Shown here: positions 1 through 64,000 of the stretch, one piece after another
Layout of the letters: each line of letters begins with the position of its first letter
Numbering within the stretch: position 1 is the stretch's first letter
Source: Phyllobacterium zundukense
GTDB taxonomy: Bacteria > Pseudomonadota > Alphaproteobacteria > Rhizobiales > Rhizobiaceae
DNA: 64,000 bases
Direction of reading: 5' to 3'
NCBI RefSeq assembly: GCF_002764115.1
Contig: NZ_CP017940.1
Location: 1,462,501-1,526,500, forward strand
Position numbers and translations under genes: made by a program
The notes under the pieces: generated by a model
Databases searched by the model: none
Told to the model about the DNA's origin: nothing
Seen by the model: the letters and a program-made list of their open reading frames with translations, nothing else

Positions 1-345
1 ATTGCAAGTGGTTACGTCAACCGCATGATCGAAGTTGAGAGCCATGGCTGGGGTGATGTCTTCCCAGCAATGGAACGACTAGGTGTCCGCTACAGACTTT
101 CATTCTGGACCTTAAATCACCTCAGAAAGCGCCGAGCAAAAACGGTCGATGACAACACGTTTCTGCGCATCCGGGCAGCCTATCTCGATTTCTGCGAGCG
201 ACAGATTGCAAACCTCACACACGAGCTCGAAGTCGAAAGGTCAATAAATCCGGATGCTCATATGGAAGATTTCGAGCGCGAGGCTTCGCAGCTTCTGGCG
301 AAGGTGCGTGAAGCGAAGGAAACCTCAAAAGTGCGAAAAGCTTGA
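1..345 (+). CDS. Phage-type hypothetical protein, 5' end cut by window edge
   Basis: The frame is open to base 1 with an internal ATG at 25, so the gene probably starts upstream of the window. The visible part (about 114 residues) is charged and helical, with a SHGWGD segment followed by YRLSFWTLNHLRKRRAK, a layout I recall from small rhizobial prophage proteins that look like DNA-binding helices. The C-terminal third is a probable coiled coil rich in Glu and Lys. It heads a tight string of small genes leading to the DUF1376 gene, so an early phage role in replication or regulation is inferred. No firm function. Confidence 0.6.
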   Translation: MASGYVNRMIEVESHGWGDVFPAMERLGVRYRLSFWTLNHLRKRRAKTVDDNTFLRIRAAYLDFCERQIANLTHELEVERSINPDAHMEDFEREASQLLAKVREAKETSKVRKA

Positions 346-362
346 AAGGGCGAGGTCTAATC

Positions 363-611
363 ATGGATGATCTCAAGATACCGCATTATGTGAAGCCATT
401 CCTCGGCCGGATACGTGGAGGCGCGACGCTGGTCAGCCAGGTTTCGCAATCCGAAGAGGCAACAGAAAAGGGGGATGGCCACATTTACTTCACCCATCCT
501 GACGGAAGGCCAGTAGGTGCTGCTTCTGCGGTTTTCTGCATTCGAAATGGCCTTGTGACCCCTGAGGGCGATGATCTATTCGGCGGTTCCCAGACGTATC
601 GGGCGGCTTGA
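363..611 (+). CDS. Small hypothetical prophage protein
   Basis: An 82-residue protein beginning MDDLKIPHYV. A TTG at 342 is also open, but the ATG at 363 has a purine-rich site (GGGCGAGG) just upstream and is preferred. No domain recognised. Its stop overlaps the region before the next start at 614, so it looks translationally linked to its neighbours in the early prophage operon. Confidence 0.5.
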   Translation: MDDLKIPHYVKPFLGRIRGGATLVSQVSQSEEATEKGDGHIYFTHPDGRPVGAASAVFCIRNGLVTPEGDDLFGGSQTYRAA

Positions 612-613
612 TC

Positions 614-820
614 ATGGACGAACGTCGATCCTCCCAAGATATGGCCGAAGAACTGTCGAAGTTGCTTTACGGAAAGTACGATTGGCTTTCCCGGTTTTCC
701 TCCGGCAGAGAAAAGCGCCCTGATCACGACATTGAGCGTATGGAGCGCGAACGTGATGTGTTGACGCAAGCCGCCAGTGATTATCGCCGCGCTGCTGAAC
801 GTGATCGAGGTGCGGCATGA
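614..820 (+). CDS. Small hypothetical prophage protein
   Basis: A 68-residue, highly charged protein (MDERRSSQDM start) with likely helical heptads in the C-terminal half. A TTG at 608 is possible, but the ATG at 614 is the simpler start. Its stop overlaps the start of the DUF1376 gene by 4 bases (ATGA), indicating coupled translation. Function unknown. Confidence 0.5.
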   Translation: MDERRSSQDMAEELSKLLYGKYDWLSRFSSGREKRPDHDIERMERERDVLTQAASDYRRAAERDRGAA

Positions 821-1431
821 AACACGGCTTGGAATGGTACAAACACGAGCCCAGAGCCTTCATTGACGGTGTTCAGGGAATGGGGCCAGAACTGATTGGC
901 GCCTACATTGTCCTGCTCGATCTGATTTACGCACGCGGCGATGAAACGATGCGTGATGATCGACATCTTGCGGGCATTCTTGGCTGTTCAATCCGCAAGG
1001 CCACGAGCCTTACCGACAGTCTGATAGAGCAGAATAAAATCCAATTTGAAGGCGGTTATCTCTCCAATTCGCGCGCAAAAAGAGACGTGAAATCCGCTCG
1101 AAACAGCTACGAAACCCGGTCGAAATCTCAGTCTGTTCGGCGCGAAAATGAAGCTGAGTTGAATGAAAACAACGATTTAAAGGACAAACCTGAGACAAGC
1201 GCCTTTATTAGAAAAGATAAGAACAGAATAGATGAAAAACCTACCTGTTTTTCAGGGCGCGCAAGCGCGCGAAAACCTAATGGATTTGTCCATGTTCGAA
1301 AATCAACAGACGCAGCACGTTCACTCATCCAGGAGCTACAGGAAAATGAACAATTCGGAGAAGATCGAGGCGACGAAATCCTTGACCAAGCTGTTCGGAA
1401 GTTTCCCACAATCGCCCATGTCGGATCCTGA
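817..1431 (+). CDS. DUF1376 phage replication-type protein
   Basis: The N-terminal ~90 residues (WYKHEPRAFIDGVQGM, then LIGAYIVLLDLIYARGD) match the DUF1376 pattern, a winged-helix-like domain common in early phage genes and often linked to replication initiation. The rest is a low-complexity charged tail rich in Lys, Asn and Ser. The last ~28 codons overlap another open frame starting at 1346 that looks more protein-like, so either the genes overlap by 86 bases or this 3' end has slipped frame. It sits in a run of coupled early genes upstream of the NusG-like gene. The family assignment is from recall; the role in replication is inference. Confidence 0.7.
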   Translation: MKHGLEWYKHEPRAFIDGVQGMGPELIGAYIVLLDLIYARGDETMRDDRHLAGILGCSIRKATSLTDSLIEQNKIQFEGGYLSNSRAKRDVKSARNSYETRSKSQSVRRENEAELNENNDLKDKPETSAFIRKDKNRIDEKPTCFSGRASARKPNGFVHVRKSTDAARSLIQELQENEQFGEDRGDEILDQAVRKFPTIAHVGS

Positions 1432-1648
1432 CCTACAGCTTCGTGCCTACCTGGAAGCTGTCGAGGACTTCGAGTGCGTCGACGTGCTGGCAGCGGTCGA
1501 ACGTTTTCGCCAAGGCGAGGTCAAAGAGGCAAACAAGGCATTCTGTCCCTCAACGGCGCAGCTGTGTAACGAAGTTCGCCATCGCAAACAAATGCGCGAG
1601 ATCATGGCTAGGGCAGGGGTGAAGCCCGGACTGAACCTCATCCAATAA
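1346..1648 (+). CDS. Hypothetical prophage protein
   Basis: A 100-residue product starting MNNSEKIEATKSL. The frame is open from 1232, but the ATG at 1346 has AGGAG about 10 bases upstream and is preferred. Residues ~20-75 form a compact mixed helical region ending in a basic stretch (CNEVRHRKQMREIMARAG). It overlaps the 3' end of the DUF1376 gene in another frame and lies 22 bases before the NusG-like gene, so the two are probably cotranscribed. No family recognised; it may help load replication factors, but that is a guess from position only. Confidence 0.5.
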   Translation: MNNSEKIEATKSLTKLFGSFPQSPMSDPDLQLRAYLEAVEDFECVDVLAAVERFRQGEVKEANKAFCPSTAQLCNEVRHRKQMREIMARAGVKPGLNLIQ

Positions 1649-1670
1649 CGAGCGAACCCGGACAGGATCA

Positions 1671-2255
1671 ATGAAAGCGGCAATCGACAAACACAACCAC
1701 TGGTACGTCGTCAGGACGAACGTTAAGTGCGAAGAGAAAGCCTCGGAGAATATTCGTAAAGCCGGATACGACGTCTTTTACCCGCGCCGCAGGGTCGAGG
1801 TGAAGAACCGGCGAACGCACATCTATACGACGCGAGAAAGCGCCCTGATGCCCCGCTATTTGTTCGTGGGGCTACCTCCGGCCGACAGAAACTTCTTCAA
1901 AGTTCGCAACGGCGACGGTGTAGAATGCATCCTCGGCGTGGGCGGCCGTCCGGCTCGCATTTCAGCCGATCATGTCGAAGCAATCTACCTCGCAGAAGTC
2001 GAAATGCAGTTCGATGATACCCGCGCCGCGCGCATCCATCGAAAAAAGGAAGCGAGATCGAAAAAGGCGACGACGGAAACGCAGTTCCCGAAAGGTAGGG
2101 GCATCCTGGTAACGGACAATATGAACCCGTTGGCAAGGTTTGGAGGCGTTGTTCAGGAGATCACCAAATCGGGAAGGGTCATAGCCCTTGTCGAACTTTT
2201 CGGGCGCATGACGCCTGTTGAATTCGAGGCTAGGCAGCTTAGTCCTGCGGCATAA
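1671..2255 (+). CDS. NusG-like transcription (anti)termination protein
   Basis: A 194-residue protein with the NusG plan. An NGN domain covers about residues 9-105 (start HWYVVRTNVKCEEKA, then YDVFYPRR and LMPRYLFVG), a basic linker follows (HRKKEARSKK), and a KOW-like C-terminal domain covers ~140-190 (PLARFGGVVQEITKSGR, VALVELFGRMTPVEF). Family members bind RNA polymerase and control elongation or termination; specialised paralogues act on single operons. The position after early phage genes, and formerly before packaging genes, suggests an antiterminator for late phage transcription. Unusually, its 3' end occurs again as decayed copies at about 4240, 5333, 6846, 8405, 12468 and 15255. This copy is intact. 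The phage-antiterminator role is inference. Confidence 0.88.
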   Translation: MKAAIDKHNHWYVVRTNVKCEEKASENIRKAGYDVFYPRRRVEVKNRRTHIYTTRESALMPRYLFVGLPPADRNFFKVRNGDGVECILGVGGRPARISADHVEAIYLAEVEMQFDDTRAARIHRKKEARSKKATTETQFPKGRGILVTDNMNPLARFGGVVQEITKSGRVIALVELFGRMTPVEFEARQLSPAA

Positions 2256-2330
2256 GACCGACGCAATGTCCGCAGTGCTAGCCTGCGCGTCCGGAAAAAG
2301 CGCCCGGTGGGTCGCCAGCTACGCCCGCAA

Positions 2331-2813
2331 TCAATAGTAGGATGAGACGCACGCCCGTCGCGGACCGTAGTAGGGCTGGAACGTGTTGTCGTAAGCCCTG
2401 TAGGACCGGTAGCGGGCATAGCACCAGCGCGTGTGTGCGTTGCCGCCATAATAGACCTGGCGGTAATTGCGTGGCGCGTAGTAGCGCGGACGGTAATAGG
2501 TCGGCCCGTAATAGCCCTGATCGTAGTAGCTGGGGCCATAATACCTCGGCTGCGCCAGCAATCCGCCGATGATTACGCCAGTCGCGAGCCCGCCGAGTGC
2601 CAATGCCCAATCGTCGTTACCATTGTGGTGTCCATGCCCGCGGTAGCCTCGATAGTATCCACGGTTGTAACCGCCGCGGTAACGCCTGTACTGGACCGGC
2701 TGCGCCTCTTGGACTTCGATCTTCGGCACGGCAACGGTGGGAAACGCCATGGCCGGCGGGGCGCTCGTCAGCGCCGTCACCAGCGACAGGGCAAAGATTG
2801 CTAACCTTTTCAT
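2331..2813 (-). CDS. BA14K family exported protein
   Basis: A 160-residue protein with a clear signal peptide (MKRLAIFALSLVTALTSAPPAMA), a Tyr/Arg/Gly-rich middle, one hydrophobic segment (ALALGGLATGVIIGGLLA) and a C-terminal module WCYARYRSYRAYDNTF...GPRRAC, which is the BA14K signature first described in Brucella. The start at 2813 is chosen over an upstream in-frame ATG at 2861 because GGAAAGGTGA precedes it and the signal peptide begins there. The low-complexity YYGPxYY repeats are typical of this family. BA14K proteins are cell-envelope, lectin-like and immunoreactive in Brucella; their role elsewhere is uncertain. It is convergent to the NusG-like gene and is the first cargo gene after it. 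Confidence 0.82.
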   Translation of the reverse strand: MKRLAIFALSLVTALTSAPPAMAFPTVAVPKIEVQEAQPVQYRRYRGGYNRGYYRGYRGHGHHNGNDDWALALGGLATGVIIGGLLAQPRYYGPSYYDQGYYGPTYYRPRYYAPRNYRQVYYGGNAHTRWCYARYRSYRAYDNTFQPYYGPRRACVSSYY

Positions 2814-3084
2814 TGGCTTCACCTTTCCTCTGCAGTGCTCCGCGTCGAAGACGGCGCGCAAGGACGCTGCAGCCCTTTAAATGCTCTGCGCAATTTTACT
2901 CCAAAATCGATTTTGACTCGAGAAATTATGCGTTAGCAGGAAAGCTTTCTTTCAAAATTGGTCCATTCGCGGTGTCGCATCGCCGTGCGCGAAAAACGCA
3001 TTTTGTTGATCGCGAACGCTCGTATCGTTGGCCCTCTTTCCATCCGTTGCGATCCTTCTGCAGGTGAGGCCGCTTTGGGCCCAA

Positions 3085-3145
3085 TTCCGGTCATTAACAG
3101 CAGGTGCATCAAATGGCCGGATTCGACCCATTGCGGAAATTCCCT
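3085..3145. repeat. Intergenic repeat shared with 11737-11790
   Basis: The stretch containing TTAACAGCAGGTGC and TTCGACCCATTGCGG recurs with few changes at 11737-11790 and partly near 4365 and 5690. It resembles a widespread rhizobial intergenic sequence that often yields false short ORFs. It lies in the 400-base gap 2814-3215, where no gene is visible. Confidence 0.6.
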
Positions 3146-3215
3146 AGAGAAATGACGGGCGACTTGGGGGAACGAATTGCCTATGTTCAAGCTAACTTTT
3201 CGGGGAGCCAAGGTA

Positions 3216-4175
3216 ATGATGAGGCTAGGCATTCTGTTCATCTATCTGAGCATGGGGCCATTTTACGCCTCGGCCGCATTCGCTTTGGAAGACAGGTTGG
3301 TGGTCAATTCTCGCACGCTTGCTGAGGACGATTTTCTGCGTGGCAACACCACGGCGGGAACACCGGTCACTCTGAGTGGCAATCTAAGTGGACCAGAGGG
3401 CGTCAACAAACTGCCGGTCGTCATCTTGCTGCACGGCACGGATGGACCTGGGAGCGGCGCGGTATGGGCTTGGGAGCGGTTTCTCAATAGCATCGATATC
3501 GCAACGCTGAGCCTCGACAGCTACACGGGACGGAGTCTCACGCAGGCCTCAACTGATCAATCTCTGTTCGGTCAATTCACGCAAATCTATGATGCTTATA
3601 GAGCCGCCGATGCGCTGGCGGACCACCCAAAGATTGACACCACACGGATTGCGCTGATGGGGTTTTCCCGTGGCGGCAATGCAGCGCTATATTCGGCAAT
3701 GACACGCTTCCAGAAAACGTTCGGCCCGTCCAAGGGTCGCATAGTGGCGCATTTACCATTTTATCCCGCATGCAATTTCCAGCTTGTCGGGGAATTGGAG
3801 GTTGCCGACGCACCAATCCGCGAATTCCACGGCACCGATGACGACTGGACACCTGCCGCGCCTTGTCGCTCCTATATTGATCGCCTGGCTGCGGCTGGCG
3901 AGGACGCGACAATGACAGAGTACAAGGGCGCAATTCATGCATTCGACAGCCCACGCAACCCGGCGCGTTTCACTGATTCCGACAATCAAACCTCGCGAAA
4001 TTGCATGCGTACGGAGGTGGACGGGAAGCTCCTCAATGCCGCGACTGGCCGCCCTTTCAGCTATTCCGACGCCTGTGTCGAATTCGGTCCGAGCTCACAG
4101 TACAACGATGCTGCCGCAACGGCGGCACAGGCTGCTGTGAAGGCGTTCCTGGAAGAGGTCTTTGGAAGAAACTGA
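3216..4175 (+). CDS. Exported dienelactone hydrolase-like alpha/beta hydrolase
   Basis: About 319 residues with an N-terminal signal peptide (MRLGILFIYLSMGPFYASAAFA). The alpha/beta-hydrolase marks are visible: an oxyanion region VVILLHGTDGPG, the nucleophile elbow GFSRGG (Ser), an acid in GTDDDWTP and a catalytic His in GAIHAFDSP. This is the dienelactone-hydrolase/acyl-peptidase-like layout; the substrate cannot be told from sequence. The protein is predicted periplasmic. The start is set at the tandem ATGs 3216/3219, where the signal peptide begins, rather than 3177. A remnant of the NusG-like 3' end follows about 65 bases downstream, so it forms one cargo unit with the BA14K gene. Confidence 0.8.
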   Translation: MMRLGILFIYLSMGPFYASAAFALEDRLVVNSRTLAEDDFLRGNTTAGTPVTLSGNLSGPEGVNKLPVVILLHGTDGPGSGAVWAWERFLNSIDIATLSLDSYTGRSLTQASTDQSLFGQFTQIYDAYRAADALADHPKIDTTRIALMGFSRGGNAALYSAMTRFQKTFGPSKGRIVAHLPFYPACNFQLVGELEVADAPIREFHGTDDDWTPAAPCRSYIDRLAAAGEDATMTEYKGAIHAFDSPRNPARFTDSDNQTSRNCMRTEVDGKLLNAATGRPFSYSDACVEFGPSSQYNDAAATAAQAAVKAFLEEVFGRN

Positions 4176-4239
4176 ACTCCGCGTTATTGGCGTGGTGGCC
4201 ATCGCACTCAATGCCGGCTTTGAGAGCATCGAACTCCGT

Positions 4240-4362
4240 ACGGTTACAGCTTCGGACCATCCTTGCGGCAGAGTGATCGCGCTTTGGACGGATGACGCCA
4301 GTTGAATTCGAGGCTAGGCAGCTTAGTCCTGCGGCATAAGACCGACGCAATGTCCGCAGTGC
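4240..4362 (+). pseudogene. Decayed 3' end of the NusG-like gene (copy 2)
   Basis: Bases ~4290-4362 match the last 49 coding bases, the stop and the downstream flank of the gene at 1671-2255 with only a few mismatches (GTTGAATTCGAGGCTAGGCA is shared). Upstream of that, a shorter relic of the KOW region (GAGTGATCGCGCTT) is joined with about a dozen bases missing. No open frame remains. It separates the hydrolase gene from the DnaB-like gene. Confidence 0.8.
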
Positions 4363-4429
4363 GCCAACACCGGTCATTGGAAGAGCGACTGCCGGGATGC
4401 TCCTGCGGCATGGCGGCAGTCGATCATGC

Positions 4430-5143
4430 TTAGGCCACGTCCTGGAGCTGGGCCTCGCCGTTGTGCAAGAAGCACGCTTTGGAGAAGAGCCCTAAATCGA
4501 CGAGGTTGGGCAGGCGAACATCCCGCAGATCCGGCAGGCGCTTGCTTTCAGGATCAAAAGACCGGTCAATCTGGGAGATGAACCCGAGTATAACGCCGGT
4601 CTTTCTGGCGAAAGCGCCAAGCGCAAGAACTTGCTCTGAAAGCGCAGGCTTGCTTCGCTGCTGGTCGAGTACCTGCAGGTAGTCGATTACGGCAACTGTT
4701 CCTCTCTCCGATCCCGACAAATGGCGGATGATGTATTCCGCGCTGATTTCATTGGACGTGACAATCTCCAGCGTATCGCCAATACCGGAAGGGGCTTTTT
4801 CCAAAGACCGGATGTGTTTTCTTGCCTGTTGTTCAGTGAATTCCAACGTAAAGAACACCGCTCTCCGCTCATCTCGGGCGGCGTCGAGCAAAAGCTGAAG
4901 TCCAAGCTTGGTCTTGCCATGGCCGGGGCGTCCAGCCACTAACAGCAGATCACCGTCATCCAGACGGGATAATATTGTCTCCGAAAGCGCCGCTGCCGCG
5001 ATTTGCGACGAAAGTAAACTCCATCGCGCAAATCCCTCCTCACGAGCGATTTGATCCAGTGCGTCGTGCAGAGGGACACCATTGTGTCGAGCCATGAGTT
5101 TGGCGCGACGTTTCAATTGGAATATGGGGGCAGAAAGCTTCAT
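4430..5143 (-). CDS. DnaB-like RecA-fold ATPase (short helicase-like protein)
   Basis: A 237-residue protein. Residues ~1-45 form a helical N-terminal module (ALDQIAREEGFARWSLL) also seen before other domains in rhizobial proteins. Residues ~60-235 are a RecA-like core with Walker A GRPGHGKTK, a Walker B-type AVIDYLQVL and a sensor-like FISQIDR, in the order found in the DnaB C-terminal domain. It is far shorter than a replicative DnaB (~450-500), with no primase-binding N-domain. The start ATG at 5143 has GGAGG seven bases upstream. It lies between two NusG-like remnants as a single-gene cargo unit. The ATPase fold is well supported; helicase activity and any defence or phage role are inference. 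Confidence 0.75.
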   Translation of the reverse strand: MKLSAPIFQLKRRAKLMARHNGVPLHDALDQIAREEGFARWSLLSSQIAAAALSETILSRLDDGDLLLVAGRPGHGKTKLGLQLLLDAARDERRAVFFTLEFTEQQARKHIRSLEKAPSGIGDTLEIVTSNEISAEYIIRHLSGSERGTVAVIDYLQVLDQQRSKPALSEQVLALGAFARKTGVILGFISQIDRSFDPESKRLPDLRDVRLPNLVDLGLFSKACFLHNGEAQLQDVA

Positions 5144-5332
5144 CAAAGAACCTCCATTCCGAGCCAGAAACGCAACCCCTCCTTATGCGACGCTCGAACA
5201 GATGGTTCGACGATGATGATCTCACCCCGTATGTGCGATACTTCCCCAAAAGGAGGGGGGAGGCGTGGGCCAAGCCTGTGGAGCGGAGACTAGCGGTCCG
5301 CGTGATTCGTCGCAAGCATCAATGGCCGCAAA

Positions 5333-5682
5333 GGGCCAACACCAGACTTTGGGCCCGGTGGAGAACAGCCAGCTCGTGCGCGAATTGTCGGAGCGATCTA
5401 TCTGGCCAGAATCGACCTGCAGCTCGATGACACCTCGCATTCACCGCAAGGAAGAGGCGAGAAGGAACAAGGCAAAAACAGAAAGTGAGTTCTCTCCTGG
5501 TCTATCTTTTTCGCCACCGAAGGAGGGAACCCCTTTTCCACGTTCGGCGGTGTAGTTGATACAGTTACAAACTCCGGCCGAGTGATCGCGCTTATTGATA
5601 TTTTCGGACGCATGACGCCAGTTGAATTCGCGCCGAGACAGCTCACCCCTGCTGCATAGACCGACTTAGTTTCTGCTTCGCA
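5333..5682 (+). pseudogene. Decayed C-terminal half of the NusG-like gene (copy 3)
   Basis: This copy covers linker plus KOW. In one frame HRKEEARRNKAKTESEF can be read, and further on GRVIALIDIFGRMTPVEF in another, so at least one frameshift and a stop have accumulated. It ends with a stop and GACCGACTTAGT-type flank like the other copies. By eye it is much closer to copy 4 (6846-7245) than to the intact gene, so it came from a divergent relative or is an older duplication. Its N-terminal NGN domain is missing. Confidence 0.8.
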
Positions 5683-6104
5683 GATTTCAGTCATTGACAG
5701 CAACCGGCTGTGAGAGCAGACCTTTAACTGGCTGACACGCTTGAGCGCTTGCAGGCGTGAGGTTGGGGCCAAGTGTTTGACGCTGACGGGAGAGCTTTTC
5801 CTCGCTACTGGCGCAGACAGGGAGTATATTTGTTTGTTGACGCTGAGACACAGAGGCCCAGCGACAGAGAACTCAAGACACCTTTTAAATTGGGTGCGTT
5901 CTGTATTGACACTTACTTGGCACGCTTAAGTTTTCTGTCCTGCCTAAATCGTCCTTTGCGTAATTCTGACCGGAATCTTTATTGCTTAGTTTGGAGGGGC
6001 AGCGTTCCGATGCAGATCATCCAGAGCTGCGGCACACGCTCATTATCCTAAACGGGCGCACAGCTGCATTCCGGGAACGTTGAAATCGAAAGGAGGACTC
6101 ACCC
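5683..6104. other. Gap with no supported gene
   Basis: About 420 bases between the NusG-like remnant and the cupin gene. Short open frames here have no ribosome-binding site or protein-like composition. The first 30 bases repeat the flank seen after other remnants (TCAGTCATTGACAGCAACC). AGGAGG at about 6092 serves the cupin gene. Confidence 0.5.
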
Positions 6105-6722
6105 ATGAAACCGCGATCCCTCAGCGCGCGCCGTATTGGCGTGCTCATGTTCTCACTGTGTGCTTTCGGGTTGATGACGTCAGCCTCGATGACCGCTGAA
6201 AGCAAATTCGTCGTCGAGCTGGTGGTTGAAAAAAAGGTGAAAGAACTGCCGTCCGCACCGTTGTACTGGCGTGTGGAGAATTTCCCGACGCTGACGCAGG
6301 CCCAGGGCGCTGTAGGCCCGACCTCGCTTGCGGCTGAGGTCGCGGGCAAGGTATGGCTGTTCACGCTAGGACCGAAGGATGGCTCTACGCCCGGTGGAAC
6401 CAAGGTCGCCGAGATCGGACCCCTTTCGCCGATCAGCGCGAGCGAGTATTTGCTGCGCGTCAACCGCGCCGGTGGAGCGCCCGGTGCCAAGTCGTCCATC
6501 CATACACATCCAGGACCGGAGGTCTTCTATGTACTGGCCGGCAAGCTCGGTCAGAGAACGCCCCACGGCGTGGCCTATGCCGAAGCCGGCACGACCATGG
6601 CCGGACACGGGGCGGACACGCCGATGGAAGTGTTCAGCGCCGGTACAACCGATCTCAATCAGCTGGCCATCTTCGTGGTAGACGCGGATCGGCCGTTCTC
6701 GTCCCCGGCCACCCTCGACTGA
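6105..6722 (+). CDS. Exported cupin-domain protein
   Basis: A 205-residue protein with an N-terminal hydrophobic signal (RIGVLMFSLCAFGLMTSASM). The cupin core lies at ~110-190: HTHPGPEVFYVLAGKL is the first cupin motif with the metal-binding His and Glu, and the second motif region GHGADTPMEVFSAG follows. It is likely a small periplasmic beta-barrel metal-binding protein; the ligand or enzymatic activity cannot be deduced. The start at 6105 has AAAGGAGG ten bases upstream. It is flanked on both sides by decayed NusG-like copies 3 and 4, so it forms a single-gene cargo unit. Confidence 0.8.
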   Translation: MKPRSLSARRIGVLMFSLCAFGLMTSASMTAESKFVVELVVEKKVKELPSAPLYWRVENFPTLTQAQGAVGPTSLAAEVAGKVWLFTLGPKDGSTPGGTKVAEIGPLSPISASEYLLRVNRAGGAPGAKSSIHTHPGPEVFYVLAGKLGQRTPHGVAYAEAGTTMAGHGADTPMEVFSAGTTDLNQLAIFVVDADRPFSSPATLD

Positions 6723-6845
6723 GGCGAAGTTTCGTGGGGTGGCGCGAGTGTCTGGTACGATCTAAGGCGGCACCCCAGCGAAGATCCGCATGGTTCCAAT
6801 AGTTGGATTTTCGCTTACATGCATCATCGAATGTACTTCCGCTCA

Positions 6846-7245
6846 CCACCCATTGCTGAGGTTCGAATCTGACGCGGGCGAACGGCAGCAATGGGGCCAA
6901 CACCAGACTTTGGGCCCGGTGGAAAACAGCCAGCTCGTGCGCGAATTGTCGGAGCGATCTATCTGGCCAGAATCGACCTGCAGCTCGATGACACCTCGTA
7001 TTCACCGCAAGGAAGAGGCGAGATCGAAAAAGGAGCAAACTCAACGTGAGTTCTCTCCTGGTCGATCAATTTTCGTCACCGAAAGAGGAAACCCTTTTGC
7101 CACGTTCGGCGGTATCGTCGATGAAGTTACAAATGCCGGCCGAGCGATAGCACTTATTGATATTTTCGGGCGCTTGACGCCAGTTGAATTCGAGCCGAGA
7201 CAGCTCACCCCTGCGGCATAGGCCGATTTAGTATCCGCTTCGCGC
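6846..7245 (+). pseudogene. Decayed C-terminal half of the NusG-like gene (copy 4)
   Basis: The best preserved remnant. From about 6985 to the stop at 7221 it reads HRKEEARSKKEQTQREF, then FATFGGIVDEVTNAGRAIAL and FGRLTPVEFEPRQLTPAA without interruption, so the linker and KOW domain are intact while the NGN domain is lost. A frame from 6790 reads through it, but the N-terminal part of that frame does not look like NusG. It is nearly the same as copy 3 at the DNA level. Whether a free KOW domain is made is unknown. Confidence 0.8.
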
Positions 7246-7288
7246 CAGCAATGATCTTTGTTCTTCGGAGGCCTGTTCCCCAACCCAA

Positions 7289-8209
7289 TCAGTATTTTGA
7301 GGGGACGTAGAGTTCCGGCGGCAGGACCTTTCGCTCGTAATCGGGATTGAACACGCGCTCGGGCAGGCTGATGTCTTCGTGCGGAACATCCTCATAGGGA
7401 ATTTGTTGAAGCAGATGATCCATGCAATTCAGGCGGGCGCGCTTCTTGTCATTGCCCTCGACGATGTACCACGGCGCTTCGGGAATATTGGTGCGGGCGA
7501 AGGTCTCTTCCTTGGCCTTGGTGTAGGCTTCCCAGCGCACGCGCGATTGCAGATCCATGGGTGACAGTTTCCACTGCTTTAAAGGGTCGTGGATGCGCAC
7601 AAGAAATCGCATCTGCTGCTCTTCGTCGGTGATAGAAAACCAATACTTCACCAACCGGACGCCGGAGCGCACCAGCATGCGCTCGAATTCGGGTACATCA
7701 TGGAAAAATTCTGCAACCTGGTCTTCGGTGGCAAATCCCATGACCCGCTCGACGCCCGAGCGGTTGTACCATGAGCGGTCGAAGAGCACGATCTCGCCGC
7801 CGGCAGGCAGATGCGGCACATAGCGCTGGAAGTACCACTGGGTCTTTTCGCGGTCGGACGGGGCGGGCAGCGCCACCACCCGCACAATGCGCGGATTCAG
7901 CCGCTGGGTGATGCGCTTGATTACACCGCCTTTGCCGGCAGAATCGCGCCCCTCGAAGATCACGACGACCTTCTCTTTGTGATAAGCGACCCAGTCCTGC
8001 AGCTTGATCAGTTCCGCCTGCAGCGAAAGCAAGGCGCGGAAATAGTCTATGCGTGGCATCGATGGTGGATGCGCCTTGCGATAGATCCTGCGGATTTCCT
8101 CGGACAGCGCCGGCTCGGAAAGTTCGAGTTCGTAGTCCTCGTCGAGCGTATCGGCGAGCTCTGCTTCCAGCCAATCCGAATTTTCGACCTTGTCCTTCGA
8201 ATAAGTCAT
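7289..8209 (-). CDS. ppk2: Polyphosphate kinase 2
   Basis: A 306-residue PPK2-family protein. Walker A EGRDSAGKGG lies at residues 86-95, the Walker B-like LFDRSWYNRSGVERVMGF at ~142, and the lid/basic region MRFLVRIHDPLKQWKLS further on, all in the order of single-domain PPK2 enzymes that transfer phosphate between polyphosphate and nucleoside di- or monophosphates in the cytoplasm. Length is normal for the family. Class (ADP, GDP or AMP specificity) cannot be set by eye. The start ATG at 8209 follows a GGAGTGGTGCG-type site. It is flanked by NusG-like copies 4 and 5. Polyphosphate metabolism fits the stress flavour of this cargo region. Confidence 0.93.
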   Translation of the reverse strand: MTYSKDKVENSDWLEAELADTLDEDYELELSEPALSEEIRRIYRKAHPPSMPRIDYFRALLSLQAELIKLQDWVAYHKEKVVVIFEGRDSAGKGGVIKRITQRLNPRIVRVVALPAPSDREKTQWYFQRYVPHLPAGGEIVLFDRSWYNRSGVERVMGFATEDQVAEFFHDVPEFERMLVRSGVRLVKYWFSITDEEQQMRFLVRIHDPLKQWKLSPMDLQSRVRWEAYTKAKEETFARTNIPEAPWYIVEGNDKKRARLNCMDHLLQQIPYEDVPHEDISLPERVFNPDYERKVLPPELYVPSKY

Positions 8210-8404
8210 CGCACCACTCCAAATTTGGCCAACTGTGCTCCCGTTTCATCCATTTATGCCATAGTCGCATGACGGTAATCTAACGTTTCGTCGCGATCAA
8301 AACCGTGCGGTCGATCCAGCGGCTCGAAGGCAGGCTCCGCCGGCAGCATAGTCCTGAGGCCTGTGGCGGCCAAAACGGGCGCGAGTTACCGATTCGACTC
8401 TTGA

Positions 8405-8500
8405 TTGTGACAGAAACATTGCGGATATGTGACGCCCGTTGAATCGAGCCGAAACCGCTCAGCCCTGCGGCATAGACCGATGTAATGTGCGCTTCGGGTC
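8405..8500 (+). pseudogene. Short decayed 3' end of the NusG-like gene (copy 5)
   Basis: Only the last ~60 bases are recognisable (TGACGCCCGTTGAATCGAGC, then CAGCCCTGCGGCATAGACCG) with the usual downstream flank. It is the shortest and most altered copy. It lies in the 355-base gap between ppk2 and the HNH gene; the remainder of that gap shows nothing else. Confidence 0.7.
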
Positions 8501-8564
8501 GATCTCGACGAGGCAGTTTATCGTCTGTTAGAAAGAAACACGCAATCTGAGGGAGAAGTGGGGA

Positions 8565-9362
8565 ATGCAGCAATACGCTGTTGTCGTAGAAAATGACATA
8601 ACGCAGTGGGAAGATCAAACAGGGTCTCGCTACCACTTTCCAAAACGATACGCTCGGTTTCTGACACCAGGAACTAGGCTCATTCACTACAAAGGACGCT
8701 TGCGCGATCCAAGGTTTCTTCCGAAGCGCCTATCTCCGGAGCCTCATTATTTTGCGTTCTCAATCGCAGGTGAACATACGCCTGATCCAGATAGCGATAA
8801 GGGAGACCTCTTTGTCGATGTCCTACAACACCGGCCGTTCGATGAAGCTGTACCCCATCGCATCGATGGCGAGACTTTAGAGACAATTCCAGAGAGCCGA
8901 AAGGACAATTTTTGGCGTGACGGCGTCCGACCTGCAACCCTATCACTTTTCGAGACGGTCGGAAGGCTTGCACGGATCGTTTTCGATGAGGGCGAAACTG
9001 AGGTCACTGAGGATATCGACTTAACAACCACGATGCAGGAGGGTGGCAAAAAGATAGTCTATGGTACCCGGTACGAACGAAGACCGGAGCTGCGCGCATT
9101 GGCAATAAAAATTCACGGAACAGTCTGCTTTGCATGCGAAGCCGACTTGGAGAAGGTGTACGGTGAGCTAGCTGCGGGTTACATCCAGATCCATCACAAA
9201 CGTCCCCTCTATGTATCAGGCCCGACTATCGTAAACGCGGAAACGGATCTAGTTCCTCTATGCCCTAATTGCCATGGGATCGCTCACCTAGGTAATAAGC
9301 TGAGGTCGGTCAACGACATTAGGTCGCTACTCGGAAAACCTGCCGTAAGCTACGGCGACTAG
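8565..9362 (+). CDS. HNH endonuclease with PUA/EVE-like N-terminal domain
   Basis: A 265-residue protein. The N-terminal ~100 residues (YAVVVENDITQWED, RLIHYKGRLRD, YFAFSIAGE) resemble the PUA/EVE-like modules that read modified bases in McrA-type enzymes. The C-terminus is an HNH nuclease with two Cys pairs, CFAC (188-191) and CPNCH (233-237), and the catalytic IHH at 209-211. Such fusions act as modification-dependent restriction enzymes, so anti-phage defence is a reasonable inference. It starts at 8565 after GAGGGAGAAGTGG and is bounded on the left by NusG-like copy 5. No partner methylase is nearby, which fits a type IV-like rather than a classical restriction system. Confidence 0.82.
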   Translation: MQQYAVVVENDITQWEDQTGSRYHFPKRYARFLTPGTRLIHYKGRLRDPRFLPKRLSPEPHYFAFSIAGEHTPDPDSDKGDLFVDVLQHRPFDEAVPHRIDGETLETIPESRKDNFWRDGVRPATLSLFETVGRLARIVFDEGETEVTEDIDLTTTMQEGGKKIVYGTRYERRPELRALAIKIHGTVCFACEADLEKVYGELAAGYIQIHHKRPLYVSGPTIVNAETDLVPLCPNCHGIAHLGNKLRSVNDIRSLLGKPAVSYGD

Positions 9363-9365
9363 TGC

Positions 9366-9545
9366 AGAGATTCGATTCCGTGAGGTCGACAAGGTCAACT
9401 CGACATAGGGTTGCAAATAGCGTCGAAGTGCGCCGAGTTTCGAAATCGCGCTTTTGGTGGCTTCCTTGATCTCCTCGTTGGAATCGAGAGTGAGCATATG
9501 GTTATCGGCAAGATCGACCGGCGCCGCGGCGATCTCTTGTTCTCG
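9366..9545 (-). pseudogene. Possible fragment of an unidentified gene
   Basis: A minus-strand open stretch reads PVDLADNHMLTLDSNEEIKE, followed by a helical segment. It is protein-like but has no start with a ribosome-binding site, and it is squeezed between the HNH and thermonuclease genes. It looks like the C-terminal scrap of a lost gene. Weak support. Confidence 0.25.
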
Positions 9546-9556
9546 CCAGCCAGCGG

Positions 9557-10090
9557 CTAGCACCAAGGCTGGCGCCTACCAGTCCACCGCCGGGCCAGAT
9601 TGCGTTCGATAAGGGTCTCTCCAACGTCTTTGCCATTGACCGCCACAAGGGCAAGCGTCCGTCCATATTGGTCGATCATGCGCCTGGTTTTGGGGTCGCC
9701 GCGTGTAATCTGTATTTCCTTACCATCGAGCAATCGTTTCAGGGCGGGTTTGGCTTCGAGACCGCGCGCAAGTTCGCTCTCACATTTGGCACCGCCAATT
9801 TCAGGTGTGTCGATGTTGGCGAGGCGGATCTTCTCCCGGTTGAGCCAGATCGTGTCGCCATCGATGACATAGAGCTGTTGGCCATTTGCGAGGCTTGCGT
9901 GTGCGCTTTCCATAGGTTCGGGGAAAACAGCAAGATAGAGGAAGCACATCGCTACTCCAAGGACCGGCAGCGCCCAGCGTTGTACGTGCCATCGCCAGGA
10001 CGAGTACCGGCGGTACTGTCGCCGTTGTTTCTCCGAATCCGCTGGCGGCCTTGTCCATTCGCTTGGTATTACTTTCAGCTTGTCACTCAT
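9557..10090 (-). CDS. Membrane-anchored thermonuclease (SNase) family protein
   Basis: A 177-residue protein with a basic cytoplasmic N-terminus, one membrane segment at ~38-56 (WALPVLGVAMCFLYLAVF) and a staphylococcal-nuclease domain at ~70-172. Visible motifs are YVIDGDTIWL, KIRLANIDTPEI with the catalytic Arg/Asp, and the DQYGRTLALV and GETLIERNLAR segments. It probably faces the periplasm and cleaves DNA or RNA in a Ca-dependent way. The start ATG at 10090 is chosen at MSDKLKV; 10117 is an in-frame alternative. It is convergent with the HNH gene. Similar small thermonucleases are common on rhizobial chromosomes and plasmids, so its presence alone does not prove a defence role. Confidence 0.88.
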   Translation of the reverse strand: MSDKLKVIPSEWTRPPADSEKQRRQYRRYSSWRWHVQRWALPVLGVAMCFLYLAVFPEPMESAHASLANGQQLYVIDGDTIWLNREKIRLANIDTPEIGGAKCESELARGLEAKPALKRLLDGKEIQITRGDPKTRRMIDQYGRTLALVAVNGKDVGETLIERNLARRWTGRRQPWC

Positions 10091-10117
10091 GCACGGGCCC
10101 TTTTGTGAGGGCTTCAT

Positions 10118-10516
10118 ATTGGCACCTGTTCAATAAAATATGGATTGAGCGAAATGCTAAGATTGAAATTAATACAGGTTCCGATTCACGATTTGCGACC
10201 GGTCAAACACATCCCAACCAATAGGTTGCAGCAGATCGAGGTTTATGACGGCGCATAACCATCAGCGGCCCATCGCGTTCTCACAAAATGCGAACTCAGT
10301 TTCCTGTGCCGAGTATATCGATAAAATATTTCCAATCAGTTCATACGAGTGAGTTAAAGGACACGTAAGGGTTTCCCACTCCATCACCACAAACACCGGG
10401 TCTCGCACCAATAAGGACGTGCGAGATCGATCGCTGATGCCATCTGACTCCTTGCCGTAGATTGCGGCGCGGATCGATTAAGCGCAAACTGGGCCAGGCA
10501 AATAGGGAGGCTTACT
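10118..10516. other. Gap with no supported gene
   Basis: About 400 AT-leaning bases between divergent genes. It presumably holds both promoters; I saw no convincing sigma-70 or EcfG match. AGGGAGG at ~10504 serves the NTF2-like gene. Confidence 0.4.
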
Positions 10517-10933
10517 ATGACTGATCGAAGCGAACTCGAAAGCACCGTCCAGACGATCTATAAGGCTCGCCAGGATAATGACATTGATGCTTTGATGGCG
10601 TTTTTTGATCCCGCCTGCAGCTTTCGCATCGTCGGAAGCGACCGGTTAGGGTCAATGACACAGACAGTGGATGATTCAGAATCCCTGCGCATCGCTATGA
10701 CACGCTTTATGGACAACTGGGATTTCTCCAAGCTCAAAACCACCAGCCTTCATGTTGACGGCGACACTGTGTTTGCTCATCGTTCCGGGCAAGTCCGTTT
10801 TATCCCCTCAGACGTGTGGAACAATACCGAGTTCATAGACAAGTTCACCTTCAAGGACGGACTGGTGGTCGATCTGGCGGAGTTCATCGATACGTTGCAA
10901 GTGGCGGAAACGATGGGCCTGGTCAAATCGTGA
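10517..10933 (+). CDS. NTF2-like (SnoaL-type) superfamily protein
   Basis: A 138-residue protein with the cone-shaped NTF2-like pattern: helix TVQTIYKARQDNDIDALMAFF, then alternating strands ACSFRIVG, TVFAHRSGQVRF and FIDKFTFKDGLVVDLAEFID. This fold hosts small isomerases, hydrolases and ligand-binding proteins; no catalytic set can be assigned. The start at 10517 has AGGGAGG upstream. It has no obvious operon partner. Confidence 0.75.
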   Translation: MTDRSELESTVQTIYKARQDNDIDALMAFFDPACSFRIVGSDRLGSMTQTVDDSESLRIAMTRFMDNWDFSKLKTTSLHVDGDTVFAHRSGQVRFIPSDVWNNTEFIDKFTFKDGLVVDLAEFIDTLQVAETMGLVKS

Positions 10934-11007
10934 CGGCGTAGCAATATTCGCTCGGATGGCGAAATGGCCGACACGACTTCCCGCCATGGATACCTATTCA
11001 TCAAATT

Positions 11008-11030
11008 GGAGCAGTCTGGTAGCGCGCTTC
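11008..11030 (+). repeat. Fragment of tRNA(CAU)-like sequence (D-arm region)
   Basis: The 20-odd bases GGAGCAGTCTGGTAGCGCGC match bases 9-31 of the tRNA at 19134-19210 almost exactly, then diverge. It is one of several partial copies of that tRNA in 11-20 kb. Confidence 0.55.
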
Positions 11031-11048
11031 ACCCAGAAGCTGCCGCAG

Positions 11049-11336
11049 CTACCGAGCGAGTATTAACACACTGGAAAAAACGACAACGCATGCCACAGCA
11101 ATTAGAAAATAGAATAGCCTTGTGGATATGCGATCGAGCCAGACACGTGGTGGAGGAGGCGGGTCGAAATCTTCGACCAGCACTTTCAGTTTGTGTTCCG
11201 GATCAGCCCATTTCACGCCTCTAAAATTAACAATTTGGTCGCGCGACTGCATCGCGAGTTTCTTTAGGCGCGTTACTTCGTCGAATTGATATCGACGCGC
11301 ACCTCGCCAGTTGGCCTGATAATCCTCTTTCTCCAT
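11049..11336 (-). CDS. Small C-terminally membrane-anchored hypothetical protein
   Basis: About 95 residues: a charged N-terminal part, a Pro-rich turn (DFDPPPPPRVW) and one membrane segment at the C-terminus (FYFLIAVACVVVFSSVLIL). The topology suggests a tail-anchored inner-membrane protein. No family recognised. An ATG two codons further upstream (11342) is also possible. Confidence 0.55.
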   Translation of the reverse strand: MEKEDYQANWRGARRYQFDEVTRLKKLAMQSRDQIVNFRGVKWADPEHKLKVLVEDFDPPPPPRVWLDRISTRLFYFLIAVACVVVFSSVLILAR

Positions 11337-11479
11337 AGCCACAAGATAGCCGACGCTGTCTAAGCCCAGGTTTACTTGACCACTAAAATCTTAGCGGCAT
11401 GTATTGGTCTGTCCTTCGGGTCCTCGAAATTAGGTAATTATCCCCAACTCTTGAAATTAATCCTTTGTTTCAAGAAGCA

Positions 11480-11578
11480 AATCAGATGCGCAAAGGTGAT
11501 TTGCGGCTGACTGGCGGACCAAGGGAAAGGGAACACTCGCCGAGTACATGGGAAGAGCTTCACGAGTTCTCGACCGGC
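11480..11578. repeat. About 100-bp direct repeat R1, copy 1
   Basis: Contains GATTTGCGGCTGACTGGCGG followed by an A/G-rich stretch and GAAGAGCTTCACG. It is highly similar to 14572-14678 and 16681-16793. In one frame all three can be read as (D)LRLTGGP..REHSP..WEELH, so it may be a relic of coding DNA. Confidence 0.75.
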
Positions 11579-11736
11579 CAGAGGGCGGTCACGTTCGTTC
11601 GTGGCAGCGAGGTAGACGTCAATCGCCCGCCCGACCCCATTCTAAATCTAATGGCAGTCGCGCCCGCGCTGCTAGTAACGCATGCCAGGCTGGATTGCCA
11701 ACAACCAATCAAGATGAATGTCCGCTTTGCGCCAAT

Positions 11737-11790
11737 TCCAGTCGTTGACAGCAGGTGCAATGGCCGGGTTTGACCCATTGCAGACATTTG
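11737..11790. repeat. Intergenic repeat shared with 3085-3145
   Basis: TTGACAGCAGGTGCAATGG followed by TTTGACCCATTGCAG repeats the sequence at 3085-3145. Open frames through it are not credible genes. Confidence 0.6.
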
Positions 11791-11854
11791 GTGCCTCCGG
11801 CACGTGACGACCGCTCATGACTGCCTTTTACGTGGGGTGAACCTTACGCAAGCT

Positions 11855-12316
11855 TCAACGGACCCATCTGACGAAGCGCACGATCACTTCTTCGGCGATG
11901 ACCATGACGGTGACGACGATAATCAGCGGCACCACCCCGTGCAGCATGCCTTCGAAGCGAACCTTATCCCCGAACACAAAGGTGATCGCCTCCAGGATCA
12001 CGAACTTGGATAGGAACAGCACCACCCATGCGCTGAAGAATCGCATGAACTTCATGAAGGCACCTTGCCTTGCCTTGAAGAACGCGGCGACATGATGCTC
12101 GATAGCGATCGTCCCCTTCAGAAGGGCCTGCAACAAGATGGCGGCGAGCAACGACCAGCTGAAGGAAGCGACCGTGACGCTGTCCGAAAATTCATCGAAC
12201 AGGTTTAGGACCACGAGGTCGATCAGGGCTCCAAAGAGGTAGCGGATGATCAATCGCTGACGGTCCGTTGGCATTTCGGCCGTGGCCGGCAGAAAACCGT
12301 GGATTTTATCAGCCAT
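11855..12316 (-). CDS. Integral membrane hypothetical protein
   Basis: A 153-residue protein with about four hydrophobic segments (LFGALIDLVVLNLF, WSLLAAILLQALL, FFSAWVVLFLSKFVILEAI, LIIVVTVMVIAEEVIV). The start ATG at 12316 is preceded by GAGGGGGAAT. No family recognised with certainty. It stands alone between repeats and NusG-like copy 6. Confidence 0.65.
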   Translation of the reverse strand: MADKIHGFLPATAEMPTDRQRLIIRYLFGALIDLVVLNLFDEFSDSVTVASFSWSLLAAILLQALLKGTIAIEHHVAAFFKARQGAFMKFMRFFSAWVVLFLSKFVILEAITFVFGDKVRFEGMLHGVVPLIIVVTVMVIAEEVIVRFVRWVR

Positions 12317-12467
12317 AATTCCCCCTCTGAAAACACTCTTCGAGCGTGCGCTACTGTATGGTGGGCGTCAATGGGACATATCGGGGTTTACCCTCGTCCA
12401 AAGTGCGGGAATGTCCAGGGGGATACGAAGAGACGCCGCCTGAGTCCGATCTTGAATGCCCGTTTTC

Positions 12468-12860
12468 CCACCCATTGCTGCCGGGCGATCGTCAGCAACG
12501 GGCCAACACCGGACTTTCGATCCACGGAGAAAGGCCCGCTCATGCCGCGATTATAGAAGCGATCTATCTCGCGAAGTCGACCTGCAGTTCGATGATCCCC
12601 GCGTTGCTCGCGTTCACCGCAAGGACGAGGCGAGATCAAAAAAGGCGAAAACAGAAACTGAGTTCTCTCTGTCGATCAATTTTAGTCACCGAGAGAGGAA
12701 AGCCTTTTGCTACGTCCTGCGGTGTCGTCGATGCAGTTACAAATGCCGGCCGGGTGATCGCGCTTATTTATATTTTCGGACGCATGACGAACGTTGAATT
12801 CGAGCCGAGACAGCTCAGCCCAGCGGCATAGACCGACGTGATCTACGCTTCGCGCCAACA
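12468..12860 (+). pseudogene. Decayed C-terminal half of the NusG-like gene (copy 6)
   Basis: Starts with the same CCCATTGCTG flank as copy 4 and runs through the linker (AAGGACGAGGCGAGATC) and KOW region to AGCGGCATAGACCGACG. Frameshifts are present: the linker reads HRKDEARSKKAKTETEFS in one frame, while GRVIALIYIFGRMTNVEF is in another. It is closest by eye to copies 3 and 4. It separates the membrane-protein gene from the DUF1254 gene. Confidence 0.8.
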
Positions 12861-13104
12861 CCCCGCTATCGAACAAGCGCACGGGCCGAGGGATTAAGCC
12901 GTCCTCTACCCTAAGTTGCCCCATGTAACAGTTACGTACTTGCAGTTTAGCAGGTCCGATGTTCACGCTGGCAAAACGTCACATCTGCATCCCTCTTGCG
13001 GAACTGGGTAATGAACTGATCGAGCTCATGTTATCGAAAGGGACGGACACAGGTGGACTCGACGGCTTTAGGATTTCTTTTCACTACAACGAGGGGGGTA
13101 ACTT

Positions 13105-14544
13105 ATGGTTTCGCGTCGTACTGTATCACTTGGAGGACTGGGCCTTTTTGCCACGAGCGCATTTGTCCCTACGGCAAGCGCCTTGGATGGCCTCGCTACT
13201 GACCTGATCGAGGGCACCGATGAATTCGCGCTGGCCGTCGATGCCTATATTTATGGGTATCCTCTCGTCACCATGGAAATGACCCGCCGCGTCATCACCA
13301 ATGTCGCTGAGCCCAAGGGAACCAAGGCTCCAATGGGGCAGATGATCAAGGTCCGCGAATATCCCAACGCACAGTTCCGCGATGTAACGGCACCGAACGC
13401 TGATACGCTCTACACGACTGCATTCTTCGACGTTGGCCAGGAACCTTGGGTGCTCAGCCTGCCCGCCATGGGCGACCGCTATGCGCTTTTCCCGATGCTT
13501 GACGGCTGGACGACGGTGTTCGAGGTTCCAGGCAAGCGCACCACCGGCACTGGCGCGCAAAAATATGTGATCACCGGGCCAGGTTGGGAGGGCAAGCTTC
13601 CCAAGGATGTCGTGGAATACAAGTCGCCGACGAGCATGGTCTGGCTTCTTGGCCGCATCTACTGCAGCGGGACGCCGGAGGATTATAAAGCCGTGCATGC
13701 GTTGCAGGATGACGTCAAGCTCGTTCCCCTAAGCGCCTACGGCAAAGAGTGGACGCCGCCGAAAGGCAAGGTGGATCCCGCGATCGACGTCAAGACAGCG
13801 GTGCGCGATCAGGTCAACCGCATGAATGCTGCCGAGTATTTCACCCTGCTTGCAGAGTTGCTTAAAACCAATCCGCCCAGCGAAGCTGACGAACTGATGG
13901 TCGAGAAGTTGGCGCGGATCGGCATCGTGCCCGGACAGGATTTCGACAAGAGCAAGTTCGACCCGTCGTTCGCAAAGCGGGTTCCCCAAGTCGGATTTGA
14001 TCGCATTATGCTGCACTACAAGTTCAGCGATGGCGACGTGACAGACATCAATGGTTGGGGCTTCACGACCAAGACCGGCATCTATGGCACAAACTACATT
14101 CAGCGCGCACTGGTTACGGCCATAGGCCTTGGTGCCAACCGGCCCCAGGATGCTGTTTATCCCCTGTCGGCAAAATACGATGGCGGAATGATCAAACGAG
14201 CCTACGAGGGGTCAGAGAACTATGTTTTGACGTTCAAAAAGGGAGCAATGCCGCCGGTAGGCGGCTTCTGGTCCTTGACCATGTATGACGAGAATTACTT
14301 CTTCGTCGAGAACCCGATCAATCGCTACTCGATCAGTGCCCGTCAAGATCTAAAAATGAATGCGGATGGGTCTACTGACCTGTTCATTCAGAACGTCAGC
14401 CCTGGCGCGGAGAAAGAAGCCAACTGGTTACCTGCACCGAAAGACAAGTTCGTCCTGATGATGCGTCTTTATTGGCCAAAGGAAAGCAACCCGTCGCTGC
14501 TTGACGGCTCGTGGGTTCTGCCCCCTGTGAAAAAGGCGACATGA
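13105..14544 (+). CDS. DUF1254/DUF1214 family exported protein
   Basis: A 479-residue protein with a signal-like N-terminus (RRTVSLGGLGLFATSAFVPTASA, possibly Tat-type with the RR pair). The DUF1254 part lies at ~40-180 (AYIYGYPLVTMEMTRR, APNADTLYTTAFFD) and the DUF1214 part at ~330-460 (VYPLSAKYDGG, GFWSLTMYDENYFF). This two-domain arrangement is well known in Proteobacteria; members are periplasmic and of unknown activity. Start 13105 has GAGGGGGGTAAC upstream. Length fits the family (~450-490). It is a single-gene cargo unit after NusG-like copy 6. Confidence 0.9.
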   Translation: MVSRRTVSLGGLGLFATSAFVPTASALDGLATDLIEGTDEFALAVDAYIYGYPLVTMEMTRRVITNVAEPKGTKAPMGQMIKVREYPNAQFRDVTAPNADTLYTTAFFDVGQEPWVLSLPAMGDRYALFPMLDGWTTVFEVPGKRTTGTGAQKYVITGPGWEGKLPKDVVEYKSPTSMVWLLGRIYCSGTPEDYKAVHALQDDVKLVPLSAYGKEWTPPKGKVDPAIDVKTAVRDQVNRMNAAEYFTLLAELLKTNPPSEADELMVEKLARIGIVPGQDFDKSKFDPSFAKRVPQVGFDRIMLHYKFSDGDVTDINGWGFTTKTGIYGTNYIQRALVTAIGLGANRPQDAVYPLSAKYDGGMIKRAYEGSENYVLTFKKGAMPPVGGFWSLTMYDENYFFVENPINRYSISARQDLKMNADGSTDLFIQNVSPGAEKEANWLPAPKDKFVLMMRLYWPKESNPSLLDGSWVLPPVKKAT

Positions 14545-14571
14545 CGAAACTTCCGGCTAAGAGGGGGAATC

Positions 14572-14678
14572 AAACAGTATATGCGCAACAGGCGATTTGC
14601 GGCTGACTGGCGGACCTAGGAACAGGGAATACTCGCCGAGTGCAGGGGAAGAGCTTCACGGCTTCCCGCCGTGGAAAT
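14572..14678. repeat. About 100-bp direct repeat R1, copy 2
   Basis: Shares GCGATTTGCGGCTGACTGGC and the following CGCCGAGTGC and GAAGAGCTTCACGGCTTCCC blocks with the copies at 11480 and 16681. Copies 2 and 3 are closer to each other and also share the upstream CAGTATAT. Confidence 0.75.
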
Positions 14679-14713
14679 TATATTGTCCACATTTAGGGGA
14701 GCTTTCCAGGCCG

Positions 14714-14941
14714 TCACTCTCCATAAAGCAGCAGCGCTGCGCCAATAACCAAAAGGATTATGGCGGGCAAATTTTGCTTCAAGCCGAGAAACCGCAAGCC
14801 CTGTCTATCTGGTTCTAACGATACTGAGTTTTCATTGTCAGACGATTTAGGCGGTTGACTTAGTTTGCGATGACGAAGCGCCACCCAGACCGAGTAGAGC
14901 ACCCCCGCTATCAGAAGAATCGCACCAATCAGCTTTAACAT
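14714..14941 (-). CDS. Small membrane protein, two TM segments
   Basis: A 75-residue protein with an N-terminal segment (LIGAILLIAGVLYSVWVAL), a polar middle and a second segment (AIILLVIGAALLLYGE). It follows the DUF3606 gene by 8 bases on the same strand, so the two form an operon under the EcfG-like promoter at 15169-15193. Function unknown; a stress-linked envelope role is inferred from context. Confidence 0.6.
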   Translation of the reverse strand: MLKLIGAILLIAGVLYSVWVALRHRKLSQPPKSSDNENSVSLEPDRQGLRFLGLKQNLPAIILLVIGAALLLYGE

Positions 14942-14949
14942 CGGTTATC

Positions 14950-15132
14950 TCATCCTGAGCTCGCAAGCTCAGTTTCAATCTTCTTTCGACTGCCTCCATG
15001 CTTGGCGATTAACTCTCGCGCCCGATTCTTGCTCAGGTCGTATTTCGTCATGAGATATTCGACCTCATAGTCCTCTCTGGACGAGACTTTTGAGCGATCA
15101 CGGTTATCCTGTTTTGATTTGTCGTCTGCCAT
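14950..15132 (-). CDS. DUF3606 family protein
   Basis: A 60-residue acidic/basic protein (MADDKSKQDNRDRSKVSSRE then DYEVEYLMTKYDLSKNRARE). It has the DUF3606 layout, small proteins common in rhizobia and often in general-stress regulons. Start chosen at MADDK (15132). It is first in a two-gene operon with the membrane protein at 14714. The promoter upstream has GGAAC-N16-TGTT. Confidence 0.75.
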   Translation of the reverse strand: MADDKSKQDNRDRSKVSSREDYEVEYLMTKYDLSKNRARELIAKHGGSRKKIETELASSG

Positions 15133-15168
15133 TTTGAGCACACCTCGGTTTTGCCAGCTAACCTGGAA

Positions 15169-15193
15169 AACAGTGTTCAGTCATTTTCGTTCC
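15169..15193 (-). promoter_or_regulatory. EcfG-type general stress promoter (GGAAC-N16-TGTT)
   Basis: On the minus strand GGAAC (15189-15193) is followed after 16 bases by TGTT (15169-15172), 37 bases before the DUF3606 start. The known EcfG consensus is GGAAC-N16/17-CGTT, so this has one change in the -10. Its -35 abuts a tRNA relic at 15196. Confidence 0.6.
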
Positions 15194-15195
15194 AT

Positions 15196-15229
15196 GTCGG
15201 AGTGCAGCAGTCTGGTAGCTCGCTTGGCC
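15196..15229 (+). repeat. 5' half fragment of the tRNA(CAU)-like sequence
   Basis: CGGAGTGCAGCAGTCTGGTA and GCTCGCTTGGC match the first ~33 bases of the tRNA at 19134-19210 with one change, then the match ends before the anticodon loop. It is directly followed by NusG-like copy 7. Confidence 0.7.
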
Positions 15230-15254
15230 GGGTCGCTACTCGATATGATAAAAC

Positions 15255-15480
15255 CAAGTCCACCGCAGGGAAGAAGAAAAGACCGAGAAGGAAACAACGG
15301 TCATGCGCTATCCAGCCGGATCAAGCGTGTTCGTTACCGACTGGGTCAGCCCATTTGCAACGTTTGGCGGTATCGTTGAAGAGATCACAAAAGCAGGCAG
15401 GGTTGTTGCGCTGATGGAATTGTTTGGGCGGATGACACCGGTGGAATTCGAGCCCAAGCAGCTCACGCCTGCATAAGGCC
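15255..15480 (+). pseudogene. Decayed C-terminal part of the NusG-like gene (copy 7)
   Basis: A relic of the basic linker (GGGAAGAAGAAAAGACCGAG) leads into a well-kept KOW domain: VFVTDWVSPFATFGGIVEE, then AGRVVALMELFGRMTPVEF and the terminal FEPKQLTPA stop. Its sequence differs from copies 2-6 and from the intact gene, suggesting an independent origin. No start or NGN domain is present. Confidence 0.75.
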
Positions 15481-15548
15481 GCTAAATATACAAAACCGAT
15501 TACACAGCGCACCTTTCGGTGGCTGTGCAACCGAAGTCATTTCGCGCC

Positions 15549-16145
15549 TTACAGCTGACGATAGTTCCGAGCCCGATCCCGCTCGCGTGCAAGTTCTTCC
15601 TCTGTCAGATCAGGGTTGCCCTCGTCAAAACGTTCCCAGCCTTCCTCGCGATACATCGCACGGCGGCTATCAACATCGACGGGAGCATTTTGATTGATAA
15701 TGGATCTGGCGAGATCCAGTTTATCGTCCTCCACACGGGCGGACACGAGGGTGCTGCCTCTTCGTACGCCTTCCGCATAGACGTGCGCTGTGTCTTCATC
15801 GACACCGGCGCTCGTCAAAGAGCCGATAATGCCGCCGGCAGCACCGCCAGCTAACGCCCCGGCTGCAGCACCTGCTACGGTGGCAACGAGCCAGCCGGCG
15901 GCCACAACAGGGCCTACTCCCGGGATGGCCAGTAACCCCAATCCAGCTAGGAGGCCCCCTGTACCGCCTGCCACTGCGCCTATGCCAGCTCCTGTTGCTG
16001 CACCTTCACCAGCATAAGATTCGTCAGTATCATCACCACGCCTTACAAGACTGATGTCGTCGGACGAGATTCCGGCATCCTCAAGCGCGTTCACAACTGT
16101 TCGGGCATCGTCATAATTGTCATATAGTCCAGTTACGGTTCGCAT
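15549..16145 (-). CDS. YflT-like general stress protein with Gly/Ala-rich core
   Basis: A 198-residue protein. The N-terminal ~40 residues (TVTGLYDNYDDARTVVNALE) are the YflT/general-stress-protein-17M type domain. The middle is a long Gly/Ala-rich hydrophobic region resembling a membrane or glycine-zipper segment, and the C-terminus is charged. It lies 32 bases downstream of the PepSY-like gene on the same strand, so both are probably read from the EcfG-like promoter at 16526-16550. A role in envelope stress is inferred from family and promoter. Confidence 0.75.
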   Translation of the reverse strand: MRTVTGLYDNYDDARTVVNALEDAGISSDDISLVRRGDDTDESYAGEGAATGAGIGAVAGGTGGLLAGLGLLAIPGVGPVVAAGWLVATVAGAAAGALAGGAAGGIIGSLTSAGVDEDTAHVYAEGVRRGSTLVSARVEDDKLDLARSIINQNAPVDVDSRRAMYREEGWERFDEGNPDLTEEELARERDRARNYRQL

Positions 16146-16177
16146 TTAACTCTCCCATCAAGATTCAACTTTGAGAC

Positions 16178-16498
16178 TTATTTGGCCGCCTCGGTAATGT
16201 TGCCTTGGAAGTCTAATTTGACTTCATACGCCTTGCCCGATTTCATGGCAGAAGCTGTCCAAATACCGTCTTCTCCCTTTGCAAGCGCAGTGACATCCGA
16301 ATATCCTTTTTCCTCCATGCGTCCCTTAGCCTGTGCCTCAGTGAAGCTATTTTCACCAGGGACAGGCGCAGCGGGATTTGTAGTGTCAGGGGTGGCAACG
16401 GCGGGCGTTTCTGCTTCGGTCGCCGGCTTGGTCGTGTCCTGAGCATAAGCAATCGACATGATCGAAAGCGCGCCCAGTGCTATGATAAAACGTTTCAT
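16178..16498 (-). CDS. Exported PepSY-like small protein
   Basis: A 106-residue protein with a signal peptide (MKRFIIALGALSIMSIAYAQ), a Thr/Pro/Ala-rich linker and a C-terminal PepSY-like half (ARMEEKGYSDVTAL-type helix, then GIWTASAMKSGKAYEVKLDF and QGNI). PepSY domains are periplasmic inhibitor or binding modules. It is first gene of a two-gene unit with the YflT-like gene. The promoter upstream has GGAAC-N16-GGTT. Confidence 0.72.
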   Translation of the reverse strand: MKRFIIALGALSIMSIAYAQDTTKPATEAETPAVATPDTTNPAAPVPGENSFTEAQAKGRMEEKGYSDVTALAKGEDGIWTASAMKSGKAYEVKLDFQGNITEAAK

Positions 16499-16525
16499 GG
16501 TAACTCCTAACTGTCGATCAATATT

Positions 16526-16550
16526 AACCCCTCTCGGAACTCAAAGTTCC
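16526..16550 (-). promoter_or_regulatory. EcfG-type general stress promoter (GGAAC-N16-GGTT)
   Basis: Minus-strand GGAAC at 16546-16550 and GGTT at 16526-16529 are separated by 16 bases, 28 bases before the PepSY-like start. One mismatch to the CGTT element. It matches the spacing seen at the other five sites in the window. Confidence 0.6.
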
Positions 16551-16680
16551 CAGCTCGAAAGGCCAACAGGGCGGTAATATTTTTCTTTGGTAATGGAACA
16601 AAATCGGCGATGATGTGTGTGCCGTTGCTGCTAGGCAAATATCCCCATATCAGTGAAAATAATCCTTTCACATACCACGC

Positions 16681-16793
16681 AAATCAGTATATACGCGCAA
16701 CAGGTGATTTGCGGCTGACTGGCGGACCTAGGGACAGGGAACACTCGCCGAGCGCATGGGAAGAGCTTCACGGCTTCCCGCGATGGAAACTTT
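16681..16793. repeat. About 110-bp direct repeat R1, copy 3
   Basis: The longest copy, sharing CAGTATATACGCGCAACAGG-type start, GGCTGACTGGCGGACCTAGG and GAAGAGCTTCACGGCTTCCC with the others. It runs directly into a tRNA(CAU) relic at 16805, so the two repeat types are adjacent here. Confidence 0.75.
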
Positions 16794-16804
16794 TGCACCA
16801 ATTC

Positions 16805-16853
16805 AGTTTGCGGAGTGGAGAAGTGGTCATCTTTGGCTGGCTCATAACCAACA
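16805..16853 (+). repeat. 5' half relic of tRNA(CAU), including anticodon loop
   Basis: TTGCGGAGTGGAGAAGTGG leads through GGCTGGCTCATAACCAAC, i.e. the acceptor 5' strand, D-arm and a CAU anticodon loop with a TTGG/CCAA stem, then all similarity stops. The 3' half and the CCA end are missing. The upstream ATTCAGTT flank is shared with the copies at 17376 and 19126. Confidence 0.7.
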
Positions 16854-16934
16854 ACAGATCATTGGCTCAATTGAGATGAACAGTCCCGTCAGGCTCGACC
16901 TGAGAGTGGTGTGTCTTCGTTCGATAATGCGCTG

Positions 16935-17051
16935 TCATCGCATCCGGTGCCGCACTATAAAAAATAGCCAAACGATCACGATGACGACAATGACCGCTAA
17001 TGCATAAATAGCAAAATCGATTGAAGCAAGATCAGCCAGAATAGTCGTCAT
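16935..17051 (-). CDS. 38-residue single-TM protein
   Basis: Short minus-strand frame MTTILADLASIDFAIYAL, then a continuous hydrophobic run (AVIVVIVIVWLFFIV) and a basic end RHRMR. This is a classic small inner-membrane protein by positive-inside rule. The ribosome-binding site is weak (GGGATCG). It resembles other tiny TM proteins in this window (48049, 34830). Confidence 0.45.
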   Translation of the reverse strand: MTTILADLASIDFAIYALAVIVVIVIVWLFFIVRHRMR

Positions 17052-17112
17052 GGCACGATCCCGATCCCGAATGTCCCGGACAGATCCGGTGACGAAACAA
17101 GGCCGACCCTAT

Positions 17113-17301
17113 TTAGAGACGCTGCTTTGTTCCCGCGCTCTTCCCGTCGGAGCTTTTCGAACGTTCCTCAAAACGCTCCGCACCCTTTGCTAGGTCTGAC
17201 CCTTTCTGGGCTTCCACCTTCTTTTCCTCTTTTGCGGCGCTCTTTCTCAAGCCCCGCGCGGCTTTCCTACCTCTTTCTGTAGGGGCTTGCTCGATACCCA
17301 T
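17113..17301 (-). CDS. Small basic stress-type hypothetical protein
   Basis: A 62-residue Lys/Glu/Arg-rich protein (GRKAARGLRKSAAKEEKKVE) likely to be disordered or DNA/RNA-associated. The start ATG at 17301 has GGAGGAAAATGCT upstream. It has the best EcfG-like promoter in the window (17336-17360). No domain recognised; a general-stress role is inferred from the promoter. Confidence 0.6.
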   Translation of the reverse strand: MGIEQAPTERGRKAARGLRKSAAKEEKKVEAQKGSDLAKGAERFEERSKSSDGKSAGTKQRL

Positions 17302-17335
17302 AGCATTTTCCTCCGTGGCTTACTGCCGCGACCTC

Positions 17336-17360
17336 AACGGTTGAGTTCTCAGTTCGTTCC
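17336..17360 (-). promoter_or_regulatory. EcfG-type general stress promoter, perfect match
   Basis: Minus-strand GGAAC (17356-17360), 16 bases, then CGTT (17336-17339): an exact match to the consensus, 34 bases before the gene at 17301. The same DNA also contains GTTC-N7-GTTC on the plus strand (17345-17359), which is the LexA-box form, so dual control cannot be excluded. Confidence 0.7.
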
Positions 17361-17375
17361 GCCGTGATCTGTCAG

Positions 17376-17402
17376 AATTCAGTTCGGCGGAGAAGTGGTC
17401 TT
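17376..17402 (+). repeat. Minimal tRNA(CAU) relic with conserved upstream flank
   Basis: AATTCAGTTCGGCGGAGAAG aligns with the flank plus first bases of the tRNA copies at 16805 and 19134. Only about 15 tRNA-derived bases remain. No other gene is visible in 17302-17679. Confidence 0.4.
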
Positions 17403-17679
17403 CGCGCTTTAGGCGAAAATCGTCGATGGATTCGCTCAAGCAACAGGCAGAGACTGCTCTCCACGCCAGGCCAGCAGTCAGCTGGGAGAAATAGCCGTAG
17501 CGAAGCTTAAAAGATCATCCTAGGGGGGCAAGGCACGGGCGGAAGAGCAGATCATCGGATGGTTCGGCCATGTGCCAATTCCTATCGGATAATCATGGCG
17601 GATGCCCGCGGACCGCCGCAGTTCCGCGGTCAGCGAAGTTTGAACAGGCACCTCGCAGGAGCCTATATCAGCGGAGCGA

Positions 17680-17952
17680 TTACCCCTTCGATTCGACGAG
17701 GATCACCAGAGACTCCGGCACCACTCCGTCGAAGGCCATCGCATCGGCGGCCGCCTTGCTCTGCATCGCCGCCTGCAAGGCATCAATATCCGGAACGTCC
17801 ATCATCACCGCCACGCGAGTCGGATCTTGGGGATCAACAAACGTTCGGATGTTGGTCACCCCGAGCGGACCGAAAAGCTCCTTGCGCTTCGGTGAGGTGA
17901 GCCAGTGGTTCGCGCCCTTTGTGATGTTGTGATGGCCAATAATCGTTGGCAT
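17680..17952 (-). CDS. Hypothetical monooxygenase-like dimeric alpha/beta barrel protein
   Basis: A 90-residue protein (MPTIIGHHNITKGANHWLTS, GVTNIRTFVDPQDPTRVAVM, then DALQAAMQSKAAADAMAFDG). The strand-helix-strand pattern and size suggest a dimeric alpha/beta-barrel fold like antibiotic-biosynthesis monooxygenases, but no catalytic residues can be named. The start at 17952 has GGAGGG upstream. It stands alone. Confidence 0.65.
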   Translation of the reverse strand: MPTIIGHHNITKGANHWLTSPKRKELFGPLGVTNIRTFVDPQDPTRVAVMMDVPDIDALQAAMQSKAAADAMAFDGVVPESLVILVESKG

Positions 17953-18180
17953 AGCACCCTCCCTGCGACGACGCCGACGGCCGGATCAAGGGCCGCGCTC
18001 CATATCGCAAGGCTACTGTGCCCTGTTTTTGCTGGGCTGTAAATTGTGGCGGTCAGGGCGCGGGGACGGTTGAGCAAGCGCGCAAGTGGATGAATTGATG
18101 TTCAGTGCGGACCTGATTTCAGTGGATAACTCGCCGGTCAAATCCAGCCCGAGCAACAGCTCGCGGCAAATGGATTTCTA

Positions 18181-18221
18181 TTGCGGAGTGGACAGGCGGA
18201 ACGTCTGGTTGGGCTCATAGG
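18181..18221 (+). repeat. 5' half relic of tRNA(CAU)
   Basis: TTGCGGAGTGGACAGGCGG and GGTTGGGCTCATAG align with the first ~40 bases of the other copies up to the anticodon loop, with several changes, and then stop. It lies in a 320-base gap (17953-18270) that otherwise shows no gene. Confidence 0.5.
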
Positions 18222-18270
18222 AGCGGGCCGGTACTGAGGCCCGCCCCAGGACGTTTTCGTCAGGTATGTG

Positions 18271-18444
18271 TTAGTCCTTCACTGATCGAAACCGATGCTT
18301 CATACACCCTCCCTTTGCCTTTCTTAGTATCTCAGCGATTGACTGCGGAGGCAGTGAGGTATTTGGCGCCTGCGCCTTTACCTTTTGCAGCAGCTCCGGT
18401 GGGGCGGTCCGTTTCCCTGTTGGTTTTGACGTGATAGCTTGCAT
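18271..18444 (-). CDS. Small hypothetical protein downstream of hsp20
   Basis: About 57 residues from MQAITSKPTGK, Pro/Lys-rich, ending KGGCMKHRFRSVKD. An in-frame ATG at 18477 overlaps the Hsp20 stop by 4 bases (ATGA), which would allow coupling; the choice between 18477 and 18444 is open. It is probably cotranscribed with hsp20. Function unknown. Confidence 0.5.
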   Translation of the reverse strand: MQAITSKPTGKRTAPPELLQKVKAQAPNTSLPPQSIAEILRKAKGGCMKHRFRSVKD

Positions 18445-18473
18445 GTTTGCAACTCTCTCGACGAGCTCAAAGA

Positions 18474-18950
18474 TCACGCCGCGTGGCTGTCTTTAACCTG
18501 CCTGGAGCTTTCACCAGCTATCGTTTTGCCAATACCGCTGATTGCAATCCGGCGCGGCTTCATCTCCTCAGGAATCTCTTTCTTGAGTTCGATGACGAGT
18601 AATCCATTGTCGAGACGCGCATCAACAACGGTTACGTGATCGGCAAGTTCGAACCGGTGAACGAACGGCCGGAGCGCCAATCCGTGATGAAGGTACTGGA
18701 ACTCCTCTTCGCCGGACTTGTCGCCTTTGACCACAAGCATGTTCGGTTCATGCGTGATGGACAGGTCATCTTGTGCAAAACCTGCCACCGCGATGATGAT
18801 GCGATATTTGTCTTCGCCCACTTTGACGATGTCATAGGGCGGCCATTTGTCCGAACCCTGGGGCTGAGCGGAGTTTTCGAGCAGGTTGAATATGCGGTCG
18901 AAACCGACGCTCGACCGGTAGAAGGGGGAAAAATCGACGTTGCTTCTCAT
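18474..18950 (-). CDS. Hsp20-family small heat shock protein
   Basis: A 158-residue alpha-crystallin protein starting MRSNVDFSPFYRSSVGFDRI, the usual N-terminus of rhizobial class A small heat shock proteins. The alpha-crystallin domain spans ~35-128 (PPYDIVKVGEDKYRIIIAVA, LVVKGDKSGEEEFQYLHHGL, LDNGLLVIELKKEIPEE) and is followed by the conserved KPRRIAI motif (I-x-I anchor). It is a cytoplasmic holdase. The frame is open further upstream, but the start at 18950 fits family length, has AAGGAGG eight bases upstream and sits just below a ROSE-like thermometer. Located between tRNA relics inside the cargo region. Confidence 0.93.
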   Translation of the reverse strand: MRSNVDFSPFYRSSVGFDRIFNLLENSAQPQGSDKWPPYDIVKVGEDKYRIIIAVAGFAQDDLSITHEPNMLVVKGDKSGEEEFQYLHHGLALRPFVHRFELADHVTVVDARLDNGLLVIELKKEIPEEMKPRRIAISGIGKTIAGESSRQVKDSHAA

Positions 18951-19060
18951 AGCTAAGTCCTCCTTGAGCAACATAGAAATGAGGCGCCAAGAAGCTTGGC
19001 GCTCCCTGACTGCCGGCCCAACCATGCGACCGACGGCAAAAAATTTGGTTATTAAACTGC
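18951..19060 (-). promoter_or_regulatory. ROSE-like RNA thermometer in the hsp20 leader
   Basis: The 24 bases next to the start codon (18953-18976, minus strand) fold so that the Shine-Dalgarno AAGGAGGA pairs with UUGCU: three closing pairs, a U-U mismatch, G-C, U-A and U-G pairs, then a bulged G opposite the Shine-Dalgarno, then C-G, U-A, C-G. That bulged G and weak pairing are hallmarks of ROSE elements. A perfect upstream stem, GCGCCAAG/CTTGGCGC (about 18983-19003), gives the second hairpin typical of these leaders. Low temperature would mask translation; heat would open it. Confidence 0.75.
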
Positions 19061-19133
19061 GCCCCGTCAAGGTTTCCCGATGATTCAAGGAAAAAATTTT
19101 TCCGCCACGGAAAACTCATCCAAAATTCAGTTT

Positions 19134-19210
19134 GTCGGAGTGGAGCAGTCTGGTAGCTCGCTTGGCTCATAACCAAGAGGTCGCAGGTTCGAATCCTGTC
19201 TCCGCAACCA
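19134..19210 (+). tRNA. tRNA with CAU anticodon (tRNA-Met-like), encoded CCA
   Basis: A 77-base cloverleaf: D-arm GAGCAGTCTGGTAGCTC, anticodon arm CTTGG-CTCATAA-CCAAG, T-arm GCAGG-TTCGAAT-CCTGT and encoded ACCA. The acceptor pairs CGGAG/CTCCG, but the first two bases (G, T) do not pair with C71, A72. It lacks the three G-C pairs of bacterial initiators in the anticodon stem, so it is not a normal tRNA-fMet; it may be an elongator Met or lysidine-type Ile tRNA of phage origin. The unmatched 5' end suggests a recombination junction. At least six partial copies lie within 8 kb upstream and 0.6 kb downstream. Confidence 0.72.
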
Positions 19211-19284
19211 ATTGGGCAGTGCGCCGGAGTAACGATGTCAAGCGGGACCGCCACCACCAATCGCCGGATGCCCATTCATTCGCG

Positions 19285-19309
19285 GGAACCATCTGTCGTC
19301 TGTGCTGTT
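19285..19309 (+). promoter_or_regulatory. EcfG-type general stress promoter (GGAAC-N16-TGTT)
   Basis: GGAAC at 19285-19289, 16 bases, TGTT at 19306-19309, 28 bases before the start at 19337. Confidence 0.6.
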
Positions 19310-19336
19310 CAACCTCTTGAGAAAAGGAAGAACATT

Positions 19337-19669
19337 ATGGAAAAGCAAGATTCACAGACACCGGTGCGAGAGACAGCTGCGGAGGCGCGGCAGGGTCCAC
19401 TTGGGCGACCGATTCTAAAGGTGCTTATTGGTGGCCTAATTCTCGCGGCCATAGCATGGGGTGCTGCCGAAATGTTCGGCGAGAGCACCGACAATAATGC
19501 TACCATATCGGGGCAGGAGAGCCCCACCGCCGGTCAGAACAATCCCTCGGATCAGGCGACGCCATCTGGGGACCAGCCAACGACGAATGCCCCTGCTACA
19601 AGTCCAACACCACAGAGCGGAACTGGCGGAGACACTCAAGCGAAACCGCCTAGCAGCACGGCACAGTAA
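19337..19669 (+). CDS. Small single-TM protein with Pro/Thr/Ser-rich exported tail
   Basis: A 110-residue protein: ~28 polar N-terminal residues, one TM segment (ILKVLIGGLILAAIAWGAAE) and a low-complexity tail rich in Gln, Pro, Thr, Asn and Ser (e.g. NNPSDQATPSGDQPTTNAP), probably periplasmic. The frame is open from 19235, but the ATG at 19337 follows AAAGGAAGAAC. It carries an EcfG-like promoter. No family recognised. It sits between two tRNA(CAU) copies. Confidence 0.6.
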   Translation: MEKQDSQTPVRETAAEARQGPLGRPILKVLIGGLILAAIAWGAAEMFGESTDNNATISGQESPTAGQNNPSDQATPSGDQPTTNAPATSPTPQSGTGGDTQAKPPSSTAQ

Positions 19670-19675
19670 CCAATC

Positions 19676-19750
19676 GTGCGGAGTGGAGAAGCGGTTATCT
19701 CGGCTGGCTCATAACTCGAAGATCGTCGGTTCGAATCCGACCTGCCACAA
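19676..19750 (+). pseudogene. Degenerate tRNA(CAU) copy
   Basis: Full-length but damaged: GTGCGGAGTGGAGAAGCGG, the CTCATAA anticodon loop with a broken 3' stem (CTCGA instead of CCAGC) and a good T-arm GTCGG-TTCGAAT-CCGAC. The acceptor 3' strand CTGCCAC pairs poorly with the 5' strand and there is no CCA. Probably non-functional. Confidence 0.6.
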
Positions 19751-19840
19751 CTATTTAGAGCCAACAATATGTGCCTGCGGCAAAGCTCCGAATTACAACG
19801 GAGCAATGCCGGATCGTGCTCGCTTGCAAACCAAGAGGCT

Positions 19841-20410
19841 TCAGCCGCGCTTATAGCCGGCGGTGACCTCGTTCTTGTGAGCGGCGAAGGCTGCCAGGAC
19901 TTCGGCCTTCTCGCGCTTCGGTATCTTGAAGAAGTCCAAGGTCCTTCCGAGTTCCGCTGCGACCTCATCGAATTCTGAGGGGGAGATCCGGAGGTCCCGA
20001 TGCGCATCCTCAAGGCCGAGCGGCGTCGTGCCGGGCTTGGTGGCCGAGAACTTGAACGGTCCACCCGAAATGTCGCAGACCCATAGCGTACGCATGAATT
20101 TAAGCCCGGGCAGCCGTTCCAAGTCTTTGGTGTGCCATTCCCGCAACTGCGGATTCTTGGATTTCTGACCGACGATGGGGTTCTTCACGACCGCGTCGCT
20201 GAAGTGGTCAACAACCGCCGCAATGGCAAAGACGCCACCTAGCCGTTCGTACAGACTTTTCTCAGTCACGGACTGCTTGGTCTGAGCCTCCGCATTGTCC
20301 GCAGCTACCAATGCGGCCGCCGAGCCGACGATCAGCGCCAACCCTGCAACCATGTTTCGTCTTGTGAGAGAAATCGAAACACCCTGTACCGCCTTTGTTC
20401 GCGCATACAT
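19841..20410 (-). CDS. Exported truncated-haemoglobin-like protein (group 1)
   Basis: A 189-residue protein with an N-terminal twin-arginine-like signal (LTRRNMVAGLALIVGSAAAL then AEA). A group 1 truncated-globin fold follows at ~50-185: SLYERLGGVFAIAAVVDHFS, the HTKDLERLPGLKFM helix, and a late helix ending in DFFKIPKREKAEVLAAFAAH. The start at 20410 has AAGGAGGATATC upstream. A signal peptide on such a globin is unusual in general but seen in this subfamily. Haem binding and role in oxygen or NO chemistry are inferred from fold only. It is the last stress-type cargo gene before the prophage genes resume. Confidence 0.78.
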   Translation of the reverse strand: MYARTKAVQGVSISLTRRNMVAGLALIVGSAAALVAADNAEAQTKQSVTEKSLYERLGGVFAIAAVVDHFSDAVVKNPIVGQKSKNPQLREWHTKDLERLPGLKFMRTLWVCDISGGPFKFSATKPGTTPLGLEDAHRDLRISPSEFDEVAAELGRTLDFFKIPKREKAEVLAAFAAHKNEVTAGYKRG

Positions 20411-20645
20411 GATATCCTCCTTGCCCTGCCGAATGGCAGGCATAGTTTTTATTGACGACCGTTAGATGCGTGAGCGTGGAAAGCGTTCCCCGAAATTGTT
20501 CTAGAAAAGAAGAGCCGTCGCTCCCTGGTTGCTATGAACCAGCCCCGCGCGGGAACGATGCATGGCCCAAGAAGGCATTTGCACCCTCGGGTTCCGGTAA
20601 CGCGGATCCTGCCACGTTCTAAGAAGGCCCGCACCTTCGATTACC

Positions 20646-21245
20646 TCAAGGTTTCTGTTCATTCAAAAAGCTGGCACCGAGACCGAATAGGCCGCTAAGA
20701 GGCGATTCCATTTGTGATTTAGAACTCGCATCATTTCCAGCCAAAAGTGCTTCAGCGATACGTTGAAACGGCATGCGCTTCTCGATTGATCTAAGTTCGT
20801 TGTCGATTTTGTTGATCTTCTCGATGTGATCCAAAAAGTCATCGATTGACCAATCCATATCGGGCATTTTCAGTTTGCTGGATGCAGTTATCGGGAAAAA
20901 CTCAACACCATCCGAGGCATGACTACCTCGAAAGGGAGAGTGTGCAATGATGTTGCGCATTTCGCCGTATTTCATGGATTGCTGTGCGAGTTCGTCGAAC
21001 CTGTCTGCGAGTTCTTTTTCAACAACGTAGAAGTTCACCAATGACCGCAGGGTCTTGATCTTATCATAGAAGCTCATGTTTCTCGTGATAATGATACGGC
21101 GAGCTCCCTTGACACCCAATACCTCACCCAGGGCGGTTCCAATGCCTTCTTCAAGGAGCGCAAAGAAACCCATAAAACCGCCGACGAGAGTAAATGCCCT
21201 GGTGTCACGGGAGAGTTTAAGCAGATCGACCTTGAGCAGCATCAT
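20646..21245 (-). CDS. Hypothetical protein with HEPN-like RxxxxH motif
   Basis: A 199-residue, mainly helical protein. The segment KYGEMRNIIAHSPFRG contains R-N-I-I-A-H, i.e. the R-x4-H signature of HEPN ribonuclease/toxin folds, preceded by long helices (SFYDKIKTLRSLVNFYVVEK) as in that fold. Upstream lies a hydrophobic stretch (LVGGFMGFFALLEEGIGTAL) that may be a helix or membrane-facing segment. I do not recognise the family. If truly HEPN it could be a defence or toxin RNase; no nucleotidyltransferase antitoxin is adjacent. It is at the right edge of the cargo block. Confidence 0.55.
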   Translation of the reverse strand: MMLLKVDLLKLSRDTRAFTLVGGFMGFFALLEEGIGTALGEVLGVKGARRIIITRNMSFYDKIKTLRSLVNFYVVEKELADRFDELAQQSMKYGEMRNIIAHSPFRGSHASDGVEFFPITASSKLKMPDMDWSIDDFLDHIEKINKIDNELRSIEKRMPFQRIAEALLAGNDASSKSQMESPLSGLFGLGASFLNEQKP

Positions 21246-21361
21246 TTATTTGCCAGCTTTCTAGAATTGCCAACTGCCCCAAGCTAAGGTGAGCAAAGCA
21301 GCGGGCCGCTGAGGCTGAGCATCAAGTGATTCAGACTTGGAATCAAGGCAGGACCCTGTCA

Positions 21362-21991
21362 ATGATCATGTCTCGCCCAATGCCACCAGCTTCCGTGCTT
21401 GACGAGCTGGTAAACCCAGTATTCGAGCCGGCACCCGAATTGGTCGAATGGGCTAGGCAGACTTTCATTGCGGATGACGCCAAGCTCTACAACCCGGACC
21501 ACCATCATCTCAACTTCGCATCGATCGGCGCGCTCTGGACCAATGTCGGCAACAGCCGGAAAGGTCGCCAGATCATCGGTCAGTGTGAAGAGGGCAGCCC
21601 AAGCGGTATGATGGGGAAGTGGGGTAAGGCTCGGGCCGAGATGCAGATCACGCAATGGTTCGGCCATGTACTCGATTTCGTCATGACGTTCGACGCCGTC
21701 TATTGCGCCGAATGTTCCGACGCCGAGTTCTGCGCGCTGATTGAACACGAGATGTACCACGCCGCCCAAGATCGCGATCCATTCGGTGCTCCGAAGTTCC
21801 GGAAATCGACAGGCCTGCCAGTGTTCGCGCTAAGAGGACACGACATCGAAGAGTTCGTCGGCGTTGTCCGTCGTTATGGGGCAGACGCTTCCCATGTCCG
21901 CGCACTTGTCGATGCTGCCAATGCAGGACCGGAGATCGCCAATGTCGGTATCGCCCATGCATGCGGGACATGCCAGTTGCGTGCTGCTTAA
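21362..21991 (+). CDS. Phage putative metallopeptidase
   Basis: About 209 residues. The zinc-peptidase motif HEMYHAAQDRDPFG (H-E-x-x-H) lies at ~130, and a C-terminal CGTCQLRAA contains a Cys pair. This matches the phage metallopeptidase family commonly found just upstream of the small terminase in rhizobial prophages. The start at ATG 21362 (or 21368) is chosen over GTG 21326 because AGGCAGGACC precedes it. It marks the return of phage genes after the cargo. Its substrate is unknown. Confidence 0.82.
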   Translation: MIMSRPMPPASVLDELVNPVFEPAPELVEWARQTFIADDAKLYNPDHHHLNFASIGALWTNVGNSRKGRQIIGQCEEGSPSGMMGKWGKARAEMQITQWFGHVLDFVMTFDAVYCAECSDAEFCALIEHEMYHAAQDRDPFGAPKFRKSTGLPVFALRGHDIEEFVGVVRRYGADASHVRALVDAANAGPEIANVGIAHACGTCQLRAA

Positions 21992-22017
21992 AGCTTTGAT
22001 GGGACTTTGATAGTTTC

Positions 22018-22478
22018 ATGGCTCAAAAAAAATACTCGGACGATGTGAAAACCCGCGTCGTTCAAAGCCTCGCGTGCTTCGATCCACCCTCAGTTGTCGT
22101 GAAATCCATCAAGGCCGACTTTGGTGTCGATATCACTGCCCAGGCTGTTGAGGGATACGATCCCAACAAGGTAGCGGGCAAGAAGCTATCGAAGCGGTAC
22201 CGCGAACTGTTCGATGCAACTCGGAAAGCGTTTCTGGAATTACAGCGACGATCGCTATTTCGCATCGGGCAGTACGGCTTCGCACTTTGCAACGAATGGC
22301 TGAAAAGGCTGAGACACAGGGCAACATGGTGCTTGCCGCCAATCTTTTGGAGCAGGCGGCCAAGGAAGTCGGAGACGCTTTCACGAACCGGCGCGCACTG
22401 GTTGGCGCAGACGGTGGCCCGGTAGAGGTGCGTACCCTTGCAGACTTCTACGGCAACATTAAACCCAGTTCTTCGTGA
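22018..22478 (+). pseudogene. Phage terminase small subunit (DUF2280), frameshifted
   Basis: The N-terminal part reads DUF2280 (YSDDVKTRVVQSLACFDPPS, PNKVAGKKLSKRYRELFDAT) in the first frame to about 22236. The family's C-terminal part (AISHRAVRLRTLQRMAEKAE, then NMVLAANLLEQAAKEVGDAF) continues in a different frame to 22478. One lost base near 22236-22240 explains the switch. DUF2280 proteins are phage small terminase candidates next to the large subunit, as here. Either the prophage packaging machinery is dead or this is a sequencing error. Confidence 0.78.
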
Positions 22479-23820
22479 TTTCTGGCTGACGCCGGCTCGT
22501 AACCGTGTTCTTTATGGCGGCCGTTCGAGTTCCAAATCGTGGGATGCCGCCGGGTTTGCAATCTTTCTGGCGACACAATGCCGAATCCGCGTTCTCTGCG
22601 CTCGTCAGTTTCAGAACAGGATCGCAGAATCCGTTTACACGCTGCTGAAAATCCAGATCGGACGGTTTGGGCTCAGCAATCAGTTTGTCATTACCGAGAA
22701 CTCGATCAAGCACAAGCTGACCGGCTCGGAGTTCATGTTCTACGGCCTTTGGCGGCACATTGATGAAATCAAGTCACTCGAAGGCATCGACATCTGCTGG
22801 ATCGAGGAGGCACATAACCTCACGGAAGAGCAGTGGAACATCCTTGAGCCGACGCTGCGCAAGGAAGGCTCGCAGTTCTGGATAATTTTCAACCCCAGGC
22901 TGGTGACTGATTTTGTCTATCGCCGGTTCATTTCGAACACGCCCCCCGATACAATCAAGAAGCAGATCAATTACGTCGACAACCCGTTTCTGTCTGCCAC
23001 GATCCTCAAGGTCATCGAGGCAAAGCGGCATGAGGATGAGGAAGAGTTCCGACACATCTACCTTGGCGAGCCGCTGACGGACGATGATGCAGTTGTCATT
23101 AAGCGGTCATGGATCCTCGCATCGGTCGATGCACACAAGAAGCTTGGTATCGAGCCCACGGGCGCGAAACGTATCGGGTTCGACGTTGCTGACAGCGGCA
23201 ATGACAAATGCGCCACCGTGGCAACGCACGGCTTCCTCACTACCCACGTTGATGAATGGAAAGCCCGAGAGGATGAGCTGCTGAAATCAGCGGGCAGGGT
23301 GCATGCCATCGCCCGGCTGCTCGGCGCATCGATCGATTACGACAGCATCGGTGTTGGTGCATTCGCCGGCGCGCATTTTCAGGCGCTCAATATCGAGCAC
23401 AAGACCAAGATCCAATATTTCCGGTTCAATGCCGGCGGTGCTGTTCTCAATCCGGAGCGGCGCATTGATCCCAAGGATCCGAGGTCTCCGCTGAACAAGG
23501 ATTTCTATTCGAACATCAAAGCGCAGTCGTGGTGGGAAGTTTCGAGGCGGTTCCGCAATACCTTCAATGCGGTGGAACGAGGAGAGCAGTTCGCGCCTGA
23601 CGAACTGATCGCGATATCCAGTGAGTGTGATCATCTCGACCAGCTCATCGATGAGCTTTCAACGCCGCGCAAGGACTACGACAACAGCGGCAAATCAAAG
23701 GTTGAGAGCAAGAAGGATCTGGACAAGCGGGAAATCCCGTCTCCGAACCTTGCCGACGCTTTCGTCATGGCAAACGGGCCTCGAACAACGCACTCGTTTA
23801 CTCTGGCGCACATCAGTTAG
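22438..23820 (+). CDS. Phage terminase large subunit
   Basis: A 460-residue protein. The ATPase domain has Walker A GGRSSSKS (27-34) and Walker B-like IDICWIEEAH (117-126). The nuclease half contains RIGFDVADSGNDKCATV, with the conserved Asp, and the later SPNLADAFVMANG with further acidic residues, as in RNase H-like terminase nucleases. Length is normal. The start is a TTG at 22438 overlapping the small-subunit frame by 41 bases; no earlier ATG exists in frame. The enzyme would cut and pump phage DNA into proheads, but no capsid genes follow, so it is probably an orphan in a remnant. Confidence 0.93.
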   Translation: MQTSTATLNPVLRDFWLTPARNRVLYGGRSSSKSWDAAGFAIFLATQCRIRVLCARQFQNRIAESVYTLLKIQIGRFGLSNQFVITENSIKHKLTGSEFMFYGLWRHIDEIKSLEGIDICWIEEAHNLTEEQWNILEPTLRKEGSQFWIIFNPRLVTDFVYRRFISNTPPDTIKKQINYVDNPFLSATILKVIEAKRHEDEEEFRHIYLGEPLTDDDAVVIKRSWILASVDAHKKLGIEPTGAKRIGFDVADSGNDKCATVATHGFLTTHVDEWKAREDELLKSAGRVHAIARLLGASIDYDSIGVGAFAGAHFQALNIEHKTKIQYFRFNAGGAVLNPERRIDPKDPRSPLNKDFYSNIKAQSWWEVSRRFRNTFNAVERGEQFAPDELIAISSECDHLDQLIDELSTPRKDYDNSGKSKVESKKDLDKREIPSPNLADAFVMANGPRTTHSFTLAHIS

Positions 23821-23827
23821 GACAGTC

Positions 23828-25183
23828 ATGGGAAACGTCATTGCAATGGCTCGCGATAGCCTGATGAGCTTTGTTTCCCGACTGGGGACTGAGCGCGACA
23901 AGGCAGCGACTGTTTTCTATACGCAGCCGATCCTGACCGACGAGCAGATTGTTGCGGCTTATCGTGGATCGTGGTTGCCGCGGAAGATCATTGACATTCC
24001 GGCCCTCGACAGTTGCCGCAAATGGCGCGACTGGCAGGCCGACGACAAGGTCATTGAGCTGATCGAGAAGGAAGAGAAGCGCCTGAACGTCAAGGGCAAG
24101 GTGCTTGAGGCATCGAAGAAGGGCCGGTTGTTTGGCGGCGCTGCCGTTTACATTGGAACCGGAGACAGTGATCCCTCGCAGTCTCTCGATGTTGACCACA
24201 TCGAACAGGGCGGCATCAAGCACCTGACCGTGCTCACACGGCGTCAGCTCAAGGCTGGTACGATCGACCGCGATCCCGAATCCGAATGGTTCAACCGGCC
24301 CGAGAAATACTACCTCACCGGCTTGAACGGAAAGCAGCTCACAATTCATCCCTCGCGCCTGGTGCTGTTCAATGGAGCAATGACGCCGGACGACGACATC
24401 AGCGGTGCAACACAAGGCTGGGGCGAAAGCATCCTGACTGCCACGCTAGACGCGATCAAGAATGCCGACAGTACTGCCGGCAATATCGCCAGCCTGATAT
24501 TCGAAGCCAAGATCGACATCATCAAGATACCGGGCTTCACGGAGAACATCGGCAACAAGGTCTATGAGGATGCCATTCTCAGCCGCTACACGCTGGCCAA
24601 CACGATCAAGGGTATCAACGGCACACTGCTGCTTGATGCCGAGGAGGAATATGAGAGCAAAAGCGCACAACTCGCTGGTTTAACTGACATTCTCATGGCC
24701 TTCATGCAGATCGTTTCAGGTGCCGCTGACATCCCCGTCACGCGTCTCCTCGGCCAGTCTCCGGCCGGGATGAACGCGACCGGCACAAGCGATATGAAGA
24801 ACTACCACGATCGCGTCCAGTCCATTCAAGAGCTCGAACTTACTCCGGCAATGGCTCGACTGGACGAGTGTATCATCCGCTCGGCGACAGGAACGCGAGA
24901 CGAAGCGATCTATTACGAATGGGCGCCGCTTGAGCAAATGTCCGAGAAGGAGCGAGCCGATATCTTCAAGACCAAGTCGGATGCTGCTCGCGCTCTGATC
25001 GGCTCATCGTCCGGGCAGGAGATTATCACCCGCGAAGCCCTGTCCGACGCGTTGGTCAACACCTTCACAGAAGATGGCAGCTTGCCTGGTCTGGATAGCT
25101 TCATCGATGAGTACGGCAAGCTTTCGGAACAAGAGCCGAGTGAGGCTGAGATCATCGCTGCAGCGACCCAAACTCGAAGGTAG
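23828..25183 (+). CDS. Phage portal protein (DUF1073 family)
   Basis: A 451-residue portal-type protein starting MGNVIAMARDSLMSFVSRLG. Family marks include YRGSWLPRKIIDIPALDSCR near the N-terminus, the RLFGGAAVYIG and QGWGESILTATLDAIK segments, and IPVTRLLGQSPAGMNATGTS towards the C-terminus. The portal forms the DNA entry ring on the head vertex and partners the terminase just upstream (7-base gap). The frame is open from 23621, but 23828 fits the family. It is about the normal length. The expected next genes (head maturation, scaffold, capsid) are absent. Confidence 0.9.
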   Translation: MGNVIAMARDSLMSFVSRLGTERDKAATVFYTQPILTDEQIVAAYRGSWLPRKIIDIPALDSCRKWRDWQADDKVIELIEKEEKRLNVKGKVLEASKKGRLFGGAAVYIGTGDSDPSQSLDVDHIEQGGIKHLTVLTRRQLKAGTIDRDPESEWFNRPEKYYLTGLNGKQLTIHPSRLVLFNGAMTPDDDISGATQGWGESILTATLDAIKNADSTAGNIASLIFEAKIDIIKIPGFTENIGNKVYEDAILSRYTLANTIKGINGTLLLDAEEEYESKSAQLAGLTDILMAFMQIVSGAADIPVTRLLGQSPAGMNATGTSDMKNYHDRVQSIQELELTPAMARLDECIIRSATGTRDEAIYYEWAPLEQMSEKERADIFKTKSDAARALIGSSSGQEIITREALSDALVNTFTEDGSLPGLDSFIDEYGKLSEQEPSEAEIIAAATQTRR

Positions 25184-25341
25184 CGCTATTTTGGTATCGA
25201 AATTGCTTGTCAGTGATGTTTTCGGAGAAATCGCGAAAGCGACCGCGGCACGCAGCTACGGTGGGAGTCGAGTGCAGATGCGATCGACGCGCAGATAGAC
25301 CGATGTGCGCTATTCCATGACGAACGGGCAGGAAAGGCGAA

Positions 25342-25707
25342 ATGATGGATCTCAGCTTGAACGATATTTACAAATCCATCGGTGCCCTGACTGCTGAGGT
25401 GCAGGGCTTGCGCCGGGATATGGAAGCATCCGAGCGCAGAGCTGCACTTGAGAACCGCGAGGCCGACGAAAAGCGAGCAGTTGTGCACCGCCGTATGGAT
25501 GACATCATCTCGGAGGTGGGTGACATCAAAACCGATATCGCTACGATCACAGAGCAGGTGAAAGACAGCAAAACCGTAACGGATGACGTCAAGAAGTGGA
25601 AGGCTATGGGCATCGGTGCCCTAGGTGTCGTCGGCATTGGTGGAACGGCGCTCGGTGTCAGCCTGGCAAGCTATTTTGAATGGCTCGCAAAGTTATTTCA
25701 CCGGTGA
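25342..25707 (+). CDS. DUF1515 family phage protein
   Basis: A 121-residue protein: long coiled coil at ~10-85 (EVQGLRRDMEASERRAALEN, IKTDIATITEQVKD) and one C-terminal TM segment (AMGIGALGVVGIGGTALGVS). It matches the rhizobial DUF1515 family, usually found near lysis genes of prophages. AGGAAAGG lies upstream of the paired ATGs. It is the last prophage gene here. A two-hairpin repeat begins at its stop codon. Confidence 0.82.
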   Translation: MMDLSLNDIYKSIGALTAEVQGLRRDMEASERRAALENREADEKRAVVHRRMDDIISEVGDIKTDIATITEQVKDSKTVTDDVKKWKAMGIGALGVVGIGGTALGVSLASYFEWLAKLFHR

Positions 25708-25774
25708 GGCTTGACCCAGACATGTTGGACCGAGAAGAAGCCAAGCCTCAATGCCCGTGTTGCTGACATGCAAC
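25705..25774 (+). repeat. Two-hairpin repeat element, copy next to prophage end
   Basis: TGAGGCTTG (25705-25713) pairs perfectly with CAAGCCTCA (25742-25750), then GTTGC/GCAAC (25759-25774) forms a second stem. Same architecture as the copies at 34674, 35073, 35376, 35513 and 35653. It could act as a terminator for the DUF1515 gene, but lacks a T run. Confidence 0.6.
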
Positions 25775-25896
25775 TAATGGTTGTGATTAGGACAACCAGT
25801 TCAATTAATCTCATGGCGTCACTTGCCTGTTAATCGAATCCCGCCATTGATTGGACAACTAGCGACATTCGCTATCAGGGTATCTTGGGGAATAGC

Positions 25897-28650
25897 ATGG
25901 ACGACAAGTTTTATACTGCCAAACAGGTCAGAAACAGGCATTTTCTCGCGGGCGTGAGTTGTGCTGCGCTCGTCATCGCTTGCATGCTGTCCACGGAAGT
26001 CATGGCCGGGACGTATACAGCCAGCAGCCGTGCGGAGCTAGACGGCGCTATTACGGCTGCAAACGCCGATCCCGATCCGAATGCAACGATCCAGCTTACC
26101 GGCAACATCGTATTCGCAGGCGCATCAAGCTTGGTCGTACCCACCAAACCCATCACAATTGACACTCAGGGCTTTACACTTTCCGGTGCAGATGGTTCCG
26201 GCGCAGCCGCTGGTACCGGTATAGCGTTGCTGGGTAGCGGAGTCGGCCGCGTTTATACCCTCGTTGGCACTTTTAAGGGTGGCAACGCGGATCTCGGAAG
26301 CGGTGGAAGTGGTATTCGAATAACGCAGGGCGCCTCGGTAACCAACGATGGCGTGATTCAGGGCGGAAACAGCCTCGGTGGGTCAGGCGGCCTGGGCCTT
26401 GAGCTTGGCGGACCTGGGGGTGTGCCTTCATTGGTCAACAATGGAACGATCCGTGGCGGGAACGGAGCTCTGGCGAATGGCAACGGCATTTTCGTCCGCC
26501 GTGGCACCATCATCAATACCGGGACAATCGAGGGCGGCACCGGTGCGTCGGCCATCGTGACCAATTCAACCGCCAGCCTCAATGTCATCAATAGCGGAAC
26601 CATTCGCGCTGGGGCCGGTCAGGCCAATGCCATTTTGCTTACGCAAGGCGGCGCGAATGGCATCACATTGGAACTGCAAGCAGGTTCGGTCATCGACGGC
26701 AATGTCGTCGGCAATTCGACTGTTACAAACGATATCTTGCGGCTGGGTGGAACGGGCACCGACAGCTTTGACGTGTCGACGATCGGCCCGCAATACCAGA
26801 ACTTCGACACTTTTCAAAAAACCGGCAACGGCACCTGGGCGCTGACCGGCACCGGCACGGCTACGACGAACTGGGACATTCAGGCTGGAACGCTCGCTAT
26901 CGGCAATGGCGGCACCAGCGGCAGTGTCCTCGGCAGTTTGGCTTTGAACGGCGGAACGCTGGAATTCAACCGATCCGACGTGGTCACCTTCGACAATGTC
27001 ATCACCGGAACCGGCAATGTAGTCCAGTCCGGCAGTGGCAGGACCATCCTGAATGGCGACTATACCTATAGTGGCCTGACGTCTATTGTTGCCGGCACCT
27101 TGGCCATAAACGGTTCAATCACCACTCCGGTCTCCGTGGCGACTGCCGGTACCCTCGGCGGCATTGGCACGATCTTTGGCGATGTGACCAATACAGGTAA
27201 GGTTGCTCCCGGCAATTCCATAGGTACGTTGACGGTTGCGGGCAACTATGTCGGCAATGGCGGCCTGCTTGAGATCGAAACCGAGCTTGGCGGCGATGCC
27301 TCGCCGACTGACCGGCTGGTGGTTACCGGCGACACCTCCGGCAGCACCGATGTGCGGGTGATCAATGTCGGCGGCACCGGCGCGCAAACGGTTGAAGGCA
27401 TCAAGATCATCGATATCGGCGGTGCGTCCAACGGCGCCTTCAGCCTGCTCGGCGATTACGTGATCGGTGGCCAGCAGGCGGTTGTTGCCGGGGCTTATGG
27501 CTACACCTTGCAGAAGAACGGTGTGAGCACGCCGAGCGACGGCGACTGGTACCTGCGATCGGCCCTTACATCGCCGACCGAACCTGGCGAACCGGGTAAA
27601 CCCGGCGGTCCACTCTACCAGCCGGGCGTGCCCATCTATGAGGCCTATGCGCAGGTGCTGCAAAGCCTCAACGGTGTCTCGACCTTGCAGCAGCGTGTCG
27701 GCAATCGCTATTGGGCCGGGGCAGGCAACGGCGCACTCGCACAAGGCGATGGGCCCGGAACCGTTGAAGCCGCTCCGTTACCCTCGGAAGGTGGTGACAT
27801 CGTCACCGATGCACGCGGCATCTGGGCCCGCATTGAAGGCGCGCACGGCAAGTTCGAGCCAAGGACTTCAACCAGTGGCGCCGATTACGATATCGATACC
27901 TGGGAGCTGGAGTCCGGCATCGATGGCCAGTTCTATGAAAGTAATGCCGGCAAGCTCATTGGTAGCCTCACCGCCCATTACGGCCATGCCTCCGCCGACA
28001 TTTCCTCGTTCTTCGGCAATGGCTCGATCGACACCGATGGCTATGGTCTTGGCGGCACTTTGACGTGGTATGGGCAGAACGGCTTTTACGTCGACGGGCA
28101 GGCGCAGGCGACATGGTATGACAGTGATCTTACCTCAAGTACGCTTGGCACCAGCCTTGCCGATGGCAACAATGACTTCGGCTATGCCTTCAGCCTTGAG
28201 ACCGGCAAACGGTTCAATCTCAATCAGAACTGGACGCTGACGCCGCAGGCGCAGCTGGCCTATTCTAATGTCGATATCGACAGCTTCACCGATCCATTCG
28301 GGGCAGACGTGTCGTTTGGCAGCGGCGACAGCCTCAAGGGCAGGATTGGACTTTCCGCCGATTACCAGAATGCCTGGGAGGATGGTGCCGGCAAGCTGAC
28401 CCGCACCAATCTCTATGGCATCGCCAACCTTTATTATGAGTTCCTCGACGGCAACGAGACCGATGTCTCCGGTGTGAACTTCGCCACGGCGAATGACCGC
28501 ACCTGGGGCGGTATCGGCGCGGGCGGCAGCTATAACTGGAATGACGACAAATATTCGCTCTACAGCGAGGTTTCCATCAACACCAGCCTGTCCAACTTTG
28601 CCGACAGCTACAGTCTCAATGGGACAGCGGGGTTCAGGGTGAAGTTCTGA
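25897..28650 (+). CDS. Autotransporter (type Va) outer-membrane protein 1
   Basis: A 917-residue protein. Residues ~1-44 hold an extended signal (KQVRNRHFLAGVSCAALVIA then MLSTEVMAG). A Gly/Asn/Thr-rich beta-helical passenger follows, with repeats such as TGNGTWALTGTGTATTNWDI typical of autotransporter-associated strand repeats. A short Pro/Gly linker (PTEPGEPGKPGGP) leads to a C-terminal ~280-residue beta-barrel ending in Phe (AGFRVKF). The passenger would be displayed on or released from the cell surface; adhesion is the usual but unproved role. ATG 25897 is preferred to TTG 25885. Its barrel is nearly the same as that of the gene at 28813, so the pair is a tandem duplication with diverged passengers. 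Confidence 0.88.
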   Translation: MDDKFYTAKQVRNRHFLAGVSCAALVIACMLSTEVMAGTYTASSRAELDGAITAANADPDPNATIQLTGNIVFAGASSLVVPTKPITIDTQGFTLSGADGSGAAAGTGIALLGSGVGRVYTLVGTFKGGNADLGSGGSGIRITQGASVTNDGVIQGGNSLGGSGGLGLELGGPGGVPSLVNNGTIRGGNGALANGNGIFVRRGTIINTGTIEGGTGASAIVTNSTASLNVINSGTIRAGAGQANAILLTQGGANGITLELQAGSVIDGNVVGNSTVTNDILRLGGTGTDSFDVSTIGPQYQNFDTFQKTGNGTWALTGTGTATTNWDIQAGTLAIGNGGTSGSVLGSLALNGGTLEFNRSDVVTFDNVITGTGNVVQSGSGRTILNGDYTYSGLTSIVAGTLAINGSITTPVSVATAGTLGGIGTIFGDVTNTGKVAPGNSIGTLTVAGNYVGNGGLLEIETELGGDASPTDRLVVTGDTSGSTDVRVINVGGTGAQTVEGIKIIDIGGASNGAFSLLGDYVIGGQQAVVAGAYGYTLQKNGVSTPSDGDWYLRSALTSPTEPGEPGKPGGPLYQPGVPIYEAYAQVLQSLNGVSTLQQRVGNRYWAGAGNGALAQGDGPGTVEAAPLPSEGGDIVTDARGIWARIEGAHGKFEPRTSTSGADYDIDTWELESGIDGQFYESNAGKLIGSLTAHYGHASADISSFFGNGSIDTDGYGLGGTLTWYGQNGFYVDGQAQATWYDSDLTSSTLGTSLADGNNDFGYAFSLETGKRFNLNQNWTLTPQAQLAYSNVDIDSFTDPFGADVSFGSGDSLKGRIGLSADYQNAWEDGAGKLTRTNLYGIANLYYEFLDGNETDVSGVNFATANDRTWGGIGAGGSYNWNDDKYSLYSEVSINTSLSNFADSYSLNGTAGFRVKF

Positions 28651-28812
28651 AGCTGACCACAAGGGCCCGTGATCCTCACCACTGGTAGGCCATTTTGCGC
28701 AATTTCGGATCGTTCCGATTTACCTCAAGATTTAAACTTTGTTGCCGATCGAGCACCAGGCAATTTCACGAATTGACGCTAGACAGTCAAAAAAGATTCT
28801 CAGGAGATAAGC

Positions 28813-31800
28813 ATGCAGAGACTTCATTCCGCTTTGGCATCATCGGCCGCACGTTTGCCCATCCTTGCTGCTGTCTTCACCGGAGGCTCATTAATGGCGC
28901 CGGCGGTGGCGTTTGCCGATTGCGTCACCCTTGGAGGTGTCATCACTTGCGACACGGCAGCTCCGAATCCTTTTACCAGCACAGTCGGCGCTGGCAATAC
29001 TGCTGCTGCAGACAACATCACTGTGAATGTTGGTCCTGGAGCCCAGGTTGCTGTGGGCAACTTGAATGCGATCAGCCTGCGAAATAATGCGGTCATCACC
29101 ATTGCCGGTGGCGGCCTCGTCAGCGCTACGGCAACCTCCACCACGGGCAATTACAATACGGGTGGGAACGCTGTTGAGGTCAACAACAATGGTACGCTGA
29201 CCATTGAACAGGGTGGCCAGCTGCTTGCTTTGGGGACTCAAGGCAGCGCGGAAGCAGTGAACTTCCAGGGCACTGGCAATGTGCTCACCAACAATGGCAC
29301 AATCGACGCAAATAATTCTGTCGCTATCTGGTCGCAGAATACGTCCGGTCTGAACACCGTCATCAACAATGAAACCGGCATTATCGAAGCTGGCAACGGA
29401 ACAACCAGCACGGTCATCGGCGGATCGGGCGCCGGAGCGCTCGACTTCACCAACAGAGGCACAATTCGCGGCAGTATCAATCTCGCCAACGGCAATGATA
29501 TCCTGCGCCTGTATACAGGATCGACCGTTACCGGCAATTTCAGCGGCGGCGGCGGCACTGATGCGATCTTCCTCAGCGGCGACGGGCAATCGTCCATGGC
29601 TGGCAATTTCAACGGGTTTGAAAGCCTGGTCAAAAACGATCTTGGAACATGGACGCTCACAGGCACGATTACCGGTGTCACCGTCGCTACTGTCCAAAAC
29701 GGCACGCTTGTTCTGACCGGGGCAAACACCAATTACACCGGCCAGGTGATCATCGATCCAGCCGGCACCCTGGAAGCACGTGCGCAGGCTCTGCCAACGC
29801 AGCTTCTTCCCGCTAACAATGTCGCCAACATCACCAATAACGGCCTTGTACGGTTTGCGCAGCCCGACAATGGCACCTATGTCGGTCAGATCGTCGGGAC
29901 CGGTGCCGTCGAAAAGACCGGCGCTGGAACCCTTACGCTTGAACCTTCGGTTGCGGCCGGCAACACCTATTCCGGCGGAACCTTCATCAATGGCGGCGTT
30001 GTTGCAGTCGGCGCCGACAATGCGCTGGGCGCTTCGACCGGCGGTGTCAGTTTCAATGGCGGCACCTTGCAATTAAACAGCAGTTTCAACTTGTCGGCGG
30101 GTCGCGCGGTGACCCTGAATGTCGGGGGCGGCACGATTAATACGCAGGCCTTCGATTCGACATTGGCACAGGGAGTAACCGGCCCGGGCGGGCTCACCAA
30201 AGCCGGAGCCGGGACGCTCACCCTGACAGGCAACAGCGACTATAGTGGTGGAACCGTGATCTCCGCAGGCACCCTCCAGCTCGGAGACAGCGGAACCAGC
30301 GGTTCGATCTCAGGGGACGTGTTGAACAACAGTCTCCTCGCCTTCAACCGCTCCGACGCATTTTTGGTGCCCGGAGTCATTTCCGGTTCGGGTGCCGTGG
30401 AGCAGAACGGTTCGGGCACCACGATCCTGACCGGCAACAATACCTATAGTGGCGGGACCACCATCAACGCCGGAACCTTGCAGCTGGGCAATGGCGGCAC
30501 TTCGGGCTCCATCGTCGGAGATGTTGCTAACGACGGCTCCCTTGCTTTCAATCGCTCCGACAGCACGAATTTCGACGGCGTGATATCAAGCGCCGGTAAC
30601 GTCAGGCAGATCGGCGGCGGCACGACAATCCTGACCGCACAGAACACATATTCAGGTGCAACTACGGTCGAGGCTGGAACGCTCGCTGCTGGGGCGACGA
30701 ACGTCTTTAGCCCTAACTCCTCGACTTCCGTCCTTACTGGCGGAACCCTCGATGCAGCCGGGTTCGATCAGACCGTGAGTGCGCTTACCAATGCCGGACT
30801 GGTCAATGTTGGAGGTGCGCCGGGAACAACACTGACGGTCAGCGGCAACTATGTGGGCGCCGACGGCACTTTGCGGTTGAATACGGCGCTCGGCGATGAC
30901 GCTTCAACGACCGACAGGCTCGTTGTCCTCGGTGACACGTCAGGATCGACAACGCTTGTCGTGGCCAATGTTGGCGGCAGCGGAGCACCGACAGTGGAAG
31001 GGATACGGGTGATCGATGTTGCCGGTTCTTCCGCCGGCAGCTTTGCGCTTGATGGCGACTATGCGTTTGAGGGCGACGAGGCCGTCATTGGCGGCGCCTA
31101 TGCCTACCGGCTATACAAGAATGGCATCGCTACGCCAACCGATGGTAACTGGTACCTGCGTTCCGCTTTGGTCGATCCTGCGGATCCGACCGCTCCTACA
31201 GATCCCACAGATCCGACCGACCCAACAGATCCAACCTCGCCATCTTCGCCGCTCTACCAACCTGGCGTTCCTGTCTATGAGGCGTATGCACAGACATTGC
31301 TCGGTCTCAACGGGCTGCCAACACTGCAACAACGTGTTGGGAATCGCTATTGGTCGGGAGCTGGCAATGGAATGCTGTCTCAGGGCGATGGTCCCGGAAC
31401 AATCGAGCCGGCTCCGCAGCCTTCTGACGGCGGTCCGGCCTTCGTCGAGGGACGCGGCTTGTGGGCGCGCATCGAAGGCGCCCATGGAAACTTTGATCCA
31501 AGAACCTCGACGAGTTCCACTGATTACGATTTGGACACATGGAAGATCCAAAGCGGTCTGGATGGGCAACTTTATGAAAGCGAGAGCGGCAAACTCATCG
31601 GAGGCATCACCGCGCAGTATGGCAATGCATCCGCGGATGTATCCTCCCTATTCGGCAATGGCGAGGTCGATACCGACGGCTACGGAGTGGGTGCTACGCT
31701 GACCTGGTATGGCCAGAATGGCTTTTACCTCGACGGGCAGGCGCAGGCGACATGGTATGAAAGTGACCTGTCTTCCGGCGTTCTTGGTAGTCTCTCGAAT

Positions 31801-32286
31801 GGGAATGACGGTTTCGGCTACGCCTTCAGCCTGGAAACGGGCAAAAGGCTTGCTTTGAACCAGAACTGGACGCTCACCCCGCAAGCCCAGCTCGCATATT
31901 CCAATGTAGATTTTGACGCCTTCACCGACCCCTTCGGCGCGGATGTTTCTCTCGGGACTGGTGAGAGCCTCAAGGGTCGTCTCGGACTTTCGGCAGATTA
32001 TGAAAATGCCTGGGAGGGTGCTTCAGGAAGGACAACCCGCACGCACCTATACGGCATTGCCAATCTTTATTATGAGTTTCTGGACGGGACGGAAGTTGAA
32101 GTATCAGGCGTAAACTTTGCCAGCGAGAACGATCGGACCTGGGGCGGTATCGGCACTGGCGGCAGCTATAACTGGAATGACGACAAATATTCGATCTACA
32201 GCGAGGTTTCCGTCAACACCAGCCTGTCCAACTTCGCTGACAGCTACAGTCTCAACGGGACTGCGGGATTCAGGGTGAAGTTCTAG
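28813..32286 (+). CDS. Autotransporter (type Va) outer-membrane protein 2
   Basis: A 1157-residue protein with signal peptide (ILAAVFTGGSLMAPAVAFA at ~18-36) and a longer passenger than its neighbour. Three successive strand-repeat units each contain a GxGTLTLTGNSxYSGGT-like segment at ~435, ~515 and ~590. The linker is an acidic PTDPTDPTDPTDPTSP run, followed by the ~280-residue beta-barrel ending AGFRVKF. The last ~130 bases of the barrel are almost the same as in the upstream gene, while passengers differ, suggesting duplication followed by gene conversion of the barrel. AGGAGATAAGC precedes the ATG. Phase-type slippage in the PTDP-coding repeat is conceivable but the units are imperfect. 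Confidence 0.9.
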   Translation: MQRLHSALASSAARLPILAAVFTGGSLMAPAVAFADCVTLGGVITCDTAAPNPFTSTVGAGNTAAADNITVNVGPGAQVAVGNLNAISLRNNAVITIAGGGLVSATATSTTGNYNTGGNAVEVNNNGTLTIEQGGQLLALGTQGSAEAVNFQGTGNVLTNNGTIDANNSVAIWSQNTSGLNTVINNETGIIEAGNGTTSTVIGGSGAGALDFTNRGTIRGSINLANGNDILRLYTGSTVTGNFSGGGGTDAIFLSGDGQSSMAGNFNGFESLVKNDLGTWTLTGTITGVTVATVQNGTLVLTGANTNYTGQVIIDPAGTLEARAQALPTQLLPANNVANITNNGLVRFAQPDNGTYVGQIVGTGAVEKTGAGTLTLEPSVAAGNTYSGGTFINGGVVAVGADNALGASTGGVSFNGGTLQLNSSFNLSAGRAVTLNVGGGTINTQAFDSTLAQGVTGPGGLTKAGAGTLTLTGNSDYSGGTVISAGTLQLGDSGTSGSISGDVLNNSLLAFNRSDAFLVPGVISGSGAVEQNGSGTTILTGNNTYSGGTTINAGTLQLGNGGTSGSIVGDVANDGSLAFNRSDSTNFDGVISSAGNVRQIGGGTTILTAQNTYSGATTVEAGTLAAGATNVFSPNSSTSVLTGGTLDAAGFDQTVSALTNAGLVNVGGAPGTTLTVSGNYVGADGTLRLNTALGDDASTTDRLVVLGDTSGSTTLVVANVGGSGAPTVEGIRVIDVAGSSAGSFALDGDYAFEGDEAVIGGAYAYRLYKNGIATPTDGNWYLRSALVDPADPTAPTDPTDPTDPTDPTSPSSPLYQPGVPVYEAYAQTLLGLNGLPTLQQRVGNRYWSGAGNGMLSQGDGPGTIEPAPQPSDGGPAFVEGRGLWARIEGAHGNFDPRTSTSSTDYDLDTWKIQSGLDGQLYESESGKLIGGITAQYGNASADVSSLFGNGEVDTDGYGVGATLTWYGQNGFYLDGQAQATWYESDLSSGVLGSLSNGNDGFGYAFSLETGKRLALNQNWTLTPQAQLAYSNVDFDAFTDPFGADVSLGTGESLKGRLGLSADYENAWEGASGRTTRTHLYGIANLYYEFLDGTEVEVSGVNFASENDRTWGGIGTGGSYNWNDDKYSIYSEVSVNTSLSNFADSYSLNGTAGFRVKF

Positions 32287-32291
32287 GCCAA

Positions 32292-32513
32292 TCAGAGCCC
32301 GTCAGCATCACCGTTGGCGGGCGGGAGAAACGGTCGGTGCCTGAGAGCGAATGTGTCAGAACTGGCCTCAGCATCATCAACAGTATTCGAAGCGTCGTCA
32401 GGTTCAGAATTTTCGACTGCCTTTTGGGGGTCGTCATTGTTGCTATGCACTATCCACGAATTGCCATCTCGCCTGATGGTATATCGCGGCGCTCGTTCAT
32501 TCTCGTTTCCCAT
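32292..32513 (-). CDS. Small hypothetical protein
   Basis: A 73-residue acidic protein starting MGNENERAPRYTIRRDGNSW, with a short beta-like N-terminus and an Asp/Ser-rich, probably disordered C-terminus. The start at 32513 has TTAGGAGAG directly upstream, better than the in-frame ATG at 32639. Function unknown. Confidence 0.55.
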   Translation of the reverse strand: MGNENERAPRYTIRRDGNSWIVHSNNDDPQKAVENSEPDDASNTVDDAEASSDTFALRHRPFLPPANGDADGL

Positions 32514-32657
32514 AATCTCTCCTAAAAGGATGAGGCCTGACGATTTGACGGGGTTAGCTGGCTCCTCGCCAGGCCTCTGTTGGGATGGCCTCCAACGCTT
32601 CATAAACTTGCGAACATCACAAACGTTCCGACTATCCAATGCCGGACAAACGGGCGG

Positions 32658-33029
32658 CTACCGTCGTCTAGGCTTCTTGAGCCAGTGACGCGTTCCTCTA
32701 CCCTCCCTAAGCTTATGCTGAGGCGAGGAGGGGTGCTCCACGTGCTTCGCCGTTTCGGTAGTTTGGCTGTCCGCGCTGTCGGTAGGCTCCATTGCCTCAA
32801 AATATGGGCCGAGGAAATCCATGGGACTAAGGTTCAGGGCTTTGCAGAGATGGACGAGCGTGGCAACGGCGATACGGTTCTCCCCACGTTCGTATTTTTG
32901 GATCTGCACGGAAGAAACGCCGATGGGGGTTGCGAGCTGTTGCTGGGTCATGCCGGCCGCGAAGCGGAACTCTCGGAGCCTTTGACCTATTTCTTTATCG
33001 ATAACTTCAACGCGTGCTCTGGGGGTCAA
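32658..33029 (-). CDS. XRE-family transcriptional regulator
   Basis: A 123-residue protein. Residues ~10-68 are a Cro/C1-type HTH (IGQRLREFRFAAGMTQQQLA, then VSSVQIQKYERGENRI and ALNLSPMDFL). The C-terminal half is charged and low complexity. Rhizobial regulators of this type act as small repressors in many contexts. The target is unknown; no operator was found. The start ATG at 33029 is at MTPRARVEV. It lies between two small minus-strand genes but does not overlap either. Confidence 0.85.
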   Translation of the reverse strand: MTPRARVEVIDKEIGQRLREFRFAAGMTQQQLATPIGVSSVQIQKYERGENRIAVATLVHLCKALNLSPMDFLGPYFEAMEPTDSADSQTTETAKHVEHPSSPQHKLREGRGTRHWLKKPRRR

Positions 33030-33081
33030 CAGTGTTGGCTCCTGCGAAGTAAGGGATAGCCACCGACTCTACATAACCCGC

Positions 33082-33435
33082 CTACCATTGCAAAACGTTC
33101 TCAGCTATGCCGTGGCGGACAAACGCGCGCCTATCGCCGCTTGGGATTGCTCTTATACCAACGCTCAAGCTTCCCGGTCGGTACCGCCGTGGCGTCGTCT
33201 CGACATAAATTCCCGCTTCCTTCGCGGCCTCAACAAACGCCACGCGAGCAACAGCGGCCGAGCATTCGCCAGCGAGACAGTTCAATAGTATCTGACGGGC
33301 CAGCCTGGCTTTGGGACCGTCCTCATCAGGCCATTTCTCCAGTATGAATACTGCAGCGTCATAGGCCGAGGTGATGCCTATGGCCTTGCCATTGCGCAGC
33401 ACTGAGACGATTTTGAACGGCTTGTAGTCTTCCAT
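33082..33435 (-). CDS. DUF982 family protein
   Basis: About 117 residues starting MEDYKPFKIVSVLRNGKAIG. The DUF982 core is visible (ITSAYDAAVFILEKWPDEDG, ARQILLNCLAGECSAAVARV and AFVEAAKEAGI). These small proteins are very common in rhizobia and often multicopy; their function is unknown. The ORF is open upstream to 33525. Two broken relatives lie at 36195 and 43868, so this is the only intact member in the window. Confidence 0.8.
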   Translation of the reverse strand: MEDYKPFKIVSVLRNGKAIGITSAYDAAVFILEKWPDEDGPKARLARQILLNCLAGECSAAVARVAFVEAAKEAGIYVETTPRRYRPGSLSVGIRAIPSGDRRAFVRHGIAENVLQW

Positions 33436-33498
33436 GATCGCCGAACGGTAGCAGAGCGGCGCATGTTCCGGCATTAATCCCTTAGAGCTACCATGGAT

Positions 33499-33526
33499 TG
33501 TGCCCGCAGCAGCGACGGCGGGCACA
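33499..33526. terminator. Strong inverted repeat between DUF982 and DUF1236 genes
   Basis: TGTGCCCGC and GCGGGCACA form a nine-pair stem with a 10-base loop. No T tract on either side, so it may be a factor-dependent terminator or a processing hairpin for the DUF1236 transcript. Confidence 0.45.
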
Positions 33527-33540
33527 GTCCTGTCACGGTG

Positions 33541-33831
33541 TCATTGCGCCAGATATACTACCTTGCGGTCCTTCGTCGTCACGATGATCGGTTGCTTGTC
33601 AACATAGACATAGGCGTAATCCGGGCTGTCGGGGATCGGCACCAGCTCGACAGTGTCGGGAACGACGGTGCCAATCGCCACGTCGCCTTCAATGACTATG
33701 GGATCCGAGGGGTGAGCGATTACATAATCCCGTGCCGGCTAGGGAACTTCAATGATGACTGCGTCTTGCGCAAAAACGCTGCCTGAGGCTGCTAATGTCA
33801 GGGCTGCAAATGCGAACAGAATATGTTTCAT
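33541..33831 (-). pseudogene. DUF1236 exported protein interrupted by an in-frame amber codon
   Basis: Reads as one 97-codon frame: signal peptide MKHILFAFAALTLAASGSVF then AQDAVIIEVP, a TAG at codon 31 (33739-33741), then PARDYVIAHPSDPIVIEGDV, and the DUF1236 end YAYVYVDKQPIIVTTKDRKV followed by VYLAQ and a stop. The frame is intact on both sides, so a single CAG-to-TAG change is the likely cause. GGGAGATAACC precedes the ATG. Without read-through only a 30-residue peptide is made. Confidence 0.75.
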
Positions 33832-33956
33832 GGTTATCTCCCTCTGTTGGCCCCTTCTGGTCATCAGAACTGGCAACAGCAGGTGTTGGTTCCACAGTCA
33901 CTTTGCGTGATCATTGTTGGCGCTGGACGCCGGGAGACGCGGGGGCTTTTACGCTT

Positions 33957-33981
33957 GGAACCACTTTAACTGATTAGCGTT
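33957..33981 (+). promoter_or_regulatory. EcfG-type general stress promoter, perfect match
   Basis: GGAAC (33957-33961), 16 bases, CGTT (33978-33981), 23 bases before the start at 34005. Exact consensus and spacing. Confidence 0.7.
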
Positions 33982-34004
33982 GCATCGATTTGAGGAGCAT
34001 CGTC

Positions 34005-34226
34005 ATGAGTATTCCATCTCCACGATATCGCGACATCTATGACGGCAGGGAAGAAGAATGTTTGGAAGCATTACGAGAGCGATTTTTGGATCAGGTTCCA
34101 TCCAAGGACATGTTTAATGTTTACCAAGAAGCGCTCACGGCGGGGTGGGGCCTGTTCGAGGTGAGGCGAGCAATCGATGCCTTGGTAGCCGAGAAAGCGC
34201 ATGAGGCGGGAGCTGATCCCTGTTGA
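34005..34226 (+). CDS. Small hypothetical protein under an EcfG-like promoter
   Basis: A 73-residue acidic helical protein (RYRDIYDGREEECLEALRER, then MFNVYQEALTAGWGLFEVRR). GAGGAG at 33991-33996 supports the ATG at 34005. The C-terminal helix resembles the small rhizobial proteins at 37392. Function unknown; stress induction is inferred from the promoter. Confidence 0.62.
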   Translation: MSIPSPRYRDIYDGREEECLEALRERFLDQVPSKDMFNVYQEALTAGWGLFEVRRAIDALVAEKAHEAGADPC

Positions 34227-34244
34227 GCCACGCGGCGCTGTGGT

Positions 34245-34487
34245 TCAATCTATCCGAATGATCTGCCCATCGTGCATTTCGAACACTCCATTATCACCGC
34301 CCTGAGTGATGAAATCGGCTTCAAGTTCGCGCCATGTACCTAGATAGGTACCGCACGCGCTGCAATGGATCGGGGTGGTAGAGGTAACGTTCTGGGTAAG
34401 TGTTAGATAAATTGTATGGCACTTTGGGCATTCGAGCTTGTTGTCGAGTATCTGGGCCACCGCCGTATCCCCACAAAGTATTTCCAA
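34245..34487 (-). CDS. Zinc-ribbon hypothetical protein
   Basis: An 80-residue protein with two Cys pairs, CPKC (about residue 20) and CSAC (about 43), spaced as in zinc ribbons, followed by an acidic segment (GGDNGVFEMHDGQIIRID). Probably a small metal-binding cytoplasmic protein. No close family named. It resembles in style, but not in sequence, the paired zinc-ribbon proteins at 39444 and 39706. Confidence 0.6.
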   Translation of the reverse strand: MEILCGDTAVAQILDNKLECPKCHTIYLTLTQNVTSTTPIHCSACGTYLGTWRELEADFITQGGDNGVFEMHDGQIIRID

Positions 34488-34547
34488 TTTTAATTATATT
34501 CTCATTCGACGGGACCGCAAATGGTGGAGTTACTCAACAAAAAGAGT

Positions 34548-34760
34548 GGGCCCAGATTGCCACGGTTTTGGACGTGATCAATGCTGAGCCCTGTCGAAAT
34601 AGCATTTTTGGAACTTGTCCAACGCATCTCTCGGCAATAGTAAAACGCGTTTCGTGAGTATTGGTTCCAAAAAGTGAGGCTTGGCCTCAATGCGTTCGGG
34701 GGAAGAATACCTTCGACCAAGCCCCTGCTGGCAGGAGAGATGCCAGCAAGATATTTTACT
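34548..34760. repeat. 210-bp direct repeat R2, copy 1, with two-hairpin element
   Basis: Closely matches 35247-35460: shared blocks include CTCGGCAATAGTAAAACGCG and TGCGTTCGGGGGAAGAATAC. Its 3' part (34674-34747) forms AGGCTTGG/CCAAGCC and GCTGGCA/TGCCAGC stems. Short frames through it are not genes. Confidence 0.75.
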
Positions 34761-34829
34761 CTCAATTAGTGAGAAATTCCATCAACTGCGGCGCCGGGCG
34801 CATACGGCCAAACAACTGGTTATGCAGAG

Positions 34830-34922
34830 CTACCGGCCCGTTATGACAAACGCCCAATCCGCCAAGCGAACCACCAAGTAAAGTATCAAAAAGACGAGAA
34901 AGACCGCGAGGGCGATACCCAT
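34830..34922 (-). CDS. Possible 30-residue single-TM protein
   Basis: MGIALAVFLVFLILYLVVRL then ADWAFVITGR, almost wholly hydrophobic. A weak GGAAAAAG lies upstream. The composition is protein-like for a small membrane peptide but support is limited. Confidence 0.35.
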   Translation of the reverse strand: MGIALAVFLVFLILYLVVRLADWAFVITGR

Positions 34923-35072
34923 GGCTTTTTCCAATTTCGTCTGAGCCTCCTGGCCAACCAAAAGTGAGGCCCGGCGTCTGTGGGCATTATATAGGGCGCC
35001 AGACCGCGGCTGACCGAATGTCAGCAAAGCTTATACGTCTACATCCGGCATTTGGTTCCGATGCCATGACTC

Positions 35073-35145
35073 GTGAGGCTCGGCGCAAGGCATGGCAAAC
35101 CAGTAAGTTACACCGAGCCTCTGCCGGGGAGTTGTGGGCTCCCGA
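35073..35145 (+). repeat. Two-hairpin repeat element, TCG variant
   Basis: AGGCTCGG (35076-35083) pairs with CCGAGCCT (35113-35120), then CGGGGAG/CTCCCG forms the second stem. The T-to-C change in the left arm is matched by A-to-G in the right arm relative to the 34674 copy, i.e. a compensatory change. Confidence 0.65.
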
Positions 35146-35246
35146 CATTGTTTCCAATGCCTGCAGCCAACACATGTTCCGGGTCTAGATTAAACTAGCT
35201 AGACGATGCAGAAGACTGTCAAACGTCCGCAAAAAAAGACGGTGAA

Positions 35247-35460
35247 GGCCCAGATTGCCAAACGGTTTGATCGTTGACGATACTGAGCCCCTGTCGAGAC
35301 TGCTTTTTTGGAGGCTTGTCCAACGCTGGTCTCGGCAATAGTAAAACGCGTTTCGGAAGTATGGTTCCGGAAAAGTGAGGCTTGGCCTCAATGCGTTCGG
35401 GGGAAGAATACCTTCGACCAAGCCCCTGCTGGCAGGGGGTGCCAGCAAGCCGGTTATTTT
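35247..35460. repeat. 210-bp direct repeat R2, copy 2, with two-hairpin element
   Basis: Second copy of the repeat at 34548. The stem AGGCTTGG (35378-35385) / CCAAGCC (35418-35424) and the second stem GCTGGCA/TGCCAGC are kept; the loop of the second hairpin differs. Confidence 0.75.
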
Positions 35461-35512
35461 ACGCTGATTTGACTGGAATTTAAATCAAAATACCGCGCAC
35501 GAAGGCCTCCTG

Positions 35513-35572
35513 AAAGGCTCGGCGGAGTTGGTTTGTTGTGGGCTCGCGCCGAGCCTATGCCGATAGCGGCAT
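35513..35572 (+). repeat. Two-hairpin repeat element, TCG variant
   Basis: GGCTCGGCG pairs with CGCCGAGCC (stem up to 10 pairs, right arm at ~35547-35556), directly followed by ATGCCG-ATAG-CGGCAT (35557-35572). Confidence 0.65.
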
Positions 35573-35650
35573 AATAAAAATATGAAATGATTTCTGACGG
35601 ATAGCAATAAATCTTGCGTTGCTAAATTGAGTTATGACCAAAGACCCTGA

Positions 35651-35720
35651 ACGAGGCTTGGCCGTCACTCGCTACCAGACGATTGTTTCGACCAAGCCTC
35701 TACTGAGGGACACCAGTTTG
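35651..35720 (+). repeat. Two-hairpin repeat element, TTG variant
   Basis: GAGGCTTGG (35653-35661) pairs with CCAAGCCTC (35692-35700), then ACTG/CAGT (35702-35717) makes a short second stem. The gap 34488-35871 thus holds only repeats. Confidence 0.6.
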
Positions 35721-35871
35721 GGATTTCAACGTCGGATGGTAACCTGGAATTCCGGCGCAAAAATCAAAGTCCGATCTGCCAGTTACTCAGTACAGGGCAG
35801 ACCGGGGCCCAAGCTGATTTCAGGGTTCAGCCCCGTCAAGCTAACCGGCATCCATAAACAAGGAATGAACC

Positions 35872-36099
35872 ATGAACCGCGCAGCATTCTATGCGGCGTT
35901 GCGGAAACGCGACTCCGGTCTCTTTGGCACGTCCTTGTCTCAGTCACAGGTCAATGGTCTCGAACGGCTGCTGAACGTCTGGGCAACGTATTATGCCACC
36001 GATCCGATAGAGTTTCTGTCCTACGATCTGGCGACCAGCTACCACGAGACTGGCGCGAAGATGCAGCCCGCTACGGAAAACCTGAACTATTGGCGATGA
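35872..36099 (+). pseudogene. N-terminal relic of a phage endolysin (GH19-like)
   Basis: 75 residues reading MNRAAFYAALRKRDSGLFGT, SLSQSQVNGLERLLNVW and LSYDLATSYHETGAKMQPAT. This is the start of phage muramidase/chitinase-like endolysins of ~180-200 residues, with the catalytic YHET motif present; the rest is lost and replaced by a DUF982 relic on the other strand. A ribosome-binding site (AAGGA) is present. Shows that phage DNA once extended into this region or that a second prophage lived here. Confidence 0.65.
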
Positions 36100-36194
36100 A
36101 GCCAGCGGTGATAGTTGGCGCTTCAGAGGTGAGGCGATGTCCAGAACATGAGATAATAATTGCTTCGTGCCGATCTGCAAGATTACGCCCTGCG

Positions 36195-36291
36195 CCGCGC
36201 GGCTTGCTCTTATACCACCGCTCAAGTTTTCCAGTCGGTGTTGGCCCCGCTGCAGCACTGAGACAATCTGAAATGACTTGTAATCTTCCAT
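36195..36291 (-). pseudogene. DUF982 relic with internal deletion
   Basis: Starts MEDYKSFQIVSVLQ like the intact gene at 33082 and then jumps to a sequence aligned with its C-terminal RYRPGSLSVGIRA, so about 240 bases in the middle are missing. The remaining frame runs into unrelated sequence. Confidence 0.65.
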
Positions 36292-36385
36292 AGCCACAAA
36301 ACGGTATCAGAAAGGCGCGGGTTTCGGCATTATATAAGAACAAGGAAAGCTCCGCTTCCTGGACAGTATTAGGTGGAGATATTAC

Positions 36386-37144
36386 GTGGACATTATTGCA
36401 AAAAGGCTGGCAGGCTATCGAAAGATTATAAAAAACCTTGGTGTAAGGGGCTGGGTCAGTCGTAGCTCAGCCCGACGGGCCGCTGCAGGTACAACCTCCC
36501 GCTTGGTGAGCAAACATTGCGCCACCCCTCTTTATGTACGTGGAGCGACAAGCGATATCCGTGTATTCGATCAAATCTTCGTAGATTTGGAATACCGATG
36601 CCTCGATCAATTGCGTGATGTTTGTACAATTATAGACGCGGGCGCAAATGTCGGCTACTCGTCCGCCTATCTACTGACGCGCTTTCCTGAAGCTTCGATC
36701 GTGGCGATCGAACCGGATCCGGACAATTGCAAAGCGCTGGCGCGAAATCTAGCTCCTTACGGATCGCGGGTAGCATTGCATCAGGCGGCGCTTTGGTCAG
36801 AACAGGGAACGCTTGATTTTAGCGCAAACACTACAGGACTAGGAAACGAGTGGGCACGGAAGGTCGAAGTCACCAACGGTTTAGGCTCGGTGAAAGCGAT
36901 GACGATTGATCAGATCATGGCGATGCACGGATTAGATTTTGTAGATATACTTAAAGTGGACATCGAAGGAGCAGAAGAAAAAGTATTCGCAGCACAAGAT
37001 ATTGGGTGGCTCAAGAAGGTAGGGAATATTGTAATTGAGCTTCATGGAGAAAAATGCAGCAACATCTTCATGAAAGCTGTCGTAGACCGGAATTTTGCTA
37101 TAACGCAATGCGAGGAACTAACTGTCTGCCTTTCCCAAGATTAG
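36386..37144 (+). CDS. FkbM family methyltransferase
   Basis: A 252-residue SAM-dependent methyltransferase. The SAM-binding core is visible at ~75-190: IIDAGANVGYSSAYL (motif I), ASIVAIEPDPDNCKAL with the acidic ribose-binding Glu, and the FkbM signature VDILKVDIEGAEEKVF. FkbM enzymes methylate sugars, polyketides or other small molecules; the substrate is unknown. The GTG start at 36386 has AGGTGGAG seven bases upstream. The DNA is more AT-rich than its neighbours, consistent with transfer. It stands alone between relics and small genes. Confidence 0.88.
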   Translation: MDIIAKRLAGYRKIIKNLGVRGWVSRSSARRAAAGTTSRLVSKHCATPLYVRGATSDIRVFDQIFVDLEYRCLDQLRDVCTIIDAGANVGYSSAYLLTRFPEASIVAIEPDPDNCKALARNLAPYGSRVALHQAALWSEQGTLDFSANTTGLGNEWARKVEVTNGLGSVKAMTIDQIMAMHGLDFVDILKVDIEGAEEKVFAAQDIGWLKKVGNIVIELHGEKCSNIFMKAVVDRNFAITQCEELTVCLSQD

Positions 37145-37189
37145 GTTCAGGACATCCCTCAGATCCTTCCACCCCTATGTTTGACCAGC

Positions 37190-37399
37190 TCAGGACAGAA
37201 GGCTCTGATAAGTTAGCTTTCTAGCTCTCACCGTCTCCTCTCCCTTGTGCTCGCTGCAGTACCATTCCTGTCCATAGCGCTTTTCGAAGCCGAATGCTCC
37301 CCACGACTTGCAACCTTCATGCATGCAGTAATGCTCGAACAGACCAGCCGGCGCCTTCTCCATGTGCTCGGGGTAGGCAGGCTTAGGTGTTTCAGACAT
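37190..37399 (-). CDS. Small Cys-containing hypothetical protein (copy 1)
   Basis: 69 residues: PAYPEHMEKAPAGLFEHYCM, HEGCKSWGAFGFEKRYGQEW and YCSEHKGEE. Two Cys/His clusters suggest a small zinc site. A closely related 58-residue gene lies at 45024-45200. It overlaps the gene at 37392 by 8 bases, so it is the last of an overlapping gene string. Confidence 0.65.
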   Translation of the reverse strand: MSETPKPAYPEHMEKAPAGLFEHYCMHEGCKSWGAFGFEKRYGQEWYCSEHKGEETVRARKLTYQSLLS

Positions 37400-37640
37400 C
37401 TTTTTTCTTCAATTTTCTCAACACCGTTTCCACGGATAGCAGCACATTTGGATACATCGCCAAGGCGGTTTCATCCGCAACCTCGATCATTGCTGCCAGA
37501 ACCTCTTCCTTCGTCCATCCCGCCTCAATGGCATCTCCCAACAGTTCAAGCATTCGATCTTCGATTGCCAACCGGCAGTCGCCACGCCGTCTCAGATCGC
37601 GGTTGTTCCGTATTGGGGGGAGTATCTGCCGTTTACTCAT
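37392..37640 (-). CDS. Small hypothetical rhizobial protein
   Basis: 82 residues, helical: ELLGDAIEAGWTKEEVLAAM and IEVADETALAMYPN. The motif resembles phage/plasmid small proteins of rhizobia. Its start overlaps the stop of the upstream gene by 4 bases (ATGA), showing coupling. Function unknown. Confidence 0.65.
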   Translation of the reverse strand: MSKRQILPPIRNNRDLRRRGDCRLAIEDRMLELLGDAIEAGWTKEEVLAAMIEVADETALAMYPNVLLSVETVLRKLKKKDV

Positions 37641-37906
37641 TTCCCAACCTCCTTCAGTGATCGAGCAATGGCCAAGCCAATACGCTCATAAATGGGAAAA
37701 TACTCCAGATGGCGCTCATCCCATTCGGCCGGTGATAGGTCGGTGTCGCCGTCAAAAGTCGAACGGTTCTTCAGGTCAAGCAGCAACTCATCAATGTCAT
37801 TGGACGTTATTTTCTCGCCAGTGGCCATCGCCAGAAATAAATACTTCATCCAATATTGCGTGGCTCTGAGTTCGATCTGCATTTCCTCGAACAATTCCAT
37901 TGTCAT
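37637..37906 (-). CDS. Small hypothetical protein
   Basis: 89 residues (ELFEEMQIELRATQYWMKYL, DIDELLLDLKNRSTFDGDTD). Overlaps its neighbours on both sides by 4 bases. No family recognised; member of a four-gene overlapping string. Confidence 0.6.
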   Translation of the reverse strand: MTMELFEEMQIELRATQYWMKYLFLAMATGEKITSNDIDELLLDLKNRSTFDGDTDLSPAEWDERHLEYFPIYERIGLAIARSLKEVGK

Positions 37907-38145
37907 TCTAACTCCGGGACGTCGCCCGATTGAAACAAGATTGTCGGCGGCCCATAGGTGCTAGTGGCAGGATCAGCATCACGACTCCATGCCAAGACGC
38001 CAGCGCAGGTTGCGGCCAAGTACCGAGCCATATGAGTGGCTTCTTCCTCGGTGTTGAACTGCATCGGATCATATGCCGGCAGAAGTCGACCACCGTCAGT
38101 ACGAGTGAATGCAACTACGACGATGAGGCGAGCGGGATTGGCCAT
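37903..38145 (-). CDS. Small hypothetical protein
   Basis: 80 residues from MANPARLIVVVAFTRTDGGR, a beta-rich N-terminus followed by EEEATHMARYLAATCAGVLA. It resembles short proteins that predict transcription-independent host functions, but no role is known. A truncated relative is at 39924-40013. Start 38145 chosen by similarity with that relative. Confidence 0.6.
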   Translation of the reverse strand: MANPARLIVVVAFTRTDGGRLLPAYDPMQFNTEEEATHMARYLAATCAGVLAWSRDADPATSTYGPPTILFQSGDVPELE

Positions 38146-38167
38146 CTTGTAAAGATTGCCTTGCTGT

Positions 38168-38839
38168 TCAGAGCAGCAACGGTTGTTCTTCTGCGTTGTC
38201 GCTGTCAAGCACAACCAACGCTTCATCGGGCAGGGGTCTTTGCAGCTTCAATGCTTCCTCTGCCGGCGCATTCATCCAAACGTCAATCTCCTCCGCGGTG
38301 CGCAGTATGACAGGCATGGCCTGTTCGTGGATTGGCTTGACGACGGCATTCGGGAATGTCGTCAGAAACGCAAAGATATCGGCCTGTATCGGGCCCTCCT
38401 TTTTCTTCCGCACACTGTACCAACTCGTCCAAATTCCCGCGAACCAGAACAGCGGTTTCTCCTCGTTGAGCGCAAACCAGTAGAGCGGCTTTTTCTTGGT
38501 CACCGGATCCGGAACCTTGCCGTATTCGGCAAAGCTCGTCACAGGAACAACGCAGCGATTGGCCGGTGCTATCCAAGGCGCCCAATGCGCGGACTTCGGA
38601 TTGCGGATATTGGTGACGCCGTAGTCGACTTCGCCCTTTAGATACTGTGGCGGTGTCGGCATGCCCCAACGGGCTATTGCCATCTCCCGGTCTCCATTCG
38701 CGTCCTTGCGGCCAATTGGGGCGGGATAGTCCGGGAAGACATCCATCTGCGGCGTCAAACGATTGGTTAAATCGTTGATCGGCAAAAATAGTTGCCGCAT
38801 CGCTTCAAAGGTCGTGGTGGCGTTGTAAAGATTGCACAT
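38168..38839 (-). CDS. SOS response-associated peptidase (SRAP/YedK-HMCES family)
   Basis: A 223-residue SRAP protein. It begins MCNLYN, so removal of Met exposes Cys2, the residue that bonds covalently to abasic sites in single-stranded DNA. The conserved RWGMPTPP, NIRNPKSAHW, RCVVPVTSFAEY and HEQAMPVIL (active-site His) segments are in family order. The start at 38839 is fixed by Cys2 although the frame is open to 38947. A second, frameshifted copy lies at 45600-46273. It is found near LexA-box-driven genes (39408-39930), consistent with DNA-damage repair, though no LexA box is seen right upstream of it. Confidence 0.92.
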   Translation of the reverse strand: MCNLYNATTTFEAMRQLFLPINDLTNRLTPQMDVFPDYPAPIGRKDANGDREMAIARWGMPTPPQYLKGEVDYGVTNIRNPKSAHWAPWIAPANRCVVPVTSFAEYGKVPDPVTKKKPLYWFALNEEKPLFWFAGIWTSWYSVRKKKEGPIQADIFAFLTTFPNAVVKPIHEQAMPVILRTAEEIDVWMNAPAEEALKLQRPLPDEALVVLDSDNAEEQPLLL

Positions 38840-38974
38840 GGATATCGATGATAATTCATCTTCCCGGCTTCGCAAGAAGCCAGCTGCGGCAACTTCGCGC
38901 TCAACCCATCCCCTACCCAAACTCATGGGTAGCCAGCGACCCATCATGCCCGCCCGCTCGCGGTTCGGCGCTGG

Positions 38975-39205
38975 CTAACCTTTTTGTTCGTACCAGTCAT
39001 GGTTCGGATCAAGTAAAATACCATCCACATCGACATTCCATTGCTGCTCGGGAATCCCGGAAGCCTTTGCGGCCACCAATGCGTCGATGGCTTGTTGCGT
39101 GCGTATCAGTCTGGTAGTCGATGCATCTCGTTCGCCACCTGTGGCTAACTGAGCTTCGCGCCATCGGACCTGTTTCAACATGGCGATCTTGTCGTCAATG
39201 TTCAT
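38975..39205 (-). CDS. Small hypothetical protein
   Basis: 76 residues from MNIDDKIAMLKQVRWREAQL, then a helical middle (RTQQAIDALVAAKASG) and an acidic end (NVDVDGILLDPNHDWYEQKG). GGAGAAGAG precedes the ATG at 39205. Function unknown. Confidence 0.55.
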   Translation of the reverse strand: MNIDDKIAMLKQVRWREAQLATGGERDASTTRLIRTQQAIDALVAAKASGIPEQQWNVDVDGILLDPNHDWYEQKG

Positions 39206-39216
39206 TCTCTTCTCCG

Positions 39217-39399
39217 TTATGCCGCCAGATAGTTGGCAGGCTGTTTCTTCAACTCGTCGCGAGATTTCAAGGCTTCTTCGGGCCATGGAATGGATCTCCA
39301 AAGCTGAGCTAATTCGAGCTGCGTCAAAGTTACGTCAACGCCGTTTCCGCCAGCATCTGGTTCACATCTTCTGCTCGCGAAGGTTTCCCCAGCCACCAT
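39217..39399 (-). CDS. Possible small protein upstream of 38975
   Basis: Up to 60 residues; the C-terminal 40 (VTLTQLELAQLWRSIPWPEE, KSRDELKKQPANYLAA) look protein-like and the stop is 11 bases from the next start. No good ribosome-binding site and the N-terminus is poor, so the true start is uncertain. Confidence 0.35.
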   Translation of the reverse strand: MVAGETFASRRCEPDAGGNGVDVTLTQLELAQLWRSIPWPEEALKSRDELKKQPANYLAA

Positions 39400-39407
39400 C
39401 TTCGCCC

Positions 39408-39440
39408 TTGACGAAATGGGAATATGTTCTCATTTTGTTC
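39408..39440 (+). promoter_or_regulatory. SOS promoter: TTGACG-N17-CATTTT overlapped by LexA box
   Basis: TTGACG (39408-39413) and CATTTT (39431-39436) are 17 apart. GTTCTCATTTTGTTC (39426-39440) is the alphaproteobacterial LexA box GTTC-N7-GTTC and covers the -10. Predicted transcription begins at or within a base or two of the ATG at 39444, giving a leaderless mRNA. The same layout recurs at 46804-46836. Confidence 0.72.
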
Positions 39441-39443
39441 TGC

Positions 39444-39701
39444 ATGACTCGAACACTCAGAACTCTCGGTGAAGCAACACGGCATGGGATGCTGGTACGT
39501 GTAGCGTGCCGCAGGTGTAAGAAGGTTGGCTTCTTCGTTGCCAGCGATCTGGCGACTGTTAACGGCCACGACCGGACGTTCAAAAGCCTGAAATTCCGCT
39601 GCAAGGAATGCAATGTGGTGGACTGCGAGGTCATGCCTTTCGAGGATGACCGGGATCGGGTCCATACCAAACGCGTTATCTGGCGTCCGGTGCAGATGTA
39701 A
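39444..39701 (+). CDS. Zinc-ribbon protein A under LexA-type promoter (copy 1)
   Basis: 85 residues starting MTRTLRTLGEATRHGMLVRV. Two Cys pairs, CRRC (~23-26) and CKEC (~58-61), make a zinc ribbon; the end RVIWRPVQM is conserved in the second copy at 46839. The start is fixed by agreement of both copies and by the promoter at 39408. No family recognised. It is followed after 4 bases by a second zinc-ribbon gene. A role in the DNA-damage response is inferred from the LexA box and the nearby SRAP gene. Confidence 0.7.
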   Translation: MTRTLRTLGEATRHGMLVRVACRRCKKVGFFVASDLATVNGHDRTFKSLKFRCKECNVVDCEVMPFEDDRDRVHTKRVIWRPVQM

Positions 39702-39705
39702 GGCC

Positions 39706-39930
39706 ATGGCAGCGGATGGCGCCACTATTGGTGACATGATCGACCGAGGCCATTCTCTCTGGGCGCATTGCTATTCGCGCGATTGCCACCATTCCAGTCA
39801 AATTGACCTGACAGAATTGGCCAGACGGCTCGGCCGCGACCACGCGGCTATGCGCGAAGACCTGGTACCAAAGTTCCGATGCTCGGCCTGTGGGTCAAAG
39901 GACGTGGGCATCACTTCGACGCCCTATTGA
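39706..39930 (+). CDS. Zinc-ribbon protein B (copy 1)
   Basis: 74 residues: MIDRGHSLWAHCYSRDCHHS, LTELARRLGRDHAAMREDLV, then FRCSACGSKDVGI. The LTxLAxRLGRDH helix is followed by a Cys pair, as in the copy at 47099. Paired with protein A by a 4-base gap, so they are cotranscribed. Probably a small DNA- or protein-binding zinc ribbon; function unknown. Confidence 0.7.
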   Translation: MAADGATIGDMIDRGHSLWAHCYSRDCHHSSQIDLTELARRLGRDHAAMREDLVPKFRCSACGSKDVGITSTPY

Positions 39931-40013
39931 TGCAGCGCATCATATGCTGGTACAAGCTGTCCGTCGTCAGCGCGGCTGAATGCAACAACGACTATGAGGC
40001 GGGCGGGAGTCAT
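39924..40013 (-). pseudogene. Truncated relative of the gene at 37903
   Basis: Reads MTPARLIVVVAFSRADDGQL then VPAYDALHQ and a stop after 29 codons, matching the first third of the 80-residue protein at 37903-38145. It overlaps the end of the zinc-ribbon gene on the other strand. Confidence 0.6.
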
Positions 40014-40043
40014 GGGCACATACTACCACCAGAGCGTAGAATG

Positions 40044-40772
40044 TCAGTCTGGTGGGCGGTTCTTGCCGGAAAGCAGAGTGGCCACGGTCTGCGATGAGAG
40101 TTCCCTGATCAGCTTCTTTTTGATCGCAGTCGAATAGTCGGCATACGTTCGTACATCCATCACGAATGCATTCGCTCCGACGATTACCCTTTTCGTGTAA
40201 TAGCTGGCGAGGTCGCCCATATCATCGGCTATAACCAGCGCATTGACGGTCGCCCCCATATGTTCGGCACGCAAGCGTGCCTGGGCCAAGGAAGCCACTT
40301 GTCGCCGTTTTGGTGCCGTTGTTTCCTTGCCATCGCCTGAGACGTTCACGACAGATCTGGTCGCGCATAATCTGGGGTCAGAAAGCAGGTCCAGCGCGGA
40401 CCAGATACCGCTGCCAATGTCCGTATTGCCAAAAACAATGCGCTGATTGTTTTCGGTGGCGCGCGCGAAGGGTTCGGCTCCTTTTCCGCCGCTAATGATG
40501 AACCAGTCGAGCCTCTGCGCGGCGAACTCACCATCGCCCCAAAAGACGGCCGAAACAGCGACCGTATTGGCGCTCTTGAGTGCGGAGAGAACATCTCTAT
40601 CCCGGAAAGCACCTGCAATCGCATATTTTTGAAATGCGTATTCTTCGTCACTGATGCTGCCAGATCCGTCCACAGCGAGGACGAGCGCGATGTCAACGCA
40701 AGCGCTCGATTGATACGACGTGGCCGCGATCAAAAACGATGCCGAAGCCATGCAAAGCAACGTCTTGCGCAT
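40044..40772 (-). CDS. DUF1194 exported VWA-like protein
   Basis: A 242-residue protein with a signal peptide (MRKTLLCMASASFLIAATSY). The DUF1194 domain fills the rest: a MIDAS-like VDIALVLAVDGSGSISDEEY (D-x-S-x-S), GNTDIGSGIWSALDLL and VVNVSGDGKETTAP, all matching the von Willebrand A fold with metal-binding site. Members are periplasmic and of unknown role, perhaps adhesion or protein-complex assembly. Single gene; no partner in the neighbourhood. Confidence 0.87.
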   Translation of the reverse strand: MRKTLLCMASASFLIAATSYQSSACVDIALVLAVDGSGSISDEEYAFQKYAIAGAFRDRDVLSALKSANTVAVSAVFWGDGEFAAQRLDWFIISGGKGAEPFARATENNQRIVFGNTDIGSGIWSALDLLSDPRLCATRSVVNVSGDGKETTAPKRRQVASLAQARLRAEHMGATVNALVIADDMGDLASYYTKRVIVGANAFVMDVRTYADYSTAIKKKLIRELSSQTVATLLSGKNRPPD

Positions 40773-41230
40773 CCAGCCCCCCGAGGTCGTTTACGATGAC
40801 CTGCAAGGAAGATATCACGTCAGGTGCGCAAACCTTTCACCCAGTCGGGTTAGACCTGTCTACACATATCTCATATGATTGGCCCCCGAACTCACCTGGA
40901 GCCAACTTAATGACAGGCCGGGCCAGCCTGTGGAAAGCAGGGATTGTCACAAACTTGGACTCGCGCTCTTAGAAATCATGGGTCAAGTTTTGGGATGTCA
41001 CTCCGCCACCATGGCAAGAAAGCAATAATGGCCGAGACCTTCGCCGAAAATACGCTCGGGATGGGTGCACGTTGGCGGGGGATCTGTTGTGGACGGATGA
41101 GGAAATAGCCCTGGGAAGCGCATTCACGACAGGACTGCACAATGAGCAAGCTTCTGCCACGGGCACCCCTCGCCGACGCCGATACAACAGAAACTTTTCA
41201 TATCTCTTGTCAGTAACGACAGGCAAAAAA
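40773..41230. other. Gap with no supported gene
   Basis: About 460 bases. Frames here are short, lack ribosome-binding sites and read as out-of-frame composition. The far end runs into a terminator-like hairpin. Confidence 0.4.
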
Positions 41231-41231
41231 G

Positions 41232-41258
41232 AGCCGGACTAAAAAGCCCGGCTTATTT
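41232..41258. terminator. Rho-independent-type hairpin
   Basis: AGCCGG (41232-41237) pairs with CCGGCT (41248-41253). On the minus strand the stem is followed by CTTTTTT, on the plus strand by a weaker TATTTCT, so it best fits minus-strand transcripts. Confidence 0.55.
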
Positions 41259-41306
41259 CTCCGCGTCTGGGTCGACTTCTAACTGCCTCTGTATGCCGTT
41301 TTCTGC

Positions 41307-41312
41307 TATAAT
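41307..41312 (+). promoter_or_regulatory. TATAAT -10 element
   Basis: A consensus TATAAT lies 29 bases before the GTG at 41341 and inside an alternative ORF start (41293), which argues for the GTG as the real start. No good -35 is seen. Confidence 0.45.
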
Positions 41313-41340
41313 CCACGGCGGAGGAACGGAGGGACAGAAC

Positions 41341-41631
41341 GTGCCCAGTCGTGAGGAGACTATCACGTCTTGCAAGACGCTGATTGATTTGCACTTTCGA
41401 AATATCGAGAAATCACAAAGAAGACTTTTTGAATTGCGAACCTCCTTAGGCGCGAGCGCCGGGGATGATATCGCGTTCAATAAATCACTCATTGAAGATG
41501 AAATATGGGAAATCCACAAACTGGAGGTGCTGATAAAGCGCCTTGAACAGTCCCAAAGAAACGACGCTCAATTGTTACGCCGCATGGTACGTTTAGGGGG
41601 CAGCTTTTGGCTGAACCGGAAAACGCAATAA
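41341..41631 (+). CDS. Coiled-coil hypothetical protein
   Basis: 96 residues, mainly helical with heptads (IDLHFRNIEKSQRRLFELRT, then IWEIHKLEVLIKRLEQSQRN) and a basic end. GTG start chosen because GGAGGAACGGAGGG lies upstream and TATAAT sits at 41307; an ATG at 41293 would fall before the likely transcript start. Function unknown. Confidence 0.55.
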   Translation: MPSREETITSCKTLIDLHFRNIEKSQRRLFELRTSLGASAGDDIAFNKSLIEDEIWEIHKLEVLIKRLEQSQRNDAQLLRRMVRLGGSFWLNRKTQ

Positions 41632-41658
41632 ACGCGTTTGCAGATGTGGAGCTGTGTC

Positions 41659-41907
41659 ATGCCAACATATCGCTTTGAATTTCATGAAGCCCTCAGGACA
41701 TGTGCCGTGCGGGGCATCAAGCTGGACGACGACGAAACCGCGACTGCCGAAGCTGTGCAGACTGCTGAGGAAATGCTTCTGGATGGCGTCGTGGATGATT
41801 TCGATCGCTTCGACTGGGCGATCAAAATCTTCAATCAATCCGACGAAGCGCATGCCGTGGCCGTCATTCGTTTTTCGGACATTGCGGTTTCAAAACACCG
41901 GTCTTGA
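41659..41907 (+). CDS. Small DUF6894-like hypothetical protein
   Basis: 82 residues starting MPTYRFEFHEALRTCAVRGI, then a helix rich in Ala/Glu (TAEAVQTAEEMLLDGVVDDF) and the strand AHAVAVIRFSDIAVS. The general pattern recalls the DUF6894 small proteins frequent in rhizobia, but the match is loose. A hairpin CAGATCAT/ATGATCTG (41929-41951) follows. Confidence 0.55.
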   Translation: MPTYRFEFHEALRTCAVRGIKLDDDETATAEAVQTAEEMLLDGVVDDFDRFDWAIKIFNQSDEAHAVAVIRFSDIAVSKHRS

Positions 41908-42034
41908 CTGAACGTCATTTAGGTCACGCAGATCATACCACAAATGATCTGCACTCAGTCAGGGTGCTGCTTGGGGAGCACGCTGTGAGGTCGCCAATTC
42001 CGATCGGCACAGAAAGGGAATTCCTAAGAAACGC

Positions 42035-43390
42035 TCAGCCGGGCGCTGGCGCGGGCTGTAGGGTATACCCGAGCGACTTTGCCCTTCGTTCGAGATTGGT
42101 GAGGACGCGTCGGCGGTAACTCTCTTCGTAATGGGAGGCTCCCGGATCGCTGTATTTCATACCGTGACGCAGCGTATTGTAGAACAAGACGGCGATTTTG
42201 CGGGCCGTGGCAGTGACCGCCTTGGCCTTGCCGACACGTGCGGACAGACGCCGAAAGAATGCCCCCAATGCGGTCTCGGTGCGCCCGACCGCAACCGCGG
42301 CAAGCCGCAGTAGTGCCGCGGCCCGGCTGCCAGATCGTCGGGTTCGTGAGGACAACACCTTGCCGCCGGAGATCTTGTTGCTTGGTGAGAGGCACAGCCA
42401 GGAGGTGAAGTGCTTGGCGTTTGGCCAGGCCGAGAGATTGGTCCCGCACTCTGCAACCAATTTCAGCGCCAGATAAGGCCCGAGTCCGTGAATCTGGGTG
42501 ACGTCGCAGCCGAGCAATCCGTGCAGGGCGGCGCGAACATCGAAGGCCGGGCCGTTGGATTGCTTCTTCATTGTCCGCACGCAAGGCGGTTTGCCTACAG
42601 AGGCGCACGAGGCCTTCCGCAGCCGTTTCAAGACAGCCTCGATGCGCACGTCACAGAGCGCCACTTTGGCTTGGTAGACGTCGTACAACTCCAGCGCCTG
42701 GGTCAGGGCAAAGATGTGCTCTTCGCGATCATTGCCGACGAGCGCCTGACGGATCGTCTCCGCAGACGCATGGCAGCGTGGGTCGCGATGGGCCGCCAGC
42801 ACCATCGGGTCGCGCTCCCCGGCCACAAGCGCCCGGATGATGGCCATGCCGGTCGCGCCGGTGATGTCTGTCACCACGTGGTGGAGTTGCAGATTCATTT
42901 GCGTCAGCGCCTTTTGCATGTGCTGGATGTGCGAAGCGGCATAATCCAGCAAGCGTTCGCGCTGGCGCAAATAGGCGCGCATGACTGCAACTTCGCCCTT
43001 CAGCCGGAAACTGGCCCTGAGCAATCCATATTCATGCAAACGCTGCAGCCATTGGGCATCGCTGATATCGGTCTTGCGGCCCGGCACATGCTTGGCATCG
43101 CGTGCATTGACCAGTATGACCTCGAAGCCACGCTGGTCGAGTATCTCGAAGACCGGGATCCAGTAGACCCCCGTGGACTCCATCGCGACCGTGCGTACGC
43201 CGCACTGCGTGAACCAGTCCGCCAACCGATGCAGATCGCCGGTGAAGGTTCCAAAACTGTGTACCGGCTCGGAAACGTGGTCGGGCCCGACTGCGGCTAC
43301 GTGCATCGTGGCACCGATGTCGATTGCAGCTGCATTTTGGTGTGTAGGGGAAATATCTCGCTTGCTGCGAGACTTCTTTGTTCCAGACAT
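42035..43390 (-). CDS. IS110-family transposase
   Basis: A 451-residue DEDD-type transposase. The N-terminal RuvC-like domain has AAAIDIGATMHVAAV (first Asp), VAMESTGVYWIPVF (Glu) and DAKHVPGRKTDISDAQWLQR (Asp pair). The C-terminal Tnp_20 domain has IHGLGPYLALKLVAECG and FTSWLCLSPSNKISGGKVLS, with the serine nucleophile region. The frame is complete, so the element may still be active. The start at 43390 (MSGTKKSR) is chosen for family length. IS110 elements lack terminal inverted repeats and flanking duplications, so the element's ends could not be fixed. It sits between small hypothetical genes and a DUF982 relic. Confidence 0.93.
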   Translation of the reverse strand: MSGTKKSRSKRDISPTHQNAAAIDIGATMHVAAVGPDHVSEPVHSFGTFTGDLHRLADWFTQCGVRTVAMESTGVYWIPVFEILDQRGFEVILVNARDAKHVPGRKTDISDAQWLQRLHEYGLLRASFRLKGEVAVMRAYLRQRERLLDYAASHIQHMQKALTQMNLQLHHVVTDITGATGMAIIRALVAGERDPMVLAAHRDPRCHASAETIRQALVGNDREEHIFALTQALELYDVYQAKVALCDVRIEAVLKRLRKASCASVGKPPCVRTMKKQSNGPAFDVRAALHGLLGCDVTQIHGLGPYLALKLVAECGTNLSAWPNAKHFTSWLCLSPSNKISGGKVLSSRTRRSGSRAAALLRLAAVAVGRTETALGAFFRRLSARVGKAKAVTATARKIAVLFYNTLRHGMKYSDPGASHYEESYRRRVLTNLERRAKSLGYTLQPAPAPG

Positions 43391-43640
43391 CGCAAGCTCT
43401 CCTATCCGATTGTCGAATGGAGGGGCTGGGCTGTGCCAAAAGATCAAATTCCTAACCGGGATCGCCGCGAACGGCGTCACCACTCTCAAGCGCGCAGCAG
43501 CCCATGGACCACGTTAGGTAACGGGGTTAGACACCACCAAAATGCCGACGGCCTCTCCTCTCCAGCGCCCACACTAGCACACCGTTTCTATCCCCGCAGG
43601 CGGGACACAGGCCCGCGAATGGTTAGGTAGCAAAAACCAC
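43391..43640 (-). ncRNA. IS110 upstream non-coding end, possible bridge (seek) RNA
   Basis: In the IS110 group the region before the transposase codes a guide RNA that pairs with target and donor DNA. About 230 bases without a gene lie here before the transposase start. I could not define the loops or the element end, so this is a family-based expectation, not a sequence-proved RNA. Confidence 0.3.
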
Positions 43641-43867
43641 CAGATTTGAAATCGTGCCGTAGCCTTGATCGAGCAGATCAGGGGGAGCCGACGTCCCCGT
43701 TCGACAAAGTGGAGGATTGTCTGACCGCGGACGTCCCAACTCACTATGCTTCATCCAAACGGGGGACTTCCAATGGCGGGTTACTTCGGCACGGAGATGC
43801 AGCAGCGCCTGCAAGCAAAGGCCGAAGCGAGCGTCGATTTCATCAATTCAACGCCCGGCGCGTGCCC

Positions 43868-44038
43868 CTGCTAGGCATTTCAGCAGGATCGCCTTGCACA
43901 ACGCAAGCTTTGGCCCGTCTGCATCCTCCGGCCATTGCTCCAGTATGAACTTCGCAGCATCGTAGGCGGAGGTGATGCCGATGCTGGTGCCACCCTGCAG
44001 CACTGAGACAATCTGAAATGACTTGTAATCTCCAACAT
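43868..44038 (-). pseudogene. DUF982 relic, truncated and frame-shifted at the start
   Basis: Reads DYKSFQIVSVLQGGTSIGIT then SAYDAAKFILEQWPEDADGP and KAILLKCLAGAR, matching residues ~3-60 of the gene at 33082. The ATG present (44037) is one base out of frame and the C-terminal half is missing. A third DUF982 copy in decay. Confidence 0.7.
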
Positions 44039-44104
44039 GGCGGCTACAAGCCGAAACATCGGGCTAATTGAGGCGTTCCGACCCGCAACCAGAGAAAACA
44101 GCAT

Positions 44105-44482
44105 ATGGAATTGGTCCAACATTTGTTGCGCAAGAAATGGAAAGACGTCCTTTACTTCCTTGTCGTATTAACAGTTGGCGCTGTTATCGCCGAGTACTGG
44201 CACTCAATTGAGCTTGAGAAGTTGCAATCCAAGCCACATGTGGTTGGCAAAATTCTTGAGGCGTGGACCACGCCGAGTGGAAGATACGGTTCATGGCGAG
44301 AAGGTCGCGTGGCGTTCGAAGTGACGGAAAACGGTAAGCAGGTGAACTGCGAGGTTGTAACGCGTATCGGCTTGTCTTGGGAAACGAGCTTGCAGGCGGG
44401 TGATGCTATCGATGTCGTTCCGCTTGGAGGCTGCGACTTTCTGATTGATCGCGTTGTGCGGCGCTGGGGAGGGGGCACATGA
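44105..44482 (+). CDS. Single-TM hypothetical protein (DUF3592-like)
   Basis: A 125-residue protein with a TM segment at ~13-31 (KDVLYFLVVLTVGAVIAEYW) and a beta-rich C-terminal domain (VVGKILEAWTTPSGRYGSWR, RVAFEVTENGKQVNCEVVTR). The layout recalls DUF3592-type envelope proteins. The start at 44105 lacks a strong ribosome-binding site. Function unknown. Confidence 0.6.
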   Translation: MELVQHLLRKKWKDVLYFLVVLTVGAVIAEYWHSIELEKLQSKPHVVGKILEAWTTPSGRYGSWREGRVAFEVTENGKQVNCEVVTRIGLSWETSLQAGDAIDVVPLGGCDFLIDRVVRRWGGGT

Positions 44483-44591
44483 CCCTTGGCGCTTTGCCAT
44501 CTTTTTGTGCTGGTCCCCGTTCTGCGTACGCGGCTCAGCGCAACTTTTGACGCCTGCCATGGTCGTCGGTTCCGACATTAGTCTTTTCGGG

Positions 44592-45023
44592 TCACGGCCG
44601 GACACCCATGTTGCCTTTAATTTGTGCCAATCGAATAAGCGTAATGAACGCACATGATGAAAACAGGACGATCAAAAACGGCAAGCCAAAATGATAGATA
44701 TGAGGTTCTTCCAACCTGAGGACGCCTCGCATGCCTTCGACTCCCATGAATGCGAAAAAATGGAATGTGAGTGCCATGATCGAGGCAATAATGGAGAAAA
44801 CGATGGGTCTGCTATTCACCAGCTCGATGTTGAGCACGTATAATATCAACAGAACGGCAAAGGCGGGGGCTGAAAAGAAAAATGACCCTAAAATTGTGAA
44901 GACGATATACCAACCATATATCGGGACGAATGCTATGTTTGCCGCAACCACTCCTGTTATGTAGGACTTCAGGAGAATCGTCACCTGGCGAGCGCTATGT
45001 TTGGGTTCCTGTGTTCTTTCCAT
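44592..45023 (-). CDS. Integral membrane hypothetical protein
   Basis: 143 residues with about four TM segments (VVAANIAFVPIYGWYIVFTI, SAPAFAVLLILYVLNIELV, IVFSIIASIMALTFHFFAFM, FLIVLFSSCAFITLIRLA). Its ATG directly abuts the TGA of the gene at 45024, so the two are coupled. No family recognised. Confidence 0.6.
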   Translation of the reverse strand: MERTQEPKHSARQVTILLKSYITGVVAANIAFVPIYGWYIVFTILGSFFFSAPAFAVLLILYVLNIELVNSRPIVFSIIASIMALTFHFFAFMGVEGMRGVLRLEEPHIYHFGLPFLIVLFSSCAFITLIRLAQIKGNMGVRP

Positions 45024-45200
45024 TCAGCTTTCACCGTCTCGTTTGTGCTCGCCACAATACCATTCCTGGCCATATCGCTTTTCAAAGCCGAAGGCGCCCC
45101 ACCACTTGCAGTCTGGGTGCATGCAATAGTGTTCGAACAGCCCGGCCGGAGCTTTCTCCATGTGTTCGGGGTAAGCCGGTTTGGGCGGTGTCTCACTCAT
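45024..45200 (-). CDS. Small Cys-containing hypothetical protein (copy 2)
   Basis: 58 residues: MSETPPKPAYPEHMEKAPAG, LFEHYCMHPDCKWWGAFGFE and KRYGQEWYCGEHKRDGES. It is a clear paralogue of 37190-37399, with all Cys residues kept. In both regions this gene sits on the same strand as, and downstream of, an SRAP gene, which supports duplication of a larger block. Confidence 0.7.
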   Translation of the reverse strand: MSETPPKPAYPEHMEKAPAGLFEHYCMHPDCKWWGAFGFEKRYGQEWYCGEHKRDGES

Positions 45201-45237
45201 CAGTTTGTTTCGTCATCGTGACTGGGTTCGGCTATGG

Positions 45238-45582
45238 TCATGATCGATCACCAGTGTAGGGATCATCATTGGATGGTCCTGTGCCTACGTCTCCGTTGTA
45301 AATGATAATTCCATGCTCAAGGCTGGACATCAAATATACCTCACCATAATCGGCGTGATGCCCATGTATTGCCTTATAGGGGTATTCCTCGGACGAGGCA
45401 GAGTGCTTGATCGTGATGTCCGTAAACCTGAACTCGTCATTCGGGTCCAGCGGGAATGCGATGGCGAATGATCCTGGTTCCCCGGATTTGTCGGTCAGTT
45501 CTTGCTCAACCTTGTACTCGTCATCAGGGGCGAAGTAGGTCAAATTGAAGTTCTTGCCGCGAAATCTTATAGACCATGTCAT
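45238..45582 (-). CDS. Hypothetical protein downstream of the SRAP copy
   Basis: 114 residues starting MTWSIRFRGKNFNLTYFAPD, beta-rich (SFAIAFPLDPNDEFRFTDIT, HHADYGEVYLMSSLEHGIII). GGAGG lies 8 bases before the ATG at 45582. The frame is open to 45714 but that would overlap the SRAP copy. No family recognised. Confidence 0.6.
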   Translation of the reverse strand: MTWSIRFRGKNFNLTYFAPDDEYKVEQELTDKSGEPGSFAIAFPLDPNDEFRFTDITIKHSASSEEYPYKAIHGHHADYGEVYLMSSLEHGIIIYNGDVGTGPSNDDPYTGDRS

Positions 45583-45599
45583 CGCTAGGTCCTCCACGC

Positions 45600-46273
45600 T
45601 TATAGTAGCAGCGGTTCGTCTTCCTCGGCTTTCGGCTGTGGCAGAACGATCAAGCCATCGTCTGGCAGCGGCCTCTGCAGCTTCAATGCTTCCTCTGCCG
45701 GCGCATTCATCCAAACGTCAATTTCCTCTGCGGTGCGCAGTATGACAGGCATGGCCTGTTCGTGGATTGGCTTGACGACGGCATTCGGACAGGTCGTCAG
45801 AAACGCAAAGATATCTGCCCGGACGGGCCCTTCCTTCTTCTTCCGTGTGCTGTACCAACTCGTCCAAATTCCCGCAAACCAGAACAGCGGTTTGTCCTCG
45901 TTGAGTGCAAACCAGTAGAGCGGCTTTTTCTTGGTCACGGATCCGGAACCTTGCCGTATTCGGCAAAGCTCGTCGCAGGAACAACGCAGCGATTGGCCGG
46001 TCCTATCCAAGGCGCCCAATGCGCGGACTTCGGATTGCGGATATTGGTCACGCCGTAGTCGACTTCGCCCTTTAGATACTGCGGCGGTGTCGGCATGCCC
46101 CAACGGGCAATCGCCAGTTCACGGTCGCCATTGGCGTCCTTGCGGCCAATTGGGGCGGGATAGTCCGGGAAGACATCCATCTGTGGCGTTAGGCGATTGG
46201 TCAGATCGCTGATGGGCAGGAACAACTGCCGCATCGCTTCAAAGGTAGTGGTAGCGTTGTAAAGATTACACAT
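45600..46273 (-). pseudogene. Second SRAP peptidase copy, one-base frameshift
   Basis: Begins MCNLYNATTTFEAMRQLFLP and follows the intact paralogue at 38168 almost residue by residue to SFAEYGKVPDP. Then one C is missing in CAC(C)GGATCC near 45938-45940, and the rest (TKKKPLYWFALNEDKPLFWF to EEIDVWMNAPAEEALKLQRP) continues in another frame to the stop at ~45600. Both halves are well kept, so the loss is recent or a sequencing error. The duplicate makes the gene redundant. Confidence 0.8.
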
Positions 46274-46279
46274 GACGCT

Positions 46280-46711
46280 CTACCTTGCCCAAACCCTATT
46301 GGCGATGTGGACCGAAATAAACCAAAAAACCAAAGCTGAAATGCATCCTGTCATTACTATGACTATCAACGCTGGTATCCAATCGATGCTGAAGAGGGCA
46401 CAGCCGATTGTGGCAACAAGCGCTCCTATCGCCAAGAACGGAATTGGAGTGTGCCGCTCTCGCTTAGAACAAATTGCCGTAACGATGGCCGCCGGAAGAA
46501 ATGAAAAAAGTCCGATAAATGATCCCAAGAAAGACACCAGGAACAACATGCTGTCGGGCTCTTCGTCAAAATCGGCGAACATAGCGGGACCCCCCGCAGC
46601 CGTGACTAATACAAAACTTGCGAGCATCGAAGCCACGGCCAGACCGATCAGGAAAAAGGCAACGTGGAATAATGTGGTGGTAAGTGCGCCAGACCATCTC
46701 CCATTAGTCAT
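46280..46711 (-). CDS. Integral membrane protein between SRAP-like start sequences
   Basis: 143 residues from MTNGRWSGALTTTLFHVAFF with about four TM segments (FFLIGLAVASMLASFVLVTA, FLVSFLGSFIGLFSFLPAAI, FLAIGALVATIGCALFSI, ALIVIVMTGCISALVFWFIS). In frame upstream lies MCNLYREKITT (46744), which matches an SRAP N-terminus together with its leader (ATTATCATCG). So the true start is uncertain and the gene may have been placed inside or behind an SRAP leader. It ends 6 bases before the SRAP copy. Confidence 0.6.
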   Translation of the reverse strand: MTNGRWSGALTTTLFHVAFFLIGLAVASMLASFVLVTAAGGPAMFADFDEEPDSMLFLVSFLGSFIGLFSFLPAAIVTAICSKRERHTPIPFLAIGALVATIGCALFSIDWIPALIVIVMTGCISALVFWFISVHIANRVWAR

Positions 46712-46803
46712 CGTTGTGATCTTTTCCCGATACAGGTTGCACATGGCGCGATGATAATTGATCTCGGGTTCTTCGCAAGCTGCCCACTGCGGCATCAATG
46801 ATC

Positions 46804-46836
46804 TTGACGAATTGGGATTATGTTCTCATTTTGTTC
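46804..46836 (+). promoter_or_regulatory. SOS promoter, second copy: TTGACG-N17-CATTTT with LexA box
   Basis: TTGACG (46804-46809), CATTTT (46827-46832) and GTTCTCATTTTGTTC (46822-46836) have the same spacing as at 39408, and the ATG follows at 46839, again at the predicted transcript start. Confidence 0.72.
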
Positions 46837-46838
46837 TC

Positions 46839-47096
46839 ATGACAATCACAATCCGCACATTGGGGCAGGCCGCCAAGTATCGCATGTTTTTGCAGGTATG
46901 TTGCCGGAAATGCCAAAAGGAAACGACGTTCTACGCGCCGGACTTGCTCGCTGTATGCAATCCAGAGCGATTCCTGTCGGAGTTGCCTTTCCGCTGTGAC
47001 CGATGCGGGGCCAAAGCGACCGATGTCATGGCATTCGAAATCAATCGGGATCGATCCAACAAGAAGCAGCTCGTCTGGCGTCCGGTGGAGATGTAG
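46839..47096 (+). CDS. Zinc-ribbon protein A under LexA-type promoter (copy 2)
   Basis: 85 residues starting MTITIRTLGQAAKYRMFLQV, with CRKC and CDRC pairs and the same end (QLVWRPVEM) as the copy at 39444. Clear paralogues by eye, with many substitutions but the same length, so both are under constraint. Read with protein B 2 bases downstream. Start fixed by the promoter and by comparison of copies. Confidence 0.72.
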   Translation: MTITIRTLGQAAKYRMFLQVCCRKCQKETTFYAPDLLAVCNPERFLSELPFRCDRCGAKATDVMAFEINRDRSNKKQLVWRPVEM

Positions 47097-47098
47097 CC

Positions 47099-47344
47099 AT
47101 GTCCAGACCTCTCGATACCATAGGCGCACTGATCGATAACCAGCACAACCTTCTTGCTTATTGCATCTCATGTCGCCATTGCGTGAAGCTTGATCTAGAA
47201 GCGCTTGCCGTCAAGCTTGGCCGCGATCACGGCAGCATGCACAAGGACCTGGTGCCAAAGCTCAAATGCTCCGAATGCGGATCGAAGGATATCGCATTGA
47301 TCCTGTCTACCGAGGAGACGGAAAGAATGCATTTGAGCGGGTGA
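47099..47344 (+). CDS. Zinc-ribbon protein B (copy 2)
   Basis: 81 residues: LIDNQHNLLAYCISCRHCVK, LEALAVKLGRDHGSMHKDLV, then LKCSECGSKDIALI. All features of the copy at 39706 are kept (LGRDH helix, CxxC pairs), with a longer C-terminus. Here an additional CISCRHC cluster is complete. Coupled to protein A. Function unknown. Confidence 0.72.
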   Translation: MSRPLDTIGALIDNQHNLLAYCISCRHCVKLDLEALAVKLGRDHGSMHKDLVPKLKCSECGSKDIALILSTEETERMHLSG

Positions 47345-47502
47345 AGCTGCCGACATTCGAGCAGGCGCACATTTAAAGAGTAGTTTCAACTTTTGGCGGT
47401 ATTGCCGCCCGTTGATGCATACTCACTTTTGAAACGTTTGTTGATTTAAAAGGGCAATCTATCGGCCTGTCACGCCGGAAGTTTAGCCTTCTCATCCCTG
47501 GT

Positions 47503-47527
47503 GGAACCGAACGCCCATGATGGTGTT
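47503..47527 (+). promoter_or_regulatory. EcfG-type general stress promoter (GGAAC-N16-TGTT)
   Basis: GGAAC (47503-47507), 16 bases, TGTT (47524-47527), 36 bases before the ATG at 47564. Confidence 0.58.
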
Positions 47528-47563
47528 GATTCATTCGAAATCAAACGTACTCAAAGGGAGGCG

Positions 47564-47824
47564 ATGATGGTTGAGGAATCAATAGCCGAGCCCCGTCGAA
47601 TGTTAAAAAGCGGTGATTCGGTCAAGATATTGAAACAGGGTGCCAACAGTGCGCAAGATTCCGGTCCAGGTGACTGGGTCCAGGCTAGCGTATCATCGAA
47701 CTCAGAAATCGCGCTAACAGTTCGATATTCAGATGGATCTCGGGAGGTAGTTCCGTGGTCGTCAGGTAGGATATGTTGCGCCCGCATTTTCCACTTAAAC
47801 CCGTCATCGACGGGAAGCGGCTGA
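47564..47824 (+). CDS. Small hypothetical protein under an EcfG-like promoter
   Basis: 86 residues starting MMVEESIAEPRRMLKSGDSV; a compact beta-rich middle (DWVQASVSSNSEIALTVRYS, then DGSREVVPW). AAAGGGAGG precedes the ATG at 47564; the longer frame from 47501 would include the promoter. No family recognised. Confidence 0.55.
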   Translation: MMVEESIAEPRRMLKSGDSVKILKQGANSAQDSGPGDWVQASVSSNSEIALTVRYSDGSREVVPWSSGRICCARIFHLNPSSTGSG

Positions 47825-47941
47825 CGGGACCAGGGGGTGGGCAGCAGTTTGGTTGATTCCATGCGCTACACCGTACTGAGGAACATTTTCAACCAAACGC
47901 GGTTTGTTGAAAGTCGGAGGTTACCGAATTCTCTGAAACGG

Positions 47942-47991
47942 GGCCCGACGTCGTCAAGGTTACAACGGCGTCGGGCCTCACCTAAGTGCTA
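47942..47991 (-). repeat. Two-hairpin-type element, CCG variant, minus strand
   Basis: Minus-strand GTGAGGCCCGACG pairs with CGTCGGGCC, the same GTGAGGC start as the copies at 34674-35720 but with C-G pairs at both variable positions. The second hairpin is not clear. It may also end transcription between the genes at 47564 and 48049. Confidence 0.5.
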
Positions 47992-48048
47992 GATCGTGCA
48001 AGGATTGCCTTCAGGGAGATACTATCGATCCAATCTGAGGTTGCTGCG

Positions 48049-48165
48049 ATGAACGACAAGCCCGAACGACGGAGATATAAAACGCCACGGTGGATTAAAG
48101 TCTGTATTTTCATTAGCGGCGTGGTCATAGCAGTGATCATAGCAAACGTTTTAACTGGGATGTGA
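48049..48165 (+). CDS. 38-residue single-TM protein
   Basis: MNDKPERRRYKTPRWIKVCI then FISGVVIAVIIANVLTGM: a basic N-terminus and one TM helix. GAGG lies upstream. Too short for a family call; positive-inside topology is convincing. Confidence 0.5.
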   Translation: MNDKPERRRYKTPRWIKVCIFISGVVIAVIIANVLTGM

Positions 48166-48343
48166 GCCTAAGAGCGAGATTGGTTCTTCTCGGCCTCTTC
48201 CAAAAGTACAGAAGCTTTTCGAATCTTTCGTCGGTCTCGGGTAGGCTATGCCCGGTTTGCATATTAGCTGAAAAGTCCTTGTGCCGACTGTCGCGCCTGA
48301 ACACCTCGTCCGGGTTTTGTGTCGTCCTTTTCTTCTTCGTCAT
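48137..48343 (-). CDS. Small basic hypothetical protein
   Basis: 68 residues from MTKKKRTTQNPDEVFRRDSR, Lys/Arg-rich, with a likely helical C-terminus (FEKLLYFWKRPRRTNLALRL). It overlaps the 3' end of the TM peptide gene on the other strand by 29 bases. Weakly supported. Confidence 0.45.
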   Translation of the reverse strand: MTKKKRTTQNPDEVFRRDSRHKDFSANMQTGHSLPETDERFEKLLYFWKRPRRTNLALRLTSQLKRLL

Positions 48344-48544
48344 CGGTTGCCCCTGCAGACTTTCCAATGAGGCCTGTAAGGTGGAGCGGGTGCGCAGGTC
48401 CGCTCATCTAAGGGCACACAGGGAATTTGCGACACGTTCGGCTCAACATTAGTTGTTCATACTGAGGGAGGAACACCAGTTGTGAGAAGATGTTCCATTT
48501 ATCCGCAACACAATTTGAGTGCGGATCGAGACTCCACTTATCGT

Positions 48545-48754
48545 CTAGCGAGGCTTGGTGGACTGCCAGCCAAGCCGTCTCTCCCGCCACACACCGGTAA
48601 GCAATTCTTCGATTTCCTCCGCGCTGTGCTGCTGGAAACGACCAGCCAGCGTTACCGCCAAGGCGTAACGGTCTATCCGGGCCGGCCTCATCTCCTCAGC
48701 CCTGTCGGCTTGACGGTTGATTTCGCGCATGAGTTCCTCGTCGTCATCCATCAT
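48545..48754 (-). CDS. Small acidic hypothetical protein
   Basis: 69 residues (MMDDDEELMREINRQADRAE, then a helix RYALAVTLAGRFQQHSAEEI). The last codons run through an inverted repeat AGGCTTGG/CCAAGCC (48551-48576) that resembles the two-hairpin family, so the C-terminus may have been altered by insertion of that repeat. Confidence 0.5.
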   Translation of the reverse strand: MMDDDEELMREINRQADRAEEMRPARIDRYALAVTLAGRFQQHSAEEIEELLTGVWRERRLGWQSTKPR

Positions 48755-48843
48755 GATTTTACCTCGTTAGAACATAGCCTTCTTTACTGGCTCCTCAACG
48801 CCAACATGGCGTTTCAGTTGCATCCTCATCACCGGCTCGTCAC

Positions 48844-48915
48844 CATAGTGATCGACTTCACAGCACACCGATTTGCAAGTGATTGATTTTGTTCAGAACG
48901 TCCATTCCTGGCACA
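48844..48915. repeat. About 70-bp direct repeat R3, copy 1
   Basis: TAGTGATCGACTTC and TTGATTTTGTTCAGAA plus GTCCATTCC are shared with 49127-49200. Lies in the 600-base gap 48755-49359, where no gene is credible. Confidence 0.65.
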
Positions 48916-49126
48916 GGCCTGCATTTGAGCACCGGCGAGGGCTGCCGTTTTCAGAACGAGGTTTTTTTTGTGCGCATTTGGGCCACATATTACGCCAAAG
49001 GAATGGTGCGATAAAAGGAAACCCTCAATGTTATCAACGGTGCGGTAAAAAGGATGGTGCGTCTCGACCGCACCGAACTTTTGCCATCTAGGTGTGGCAG
49101 AGCCTCTTGTAAGTCCTTGATATCTA

Positions 49127-49200
49127 GTGATCGACTTCGCTGCCACACCGACTTGCAAACAATTGATTTTGTTCAGAAAGTCCATTCCGGGCGAGGCCTC
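49127..49200. repeat. About 70-bp direct repeat R3, copy 2
   Basis: Second copy of the repeat at 48844, with the same order of conserved blocks and a few substitutions. Confidence 0.65.
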
Positions 49201-49359
49201 CATTCACGGAAACCACCCCCTATTGATCTGATATTGTTGTGCTTTCTGTGGACGCAGATCCGCATTCGCGAGAATTATCAACGAATCATAGGGAATATCG
49301 CAGTTCAAGCCCGAAGGACTCACGCTTTTGCTCTGAAACCAGGGGTTTCGGTGTTCGGC

Positions 49360-49911
49360 CTAGCTGGAGCGCCGTTCGGAATAGCGGCGATAGACGCCTT
49401 TCCCGGCCTTCTTGGCGATATAGAGCGCGGCGTCGCCGCACCAAAGGAGACTTTCCGGCGTGTCGCCGTCGCGCGGCGCCAAGGCCGCTCCAATCGTGAC
49501 ACTGATTGCGACTGGCTGGGCCCCGCCAAGATCATAGGGCTGCGAAACCGACCCGATGATGCGGTCGGCGACGCTCGCGACTTCGTTGGGGGTCACCTGC
49601 AGCAGGACAATCGCAAACTCATCGCCGCCCATGCGATAGACAACATCATTCTTGCGCAAGCAAGATTGCAGGCGATCGGCCACAAGCTTCAGCAAAGTAT
49701 CGCCTTCAGCGCGACCGTATTGGTCATTGAAGTTCCTGAAGCCGTCGAGATCAATACAAAGAATTGCAAATTGCAGGCGGTCGTCAAAGTCGCTTTGTGC
49801 GTAGGATCCGCAAAGACTATCCAGATGTTCCTCAAGCGCGGCCCTATCGGCCAGTCCGGTCAGTTCATCCTGGCTTATAGGGAAATCGTTGAATCCCTTG
49901 ATCTCAATCAT
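49360..49911 (-). CDS. GGDEF-domain diguanylate cyclase
   Basis: A 183-residue protein made of one GGDEF domain. It opens with DELTGLADRAALEEHL, has the metal site in LCIDLDGFRNFND, the catalytic GGDEF at residues 95-99, and an RKND inhibitory (I-site) motif five residues before it at 86-89. It should therefore make cyclic di-GMP from two GTP and be feedback-inhibited. There is no sensor or membrane domain and the N-terminus is only ~13 residues, so it may be a clipped gene or a free cytoplasmic cyclase. No partner phosphodiesterase nearby. Confidence 0.9.
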   Translation of the reverse strand: MIEIKGFNDFPISQDELTGLADRAALEEHLDSLCGSYAQSDFDDRLQFAILCIDLDGFRNFNDQYGRAEGDTLLKLVADRLQSCLRKNDVVYRMGGDEFAIVLLQVTPNEVASVADRIIGSVSQPYDLGGAQPVAISVTIGAALAPRDGDTPESLLWCGDAALYIAKKAGKGVYRRYSERRSS

Positions 49912-50032
49912 CTGCTTCGCATTCCTGTCGTTCCCTGAACGACTCCATTTACGTCAAGTATAGAATGACAGGTGCAGCCGCCGAGTTCAATCCCAGATTG
50001 GACCTACGGTTAAAGGGCATTGCCTGCATCAG

Positions 50033-50071
50033 ATTATCTTGATAATAAAGATATTAGATTGTAAAGATAAT
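50033..50071. promoter_or_regulatory. AT-rich inverted repeat, candidate MarR operator
   Basis: ATTATCTT (50033-50040) and AAGATAAT (50064-50071) are inverted copies, with a further AAAGATATT in between. It lies 26-64 bases before the membrane-protein/MarR operon, where autoregulation by MarR would act. Binding is inferred. Confidence 0.5.
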
Positions 50072-50096
50072 ATGGCATGGAACAGGGAGTTGCCGC

Positions 50097-50552
50097 ATGT
50101 GGACAGGAACCATGATTTTGACAGCTGCCGCCAACGCTTTGGCGGTGATCGGCATTGGGGGAGGGCTCTATGAGTTTCTGGTGGTCGACCCGTACTGGCC
50201 GAAGCGCCAGGACCTCATTCAGCCGGCAAAAGGCGGTATTTCGCGAAAGCGGTTCTGGATACCGGCACATGTCCTATTCGAGCTGACATTGCTGCTGGCG
50301 TTGATTCTGAGCTGGTCGATCCCTAACGTGCGCTGGTGGCTGTTGGTCGCGGTCGGTAGCCATGCAATCATGCGTATCTGGTCGGCATTCGACTTCATCC
50401 CGAAAGCCCTTGCTTTCGAACGCATCGATACTGGCTTCATCGAGAAAGAGGCGCGAAGCTGGATCCTGCGGAGCCGCTTGCGCCTTCCGCTCGACATTGT
50501 CACAGCTCTTGCAACATTATGCGCATTCGTGGCGGCTGCGCGGATGAATTAG
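50097..50552 (+). CDS. Integral membrane hypothetical protein, MarR operon
   Basis: 151 residues with about four TM segments (ILTAAANALAVIGIGGGLYE, AHVLFELTLLLALILSW, WWLLVAVGSHAIMRIWSA, LDIVTALATLCAFVAAA) and a basic cytoplasmic loop. AGGGAG seven bases upstream supports the ATG at 50097. The next gene, MarR, starts 14 bases after its stop. MarR partners are often membrane transporters or effectors of stress; the substrate here is unknown. Confidence 0.68.
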   Translation: MWTGTMILTAAANALAVIGIGGGLYEFLVVDPYWPKRQDLIQPAKGGISRKRFWIPAHVLFELTLLLALILSWSIPNVRWWLLVAVGSHAIMRIWSAFDFIPKALAFERIDTGFIEKEARSWILRSRLRLPLDIVTALATLCAFVAAARMN

Positions 50553-50566
50553 GGCAAGAGGACTGA

Positions 50567-51112
50567 ATGGCGAAACATCGCAAAAGCGTTGCGGAAGGGG
50601 AAACCCTGCACGATCTGGTCGAGCGCGTCGGATTGGAGATCAGGCGCATGGGCGCGCAGAGCGTGATGATGAGCCACGTGATTGCCGCCCGGTTCGGCCT
50701 GCACACGACGGATCTCGAATGCCTCGATCTCATCAATATGGGCAAACAGACCACGGCTGGCGAACTGGCAAAGGCGACTGGCCTGACCTCCGGAGCCATG
50801 ACGGCTTTGCTCGATCGGCTGGAGAAGGCAGGCTACATAAACCGAATCCATGATTCAGCCGACCGGCGCCGCATCCACATCAGTGTCCGTGAAGATGCGA
50901 TCGAGCCGATCAAGGCCGTTTATGAGCCCATAGGCAGCCAAATGGCGGAACTCTGGTCGAATTTTACAATCGATGAACTCAAGGTGATCGCGCGATTCCT
51001 TGAAAGCAGCACCGATCTCGGTATTGCCTGCACCGAGGAAATTCGAAGCGCGACCACACCGGGATCGCCGACCCGCCGGCGCCCGAGAGCGAGTCGTTTG
51101 GAGGGGCAGTGA
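50567..51112 (+). CDS. MarR-family transcriptional regulator
   Basis: A 181-residue winged-helix protein. The helix-turn-helix and wing are in QTTAGELAKATGLTSGAMTA, then LLDRLEKAGYINRIHDSADR and RRIHISV, the MarR hallmark. N- and C-terminal helices form the dimer domain; the C-terminal ~20 residues are a basic tail (TRRRPRASRLEGQ). AAGAGGA precedes the ATG. Cotranscribed with the membrane protein upstream, and probably autoregulated at 50033-50071. Ligand unknown. Confidence 0.88.
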   Translation: MAKHRKSVAEGETLHDLVERVGLEIRRMGAQSVMMSHVIAARFGLHTTDLECLDLINMGKQTTAGELAKATGLTSGAMTALLDRLEKAGYINRIHDSADRRRIHISVREDAIEPIKAVYEPIGSQMAELWSNFTIDELKVIARFLESSTDLGIACTEEIRSATTPGSPTRRRPRASRLEGQ

Positions 51113-51369
51113 CGCGCCAATGACTTGAAGTGGTGCAGGGAGGCCTCATTCAGAAATTATTAAAAGCCGGATGACCCGGTTACGTTAGTCATTCATTGAC
51201 GCTGATGGAATTTTTTGCCACATCCTCTGATAAATTAGTGCTTCGTTCAGGAGATGGTCACGCACGTGCGGCCATATAGGCGATGGATTTGAATGCCGAC
51301 CCGACAGGAGCACGTCACGCGCTTGCAAGCGCTTTGCGTTGCAAGTGCCTTGAGGAAAGCTTGTAGACC

Positions 51370-52038
51370 ATGACGCTGAATTTCGAAGACCTGCGGATCA
51401 AGATGGTCGACAATCAGTTGCGTACGACTGATGTGACCGACAAACCCTTGCTTCAGGCGTTTCTTGATGTGCCGCGTGAGGCATTCGTGCCGAGCGCACG
51501 TATGCCGCTTGCCTATATCGATGACGATGTCCTGGTTTCGACCACGCAGACAGGCGGACGCTATCTGATGCAGCCTTCGCCTTTTGCCAAGCTCCTGCAG
51601 CTAGCCAATATCCAGCCGGGCGATGCCGTCCTCGATGTTGGATGCGCGACCGGATATTCCGCAGCGGTCCTCTCGCGAATCGCCGGTTCGGTGGTCGGGA
51701 TCGAAAGCGAGACGGATCTTGCCGAGCAAGCGCGTTCGATTTTGCCTTCACTCGGGATCGAGAATGTCGAGGTGATCCAGGGCGCGCTCGAAAACGGCGG
51801 CCCGTCCAGGGCTCCGTATGATGTAATCATAATTGAGGGTAGCGTTGATCAGGTTCCTGGTACATTATTTGAGCAGTTGAAGGATGGGGGACGACTTGTC
51901 GTGGTTGAGGGGTCTGGAAACGCTGGGAAATCAATGATTTACTTGAAAAACGATGGAATCGTTTCAGGGCGCAGCGCTTTCAATTCAGCAGTCAAACCGC
52001 TTCCCGGCTTCGAAAAAGTGGCGGAGTTTGAGTTCTAA
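51370..52038 (+). CDS. Protein-L-isoaspartate O-methyltransferase family protein
   Basis: A 222-residue Pcm-like methyltransferase. The substrate lid/N-terminus (RIKMVDNQLRTTDVTDKPLL, VPREAFVP) is followed by the SAM core: AVLDVGCATGYSAAVLSRIA (motif I), GSVVGIESETDLAEQARSIL and YDVIIIEGSVDQVP. Family enzymes repair isoaspartyl residues, but this subgroup, common next to tolC in Rhizobiales, lacks part of the usual active site and its real substrate is uncertain. A cytoplasmic enzyme, GAGGAAAGC precedes it. tolC follows 140 bases downstream, a conserved order in the group. Confidence 0.85.
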   Translation: MTLNFEDLRIKMVDNQLRTTDVTDKPLLQAFLDVPREAFVPSARMPLAYIDDDVLVSTTQTGGRYLMQPSPFAKLLQLANIQPGDAVLDVGCATGYSAAVLSRIAGSVVGIESETDLAEQARSILPSLGIENVEVIQGALENGGPSRAPYDVIIIEGSVDQVPGTLFEQLKDGGRLVVVEGSGNAGKSMIYLKNDGIVSGRSAFNSAVKPLPGFEKVAEFEF

Positions 52039-52179
52039 ACCCCGTCACATATGAGACAAAAGTGCAACGGTTGGCCACTTTGTTTGCAGATTGGAAACGT
52101 GTCTGTGGTCAACTTGGAAATTGACGGGTATTTAAAAACACACTGTCGAACCGAATGGTTCGGTCGGGGCTATGAGAGA

Positions 52180-53577
52180 ATGAAGGGGTTTATAGTGTTC
52201 AAAGCGGGCAAGCGAGTACTAACCGCAGCGCTAATGTCGGCGACGGTACTGACCACTACGCCTTCGATGGCTGAAACGATCTTTGGCGCCATGGCGAAAG
52301 CCTACGAAAACAATTCCTCGCTAAATGCGGACCGGGCAGGCGTACGCGTCACCGATGAAGGTGTTGCTGTCGCCAAGTCGGGATATCGTCCGACAGTCAA
52401 TGCGCAGGCCGATCTGACAGTGCAGAACACACGGCTGGATGGCGGACGTAATGGGACGAGCAAAACAGGCACGTTCGGCATCGTCGTCAATCAGATGCTG
52501 TTTGACGGATTCACAACCAAGAACAATGTTGCCGCGGCGAAGACCCAGGTGCTCGCCGCCCGCGAAAACTTGCGCAACAACGAGCAGAACCTGCTCTTCA
52601 GTGCAGCGCAGGCATTCATGGATGTCTATCTTAACCGCCAGATCGTCATTTTGCGGCAGAAGAACCTTGAGTTCCTCGACGAGCAGCTGCGCGCAGCCAA
52701 GGCGCGATTTGACGTTGGCGAAGGAACGCGCACAGACGTTGCACAGGCCGAGGCTGAAAAAGCTGCGGCGATCGCAACGCTCAACGTCGCCAAGTCCGAC
52801 GAGAAGACCTCCGAGGCAACTTACATTCAGATTACAGGATCCGCACCGGATCGACTGAAGCCTGCCTCCATGGCAACGAAGTCCTTGCCGCGGTCGATGG
52901 ATCAGGCATTCAGCATTGCCACCGGTAATCACCCGGCGATACTGGCAACGATATATGCGGTCGATTCGGCCGGATATACGGTGAAGGCGCGCGAGGGCGA
53001 ACTGCTTCCGCAGATTGACTTGTCTGCCAATATTTCCCGCGACGAGATTTTTTCAGGCTCGGAGCTTTCAACCACGAGCACTGATGCAACGACAGCGTCC
53101 GCAGGTATTCAGGTAACAATTCCGATCTACAGTGGCGGCCGGACATCGGCGCTTGTACGCCAGTCCAAGGAAACCTTGGGCCAGCGGCGCATCGAAGTCG
53201 ATGTGGCACGCGACAGTGTTCGTCAGGCGATCGCACAAGCCTATTCCGAGATGGAATCAGCCAAGGCGTCGATCGTTGCACAGAAATCCGTGGTAGCTGC
53301 AGCGCAGCTTGCCCTGAATGGTGTGATCGAGGAACGCAAGGTTGGTCAGCGTACCACGCTCGACGTGTTGAACGCGCAGGCGGACGTTCTGACAGGGCAG
53401 ATCAATTTGGCGCAGGCCGAACGCGACAGTGTCGTTACCAGCTATGCGGTCCTGTCAGCCGTCGGCCGTCTGACTGCATCGCAGATCGGTCTCCAGGTTG
53501 CGGAATACCACCCAGAGGAACATTACGAAGCCGTCAAGGACAAGTGGATTGGCCTGCGCACGCCGGATGGCCGCTGA
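52180..53577 (+). CDS. tolC: TolC-family outer-membrane efflux channel
   Basis: About 465 residues. The signal peptide (KRVLTAALMSATVLTTTPSM then AE) is followed by two outer-membrane-efflux repeats at ~30-220 and ~240-435, with the usual helical heptads (NNEQNLLFSAAQAFMDVYLN; RRIEVDVARDSVRQAIAQAY) and short strand regions (IPIYSGGRTSALVRQS). It forms the trimeric exit duct of type I secretion and RND/MFS pumps. The start is either ATG 52180 or GTG 52195; the GTG has AAGGGG six bases upstream and gives a tighter signal peptide. Neighbours pcm-like, popZ and valS are the conserved rhizobial context. Confidence 0.9.
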   Translation: MKGFIVFKAGKRVLTAALMSATVLTTTPSMAETIFGAMAKAYENNSSLNADRAGVRVTDEGVAVAKSGYRPTVNAQADLTVQNTRLDGGRNGTSKTGTFGIVVNQMLFDGFTTKNNVAAAKTQVLAARENLRNNEQNLLFSAAQAFMDVYLNRQIVILRQKNLEFLDEQLRAAKARFDVGEGTRTDVAQAEAEKAAAIATLNVAKSDEKTSEATYIQITGSAPDRLKPASMATKSLPRSMDQAFSIATGNHPAILATIYAVDSAGYTVKAREGELLPQIDLSANISRDEIFSGSELSTTSTDATTASAGIQVTIPIYSGGRTSALVRQSKETLGQRRIEVDVARDSVRQAIAQAYSEMESAKASIVAQKSVVAAAQLALNGVIEERKVGQRTTLDVLNAQADVLTGQINLAQAERDSVVTSYAVLSAVGRLTASQIGLQVAEYHPEEHYEAVKDKWIGLRTPDGR

Positions 53578-53809
53578 TCGCAGGACGGCTGACGCCGGGT
53601 TTTGCGACTGAATGATTTGCCGTCAGGTTTTCGACCCGGCGGCATTTTCATTTTGACCTTGATCGTCTGCCAGAAGGACTCGGTTTAGAAAAGTCTGTGG
53701 GTTAGTCGCAAACGCCTGCCCCGGGGATTCTCAAACGCAATACAAGCCTCTACACTCGATACAGATTCGTTGCACCGCACCGAAACAAGATGTAGTAGGC
53801 AAGACCATC

Positions 53810-54631
53810 ATGGCACAATCGTCCAGCGTCGCTCGCGAACCCTCCATGGAGGAAATTCTCGCCTCGATTCGCCGCATCATTGAAGAGAGCGACACGGGCC
53901 GGCCCGAAGACTCCTTGCCCCAGCCCGTCAACTCCGATGTTGCTCCGCGCCCCGCCGCTTTCGAGGCCCTGCCTGTCGAACAGCATAGCGAGGAAGAGCT
54001 GCAACCGCGCGAGGGTATCGCTGTTTCGCAGGCAATTCCACAATCCTACGAAACCGCACTGGGACGCCCGGCGTCTTCGCTGCAGTCGAAGCTGGTAGAG
54101 CGCGAAGCCGCGCAGGCCGTGCCTTCGCCCAAGGCGGAAGACCTGACGCAGCCAGTGACTTTCGTGGAAACGTCGGCCGCTGTTCTGCCCGCCAGTTACG
54201 CGGAGAGCGATCTGGAGGCCTTTGTGGCGCCGGAAATATCGCCAGAGCCAGAACCCGTCGCAGCAACGCCGGAACAGATCGTCGCTGAGCCGGTGCAGCC
54301 GGAAAATGAAGCCGAAGCCGCTGAACCGGCGACAGTCTCGCCAGCGCCGGACACCCAGCAATTGGACGCGAGCGTGGACGATGAGGTGTCGCTTGATCTC
54401 GAGCGTGCGCTTGAGCCGATCCTTTCCGAAGCCACAGAGCGTCAGGTGAGTTCAGCCTTCGAGGATTTGTCGTTTGCTGTGCGCAATGAGCAGCGCCGCT
54501 CATTCGATGAGATCGCCCAGGAGATCATGCGGCCCTTGCTGCAGGATTGGCTGGACAACAACTTGCCGACGCTGGTCGAGCGCCTCGTGCGCGAAGAGAT
54601 CGAACGTGTGGCACGAGGCGGGCGGCGATAA
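53810..54631 (+). CDS. PopZ/DUF2497 family polar organising protein
   Basis: A 273-residue protein with the PopZ plan. A conserved N-terminal helix (SSVAREPSMEEILASIRRII) recruits partners, a long acidic Pro/Glu-rich disordered middle (residues ~25-190) follows, and a C-terminal oligomerisation region comes last (RRSFDEIAQEIMRPLLQDWL, LPTLVERLVREEIERVARGG). PopZ builds a cell-pole matrix that anchors chromosome origins and polarity factors in alphaproteobacteria. It lies directly upstream of valS in the conserved order, with a small lipoprotein gene between on the other strand. Confidence 0.88.
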   Translation: MAQSSSVAREPSMEEILASIRRIIEESDTGRPEDSLPQPVNSDVAPRPAAFEALPVEQHSEEELQPREGIAVSQAIPQSYETALGRPASSLQSKLVEREAAQAVPSPKAEDLTQPVTFVETSAAVLPASYAESDLEAFVAPEISPEPEPVAATPEQIVAEPVQPENEAEAAEPATVSPAPDTQQLDASVDDEVSLDLERALEPILSEATERQVSSAFEDLSFAVRNEQRRSFDEIAQEIMRPLLQDWLDNNLPTLVERLVREEIERVARGGRR

Positions 54632-54667
54632 GTCGATCCCGCCTGTGTGTCCGGCCGGCTGCCGGCG

Positions 54668-55009
54668 CTAGCGCCCCTGAATTACCTTCAGGGCGTTGGG
54701 TGTAAGGGACCCCTTGTAGACAGAATTGATGTCATCACGGCTGAGTTTCCCACTAGCGACTCCCTGGACAATGCGCTTGCAGAAGGTTGTCGGCACGCTC
54801 GCGACTGACGTTCCCGCCAGGGTAGCGAAAGTCTGACGCAGCTCCCGCGACATGCCACCCACTGTTGTGGAGCAATTTGCGATCTCAGCTTTCTGCTGAG
54901 CGGGATTTCGCACGCTGGCCTGTACTTGCTTGTAGCGGTTTTCAGACACCGTGCAGCCCAGAAGCATAAGTGCAACAAGGCACGATGCAACGATATGCAA
55001 GACTTTCAT
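54668..55009 (-). CDS. Small lipoprotein
   Basis: 113 residues with a lipoprotein signal ending in the lipobox LMLLGC (Cys ~19). The mature part (KAEIANCSTTVGGMSRELRQ, then VPTTFCKRIVQGVASGKLSR) contains two Cys that may form a disulphide. Probably periplasmic-facing outer-membrane lipoprotein of unknown function. The start ATG at 55009 lacks a strong site; GGGGGAAT precedes it. Convergent with popZ. Confidence 0.75.
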   Translation of the reverse strand: MKVLHIVASCLVALMLLGCTVSENRYKQVQASVRNPAQQKAEIANCSTTVGGMSRELRQTFATLAGTSVASVPTTFCKRIVQGVASGKLSRDDINSVYKGSLTPNALKVIQGR

Positions 55010-55174
55010 TCTATTCCCCCAAAAGCGCCATTGTTGCGCGGCTTATTGGTCGAGAGTTCGCGTTGATTCGTCAAGCGGGCACAAAGTGCATTTGACAAGT
55101 CATCATTGACTTATTCCCGGCCATTCGGTTTACACCGTAGCCAACCCCTTTCCGCAAAATGACGGACTATTTGT

Positions 55175-57961
55175 ATGCTTGAGAAGACGTATGACGCCGC
55201 GGCCGTAGAGCCAGAGATCGCAAAGCGCTGGGACGAAGCCGGAGCCTTCAAGGCGGGTGCCGGTTCGAAGCCGGGCGCCGATCCGTTTGCGATCGTCATT
55301 CCGCCGCCAAACGTGACGGGTTCTCTGCATATGGGGCATGCGCTCAACAACACGATCCAGGACATTCTCGTCCGCTTCGAGCGCATGCGTGGCAAGAACG
55401 TGCTGTGGCAGCCGGGCATGGACCATGCGGGTATCGCCACGCAGATGGTTGTCGAGCGGCAGTTAATGGAACGCCAGCAGCCGGATCGCCGCGCCATGGG
55501 CCGCGAGAAATTCGTCGAGCGCGTCTGGGAATGGAAAAGTGAATCGGGCGGTATCATCGCCGGCCAGTTGAAGCGCCTCGGTGCATCCTGCGACTGGTCG
55601 CGCGAGCGCTTTACCATGGATGAGGGGCTGTCGAAGGCTGTTCTGGAAGTCTTCGTAACGCTCTACAAGGAAGGCCTGATCTACAAGGACAAGCGTCTCG
55701 TAAACTGGGATCCGAAACTGCTGACCGCCATTTCCGACCTCGAGGTCGAGCAACGCGAGATCAAGGGGCATCTGTGGCATTTCCGCTATCCGCTGGAAAA
55801 CGTGGCGTTCGATCCGGAAAATCCGCATACCTACATCGTCGTGGCGACGACCCGGCCTGAAACCATGCTGGGCGATACGGGTGTTGCGGTTAATCCCGAC
55901 GATCCTCGCTATCACGCGCTTATCGACAACAATGTCGTCCTGCCGCTGGTCGGGCGCCACATTCCGATTGTCGCGGATGATTATGCCGATCCGGAGGCCG
56001 GTTCCGGTGCGGTCAAGATCACGCCTGCCCATGATTTCAACGATTTCGAGGTCGGCAAGCGTAACGATCTGCGCCAGATCAATATTCTCAACACGGACGC
56101 GTCGATTCATCTGCAGGACAATGACGATTTCCTCGAAGGCCTGGAGCCGTCGAGAAATCTCAGTCTGCTGATCCATGTTCTGGACGGCAAGGATCGATTT
56201 GCTGCCCGCAAGCTGATCGTCGAGATGATGGAAGAGGGCCGTTACCTCGACAAAATCGAGGATCACACGCATATGGTGCCGCATGGCGACCGCGGCGGTG
56301 TGCCGGTCGAACCATACCTTACTGACCAGTGGTATGTGAACGCGGCGGAGCTTGCCAAGCCGGCAATTGCCAGCGTGCGCGAAGGCCGGACCAATTTCGT
56401 CCCCAAGAACTGGGAAAAGACCTATTTCGAATGGATGGAGAACATCCAGCCCTGGACGATCTCGCGCCAGCTCTGGTGGGGTCATCAGATCCCGGCGTGG
56501 TATGGCCCGGACGGGCAGGTTTTCGTCGAGCGCAGCGAGGAGGAGGCGTTGAGCGCCGCTGTCCAGCATTATCTCGCGCATGAGGGCCCGATGAAGGCAC
56601 ATGTTCAGAACCTGCTTGAGAATCTGAAGCCGGGCGAAATCCTGACCCGCGATGAAGATGTGCTCGATACGTGGTTCTCGTCGGCGCTGTGGCCGTTCTC
56701 GACGCTGGGCTGGCCTGACAAGACACCGGAACTCGCCACCTATTACCAGACCGACGTTCTGGTCACCGGCTTTGACATCATCTTCTTCTGGGTTGCCCGG
56801 ATGATGATGATGGGCCTGCACTTCATGAACGAAGAGCCGTTCCACACGGTTTACGTACATGCACTGGTTCGCGACAAGAACGGCGCCAAGATGTCGAAGT
56901 CGAAAGGCAACGTCATCGATCCGCTCGAACTGATCGACGAGTATGGCGCGGACGCGCTGCGCTTCACCCTGGCGATCATGGCGGCCCAGGGACGCGATGT
57001 GAAGCTCGACCCGAGCCGGATCGCCGGCTACCGCAATTTCGGCACCAAGCTGTGGAATTCGACACGCTTTGCCGGAATGAACGGTGTGGCGCGCAACCCA
57101 TCTTTCCGCCCGGAGAATGCCAAGCTCACCGTCAATCGCTGGATCCTGACAGAGCTGACGAATGCGGTGCGTGATGTCACCGACGGTATCACCAGTTATC
57201 GGTTCAATGAGGCTGCCGGCGCTGCCTATCGCTTCGTCTGGAACCAGTTCTGCGACTGGTACATCGAACTCTTGAAGCCGGTGTTCAATGGCGAGGATGC
57301 GGAGGCAAAGGCGGAAGTTCAGGCCTGCGCCGCCTATGTTCTCGACGAAATTTACAAGCTGCTGCATCCCTTCATGCCATTCATGACGGAAGAGCTGTGG
57401 GCGCTTACGGCAGGCGAGGGACAGGCGCGCGAGACGCTGCTGTGCCATGCAGGCTGGCCGGAGCCGGATTTCCTCGATGCCGAAGCTGCAGCCGACATCA
57501 ATTGGCTGATCGATCTCGTCACCGGTATTCGCTCCGTGCGCGCCGAAATGAATGTGCCGGCATCGGCGGTCGCGCCGCTGGTGGTGATTGGTGCCAACGA
57601 GGTGACGAAGGAACGCCTGCAGCGTCACGAGGCGTCGATCAAATGGCGCGCGCGTGTCGAGACAATTACGTTCGCCGACGATGCGCCAAAGGGTTCGGCG
57701 CAGTTCGTCATCGGCGAAGCGACCGCGTGCCTGCCGCTCGGCAGCCTGATCGACGTGAATGCCGAAATTGCCCGATTGACCAAGGAAGCCGGCAAGATCG
57801 CCGATGAATCGGAGAAGATCGGCAAGAAGCTCAGCAATGAGAAGTTCGTCGCCAATGCGAAACCGGAAATCGTCGAAGCCGAGCGCGAGCGGCTTACCGA
57901 GCTTCAGGCCTCGGCCGAAAAAATCGAAACGGCGATCCGCCGGGTGCGCGAAGCAGTTTGA
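55175..57961 (+). CDS. valS: Valyl-tRNA synthetase
   Basis: A 928-residue class I aminoacyl-tRNA synthetase that charges tRNA-Val. Signature motifs: PPPNVTGSLHMGHALNN with the HIGH-type HMGH at 52-55 and KMSKS at 572-576, plus the editing-domain stretch TTRPETMLGDTGVAV and the tRNA-binding C-terminal coiled coil (EIARLTKEAGKIADESEKIG). Length is typical. The start ATG at 55175 (MLEKTYDAAAVEP) fits the family. Upstream 95 bases contain no gene. It is the central gene of the conserved block. Confidence 0.98.
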   Translation: MLEKTYDAAAVEPEIAKRWDEAGAFKAGAGSKPGADPFAIVIPPPNVTGSLHMGHALNNTIQDILVRFERMRGKNVLWQPGMDHAGIATQMVVERQLMERQQPDRRAMGREKFVERVWEWKSESGGIIAGQLKRLGASCDWSRERFTMDEGLSKAVLEVFVTLYKEGLIYKDKRLVNWDPKLLTAISDLEVEQREIKGHLWHFRYPLENVAFDPENPHTYIVVATTRPETMLGDTGVAVNPDDPRYHALIDNNVVLPLVGRHIPIVADDYADPEAGSGAVKITPAHDFNDFEVGKRNDLRQINILNTDASIHLQDNDDFLEGLEPSRNLSLLIHVLDGKDRFAARKLIVEMMEEGRYLDKIEDHTHMVPHGDRGGVPVEPYLTDQWYVNAAELAKPAIASVREGRTNFVPKNWEKTYFEWMENIQPWTISRQLWWGHQIPAWYGPDGQVFVERSEEEALSAAVQHYLAHEGPMKAHVQNLLENLKPGEILTRDEDVLDTWFSSALWPFSTLGWPDKTPELATYYQTDVLVTGFDIIFFWVARMMMMGLHFMNEEPFHTVYVHALVRDKNGAKMSKSKGNVIDPLELIDEYGADALRFTLAIMAAQGRDVKLDPSRIAGYRNFGTKLWNSTRFAGMNGVARNPSFRPENAKLTVNRWILTELTNAVRDVTDGITSYRFNEAAGAAYRFVWNQFCDWYIELLKPVFNGEDAEAKAEVQACAAYVLDEIYKLLHPFMPFMTEELWALTAGEGQARETLLCHAGWPEPDFLDAEAAADINWLIDLVTGIRSVRAEMNVPASAVAPLVVIGANEVTKERLQRHEASIKWRARVETITFADDAPKGSAQFVIGEATACLPLGSLIDVNAEIARLTKEAGKIADESEKIGKKLSNEKFVANAKPEIVEAERERLTELQASAEKIETAIRRVREAV

Positions 57962-58357
57962 ATACCTGCCGCTTCGCTCCGCTTGAGCGAATCCCGGCGC
58001 AACCAAATCAGGACTTCCCCTTGCAAAGCATGGGGAAGCTCCCCATTTCGGTCGATGAAAAGCCCCAATTTTGTCATTTTTGAAGGCCGTTGCATTTGAG
58101 CAACAACGGGTGTTTTGGCGCAAAAACCACCGATTTTGCCTCTAACCAATTCGGTTTAGTACCAAAAATCCCCGAATTGTGATCGAGAAACTGCGAAATT
58201 TTGTCGTTTTGCGATCCTCTGCCTGTTTTTGGAAAAATCAGCCCGCTGCAAACCCGTTGCACGATTGGCGGGCTTTGTTACCTATTACGTATTGGTAACA
58301 ATTTTGCTGAACTGTTGTGGTGTTCAGGAAGTTTTTCAGACTTTCGGGGGAGAACTA
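57962..58357. other. AT-rich regulatory gap before the FadL-type gene
   Basis: About 400 bases without a gene. Two similar stretches, AATTTTGTCATTTT (about 58069) and AAATTTTGTCGTTTTG (about 58194), could be regulator sites. No clear terminator for valS is seen. Confidence 0.4.
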
Positions 58358-59641
58358 ATGTCTAAGGCTATTTCAACGATCTTGGGTGGGGCATTGCTCG
58401 TAACGGGCATGGCCTCTGCCGCTCAAGCCGGGGGGCTGGAGCGCGGAGGCTACAACTGGGATTTGCTGTTCGACCCTAGCCGCGTTGCAACGGAAGCGGG
58501 CGTAATCTACGTCATGCCTGACCGTAAGTTCAAAAACGCCCGCGATATCAACCCGCTTGACGGGCGTGGCGCTGACGGTATCGGCGGCGGATCAACCTCT
58601 GGTCATGAAACGCCAAATTATACAATTCCACGTTTCGGCGCCAAACTCGGCATCACTTCGGACTTGGATTGCTTGGGCTCATATTCTGAACCATGGGGTG
58701 TCCACACAAATCCAGGTGCTGATTGGGTGGGTGCAAACCAGAACATCGAGACAAAGATCGACAGCAAGGACTACGGTCTGACCTGCTCGTATAAGTTCGA
58801 CGTTGGCAAAGGCTATCTCCGTGCAATCGGCGGCGTGTCGTACCAGGAAGTCGAGGGCTTCAAAGAGCGGCTCGTGCTTGGCCAGGTTCTGCAGTCGCCG
58901 GCTGCCGCCTTCGGCTTTGACGGCACGGGTAAACTCGCTCTGAAGGGTGACGGATGGGGCTGGCGCATTGGTGCTGCCTACGAGATTCCGGATTACGCGT
59001 TCCGGGCAAGCTTTATCTATAACGCCGAGATCGATCTAGGACGGATCAACGGCACGATCGACGTTACAGAAGTCCCTGCCGCTTTTGCTAATCCGCTTTT
59101 GCCCTTTGCCGGACGCGTTATCGACGTGTATGGCACAGCAACGATGCCACAATCGGCCGAGTTCCGACTGCAGTCAGGTATCGCTCCCGGCTGGCTCGCT
59201 TTCGGCTCGGTCAAATGGGTCGATTGGAGTGTTTTGAACGTTGTGGGCTTCTGCTCCGTGACCGTGGCGAATTGCGTTCCTAGCGCCTATGCCACGTCGC
59301 TCGACCTAATGTTCCAGGACGGCTGGACCATCAGCGGTGGTGTTGGCCATAAATTCAACGATCAGTGGAGCGGACAGGTTCAGCTGAGCTGGGATCGCGG
59401 CACATCAACGGGCCTGACCACACAGACCGACACCTGGCTGCTTTCGACCGGCGTTGCCTATACGCCTAACGATAAGTTCGAAGTTCGCGTCGGTGGTGCG
59501 GTCGGCATGCTGACATCAGGAGAGTATGGCCCTCCACGCAGCTGCCCAAGCAGGTCTGGCATCTGCGGTGGCGATGTTGCCTACGACTTTGGTGACGACT
59601 TTGTAGGTGCGCTCTCGCTCTCAGCCAAGCTGAAGTTCTGA
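58358..59641 (+). CDS. FadL/OmpP1-family outer-membrane transport protein
   Basis: A 427-residue protein with a signal peptide (SKAISTILGGALLVTGMASA then AQA). The N-terminal hatch (GGLERGGYNWDLLFDPSRVA) and 14-strand-type barrel with YRAS/F-x-Y alternation match the FadL/TodX group, which passes hydrophobic compounds such as fatty acids across the outer membrane. It ends in KLKF (terminal Phe) for BAM insertion. The start at 58358 fits the signal peptide; GGGGGAGAACTA lies upstream. A strong terminator follows. Natural substrate unknown. Confidence 0.85.
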   Translation: MSKAISTILGGALLVTGMASAAQAGGLERGGYNWDLLFDPSRVATEAGVIYVMPDRKFKNARDINPLDGRGADGIGGGSTSGHETPNYTIPRFGAKLGITSDLDCLGSYSEPWGVHTNPGADWVGANQNIETKIDSKDYGLTCSYKFDVGKGYLRAIGGVSYQEVEGFKERLVLGQVLQSPAAAFGFDGTGKLALKGDGWGWRIGAAYEIPDYAFRASFIYNAEIDLGRINGTIDVTEVPAAFANPLLPFAGRVIDVYGTATMPQSAEFRLQSGIAPGWLAFGSVKWVDWSVLNVVGFCSVTVANCVPSAYATSLDLMFQDGWTISGGVGHKFNDQWSGQVQLSWDRGTSTGLTTQTDTWLLSTGVAYTPNDKFEVRVGGAVGMLTSGEYGPPRSCPSRSGICGGDVAYDFGDDFVGALSLSAKLKF

Positions 59642-59662
59642 TCCAAGCCTTTTATATCAGAG

Positions 59663-59690
59663 AAAAGCCCGGCAACCGCCGGGCTTTTTA
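59663..59690 (+). terminator. Rho-independent terminator after the FadL-type gene
   Basis: AAAAGCCCGGC-AACC-GCCGGGCTTTTT: a seven-pair GC stem with a four-base loop and five T residues, 20-45 bases after the stop. Confidence 0.92.
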
Positions 59691-60223
59691 TTGAGCCGGA
59701 ACAGGCTGATACGCAGGCCGGTTCCGGCGCAAAATCATTTTTCTGCCGATCAAATTTTGTGACGATTCAGCAACACTTCTGCGCGATGATTTGTGGCGTT
59801 GGGGCGGGGGGCAAATTTGCCTACTTTGCGCCACAAACCCGGAGCACCTCGAAAGGGCGGCAACCGCGGTTGGTTGAAGGCATTTGCATGGTGCAGATGT
59901 TCCGCGTGGGGAAATGATGGACGCGACTCCTAATTCACAGGCAAACACTTCAAGCCGTCCCATGATGCTTGGCTATCATATGATTTTTGACGTGATGTGT
60001 CTGTCCCATGCTCCTGTTTCCGCTGAACCAAGCTCTTTCGCATTGGTTGGCCGCACTATTGCCGGAAAGCGGTCAAATGATTGCTGGAATGATGTGCAAG
60101 ATTTCAACATTCCGTTGCGAGCTGCCGTGTTGATGCAGTCTGGCGGGAGTTGCACCCAGGTTGCTGGTATGGCGCGCGGCGCTGCCGCGACACAGCTGGT
60201 CAGGGTGAAGAAAGAACAGTGCC
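59691..60223. other. Long leader region before exoR, no supported gene
   Basis: About 530 bases. A frame at 59884-60237 is open but has odd composition (many Met) and overlaps exoR, so it was rejected. The region presumably carries the exoR promoter. Confidence 0.4.
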
Positions 60224-61018
60224 ATGTTCATCGCTGATCGCCTCCTTTCTTCCCTTGTCGGGATCGGCCTTTTGATGGGCGCCATGACGATGCCTTGCTT
60301 TGCCTTCGATACCCAGAATGAGGTGAAGGAGGATTCCAGTCCATTCGCTCTCTTCAAGTTCGGATTCTCTGCATACAAGAATGGCCACAAGGACGAAGCG
60401 GTCAAAGCATTGCGTTTTGCCGCCGAGAAGGGGCATCAGGGCGCCAACTGGAAGCTCGCCCGCATGTATGCTGAAGGCGACGGCGTCAAGGAAGATGACT
60501 ACGAAGCCTACAAGATGTTCGAACAGGTCGTTCAAGAAGGCGCCGACCAGGGCACCGAGAACGAAAGCTATGTCGCCGACGCACTTGTTGCGCTGGCCGG
60601 CTACGTGAAACGCGGTATCCCGAACTCGCCAATCAATTCGAATCCGGGAGCGGCGCGCGATCTTTATTTGCAGGCGGCATCGAATTTCGGTGACTCCGAT
60701 GCGCAGTTCGAGCTTGGCAAGATGTTGATGAAGGGCGAGGGCGGTCAGCCCAATCCCAACCAGGCTGCACGCTGGTTCCGCCTATCGGCGCAGAAGGGGA
60801 ATGCGGGCGCGCAGGCCATGCTCGGCAATCTTCTATTCCAGGCCGGCAAGACCGTGCGCGGCCTGGCGATGATGACGGCGGCGCTGGAGCACGCCAACAA
60901 GCAGGACCGCGTCTGGATCGGCGATATTCAGGAACAGGCGTTTTCCCTGGCCGACGAGGCCGACCGGCGCACCGCAATGGTGCTGGCCGAGGATATCATC
61001 AAGACTGGTGATTTCTGA
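60224..61018 (+). CDS. exoR: ExoR, periplasmic negative regulator of exopolysaccharide/ChvI signalling
   Basis: A 264-residue protein with signal peptide (LSSLVGIGLLMGAMTMPCFA) and Sel1-like/TPR repeats throughout the mature part: SSPFALFKFGFSAYKNGHKD, then ALRFAAEKGHQGANWKLARM, FELGKMLMKGEGG and AARWFRLSAQKGNAGAQAML. The SSPFALFKFGFSAYKNGHKDEA block is the ExoR hallmark. In rhizobia ExoR binds the ExoS/ChvG sensor in the periplasm and keeps ExoS-ChvI off; its loss raises succinoglycan synthesis. No two-component genes are in the window. The start at 60224 is chosen by signal peptide. Confidence 0.9.
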   Translation: MFIADRLLSSLVGIGLLMGAMTMPCFAFDTQNEVKEDSSPFALFKFGFSAYKNGHKDEAVKALRFAAEKGHQGANWKLARMYAEGDGVKEDDYEAYKMFEQVVQEGADQGTENESYVADALVALAGYVKRGIPNSPINSNPGAARDLYLQAASNFGDSDAQFELGKMLMKGEGGQPNPNQAARWFRLSAQKGNAGAQAMLGNLLFQAGKTVRGLAMMTAALEHANKQDRVWIGDIQEQAFSLADEADRRTAMVLAEDIIKTGDF

Positions 61019-61062
61019 GAGCCGCATGCTCACGTTTGAGCAAAGTCACTCGGCCCAATGGA

Positions 61063-61191
61063 TTAATGGGAATGCTTTGACGGCTTCTTCTCTTTGCCAT
61101 CATTTCTGGTGATGTATGCAAAAAAAGCAGCAAGGAGCAGGGCTCCAACGGGAGCCATACTTGTCAAAAGCAAATATTCGAGATTGCTCAA
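61063..61191 (-). CDS. Small TM protein with TTG start, coupled to 61188
   Basis: 42 residues: SNLEYLLLTSMAPVGALLLA, AFFAYITRNDGKEKKPSKHSH; one TM segment and a basic tail. The TTG at 61191 overlaps the upstream stop (TTGA), which suggests stop-start coupling. An upstream frame from 61254 lies within the neighbouring gene. Confidence 0.5.
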   Translation of the reverse strand: MSNLEYLLLTSMAPVGALLLAAFFAYITRNDGKEKKPSKHSH

Positions 61192-61400
61192 TTGACCATT
61201 CTCCCGAGAAACTGACTTGCTACGTAATGTAATGCACCGCTCAATACGATGCAAATCGCGATTTGCAGTGCAATGATCAACGGTGGCTTATCCGTGCTCG
61301 AGAGAACAGGAGAAATCGCGCCGATGACCAATATGGCTATGGCAATGCCATTGAAATAAGTTGCCAATAATTTTGTACGTTCATTGTGAATTGTGCTCAT
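61188..61400 (-). CDS. Small integral membrane protein, two TM segments
   Basis: 70 residues starting MSTIHNERTKLLATYFNGIA, with two TM segments (IAIAILVIGAISPVLS and LIIALQIAICIVLSGALHYV). The NERTKLLAxYxN start is a pattern I recall from small paired membrane proteins in several Proteobacteria. Coupled to the gene at 61063. Function unknown. Confidence 0.65.
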   Translation of the reverse strand: MSTIHNERTKLLATYFNGIAIAILVIGAISPVLSSTDKPPLIIALQIAICIVLSGALHYVASQFLGRMVN

Positions 61401-61469
61401 AAAATTCTCACATTATCGATGGGTTAAAAATCGGTAAGTCTTATAAACAGAGATCAAATGACTATTGTT

Positions 61470-62249
61470 TTATGCAATTGAAATAGCTACGGGCACGTGG
61501 TCAGAGGGTTTTTCCCAAGCGCGGACGTGTTTTTCGATGCTGGCGGACTCGAGAAGGTTTGCAGCCTCCGGCGACAGCATCAGGTGGTCGATGCGAATGC
61601 CGTTGTTCTTCTGCCAGGCGCCAGCCTGATAATCCCAGAATGTATAGGTCCCTGCCGCATCGGTAACGCTGCGGACGGCGTCGGTGAAGCCGAGATTTTC
61701 CAGCCGCCGGAAGGCCTGGCGCGTTTCCGGTTGAAACAGCGCGTCATTGATCCAGACTTCCGGGTTCCTGGCGTCAATAGGCTCGGGAATGACATTGTAG
61801 TCGCCCGCCAGGATCAGTGGCTCTTCCAGTGCGAGCCGTTCCTCGGCCCAGCGTTCCAGGCGCGCCATCCAGCCCAATTTGTACGGAAATTTCTCGGTAT
61901 CGATCGGATTGCCATTGGGCAGATAGAGCGAGACCACGCGAATGGCGCCCTTTTCGGTAGAGAAAACCGCTTCGATAAAGCGAGCCTGCTCGTCGGCATC
62001 ATCGCCAGGGAGGCCGCGCGTCACCTCTTCAGGTGATTTCTTGGACAGTATGGCAACGCCGTTGAAGCCCTTCTGCCCATGCGTTTCCACATGATAGCCA
62101 AGCGCTTCAAGCTCGAAACGCGGAAAGCCATCATCGACAGATTTGATTTCCTGCAGGCAGACGATATCCGGATCGGATTCCCGCAGCCAAGTGGTGAGGA
62201 CGTCGATTCGGGCTTTGACGCCGTTGATGTTCCAGGTGACGATTTTCAT
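61470..62249 (-). CDS. xthA: Exodeoxyribonuclease III
   Basis: A 259-residue AP endonuclease/exonuclease of the EEP superfamily. Active-site motifs in order: TWNINGVKAR, LQEIK with metal-binding Glu34, YLPNGNP, LAGDYNVIPEPID with catalytic Asp, and SDHVPV with the catalytic His near the C-terminus. It repairs abasic sites and trims 3' ends in base-excision repair. The ATG at 62249 is standard (MKIVTWN). It is followed upstream by the ErpA-type gene on the same strand, the conserved order in Rhizobiales. Confidence 0.95.
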   Translation of the reverse strand: MKIVTWNINGVKARIDVLTTWLRESDPDIVCLQEIKSVDDGFPRFELEALGYHVETHGQKGFNGVAILSKKSPEEVTRGLPGDDADEQARFIEAVFSTEKGAIRVVSLYLPNGNPIDTEKFPYKLGWMARLERWAEERLALEEPLILAGDYNVIPEPIDARNPEVWINDALFQPETRQAFRRLENLGFTDAVRSVTDAAGTYTFWDYQAGAWQKNNGIRIDHLMLSPEAANLLESASIEKHVRAWEKPSDHVPVAISIA

Positions 62250-62296
62250 GACGATTCCGCTCTGGTTGCAACGGCGACAGGTTTAAGGGAGGGGTA

Positions 62297-62632
62297 TCAG
62301 ACGGAAAAGCTGGTTCCGCAACCACAGGAAGAGGTCGCGTTGGGATTGCGGATCTGGAAAGACTGCCCCATCAGGTCATCAACGAAATCAATTTCCGAAC
62401 CGCCGATATAGGGCAGGGAAATTTGATCAATCAGCACCTTGGCACCGAGTTTCTCAACGACGATATCGTCAGCGTCCTGTACGTCGACCAGATCATACTT
62501 GTAGGAAAAGCCCGAGCAGCCGCCACCCTCGACGGAAATGCGCAGGGCGGTTTTTTCCGGGTCGGATTTCAGAATCGCCGAGATACGCTTTGCAGCGGCA
62601 TCGGAGACAGAAACATTTGCAACTTCGGTCAT
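62297..62632 (-). CDS. erpA: Iron-sulfur cluster insertion protein (ErpA/IscA type)
   Basis: A 111-residue A-type carrier. The three cluster-binding Cys are Cys39 (GGGCSGFSYKY) and Cys103, Cys105 (SSCGCGTSF). A-type carriers deliver Fe-S clusters to apo-enzymes in the cytoplasm. The gene order erpA next to xthA and divergent from dgt is conserved in the order. erpA is the usual name at this locus; iscA cannot be excluded. Confidence 0.92.
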   Translation of the reverse strand: MTEVANVSVSDAAAKRISAILKSDPEKTALRISVEGGGCSGFSYKYDLVDVQDADDIVVEKLGAKVLIDQISLPYIGGSEIDFVDDLMGQSFQIRNPNATSSCGCGTSFSV

Positions 62633-62790
62633 TTCTTTACGGTCCTTCGCGGATTGCTCCGCTGCGTTCAGCCAGGAACTGACATTGCCATGTCACACCT
62701 TGCCATTCATCATACACAATAGCTAAGAATTGGCGACTGCGAAGTCAACGTTGTCCGCAGTCACAAAACCGGAAGGTGTGCATTTCAATC

Positions 62791-63999
62791 ATGTCCATGC
62801 AGGGTATCGGTTTCGGTTACAGGGAGAGGGCACCCTATGCCTGCGATCCTCAGCATAGCCGGGGCCGGCTTGTGCCTGAAAGCGAGAGCCCGACGCGCAC
62901 CGTATTTCAGCGCGACCGCGACCGTATCATCCATTCGACGGCATTCCGGCGGCTGAAGCACAAGACACAGGTGTTCATCGCCCACGAAGGTGACCATTAT
63001 CGCACCAGACTGACCCATACGATCGAGGTGGCACAGATCGCCCGGGCGCTGGCGCGGTCCATGCGGCTCGATGAGGATCTGGCCGAGGCGATCGCGCTCG
63101 TGCATGATTTCGGTCATACGCCGTTCGGTCACACGGGCGAGGATGCGCTGAACGACAAGATGCGGGAATTCGGCGGTTTCGATCACAATGCGCAGTCATT
63201 GCGGATCGTGACGAGCCTCGAAAAGCGCTATGCCGAGTTTGACGGGCTGAACCTGACCTGGGAAACCCTGGAAGGGCTGGTCAAGCACAACGGTCCGCTG
63301 ATCGACGGCGAGGGCAATGGGCTCAAACATCCGGTGCCGGCTGCAATTCTGGAGTACAACGCCCGCAACGATCTGGAATTGGCCAGTTTTGCTTCGCTGG
63401 AAGCCCAGTGTGCTGCGATTGCAGATGACATAGCCTACAACGCCCATGATATTGATGATGGATTGCGTTCAGGGCTCTTGTCGCTGGAGGCGCTGGAAGA
63501 CGTGTCGATCACCGGGGATATTTTGCGCGCGGTCCGGGAAAAGTACCCTGCCCTCGACGATGTGCGAACGTCGCACGAGATCGTCCGCCGACAGATCACG
63601 ATCATGGTCGAAGACGTTATTCGGGCGGCGCAGGCCAATCTGGACGCGCTCAAGCCACAGACTGTCGGCGATATCCATGGCGCAGGACAAAGCATTGTCG
63701 GATTTTCGACGCCGCTGCGCGAACAGGAGAAGCCGCTCAAGGCGTTTCTCTACAAGAACCTCTATTTCCACGAGAGCGTGGTGCGCGTGCGCAAATCTGC
63801 CGACAGGATTGTGAAAGAGCTGTTCGATGCCTATCTCGCTGACGAACAGTGCATGCCGGAAGGCTGGCGAGACGGGCAGAACCGGGGCGATTTGACCGCG
63901 CAGGCAAGACTCGTGGCGGATTTCCTGGCAGGCATGACCGACACCTATGCTGTGCGCGAACACCGCCGGTTGTTTGACGATACGCCCGAATTGGCTTAA
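62791..63999 (+). CDS. dgt: dGTP triphosphohydrolase-like HD-domain protein
   Basis: About 402 residues, complete to a TAA at the window end. HD-superfamily metal motifs: [17 protein letters not shown] (His), [18 protein letters not shown] (His-Asp), and the later [20 protein letters not shown]. The N-terminal [20 protein letters not shown] and a basic region match the dGTPase family (type 2, shorter than E. coli Dgt). It hydrolyses dNTPs to the nucleoside plus triphosphate and thus keeps dNTP pools in balance. Start at 62791 (MSMQGIGFG) is preferred to GTG 62776. Divergent from erpA. Confidence 0.93.
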
Positions 64000-64000
64000 G

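Follow-up and report, generated by a model that had tools for sequence, protein, structure and literature searches.

An array of nusG relics and cargo genes in a Phyllobacterium prophage, a probable overgrown cargo site of a temperate phage

In Phyllobacterium zundukense, a prophage of about 56.6 kb at tRNA-Cys holds an array in which an intact NusG-like gene (1671-2255) is followed by six degenerate copies of the gene's 3' part, interspersed with cargo genes. The array is probably a temperate phage's cargo (moron) site that has become overgrown, and in which several rounds of accretion have been recorded. As far as can be read from the DNA, the gap that receives the cargo is variable, relics of both its edges lie within the array, several joints fall at relic ends and palindromes and cargo is shared across species, whereas the order of the accretion events, the involvement of RecT and the role of the palindromes, be it active or passive, are what we infer. 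The window, i.e. the whole stretch analysed, comprises 64,000 nt (contig NZ_CP017940.1, positions 1,462,501 to 1,526,500); its features are given in Table 1. In the prophage, an early module ending in nusG precedes tRNA-Met, a metallopeptidase gene and the terminase gene. The family of the metallopeptidase is named 'transposase' in PHROG 513, and the open frames of the terminase and portal genes overlap.

Table 1. Positions, strands and supporting evidence of features in the window
Feature	Position	Strand	Evidence
DUF1376 phage gene, early module, upstream of nusG	817..1431	+	PF07120 1e-10; PHROG primosomal protein 2.4e-14
Intact phage NusG-like antiterminator gene (P0001), left edge of cargo gap	1671..2255	+	PF02357 1.9e-17; PHROG transcription antiterminator 5.9e-25
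nusG 3' flank, its end half a palindromic repeat	2256..2278	+	Flank comparison
BA14K cargo block	2279..3095	-	PF07886 1.9e-12
Palindromic repeat (IRU)	3067..3141	.	Hairpin z -2.68; HMM match, itself a seed
Dienelactone-hydrolase-like cargo	3177..4175	+	PF01738 4e-10
nusG relic c1	4266..4365	+	HMM 251-361, E 2.5e-24
DnaB-like ATPase cargo	4430..5146	-	PF03796 9.4e-15
nusG relic c2, common truncated left end	5333..5681	+	HMM 1-358, E 5.1e-102; left flank
Cupin-like cargo	6105..6722	+	Cupin_2 2.2e-4, below cut-off
nusG relic c3, common truncated left end	6894..7246	+	HMM 1-361, E 2.2e-105
PPK2 cargo	7289..8209	-	PF03976 1.6e-103
nusG relic c4	8422..8496	+	HMM 281-357, E 1.2e-13
HNH endonuclease cargo	8565..9362	+	PHROG 8048, 8.3e-49; no Pfam match
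SNase-like cargo	9557..10117	-	PF00565 2.8e-10; 80-84% relatives in L052, L072
SnoaL-like cargo	10517..10933	+	PF12680 8.2e-08
tRNA-Met 5' piece, 23 nt, right-edge relic	11007..11029	+	96% to 19141-19163
D4 repeat, right-edge relic	11431..11572	+	81% to 16632-16780
Palindromic repeat (IRU)	11717..11788	.	HMM, itself a seed
Cargo open frame	11855..12316	-	No Pfam match
nusG relic c5, common truncated left end	12500..12856	+	HMM 1-361, E 3.1e-105
DUF1254/DUF1214 cargo	13105..14544	+	PF06863 2.2e-44
D4 repeat, right-edge relic	14572..14677	+	91% to 16682-16789
DUF3606 gene	14950..15141	-	PF12244 6.3e-11
tRNA-Met 5' half, right-edge relic	15195..15228	+	97% to 19133-19166
nusG relic c6	15257..15482	+	HMM 113-341, E 1.2e-56
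YflT-like cargo	15549..16145	-	PF11181 8.7e-10
PepSY-like cargo	16178..16498	-	PF13670 9.6e-05, below cut-off
D4 repeat and tRNA-Met 5' piece, right-edge relics	16632..16851	+	Sequence matches
Phage metallopeptidase gene fragment, right-edge relic	17522..17576	+	79% to 21618-21669; 94% to L071
D4 second form, right-edge relic	18079..18195	+	Matches in other loci's D4 regions
Hsp20 cargo	18474..18950	-	PF00011 8.5e-17; 95% in L079, 87% in L074
Intact tRNA-Met(CAT), cargo gap right side	19134..19210	+	ARAGORN
Phage metallopeptidase gene	21326..21991	+	PF18894 3.7e-37
Terminase large subunit	22438..23820	+	PF04466 4e-38
Proposed attR, exact 20-bp repeat of tRNA-Cys end	49184..49203	+	Sequence match

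The six copies, already described in the initial annotation, were recovered by self-BLAST, a repeat search, tblastn against the own genome and a nucleotide HMM. The HMM was seeded with 14 pieces, among them five of the seven window places (4266 and 8422 were not seeds), and the BLAST matches among the window copies are independent of it; chance similarity is excluded. The NGN part, reported as lacking from most copies, is for the most part missing in all six: the longest ones begin at about codon 88, and the NusG Pfam domain corresponds to residues 10-105. Two other initial observations also stand: the copies at 5333, 6894 and 12500 are closer to one another (79-89% identity) than to the intact gene (67-69%; BLAST aligned the 5333 copy with it over 85 bp only, at 79%), and 4283-4362 is near-identical to the intact 3' end (95% to 2199-2278). 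The claim that every copy keeps the 3' end and downstream flank has an exception at 15257, where the common flank is missing and the match stops at model position 341 of 362. In the gene tree this copy, c6, belongs to another nusG lineage, in a group of four with L051, L074 and L082 (support 0.999; only 0.425 for its pairing with L051). Those at 4266, 5333, 6894 and 12500 belong to a group made up of relics alone, whose inner branches are weakly supported, the relic at 8422 having been left out as too short, and by this tree the window holds two relic lineages. In the short relics c1 and c4, the nusG stop codon and its flank lie at the centre. At the left junction of c4, near 8433, there is a 5-nt match (TGACG) with the PPK2 flank in the alignment with L052, and this flank continues without a relic in genome G008. 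A direct repeat flanking c3, CAGCAATG, resembled a target-site duplication but was set aside, its left copy being part of a hairpin repeat found also beside c5 and elsewhere.

The array contains relics of the right edge of the gap as well: four D4 repeats, pieces of tRNA-Met (at 11007, 15195, 16801 and 19679) and a metallopeptidase scrap. The first ~16 nt of the D4 at 11431 are the end of a nusG gene, and in L082 D4 is contiguous with nusG, and ten D4 copies from nine loci begin within ~2 nt of one place in nusG; the D4 at 18079 matches the D4 regions of L072, L074, L075, L076, L078, L079, L082, L085 and L086. The two edges meet at 15228/15257, where a tRNA-Met half is followed 28 nt on by c6. 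From the right-edge relics and this junction we therefore conclude that cargo-gap segments from several related phages have been joined end to end in the array. D4 was dropped as a candidate structured RNA, since four single-strand folds were no better than shuffles and no compensatory pair changes were seen among 16 sequences; its conserved inverted repeat AAATCA...TGATTT may be an operator.

Among related prophages, the distance from nusG to the tRNA ranges from 0.16 kb in L082 to 16.9 kb in the window. In L082, D4 starts inside nusG, tRNA-Met lies 0.16 kb past the nusG stop, and the segment is absent between phage genes that are adjacent there; judged from these sequences, this is the gap in which the phage group carries its cargo (morons). 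Relics like those of the array were found in 10 of the 20 genomes of the genus, and in strain A18/5-2. When the 5' phage backbone (9,755 bp) was compared with the window array and 24 other stretches, only its last ~730 bp matched, i.e. nusG and the 123 bp just upstream, and the 3' backbone (4,583 bp) gave three matches, two in the metallopeptidase gene and one in the portal gene. Thus, in the arrays tested, a set that omitted L051 and L104, which hold more phage early sequence, backbone matches derive almost only from the gap edges. This edge-derived sequence sits at joints, though not at every one, an exception being the cargo side at 2279, where cargo begins with neither shared sequence nor an IRU. 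The gap as a cargo site, the matches almost confined to its edges and the foreign lineage of c6 support the initial proposal of a serial build-up by recombination with related prophages. As for the relic pieces, 10 of 37 have one common truncated left end, which the other 27 lack, and 20 have one common right end, missing in 17. The HMM was trimmed at these ends, and the raw flanks agree; the 37 pieces are not all independent, L184, L186 and L187 being one orthologous place. A relic island at 1.21 Mb had no phage gene among three proteins scanned, and a 95-bp portal-like scrap lies ~18 kb from it.

Accretion might have proceeded as follows. The gap between nusG and the late module start (D4, tRNA-Met, metallopeptidase, terminase) would tolerate foreign DNA, and related phages or prophage remnants would recombine within it out of register, by an unequal or illegitimate event. 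The product would retain a single functional nusG and a single functional start of the late module, and would string together stretches of both parents, in the layout [nusG]-cargo A-(right-edge relic)-(nusG 3' relic)-cargo B-[right edge]. In later rounds, relics and short palindromes (IRU) would serve as extra homology or break points, so that relics would be copied, truncated and moved about, and would come to have cargo on both sides. The phage carries a gene for a RecT annealing protein (PF03837, 2.7e-33), which is a plausible agent of this recombination. Accretion is favoured by the series from empty to full gaps, the backbone matches almost confined to the gap edges, the right-edge relics, the PPK2/c4 joint, the two relic lineages, the cargo order seen in L079, SoxE cargo between relics and the RecT gene. 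Against it speak common relic ends sharper than expected of random joints (10/37 left, 20/37 right), the nearly uniform start of the ten D4 copies, the 1.21-Mb island in which the three scanned proteins gave no phage gene, and the one right-side backbone match of three that lies off the edge, in the portal gene.

Many ends lie in short palindromes, with an IRU at several ends but not at all, and the common left and right relic ends resemble halves of one palindrome type. Three other genomes diverge from the window near the IRU at 3067..3141 (alignment ends at 3081, 3090 and 3095), and a 96% match to an island at 3.70 Mb of the own genome stops at that at 11717..11788. Alignment ends fell within 20 nt of an IRU core in 73 of 876 cases, at 17 of 35 cores (random mean 3.3, maximum 24 in 1000 draws). 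With relic alignments excluded, there were 13 of 460 ends at 7 cores (random means 1.6 and 1.24, maxima 8 and 6). The test is partly circular and not independent: three of the seven cores are model seeds, three others (window 3078, L177 and L182) represent a single homologous site, and a single alignment accounts for both window 11730 and L056 10033. Another possibility is a site-specific system, in which the IRU or the nusG 3' end is the site where a recombinase inserts, excises and inverts cargo, as in integrons or in dif/pdif modules, which are arrays of accessory genes near short sites. The common ends and their palindrome halves, the divergence of three genomes at one IRU and the D4 start shared by nine loci would fit such a system, as would the inversion of BA14K in A18/5-2 and of another cargo block between G000 and G007. 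However, among the recombinase families covered by profile searches (PF00589 and PF01797), PF00589 (E <= 0.001) has a single match within 100 kb, out of 14 genome-wide of which three were below the cut-off: the prophage integrase (C1:1455103-1456245). This adjoins tRNA-Cys, and the 20-bp repeat is the tRNA-Cys end, so the integrase targeting the nusG 3' end that had been suggested at first was not borne out. A search for PF01797 (Y1 transposase) gave nothing in the own genome, its control being positive in 5 of 14 genomes, and mobility of the palindromes by Y1/RAYT was rejected for this genome. Moreover, the partner at 2279 has no IRU, though recombination between two sites would need one, and many pieces lack the common left end (27/37) or right end (17/37). 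We hence regard a site-specific system as rather unlikely, and as unlikely its more particular form, an undescribed cassette system of Phyllobacterium phages and islands whose dedicated joint would be a short palindrome of the TGTCCGCTTTGCGCC type, in many cases attached to the nusG 3' end; if true, this palindrome would be where host-type cargo units are inserted, change orientation and are exchanged among prophages and the chromosome.

Tandem duplication of one resident nusG, with unrelated cargo inserted later between the copies, would explain why those at 5333, 6894 and 12500 have the same two ends and such high mutual identity, but it is already strained and quite improbable, given that c6 groups with the nusG of other phages, that right-edge relics alternate with nusG relics and that each place has different cargo. 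Least probable of all is that the nusG 3' piece was kept because it serves each cargo gene as promoter, terminator or antitermination site: the position of c1 and c4 around the stop codon would suit this, but the cargo gene that comes next behind a relic may be on the plus or the minus strand, and many relics elsewhere lack the 3' end, 17 of 37 falling short of the common right end.

Cargo of the window recurs in arrays of other species. In the window it lies on both strands, as would be expected if cargo genes had promoters and terminators of their own. Stretches 91-97% identical to the BA14K block occur in G008, G009 and A18/5-2, and three other genomes share a left context that is cut at 2279 in the window. 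The DnaB-like gene has relatives in six other genomes (76-81% DNA identity) and the cupin-like gene a 91% relative in G008; SoxE cargo lies between relics in both G008 and A18/5-2. The order YflT-PepSY-Hsp20-tRNA is common to the window and P. sp. 2063 (L079), DUF3606 homologues occur in 7 distinct related loci, and the order D4-DUF3606-tRNA is repeated in L073. A ROSE element (18944-19033) adjoins the Hsp20 gene. Much of the cargo resembles host metabolic and stress genes. The idea that each cargo brought its own nusG 3' end does not hold up well: 10 of 37 pieces share a truncated left end, four of the six window copies are in the relic-only tree group, and cargo flanks relics on both sides and in both orientations. 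It is further weakened by a result that the initial annotation had named as grounds for refutation, cargo without nusG remnants in related genomes: for some cargo, no relic was found within ~1.5 kb flanks, namely those of the PPK2 relatives (L106-L116) and those of the DnaB-like and hydrolase cargo relatives (L118-L126, L128); the recombination proposal is unaffected by this.

By the definition in PMC3029335, phage morons resemble the window in having cargo between two segments that are adjacent in a relative. Unlike ordinary morons, the window has joints with pieces of both gap edges, from which accretion rounds may be traced, and much of its cargo looks like host genes. The same paper describes genes 67/68 of mycobacteriophage Island3, an extra gene beside a neighbour that shares its 60-bp 3' end; its authors propose recombination via ~50-bp repeats, likened to short conserved boundary sequences. 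That is one event in one phage, whereas the Phyllobacterium array has six copies, opposite-edge relics and a genus-wide spread. Rad52-like recombinases, RecT proteins included, make phage mosaics at diverged homology (PMC3945230). Such relaxed recombination between phages and defective prophages yields temperate mosaics via an annealing protein, and the window phage also has a RecT gene; recombination of that kind yields replacements, in contrast to the out-of-register concatenations of the window, in which RecT might take part. The dif/pdif modules of Acinetobacter plasmids (PMC6449649) likewise are arrays in which short sites recur beside accessory genes, but no recombinase of the two families searched was tied to the window sites and at least one joint has no partner site. 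Br-REP1 and Br-REP2 of Bradyrhizobium (PMC5082802) are, like the IRU, short palindromes dispersed between genes of a rhizobial genome; their consensus differs from the IRU by eye, and the consulted part of that paper makes no link to cargo arrays. One 3'-end duplication of such kind is thus published, that of Island3, and neither a genus-wide array of joints, nor a nusG-3'-end array, nor Phyllobacterium prophage cargo was found among the listed titles and abstract openings of open-licence papers, from searches partly aimed at comparison systems and with none devoted to NusG paralogues.

Moron accretion is usually deduced from a comparison of phages that have a given gene with others that lack it. 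In this array, traceable pieces of the two gap edges survive at the joints, and so a single genome may show successive rounds, which can then be set against those of other species. This makes it testable how phages load host-type genes beside the late operon, and whether it is annealing proteins or palindromes that determine where the joints form. The array also points to a possible path for the movement of stress, polyphosphate and hydrolase genes between species of Phyllobacterium.

All seven places assigned to nusG by the initial annotation proved real by repeat search, tblastn against the organism's own genome (G000), self-BLAST and a nucleotide HMM. The one intact gene codes for a 194-aa NusG-family protein (Pfam; transcription antiterminator in PHROG) and, as had been claimed, each of the six reduced copies (relics) retains only the C-terminal or 3′ part. 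The simplest account of this array is phage mosaic or moron accretion in the cargo gap of the prophage, which runs from nusG, its left edge, to a right edge made of the repeat D4, tRNA-Met, metallopeptidase and terminase.

Features of the array and the surrounding prophage (window numbering unless stated)
Feature	Position	Remark
nusG, intact	1671-2255	
nusG relic	4266-4365	nucleotide HMM
nusG relic	5333-5681	nucleotide HMM
nusG relic	6894-7246	nucleotide HMM
nusG relic	8422-8496	nucleotide HMM
nusG relic	12500-12856	nucleotide HMM
nusG relic	15257-15482	nucleotide HMM
D4	11431-11572	
D4	14572-14677	
D4	16632-16789	
D4	18079-18195	
D4	L082:10560-10690	related locus
tRNA-Met piece	11007	
tRNA-Met piece	15195	
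tRNA-Met piece	16801	
tRNA-Met piece	19679	
tRNA-Met-like sequence	19678-19749	Rfam tRNA, 33.6 bits
Metallopeptidase fragment	17522-17576	
Second hairpin repeat	6846-6893	
Second hairpin repeat	12471-12499	
ROSE RNA thermometer	18944-19033 (-)	RF00435, 62.2 bits
Autotransporter genes	25885-32286	921 and 1157 aa
tRNA-Cys end repeat	49184-49203	20 bp, exact

The window was compared with 19 related loci (L numbers), two of which, L081 and L083, duplicate L073 and L074. A D4 match lies downstream in 14 of the 15 distinct loci having the nusG 5′ part (as short pieces only in L078) and is absent downstream of nusG in L077, within the sequence examined there; ARAGORN calls a tRNA-Met in 10 of the 15. 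The distance from the nusG stop to this tRNA is 0.16 kb in L082, 0.37 in L071, 0.60 in L088, 1.03 in L074, 1.16 in L084 and L087, 1.97 in L075, 2.3 in L076, 3.0 in L073, 4.5 in L079 and 16.9 kb in the window, which marks the nusG-tRNA gap as a variable cargo site. In P. brassicacearum (L077:10001-11758) foreign sequence of about 1.06 kb interrupts a nusG of the same family, and part of the gene occurs on both sides of it.

D4 copies, tRNA-Met pieces and a metallopeptidase fragment also occur inside the array. At 15228/15257 only 28 nt separate a tRNA half from the following nusG relic, a joint of a right edge with a left edge. About 470 bp beyond the intact tRNA-Met there is a degraded second tRNA-Met-like sequence, which is not an ARAGORN call. 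When 9,755 bp of 5′ and 4,583 bp of 3′ phage backbone were scanned against the window array and 24 other stretches (E <= 1e-3), setting aside L051 and L104, whose nusG pieces adjoin more phage early sequence, 5′ matches were confined to the last ~730 bp, and the three 3′ matches fell in the metallopeptidase gene (G009, another Phyllobacterium genome, and the window) and the portal region (L173).

In L082 the D4 start falls within the last codons of nusG. Besides this copy, 10 of 19 D4 copies, in nine loci, share its opening ~16 nt, which belong to the end of a nusG gene (L071, L084, L085, L086, L087, L088, L104, L052, window 16632 and 11431), and eight do not (L072, L073, L074, L075 twice, L076, L079, window 14545). 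D4 itself, a conserved non-coding element of ~160 nt in two forms, separates the phage antiterminator gene from the late block; it has a conserved inverted repeat (AAATCA...TGATTT), gave no RNA covariation, and is a candidate late-promoter or antitermination region.

Relics were found in 10 of 20 genus genomes (G000, G002, G007, G008, G009, G010, G015, G017, G018 and G019; one of the searches spanned 19 genomes, without G019) and also in Phyllobacterium sp. A18/5-2 (L104). Among 37 relic pieces from the retrieved stretches, some of them mutual orthologues, 20 have their right end at model position 357-361, 10 have their left end at 1-4, and five have both; these ends are where the model was cut, and the claim of shared ends is therefore based on raw flanks. 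In a FastTree of 43 pieces, from which relic 8422 was excluded for its low score, relic 15257 groups with L051, L074 and L082 (0.999), away from the other window copies, while relics 4266, 5333, 6894 and 12500 are placed among relics of other islands with no intact gene, the pieces being short and the inner nodes weakly supported. G000 has further relics at 1.218-1.222 and 3.7095-3.727 Mb. The latter island adjoins tRNA-Leu(CAG), contains a D4 piece and has at its edge (G000:C1:3700188-3700630) two weak tyrosine-integrase pieces, below cut-off; on these grounds it probably represents an integrative element in decay.

Several joints fall in halves of a palindromic repeat, IRU. The boldest reading, a dedicated palindrome-based cassette system, is considered improbable. 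At 3067-3098, a joint with IRU halves, the BA14K side is common to G008 and G009, beyond which these genomes have a nusG relic and the window a hydrolase gene; at 2279 the nusG side terminates in half an IRU, and the BA14K side, whose left context is kept in three other genomes, has none; the 8433 joint is a 5-nt match. The joints are thus of mixed kind. G000 holds 113 IRU-type matches (<=2 mismatches) versus 68 for a reversed control pattern, and nine of the 23 with 0-1 mismatch lie in the relic stretches at 1.21-1.23, 1.47 and 3.71 Mb; the statistical test for IRU enrichment at joints, partly circular, is suggestive. A second short hairpin repeat, CCCATTGCTG...CAGCAAYGGG, lies left of relics 6894 and 12500 and elsewhere in the genus; one copy, for example, follows the G008 cupin gene (L130).

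It had also been proposed that each cargo arrived with its own nusG tail. A relic precedes PPK2 in G008 as it does in the window; YflT-PepSY comes after one in the window and G009 (70%) and is situated downstream of nusG in L079; and SoxE is flanked by relics in G008 and A18/5-2. BA14K lies right of the intact nusG in the window, has a relic on its right side in G008 and G009, and in A18/5-2 is inverted, again with a relic to its right; a flavoprotein gene has a relic to its right in G000 and to its left in G008. Since sides and orientations vary in this way, relic and cargo do not form constant pairs, and the proposal is not supported. In other genomes, relatives of the PPK2 and DnaB-like/hydrolase cargo had no relic in the ~1.5 kb flanks covered (L106-L116; L118-L126 and L128), and next to the G008 cupin relative there is just a short hairpin repeat. 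The Hsp20 cargo gene, with a ROSE thermometer upstream, may have its own heat control.

An integrase aimed at the nusG 3′ end, as suggested initially, is not supported, because the prophage repeat is the tRNA-Cys end and the tyrosine integrase gene (PF00589) adjoins tRNA-Cys, upstream of nusG: attachment is at tRNA-Cys rather than nusG. The repeat puts the prophage length at about 56.6 kb (C1:1455052-1511703), with RecT and DUF1376 genes also upstream of nusG, and phage metallopeptidase, terminase and portal genes downstream of the cargo gap. After the portal gene, two large autotransporter genes occupy a place where head genes might be expected. Nine of the ten loci retrieved from named genome records are Phyllobacterium; the remaining one, with 30% identity, comes from Chryseosolibacter.

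Of the published cases compared, genes 67/68 of mycobacteriophage Island3 (PMC3029335) are the closest to the window array. Mosaic accretion would have proceeded by repeated out-of-register recombination between related phages and prophage remnants inside the cargo gap, with subsequent shuffling by way of relics and palindromes. RecT is a candidate agent, since proteins of its class are able, according to PMC3945230, to recombine diverged sequences.
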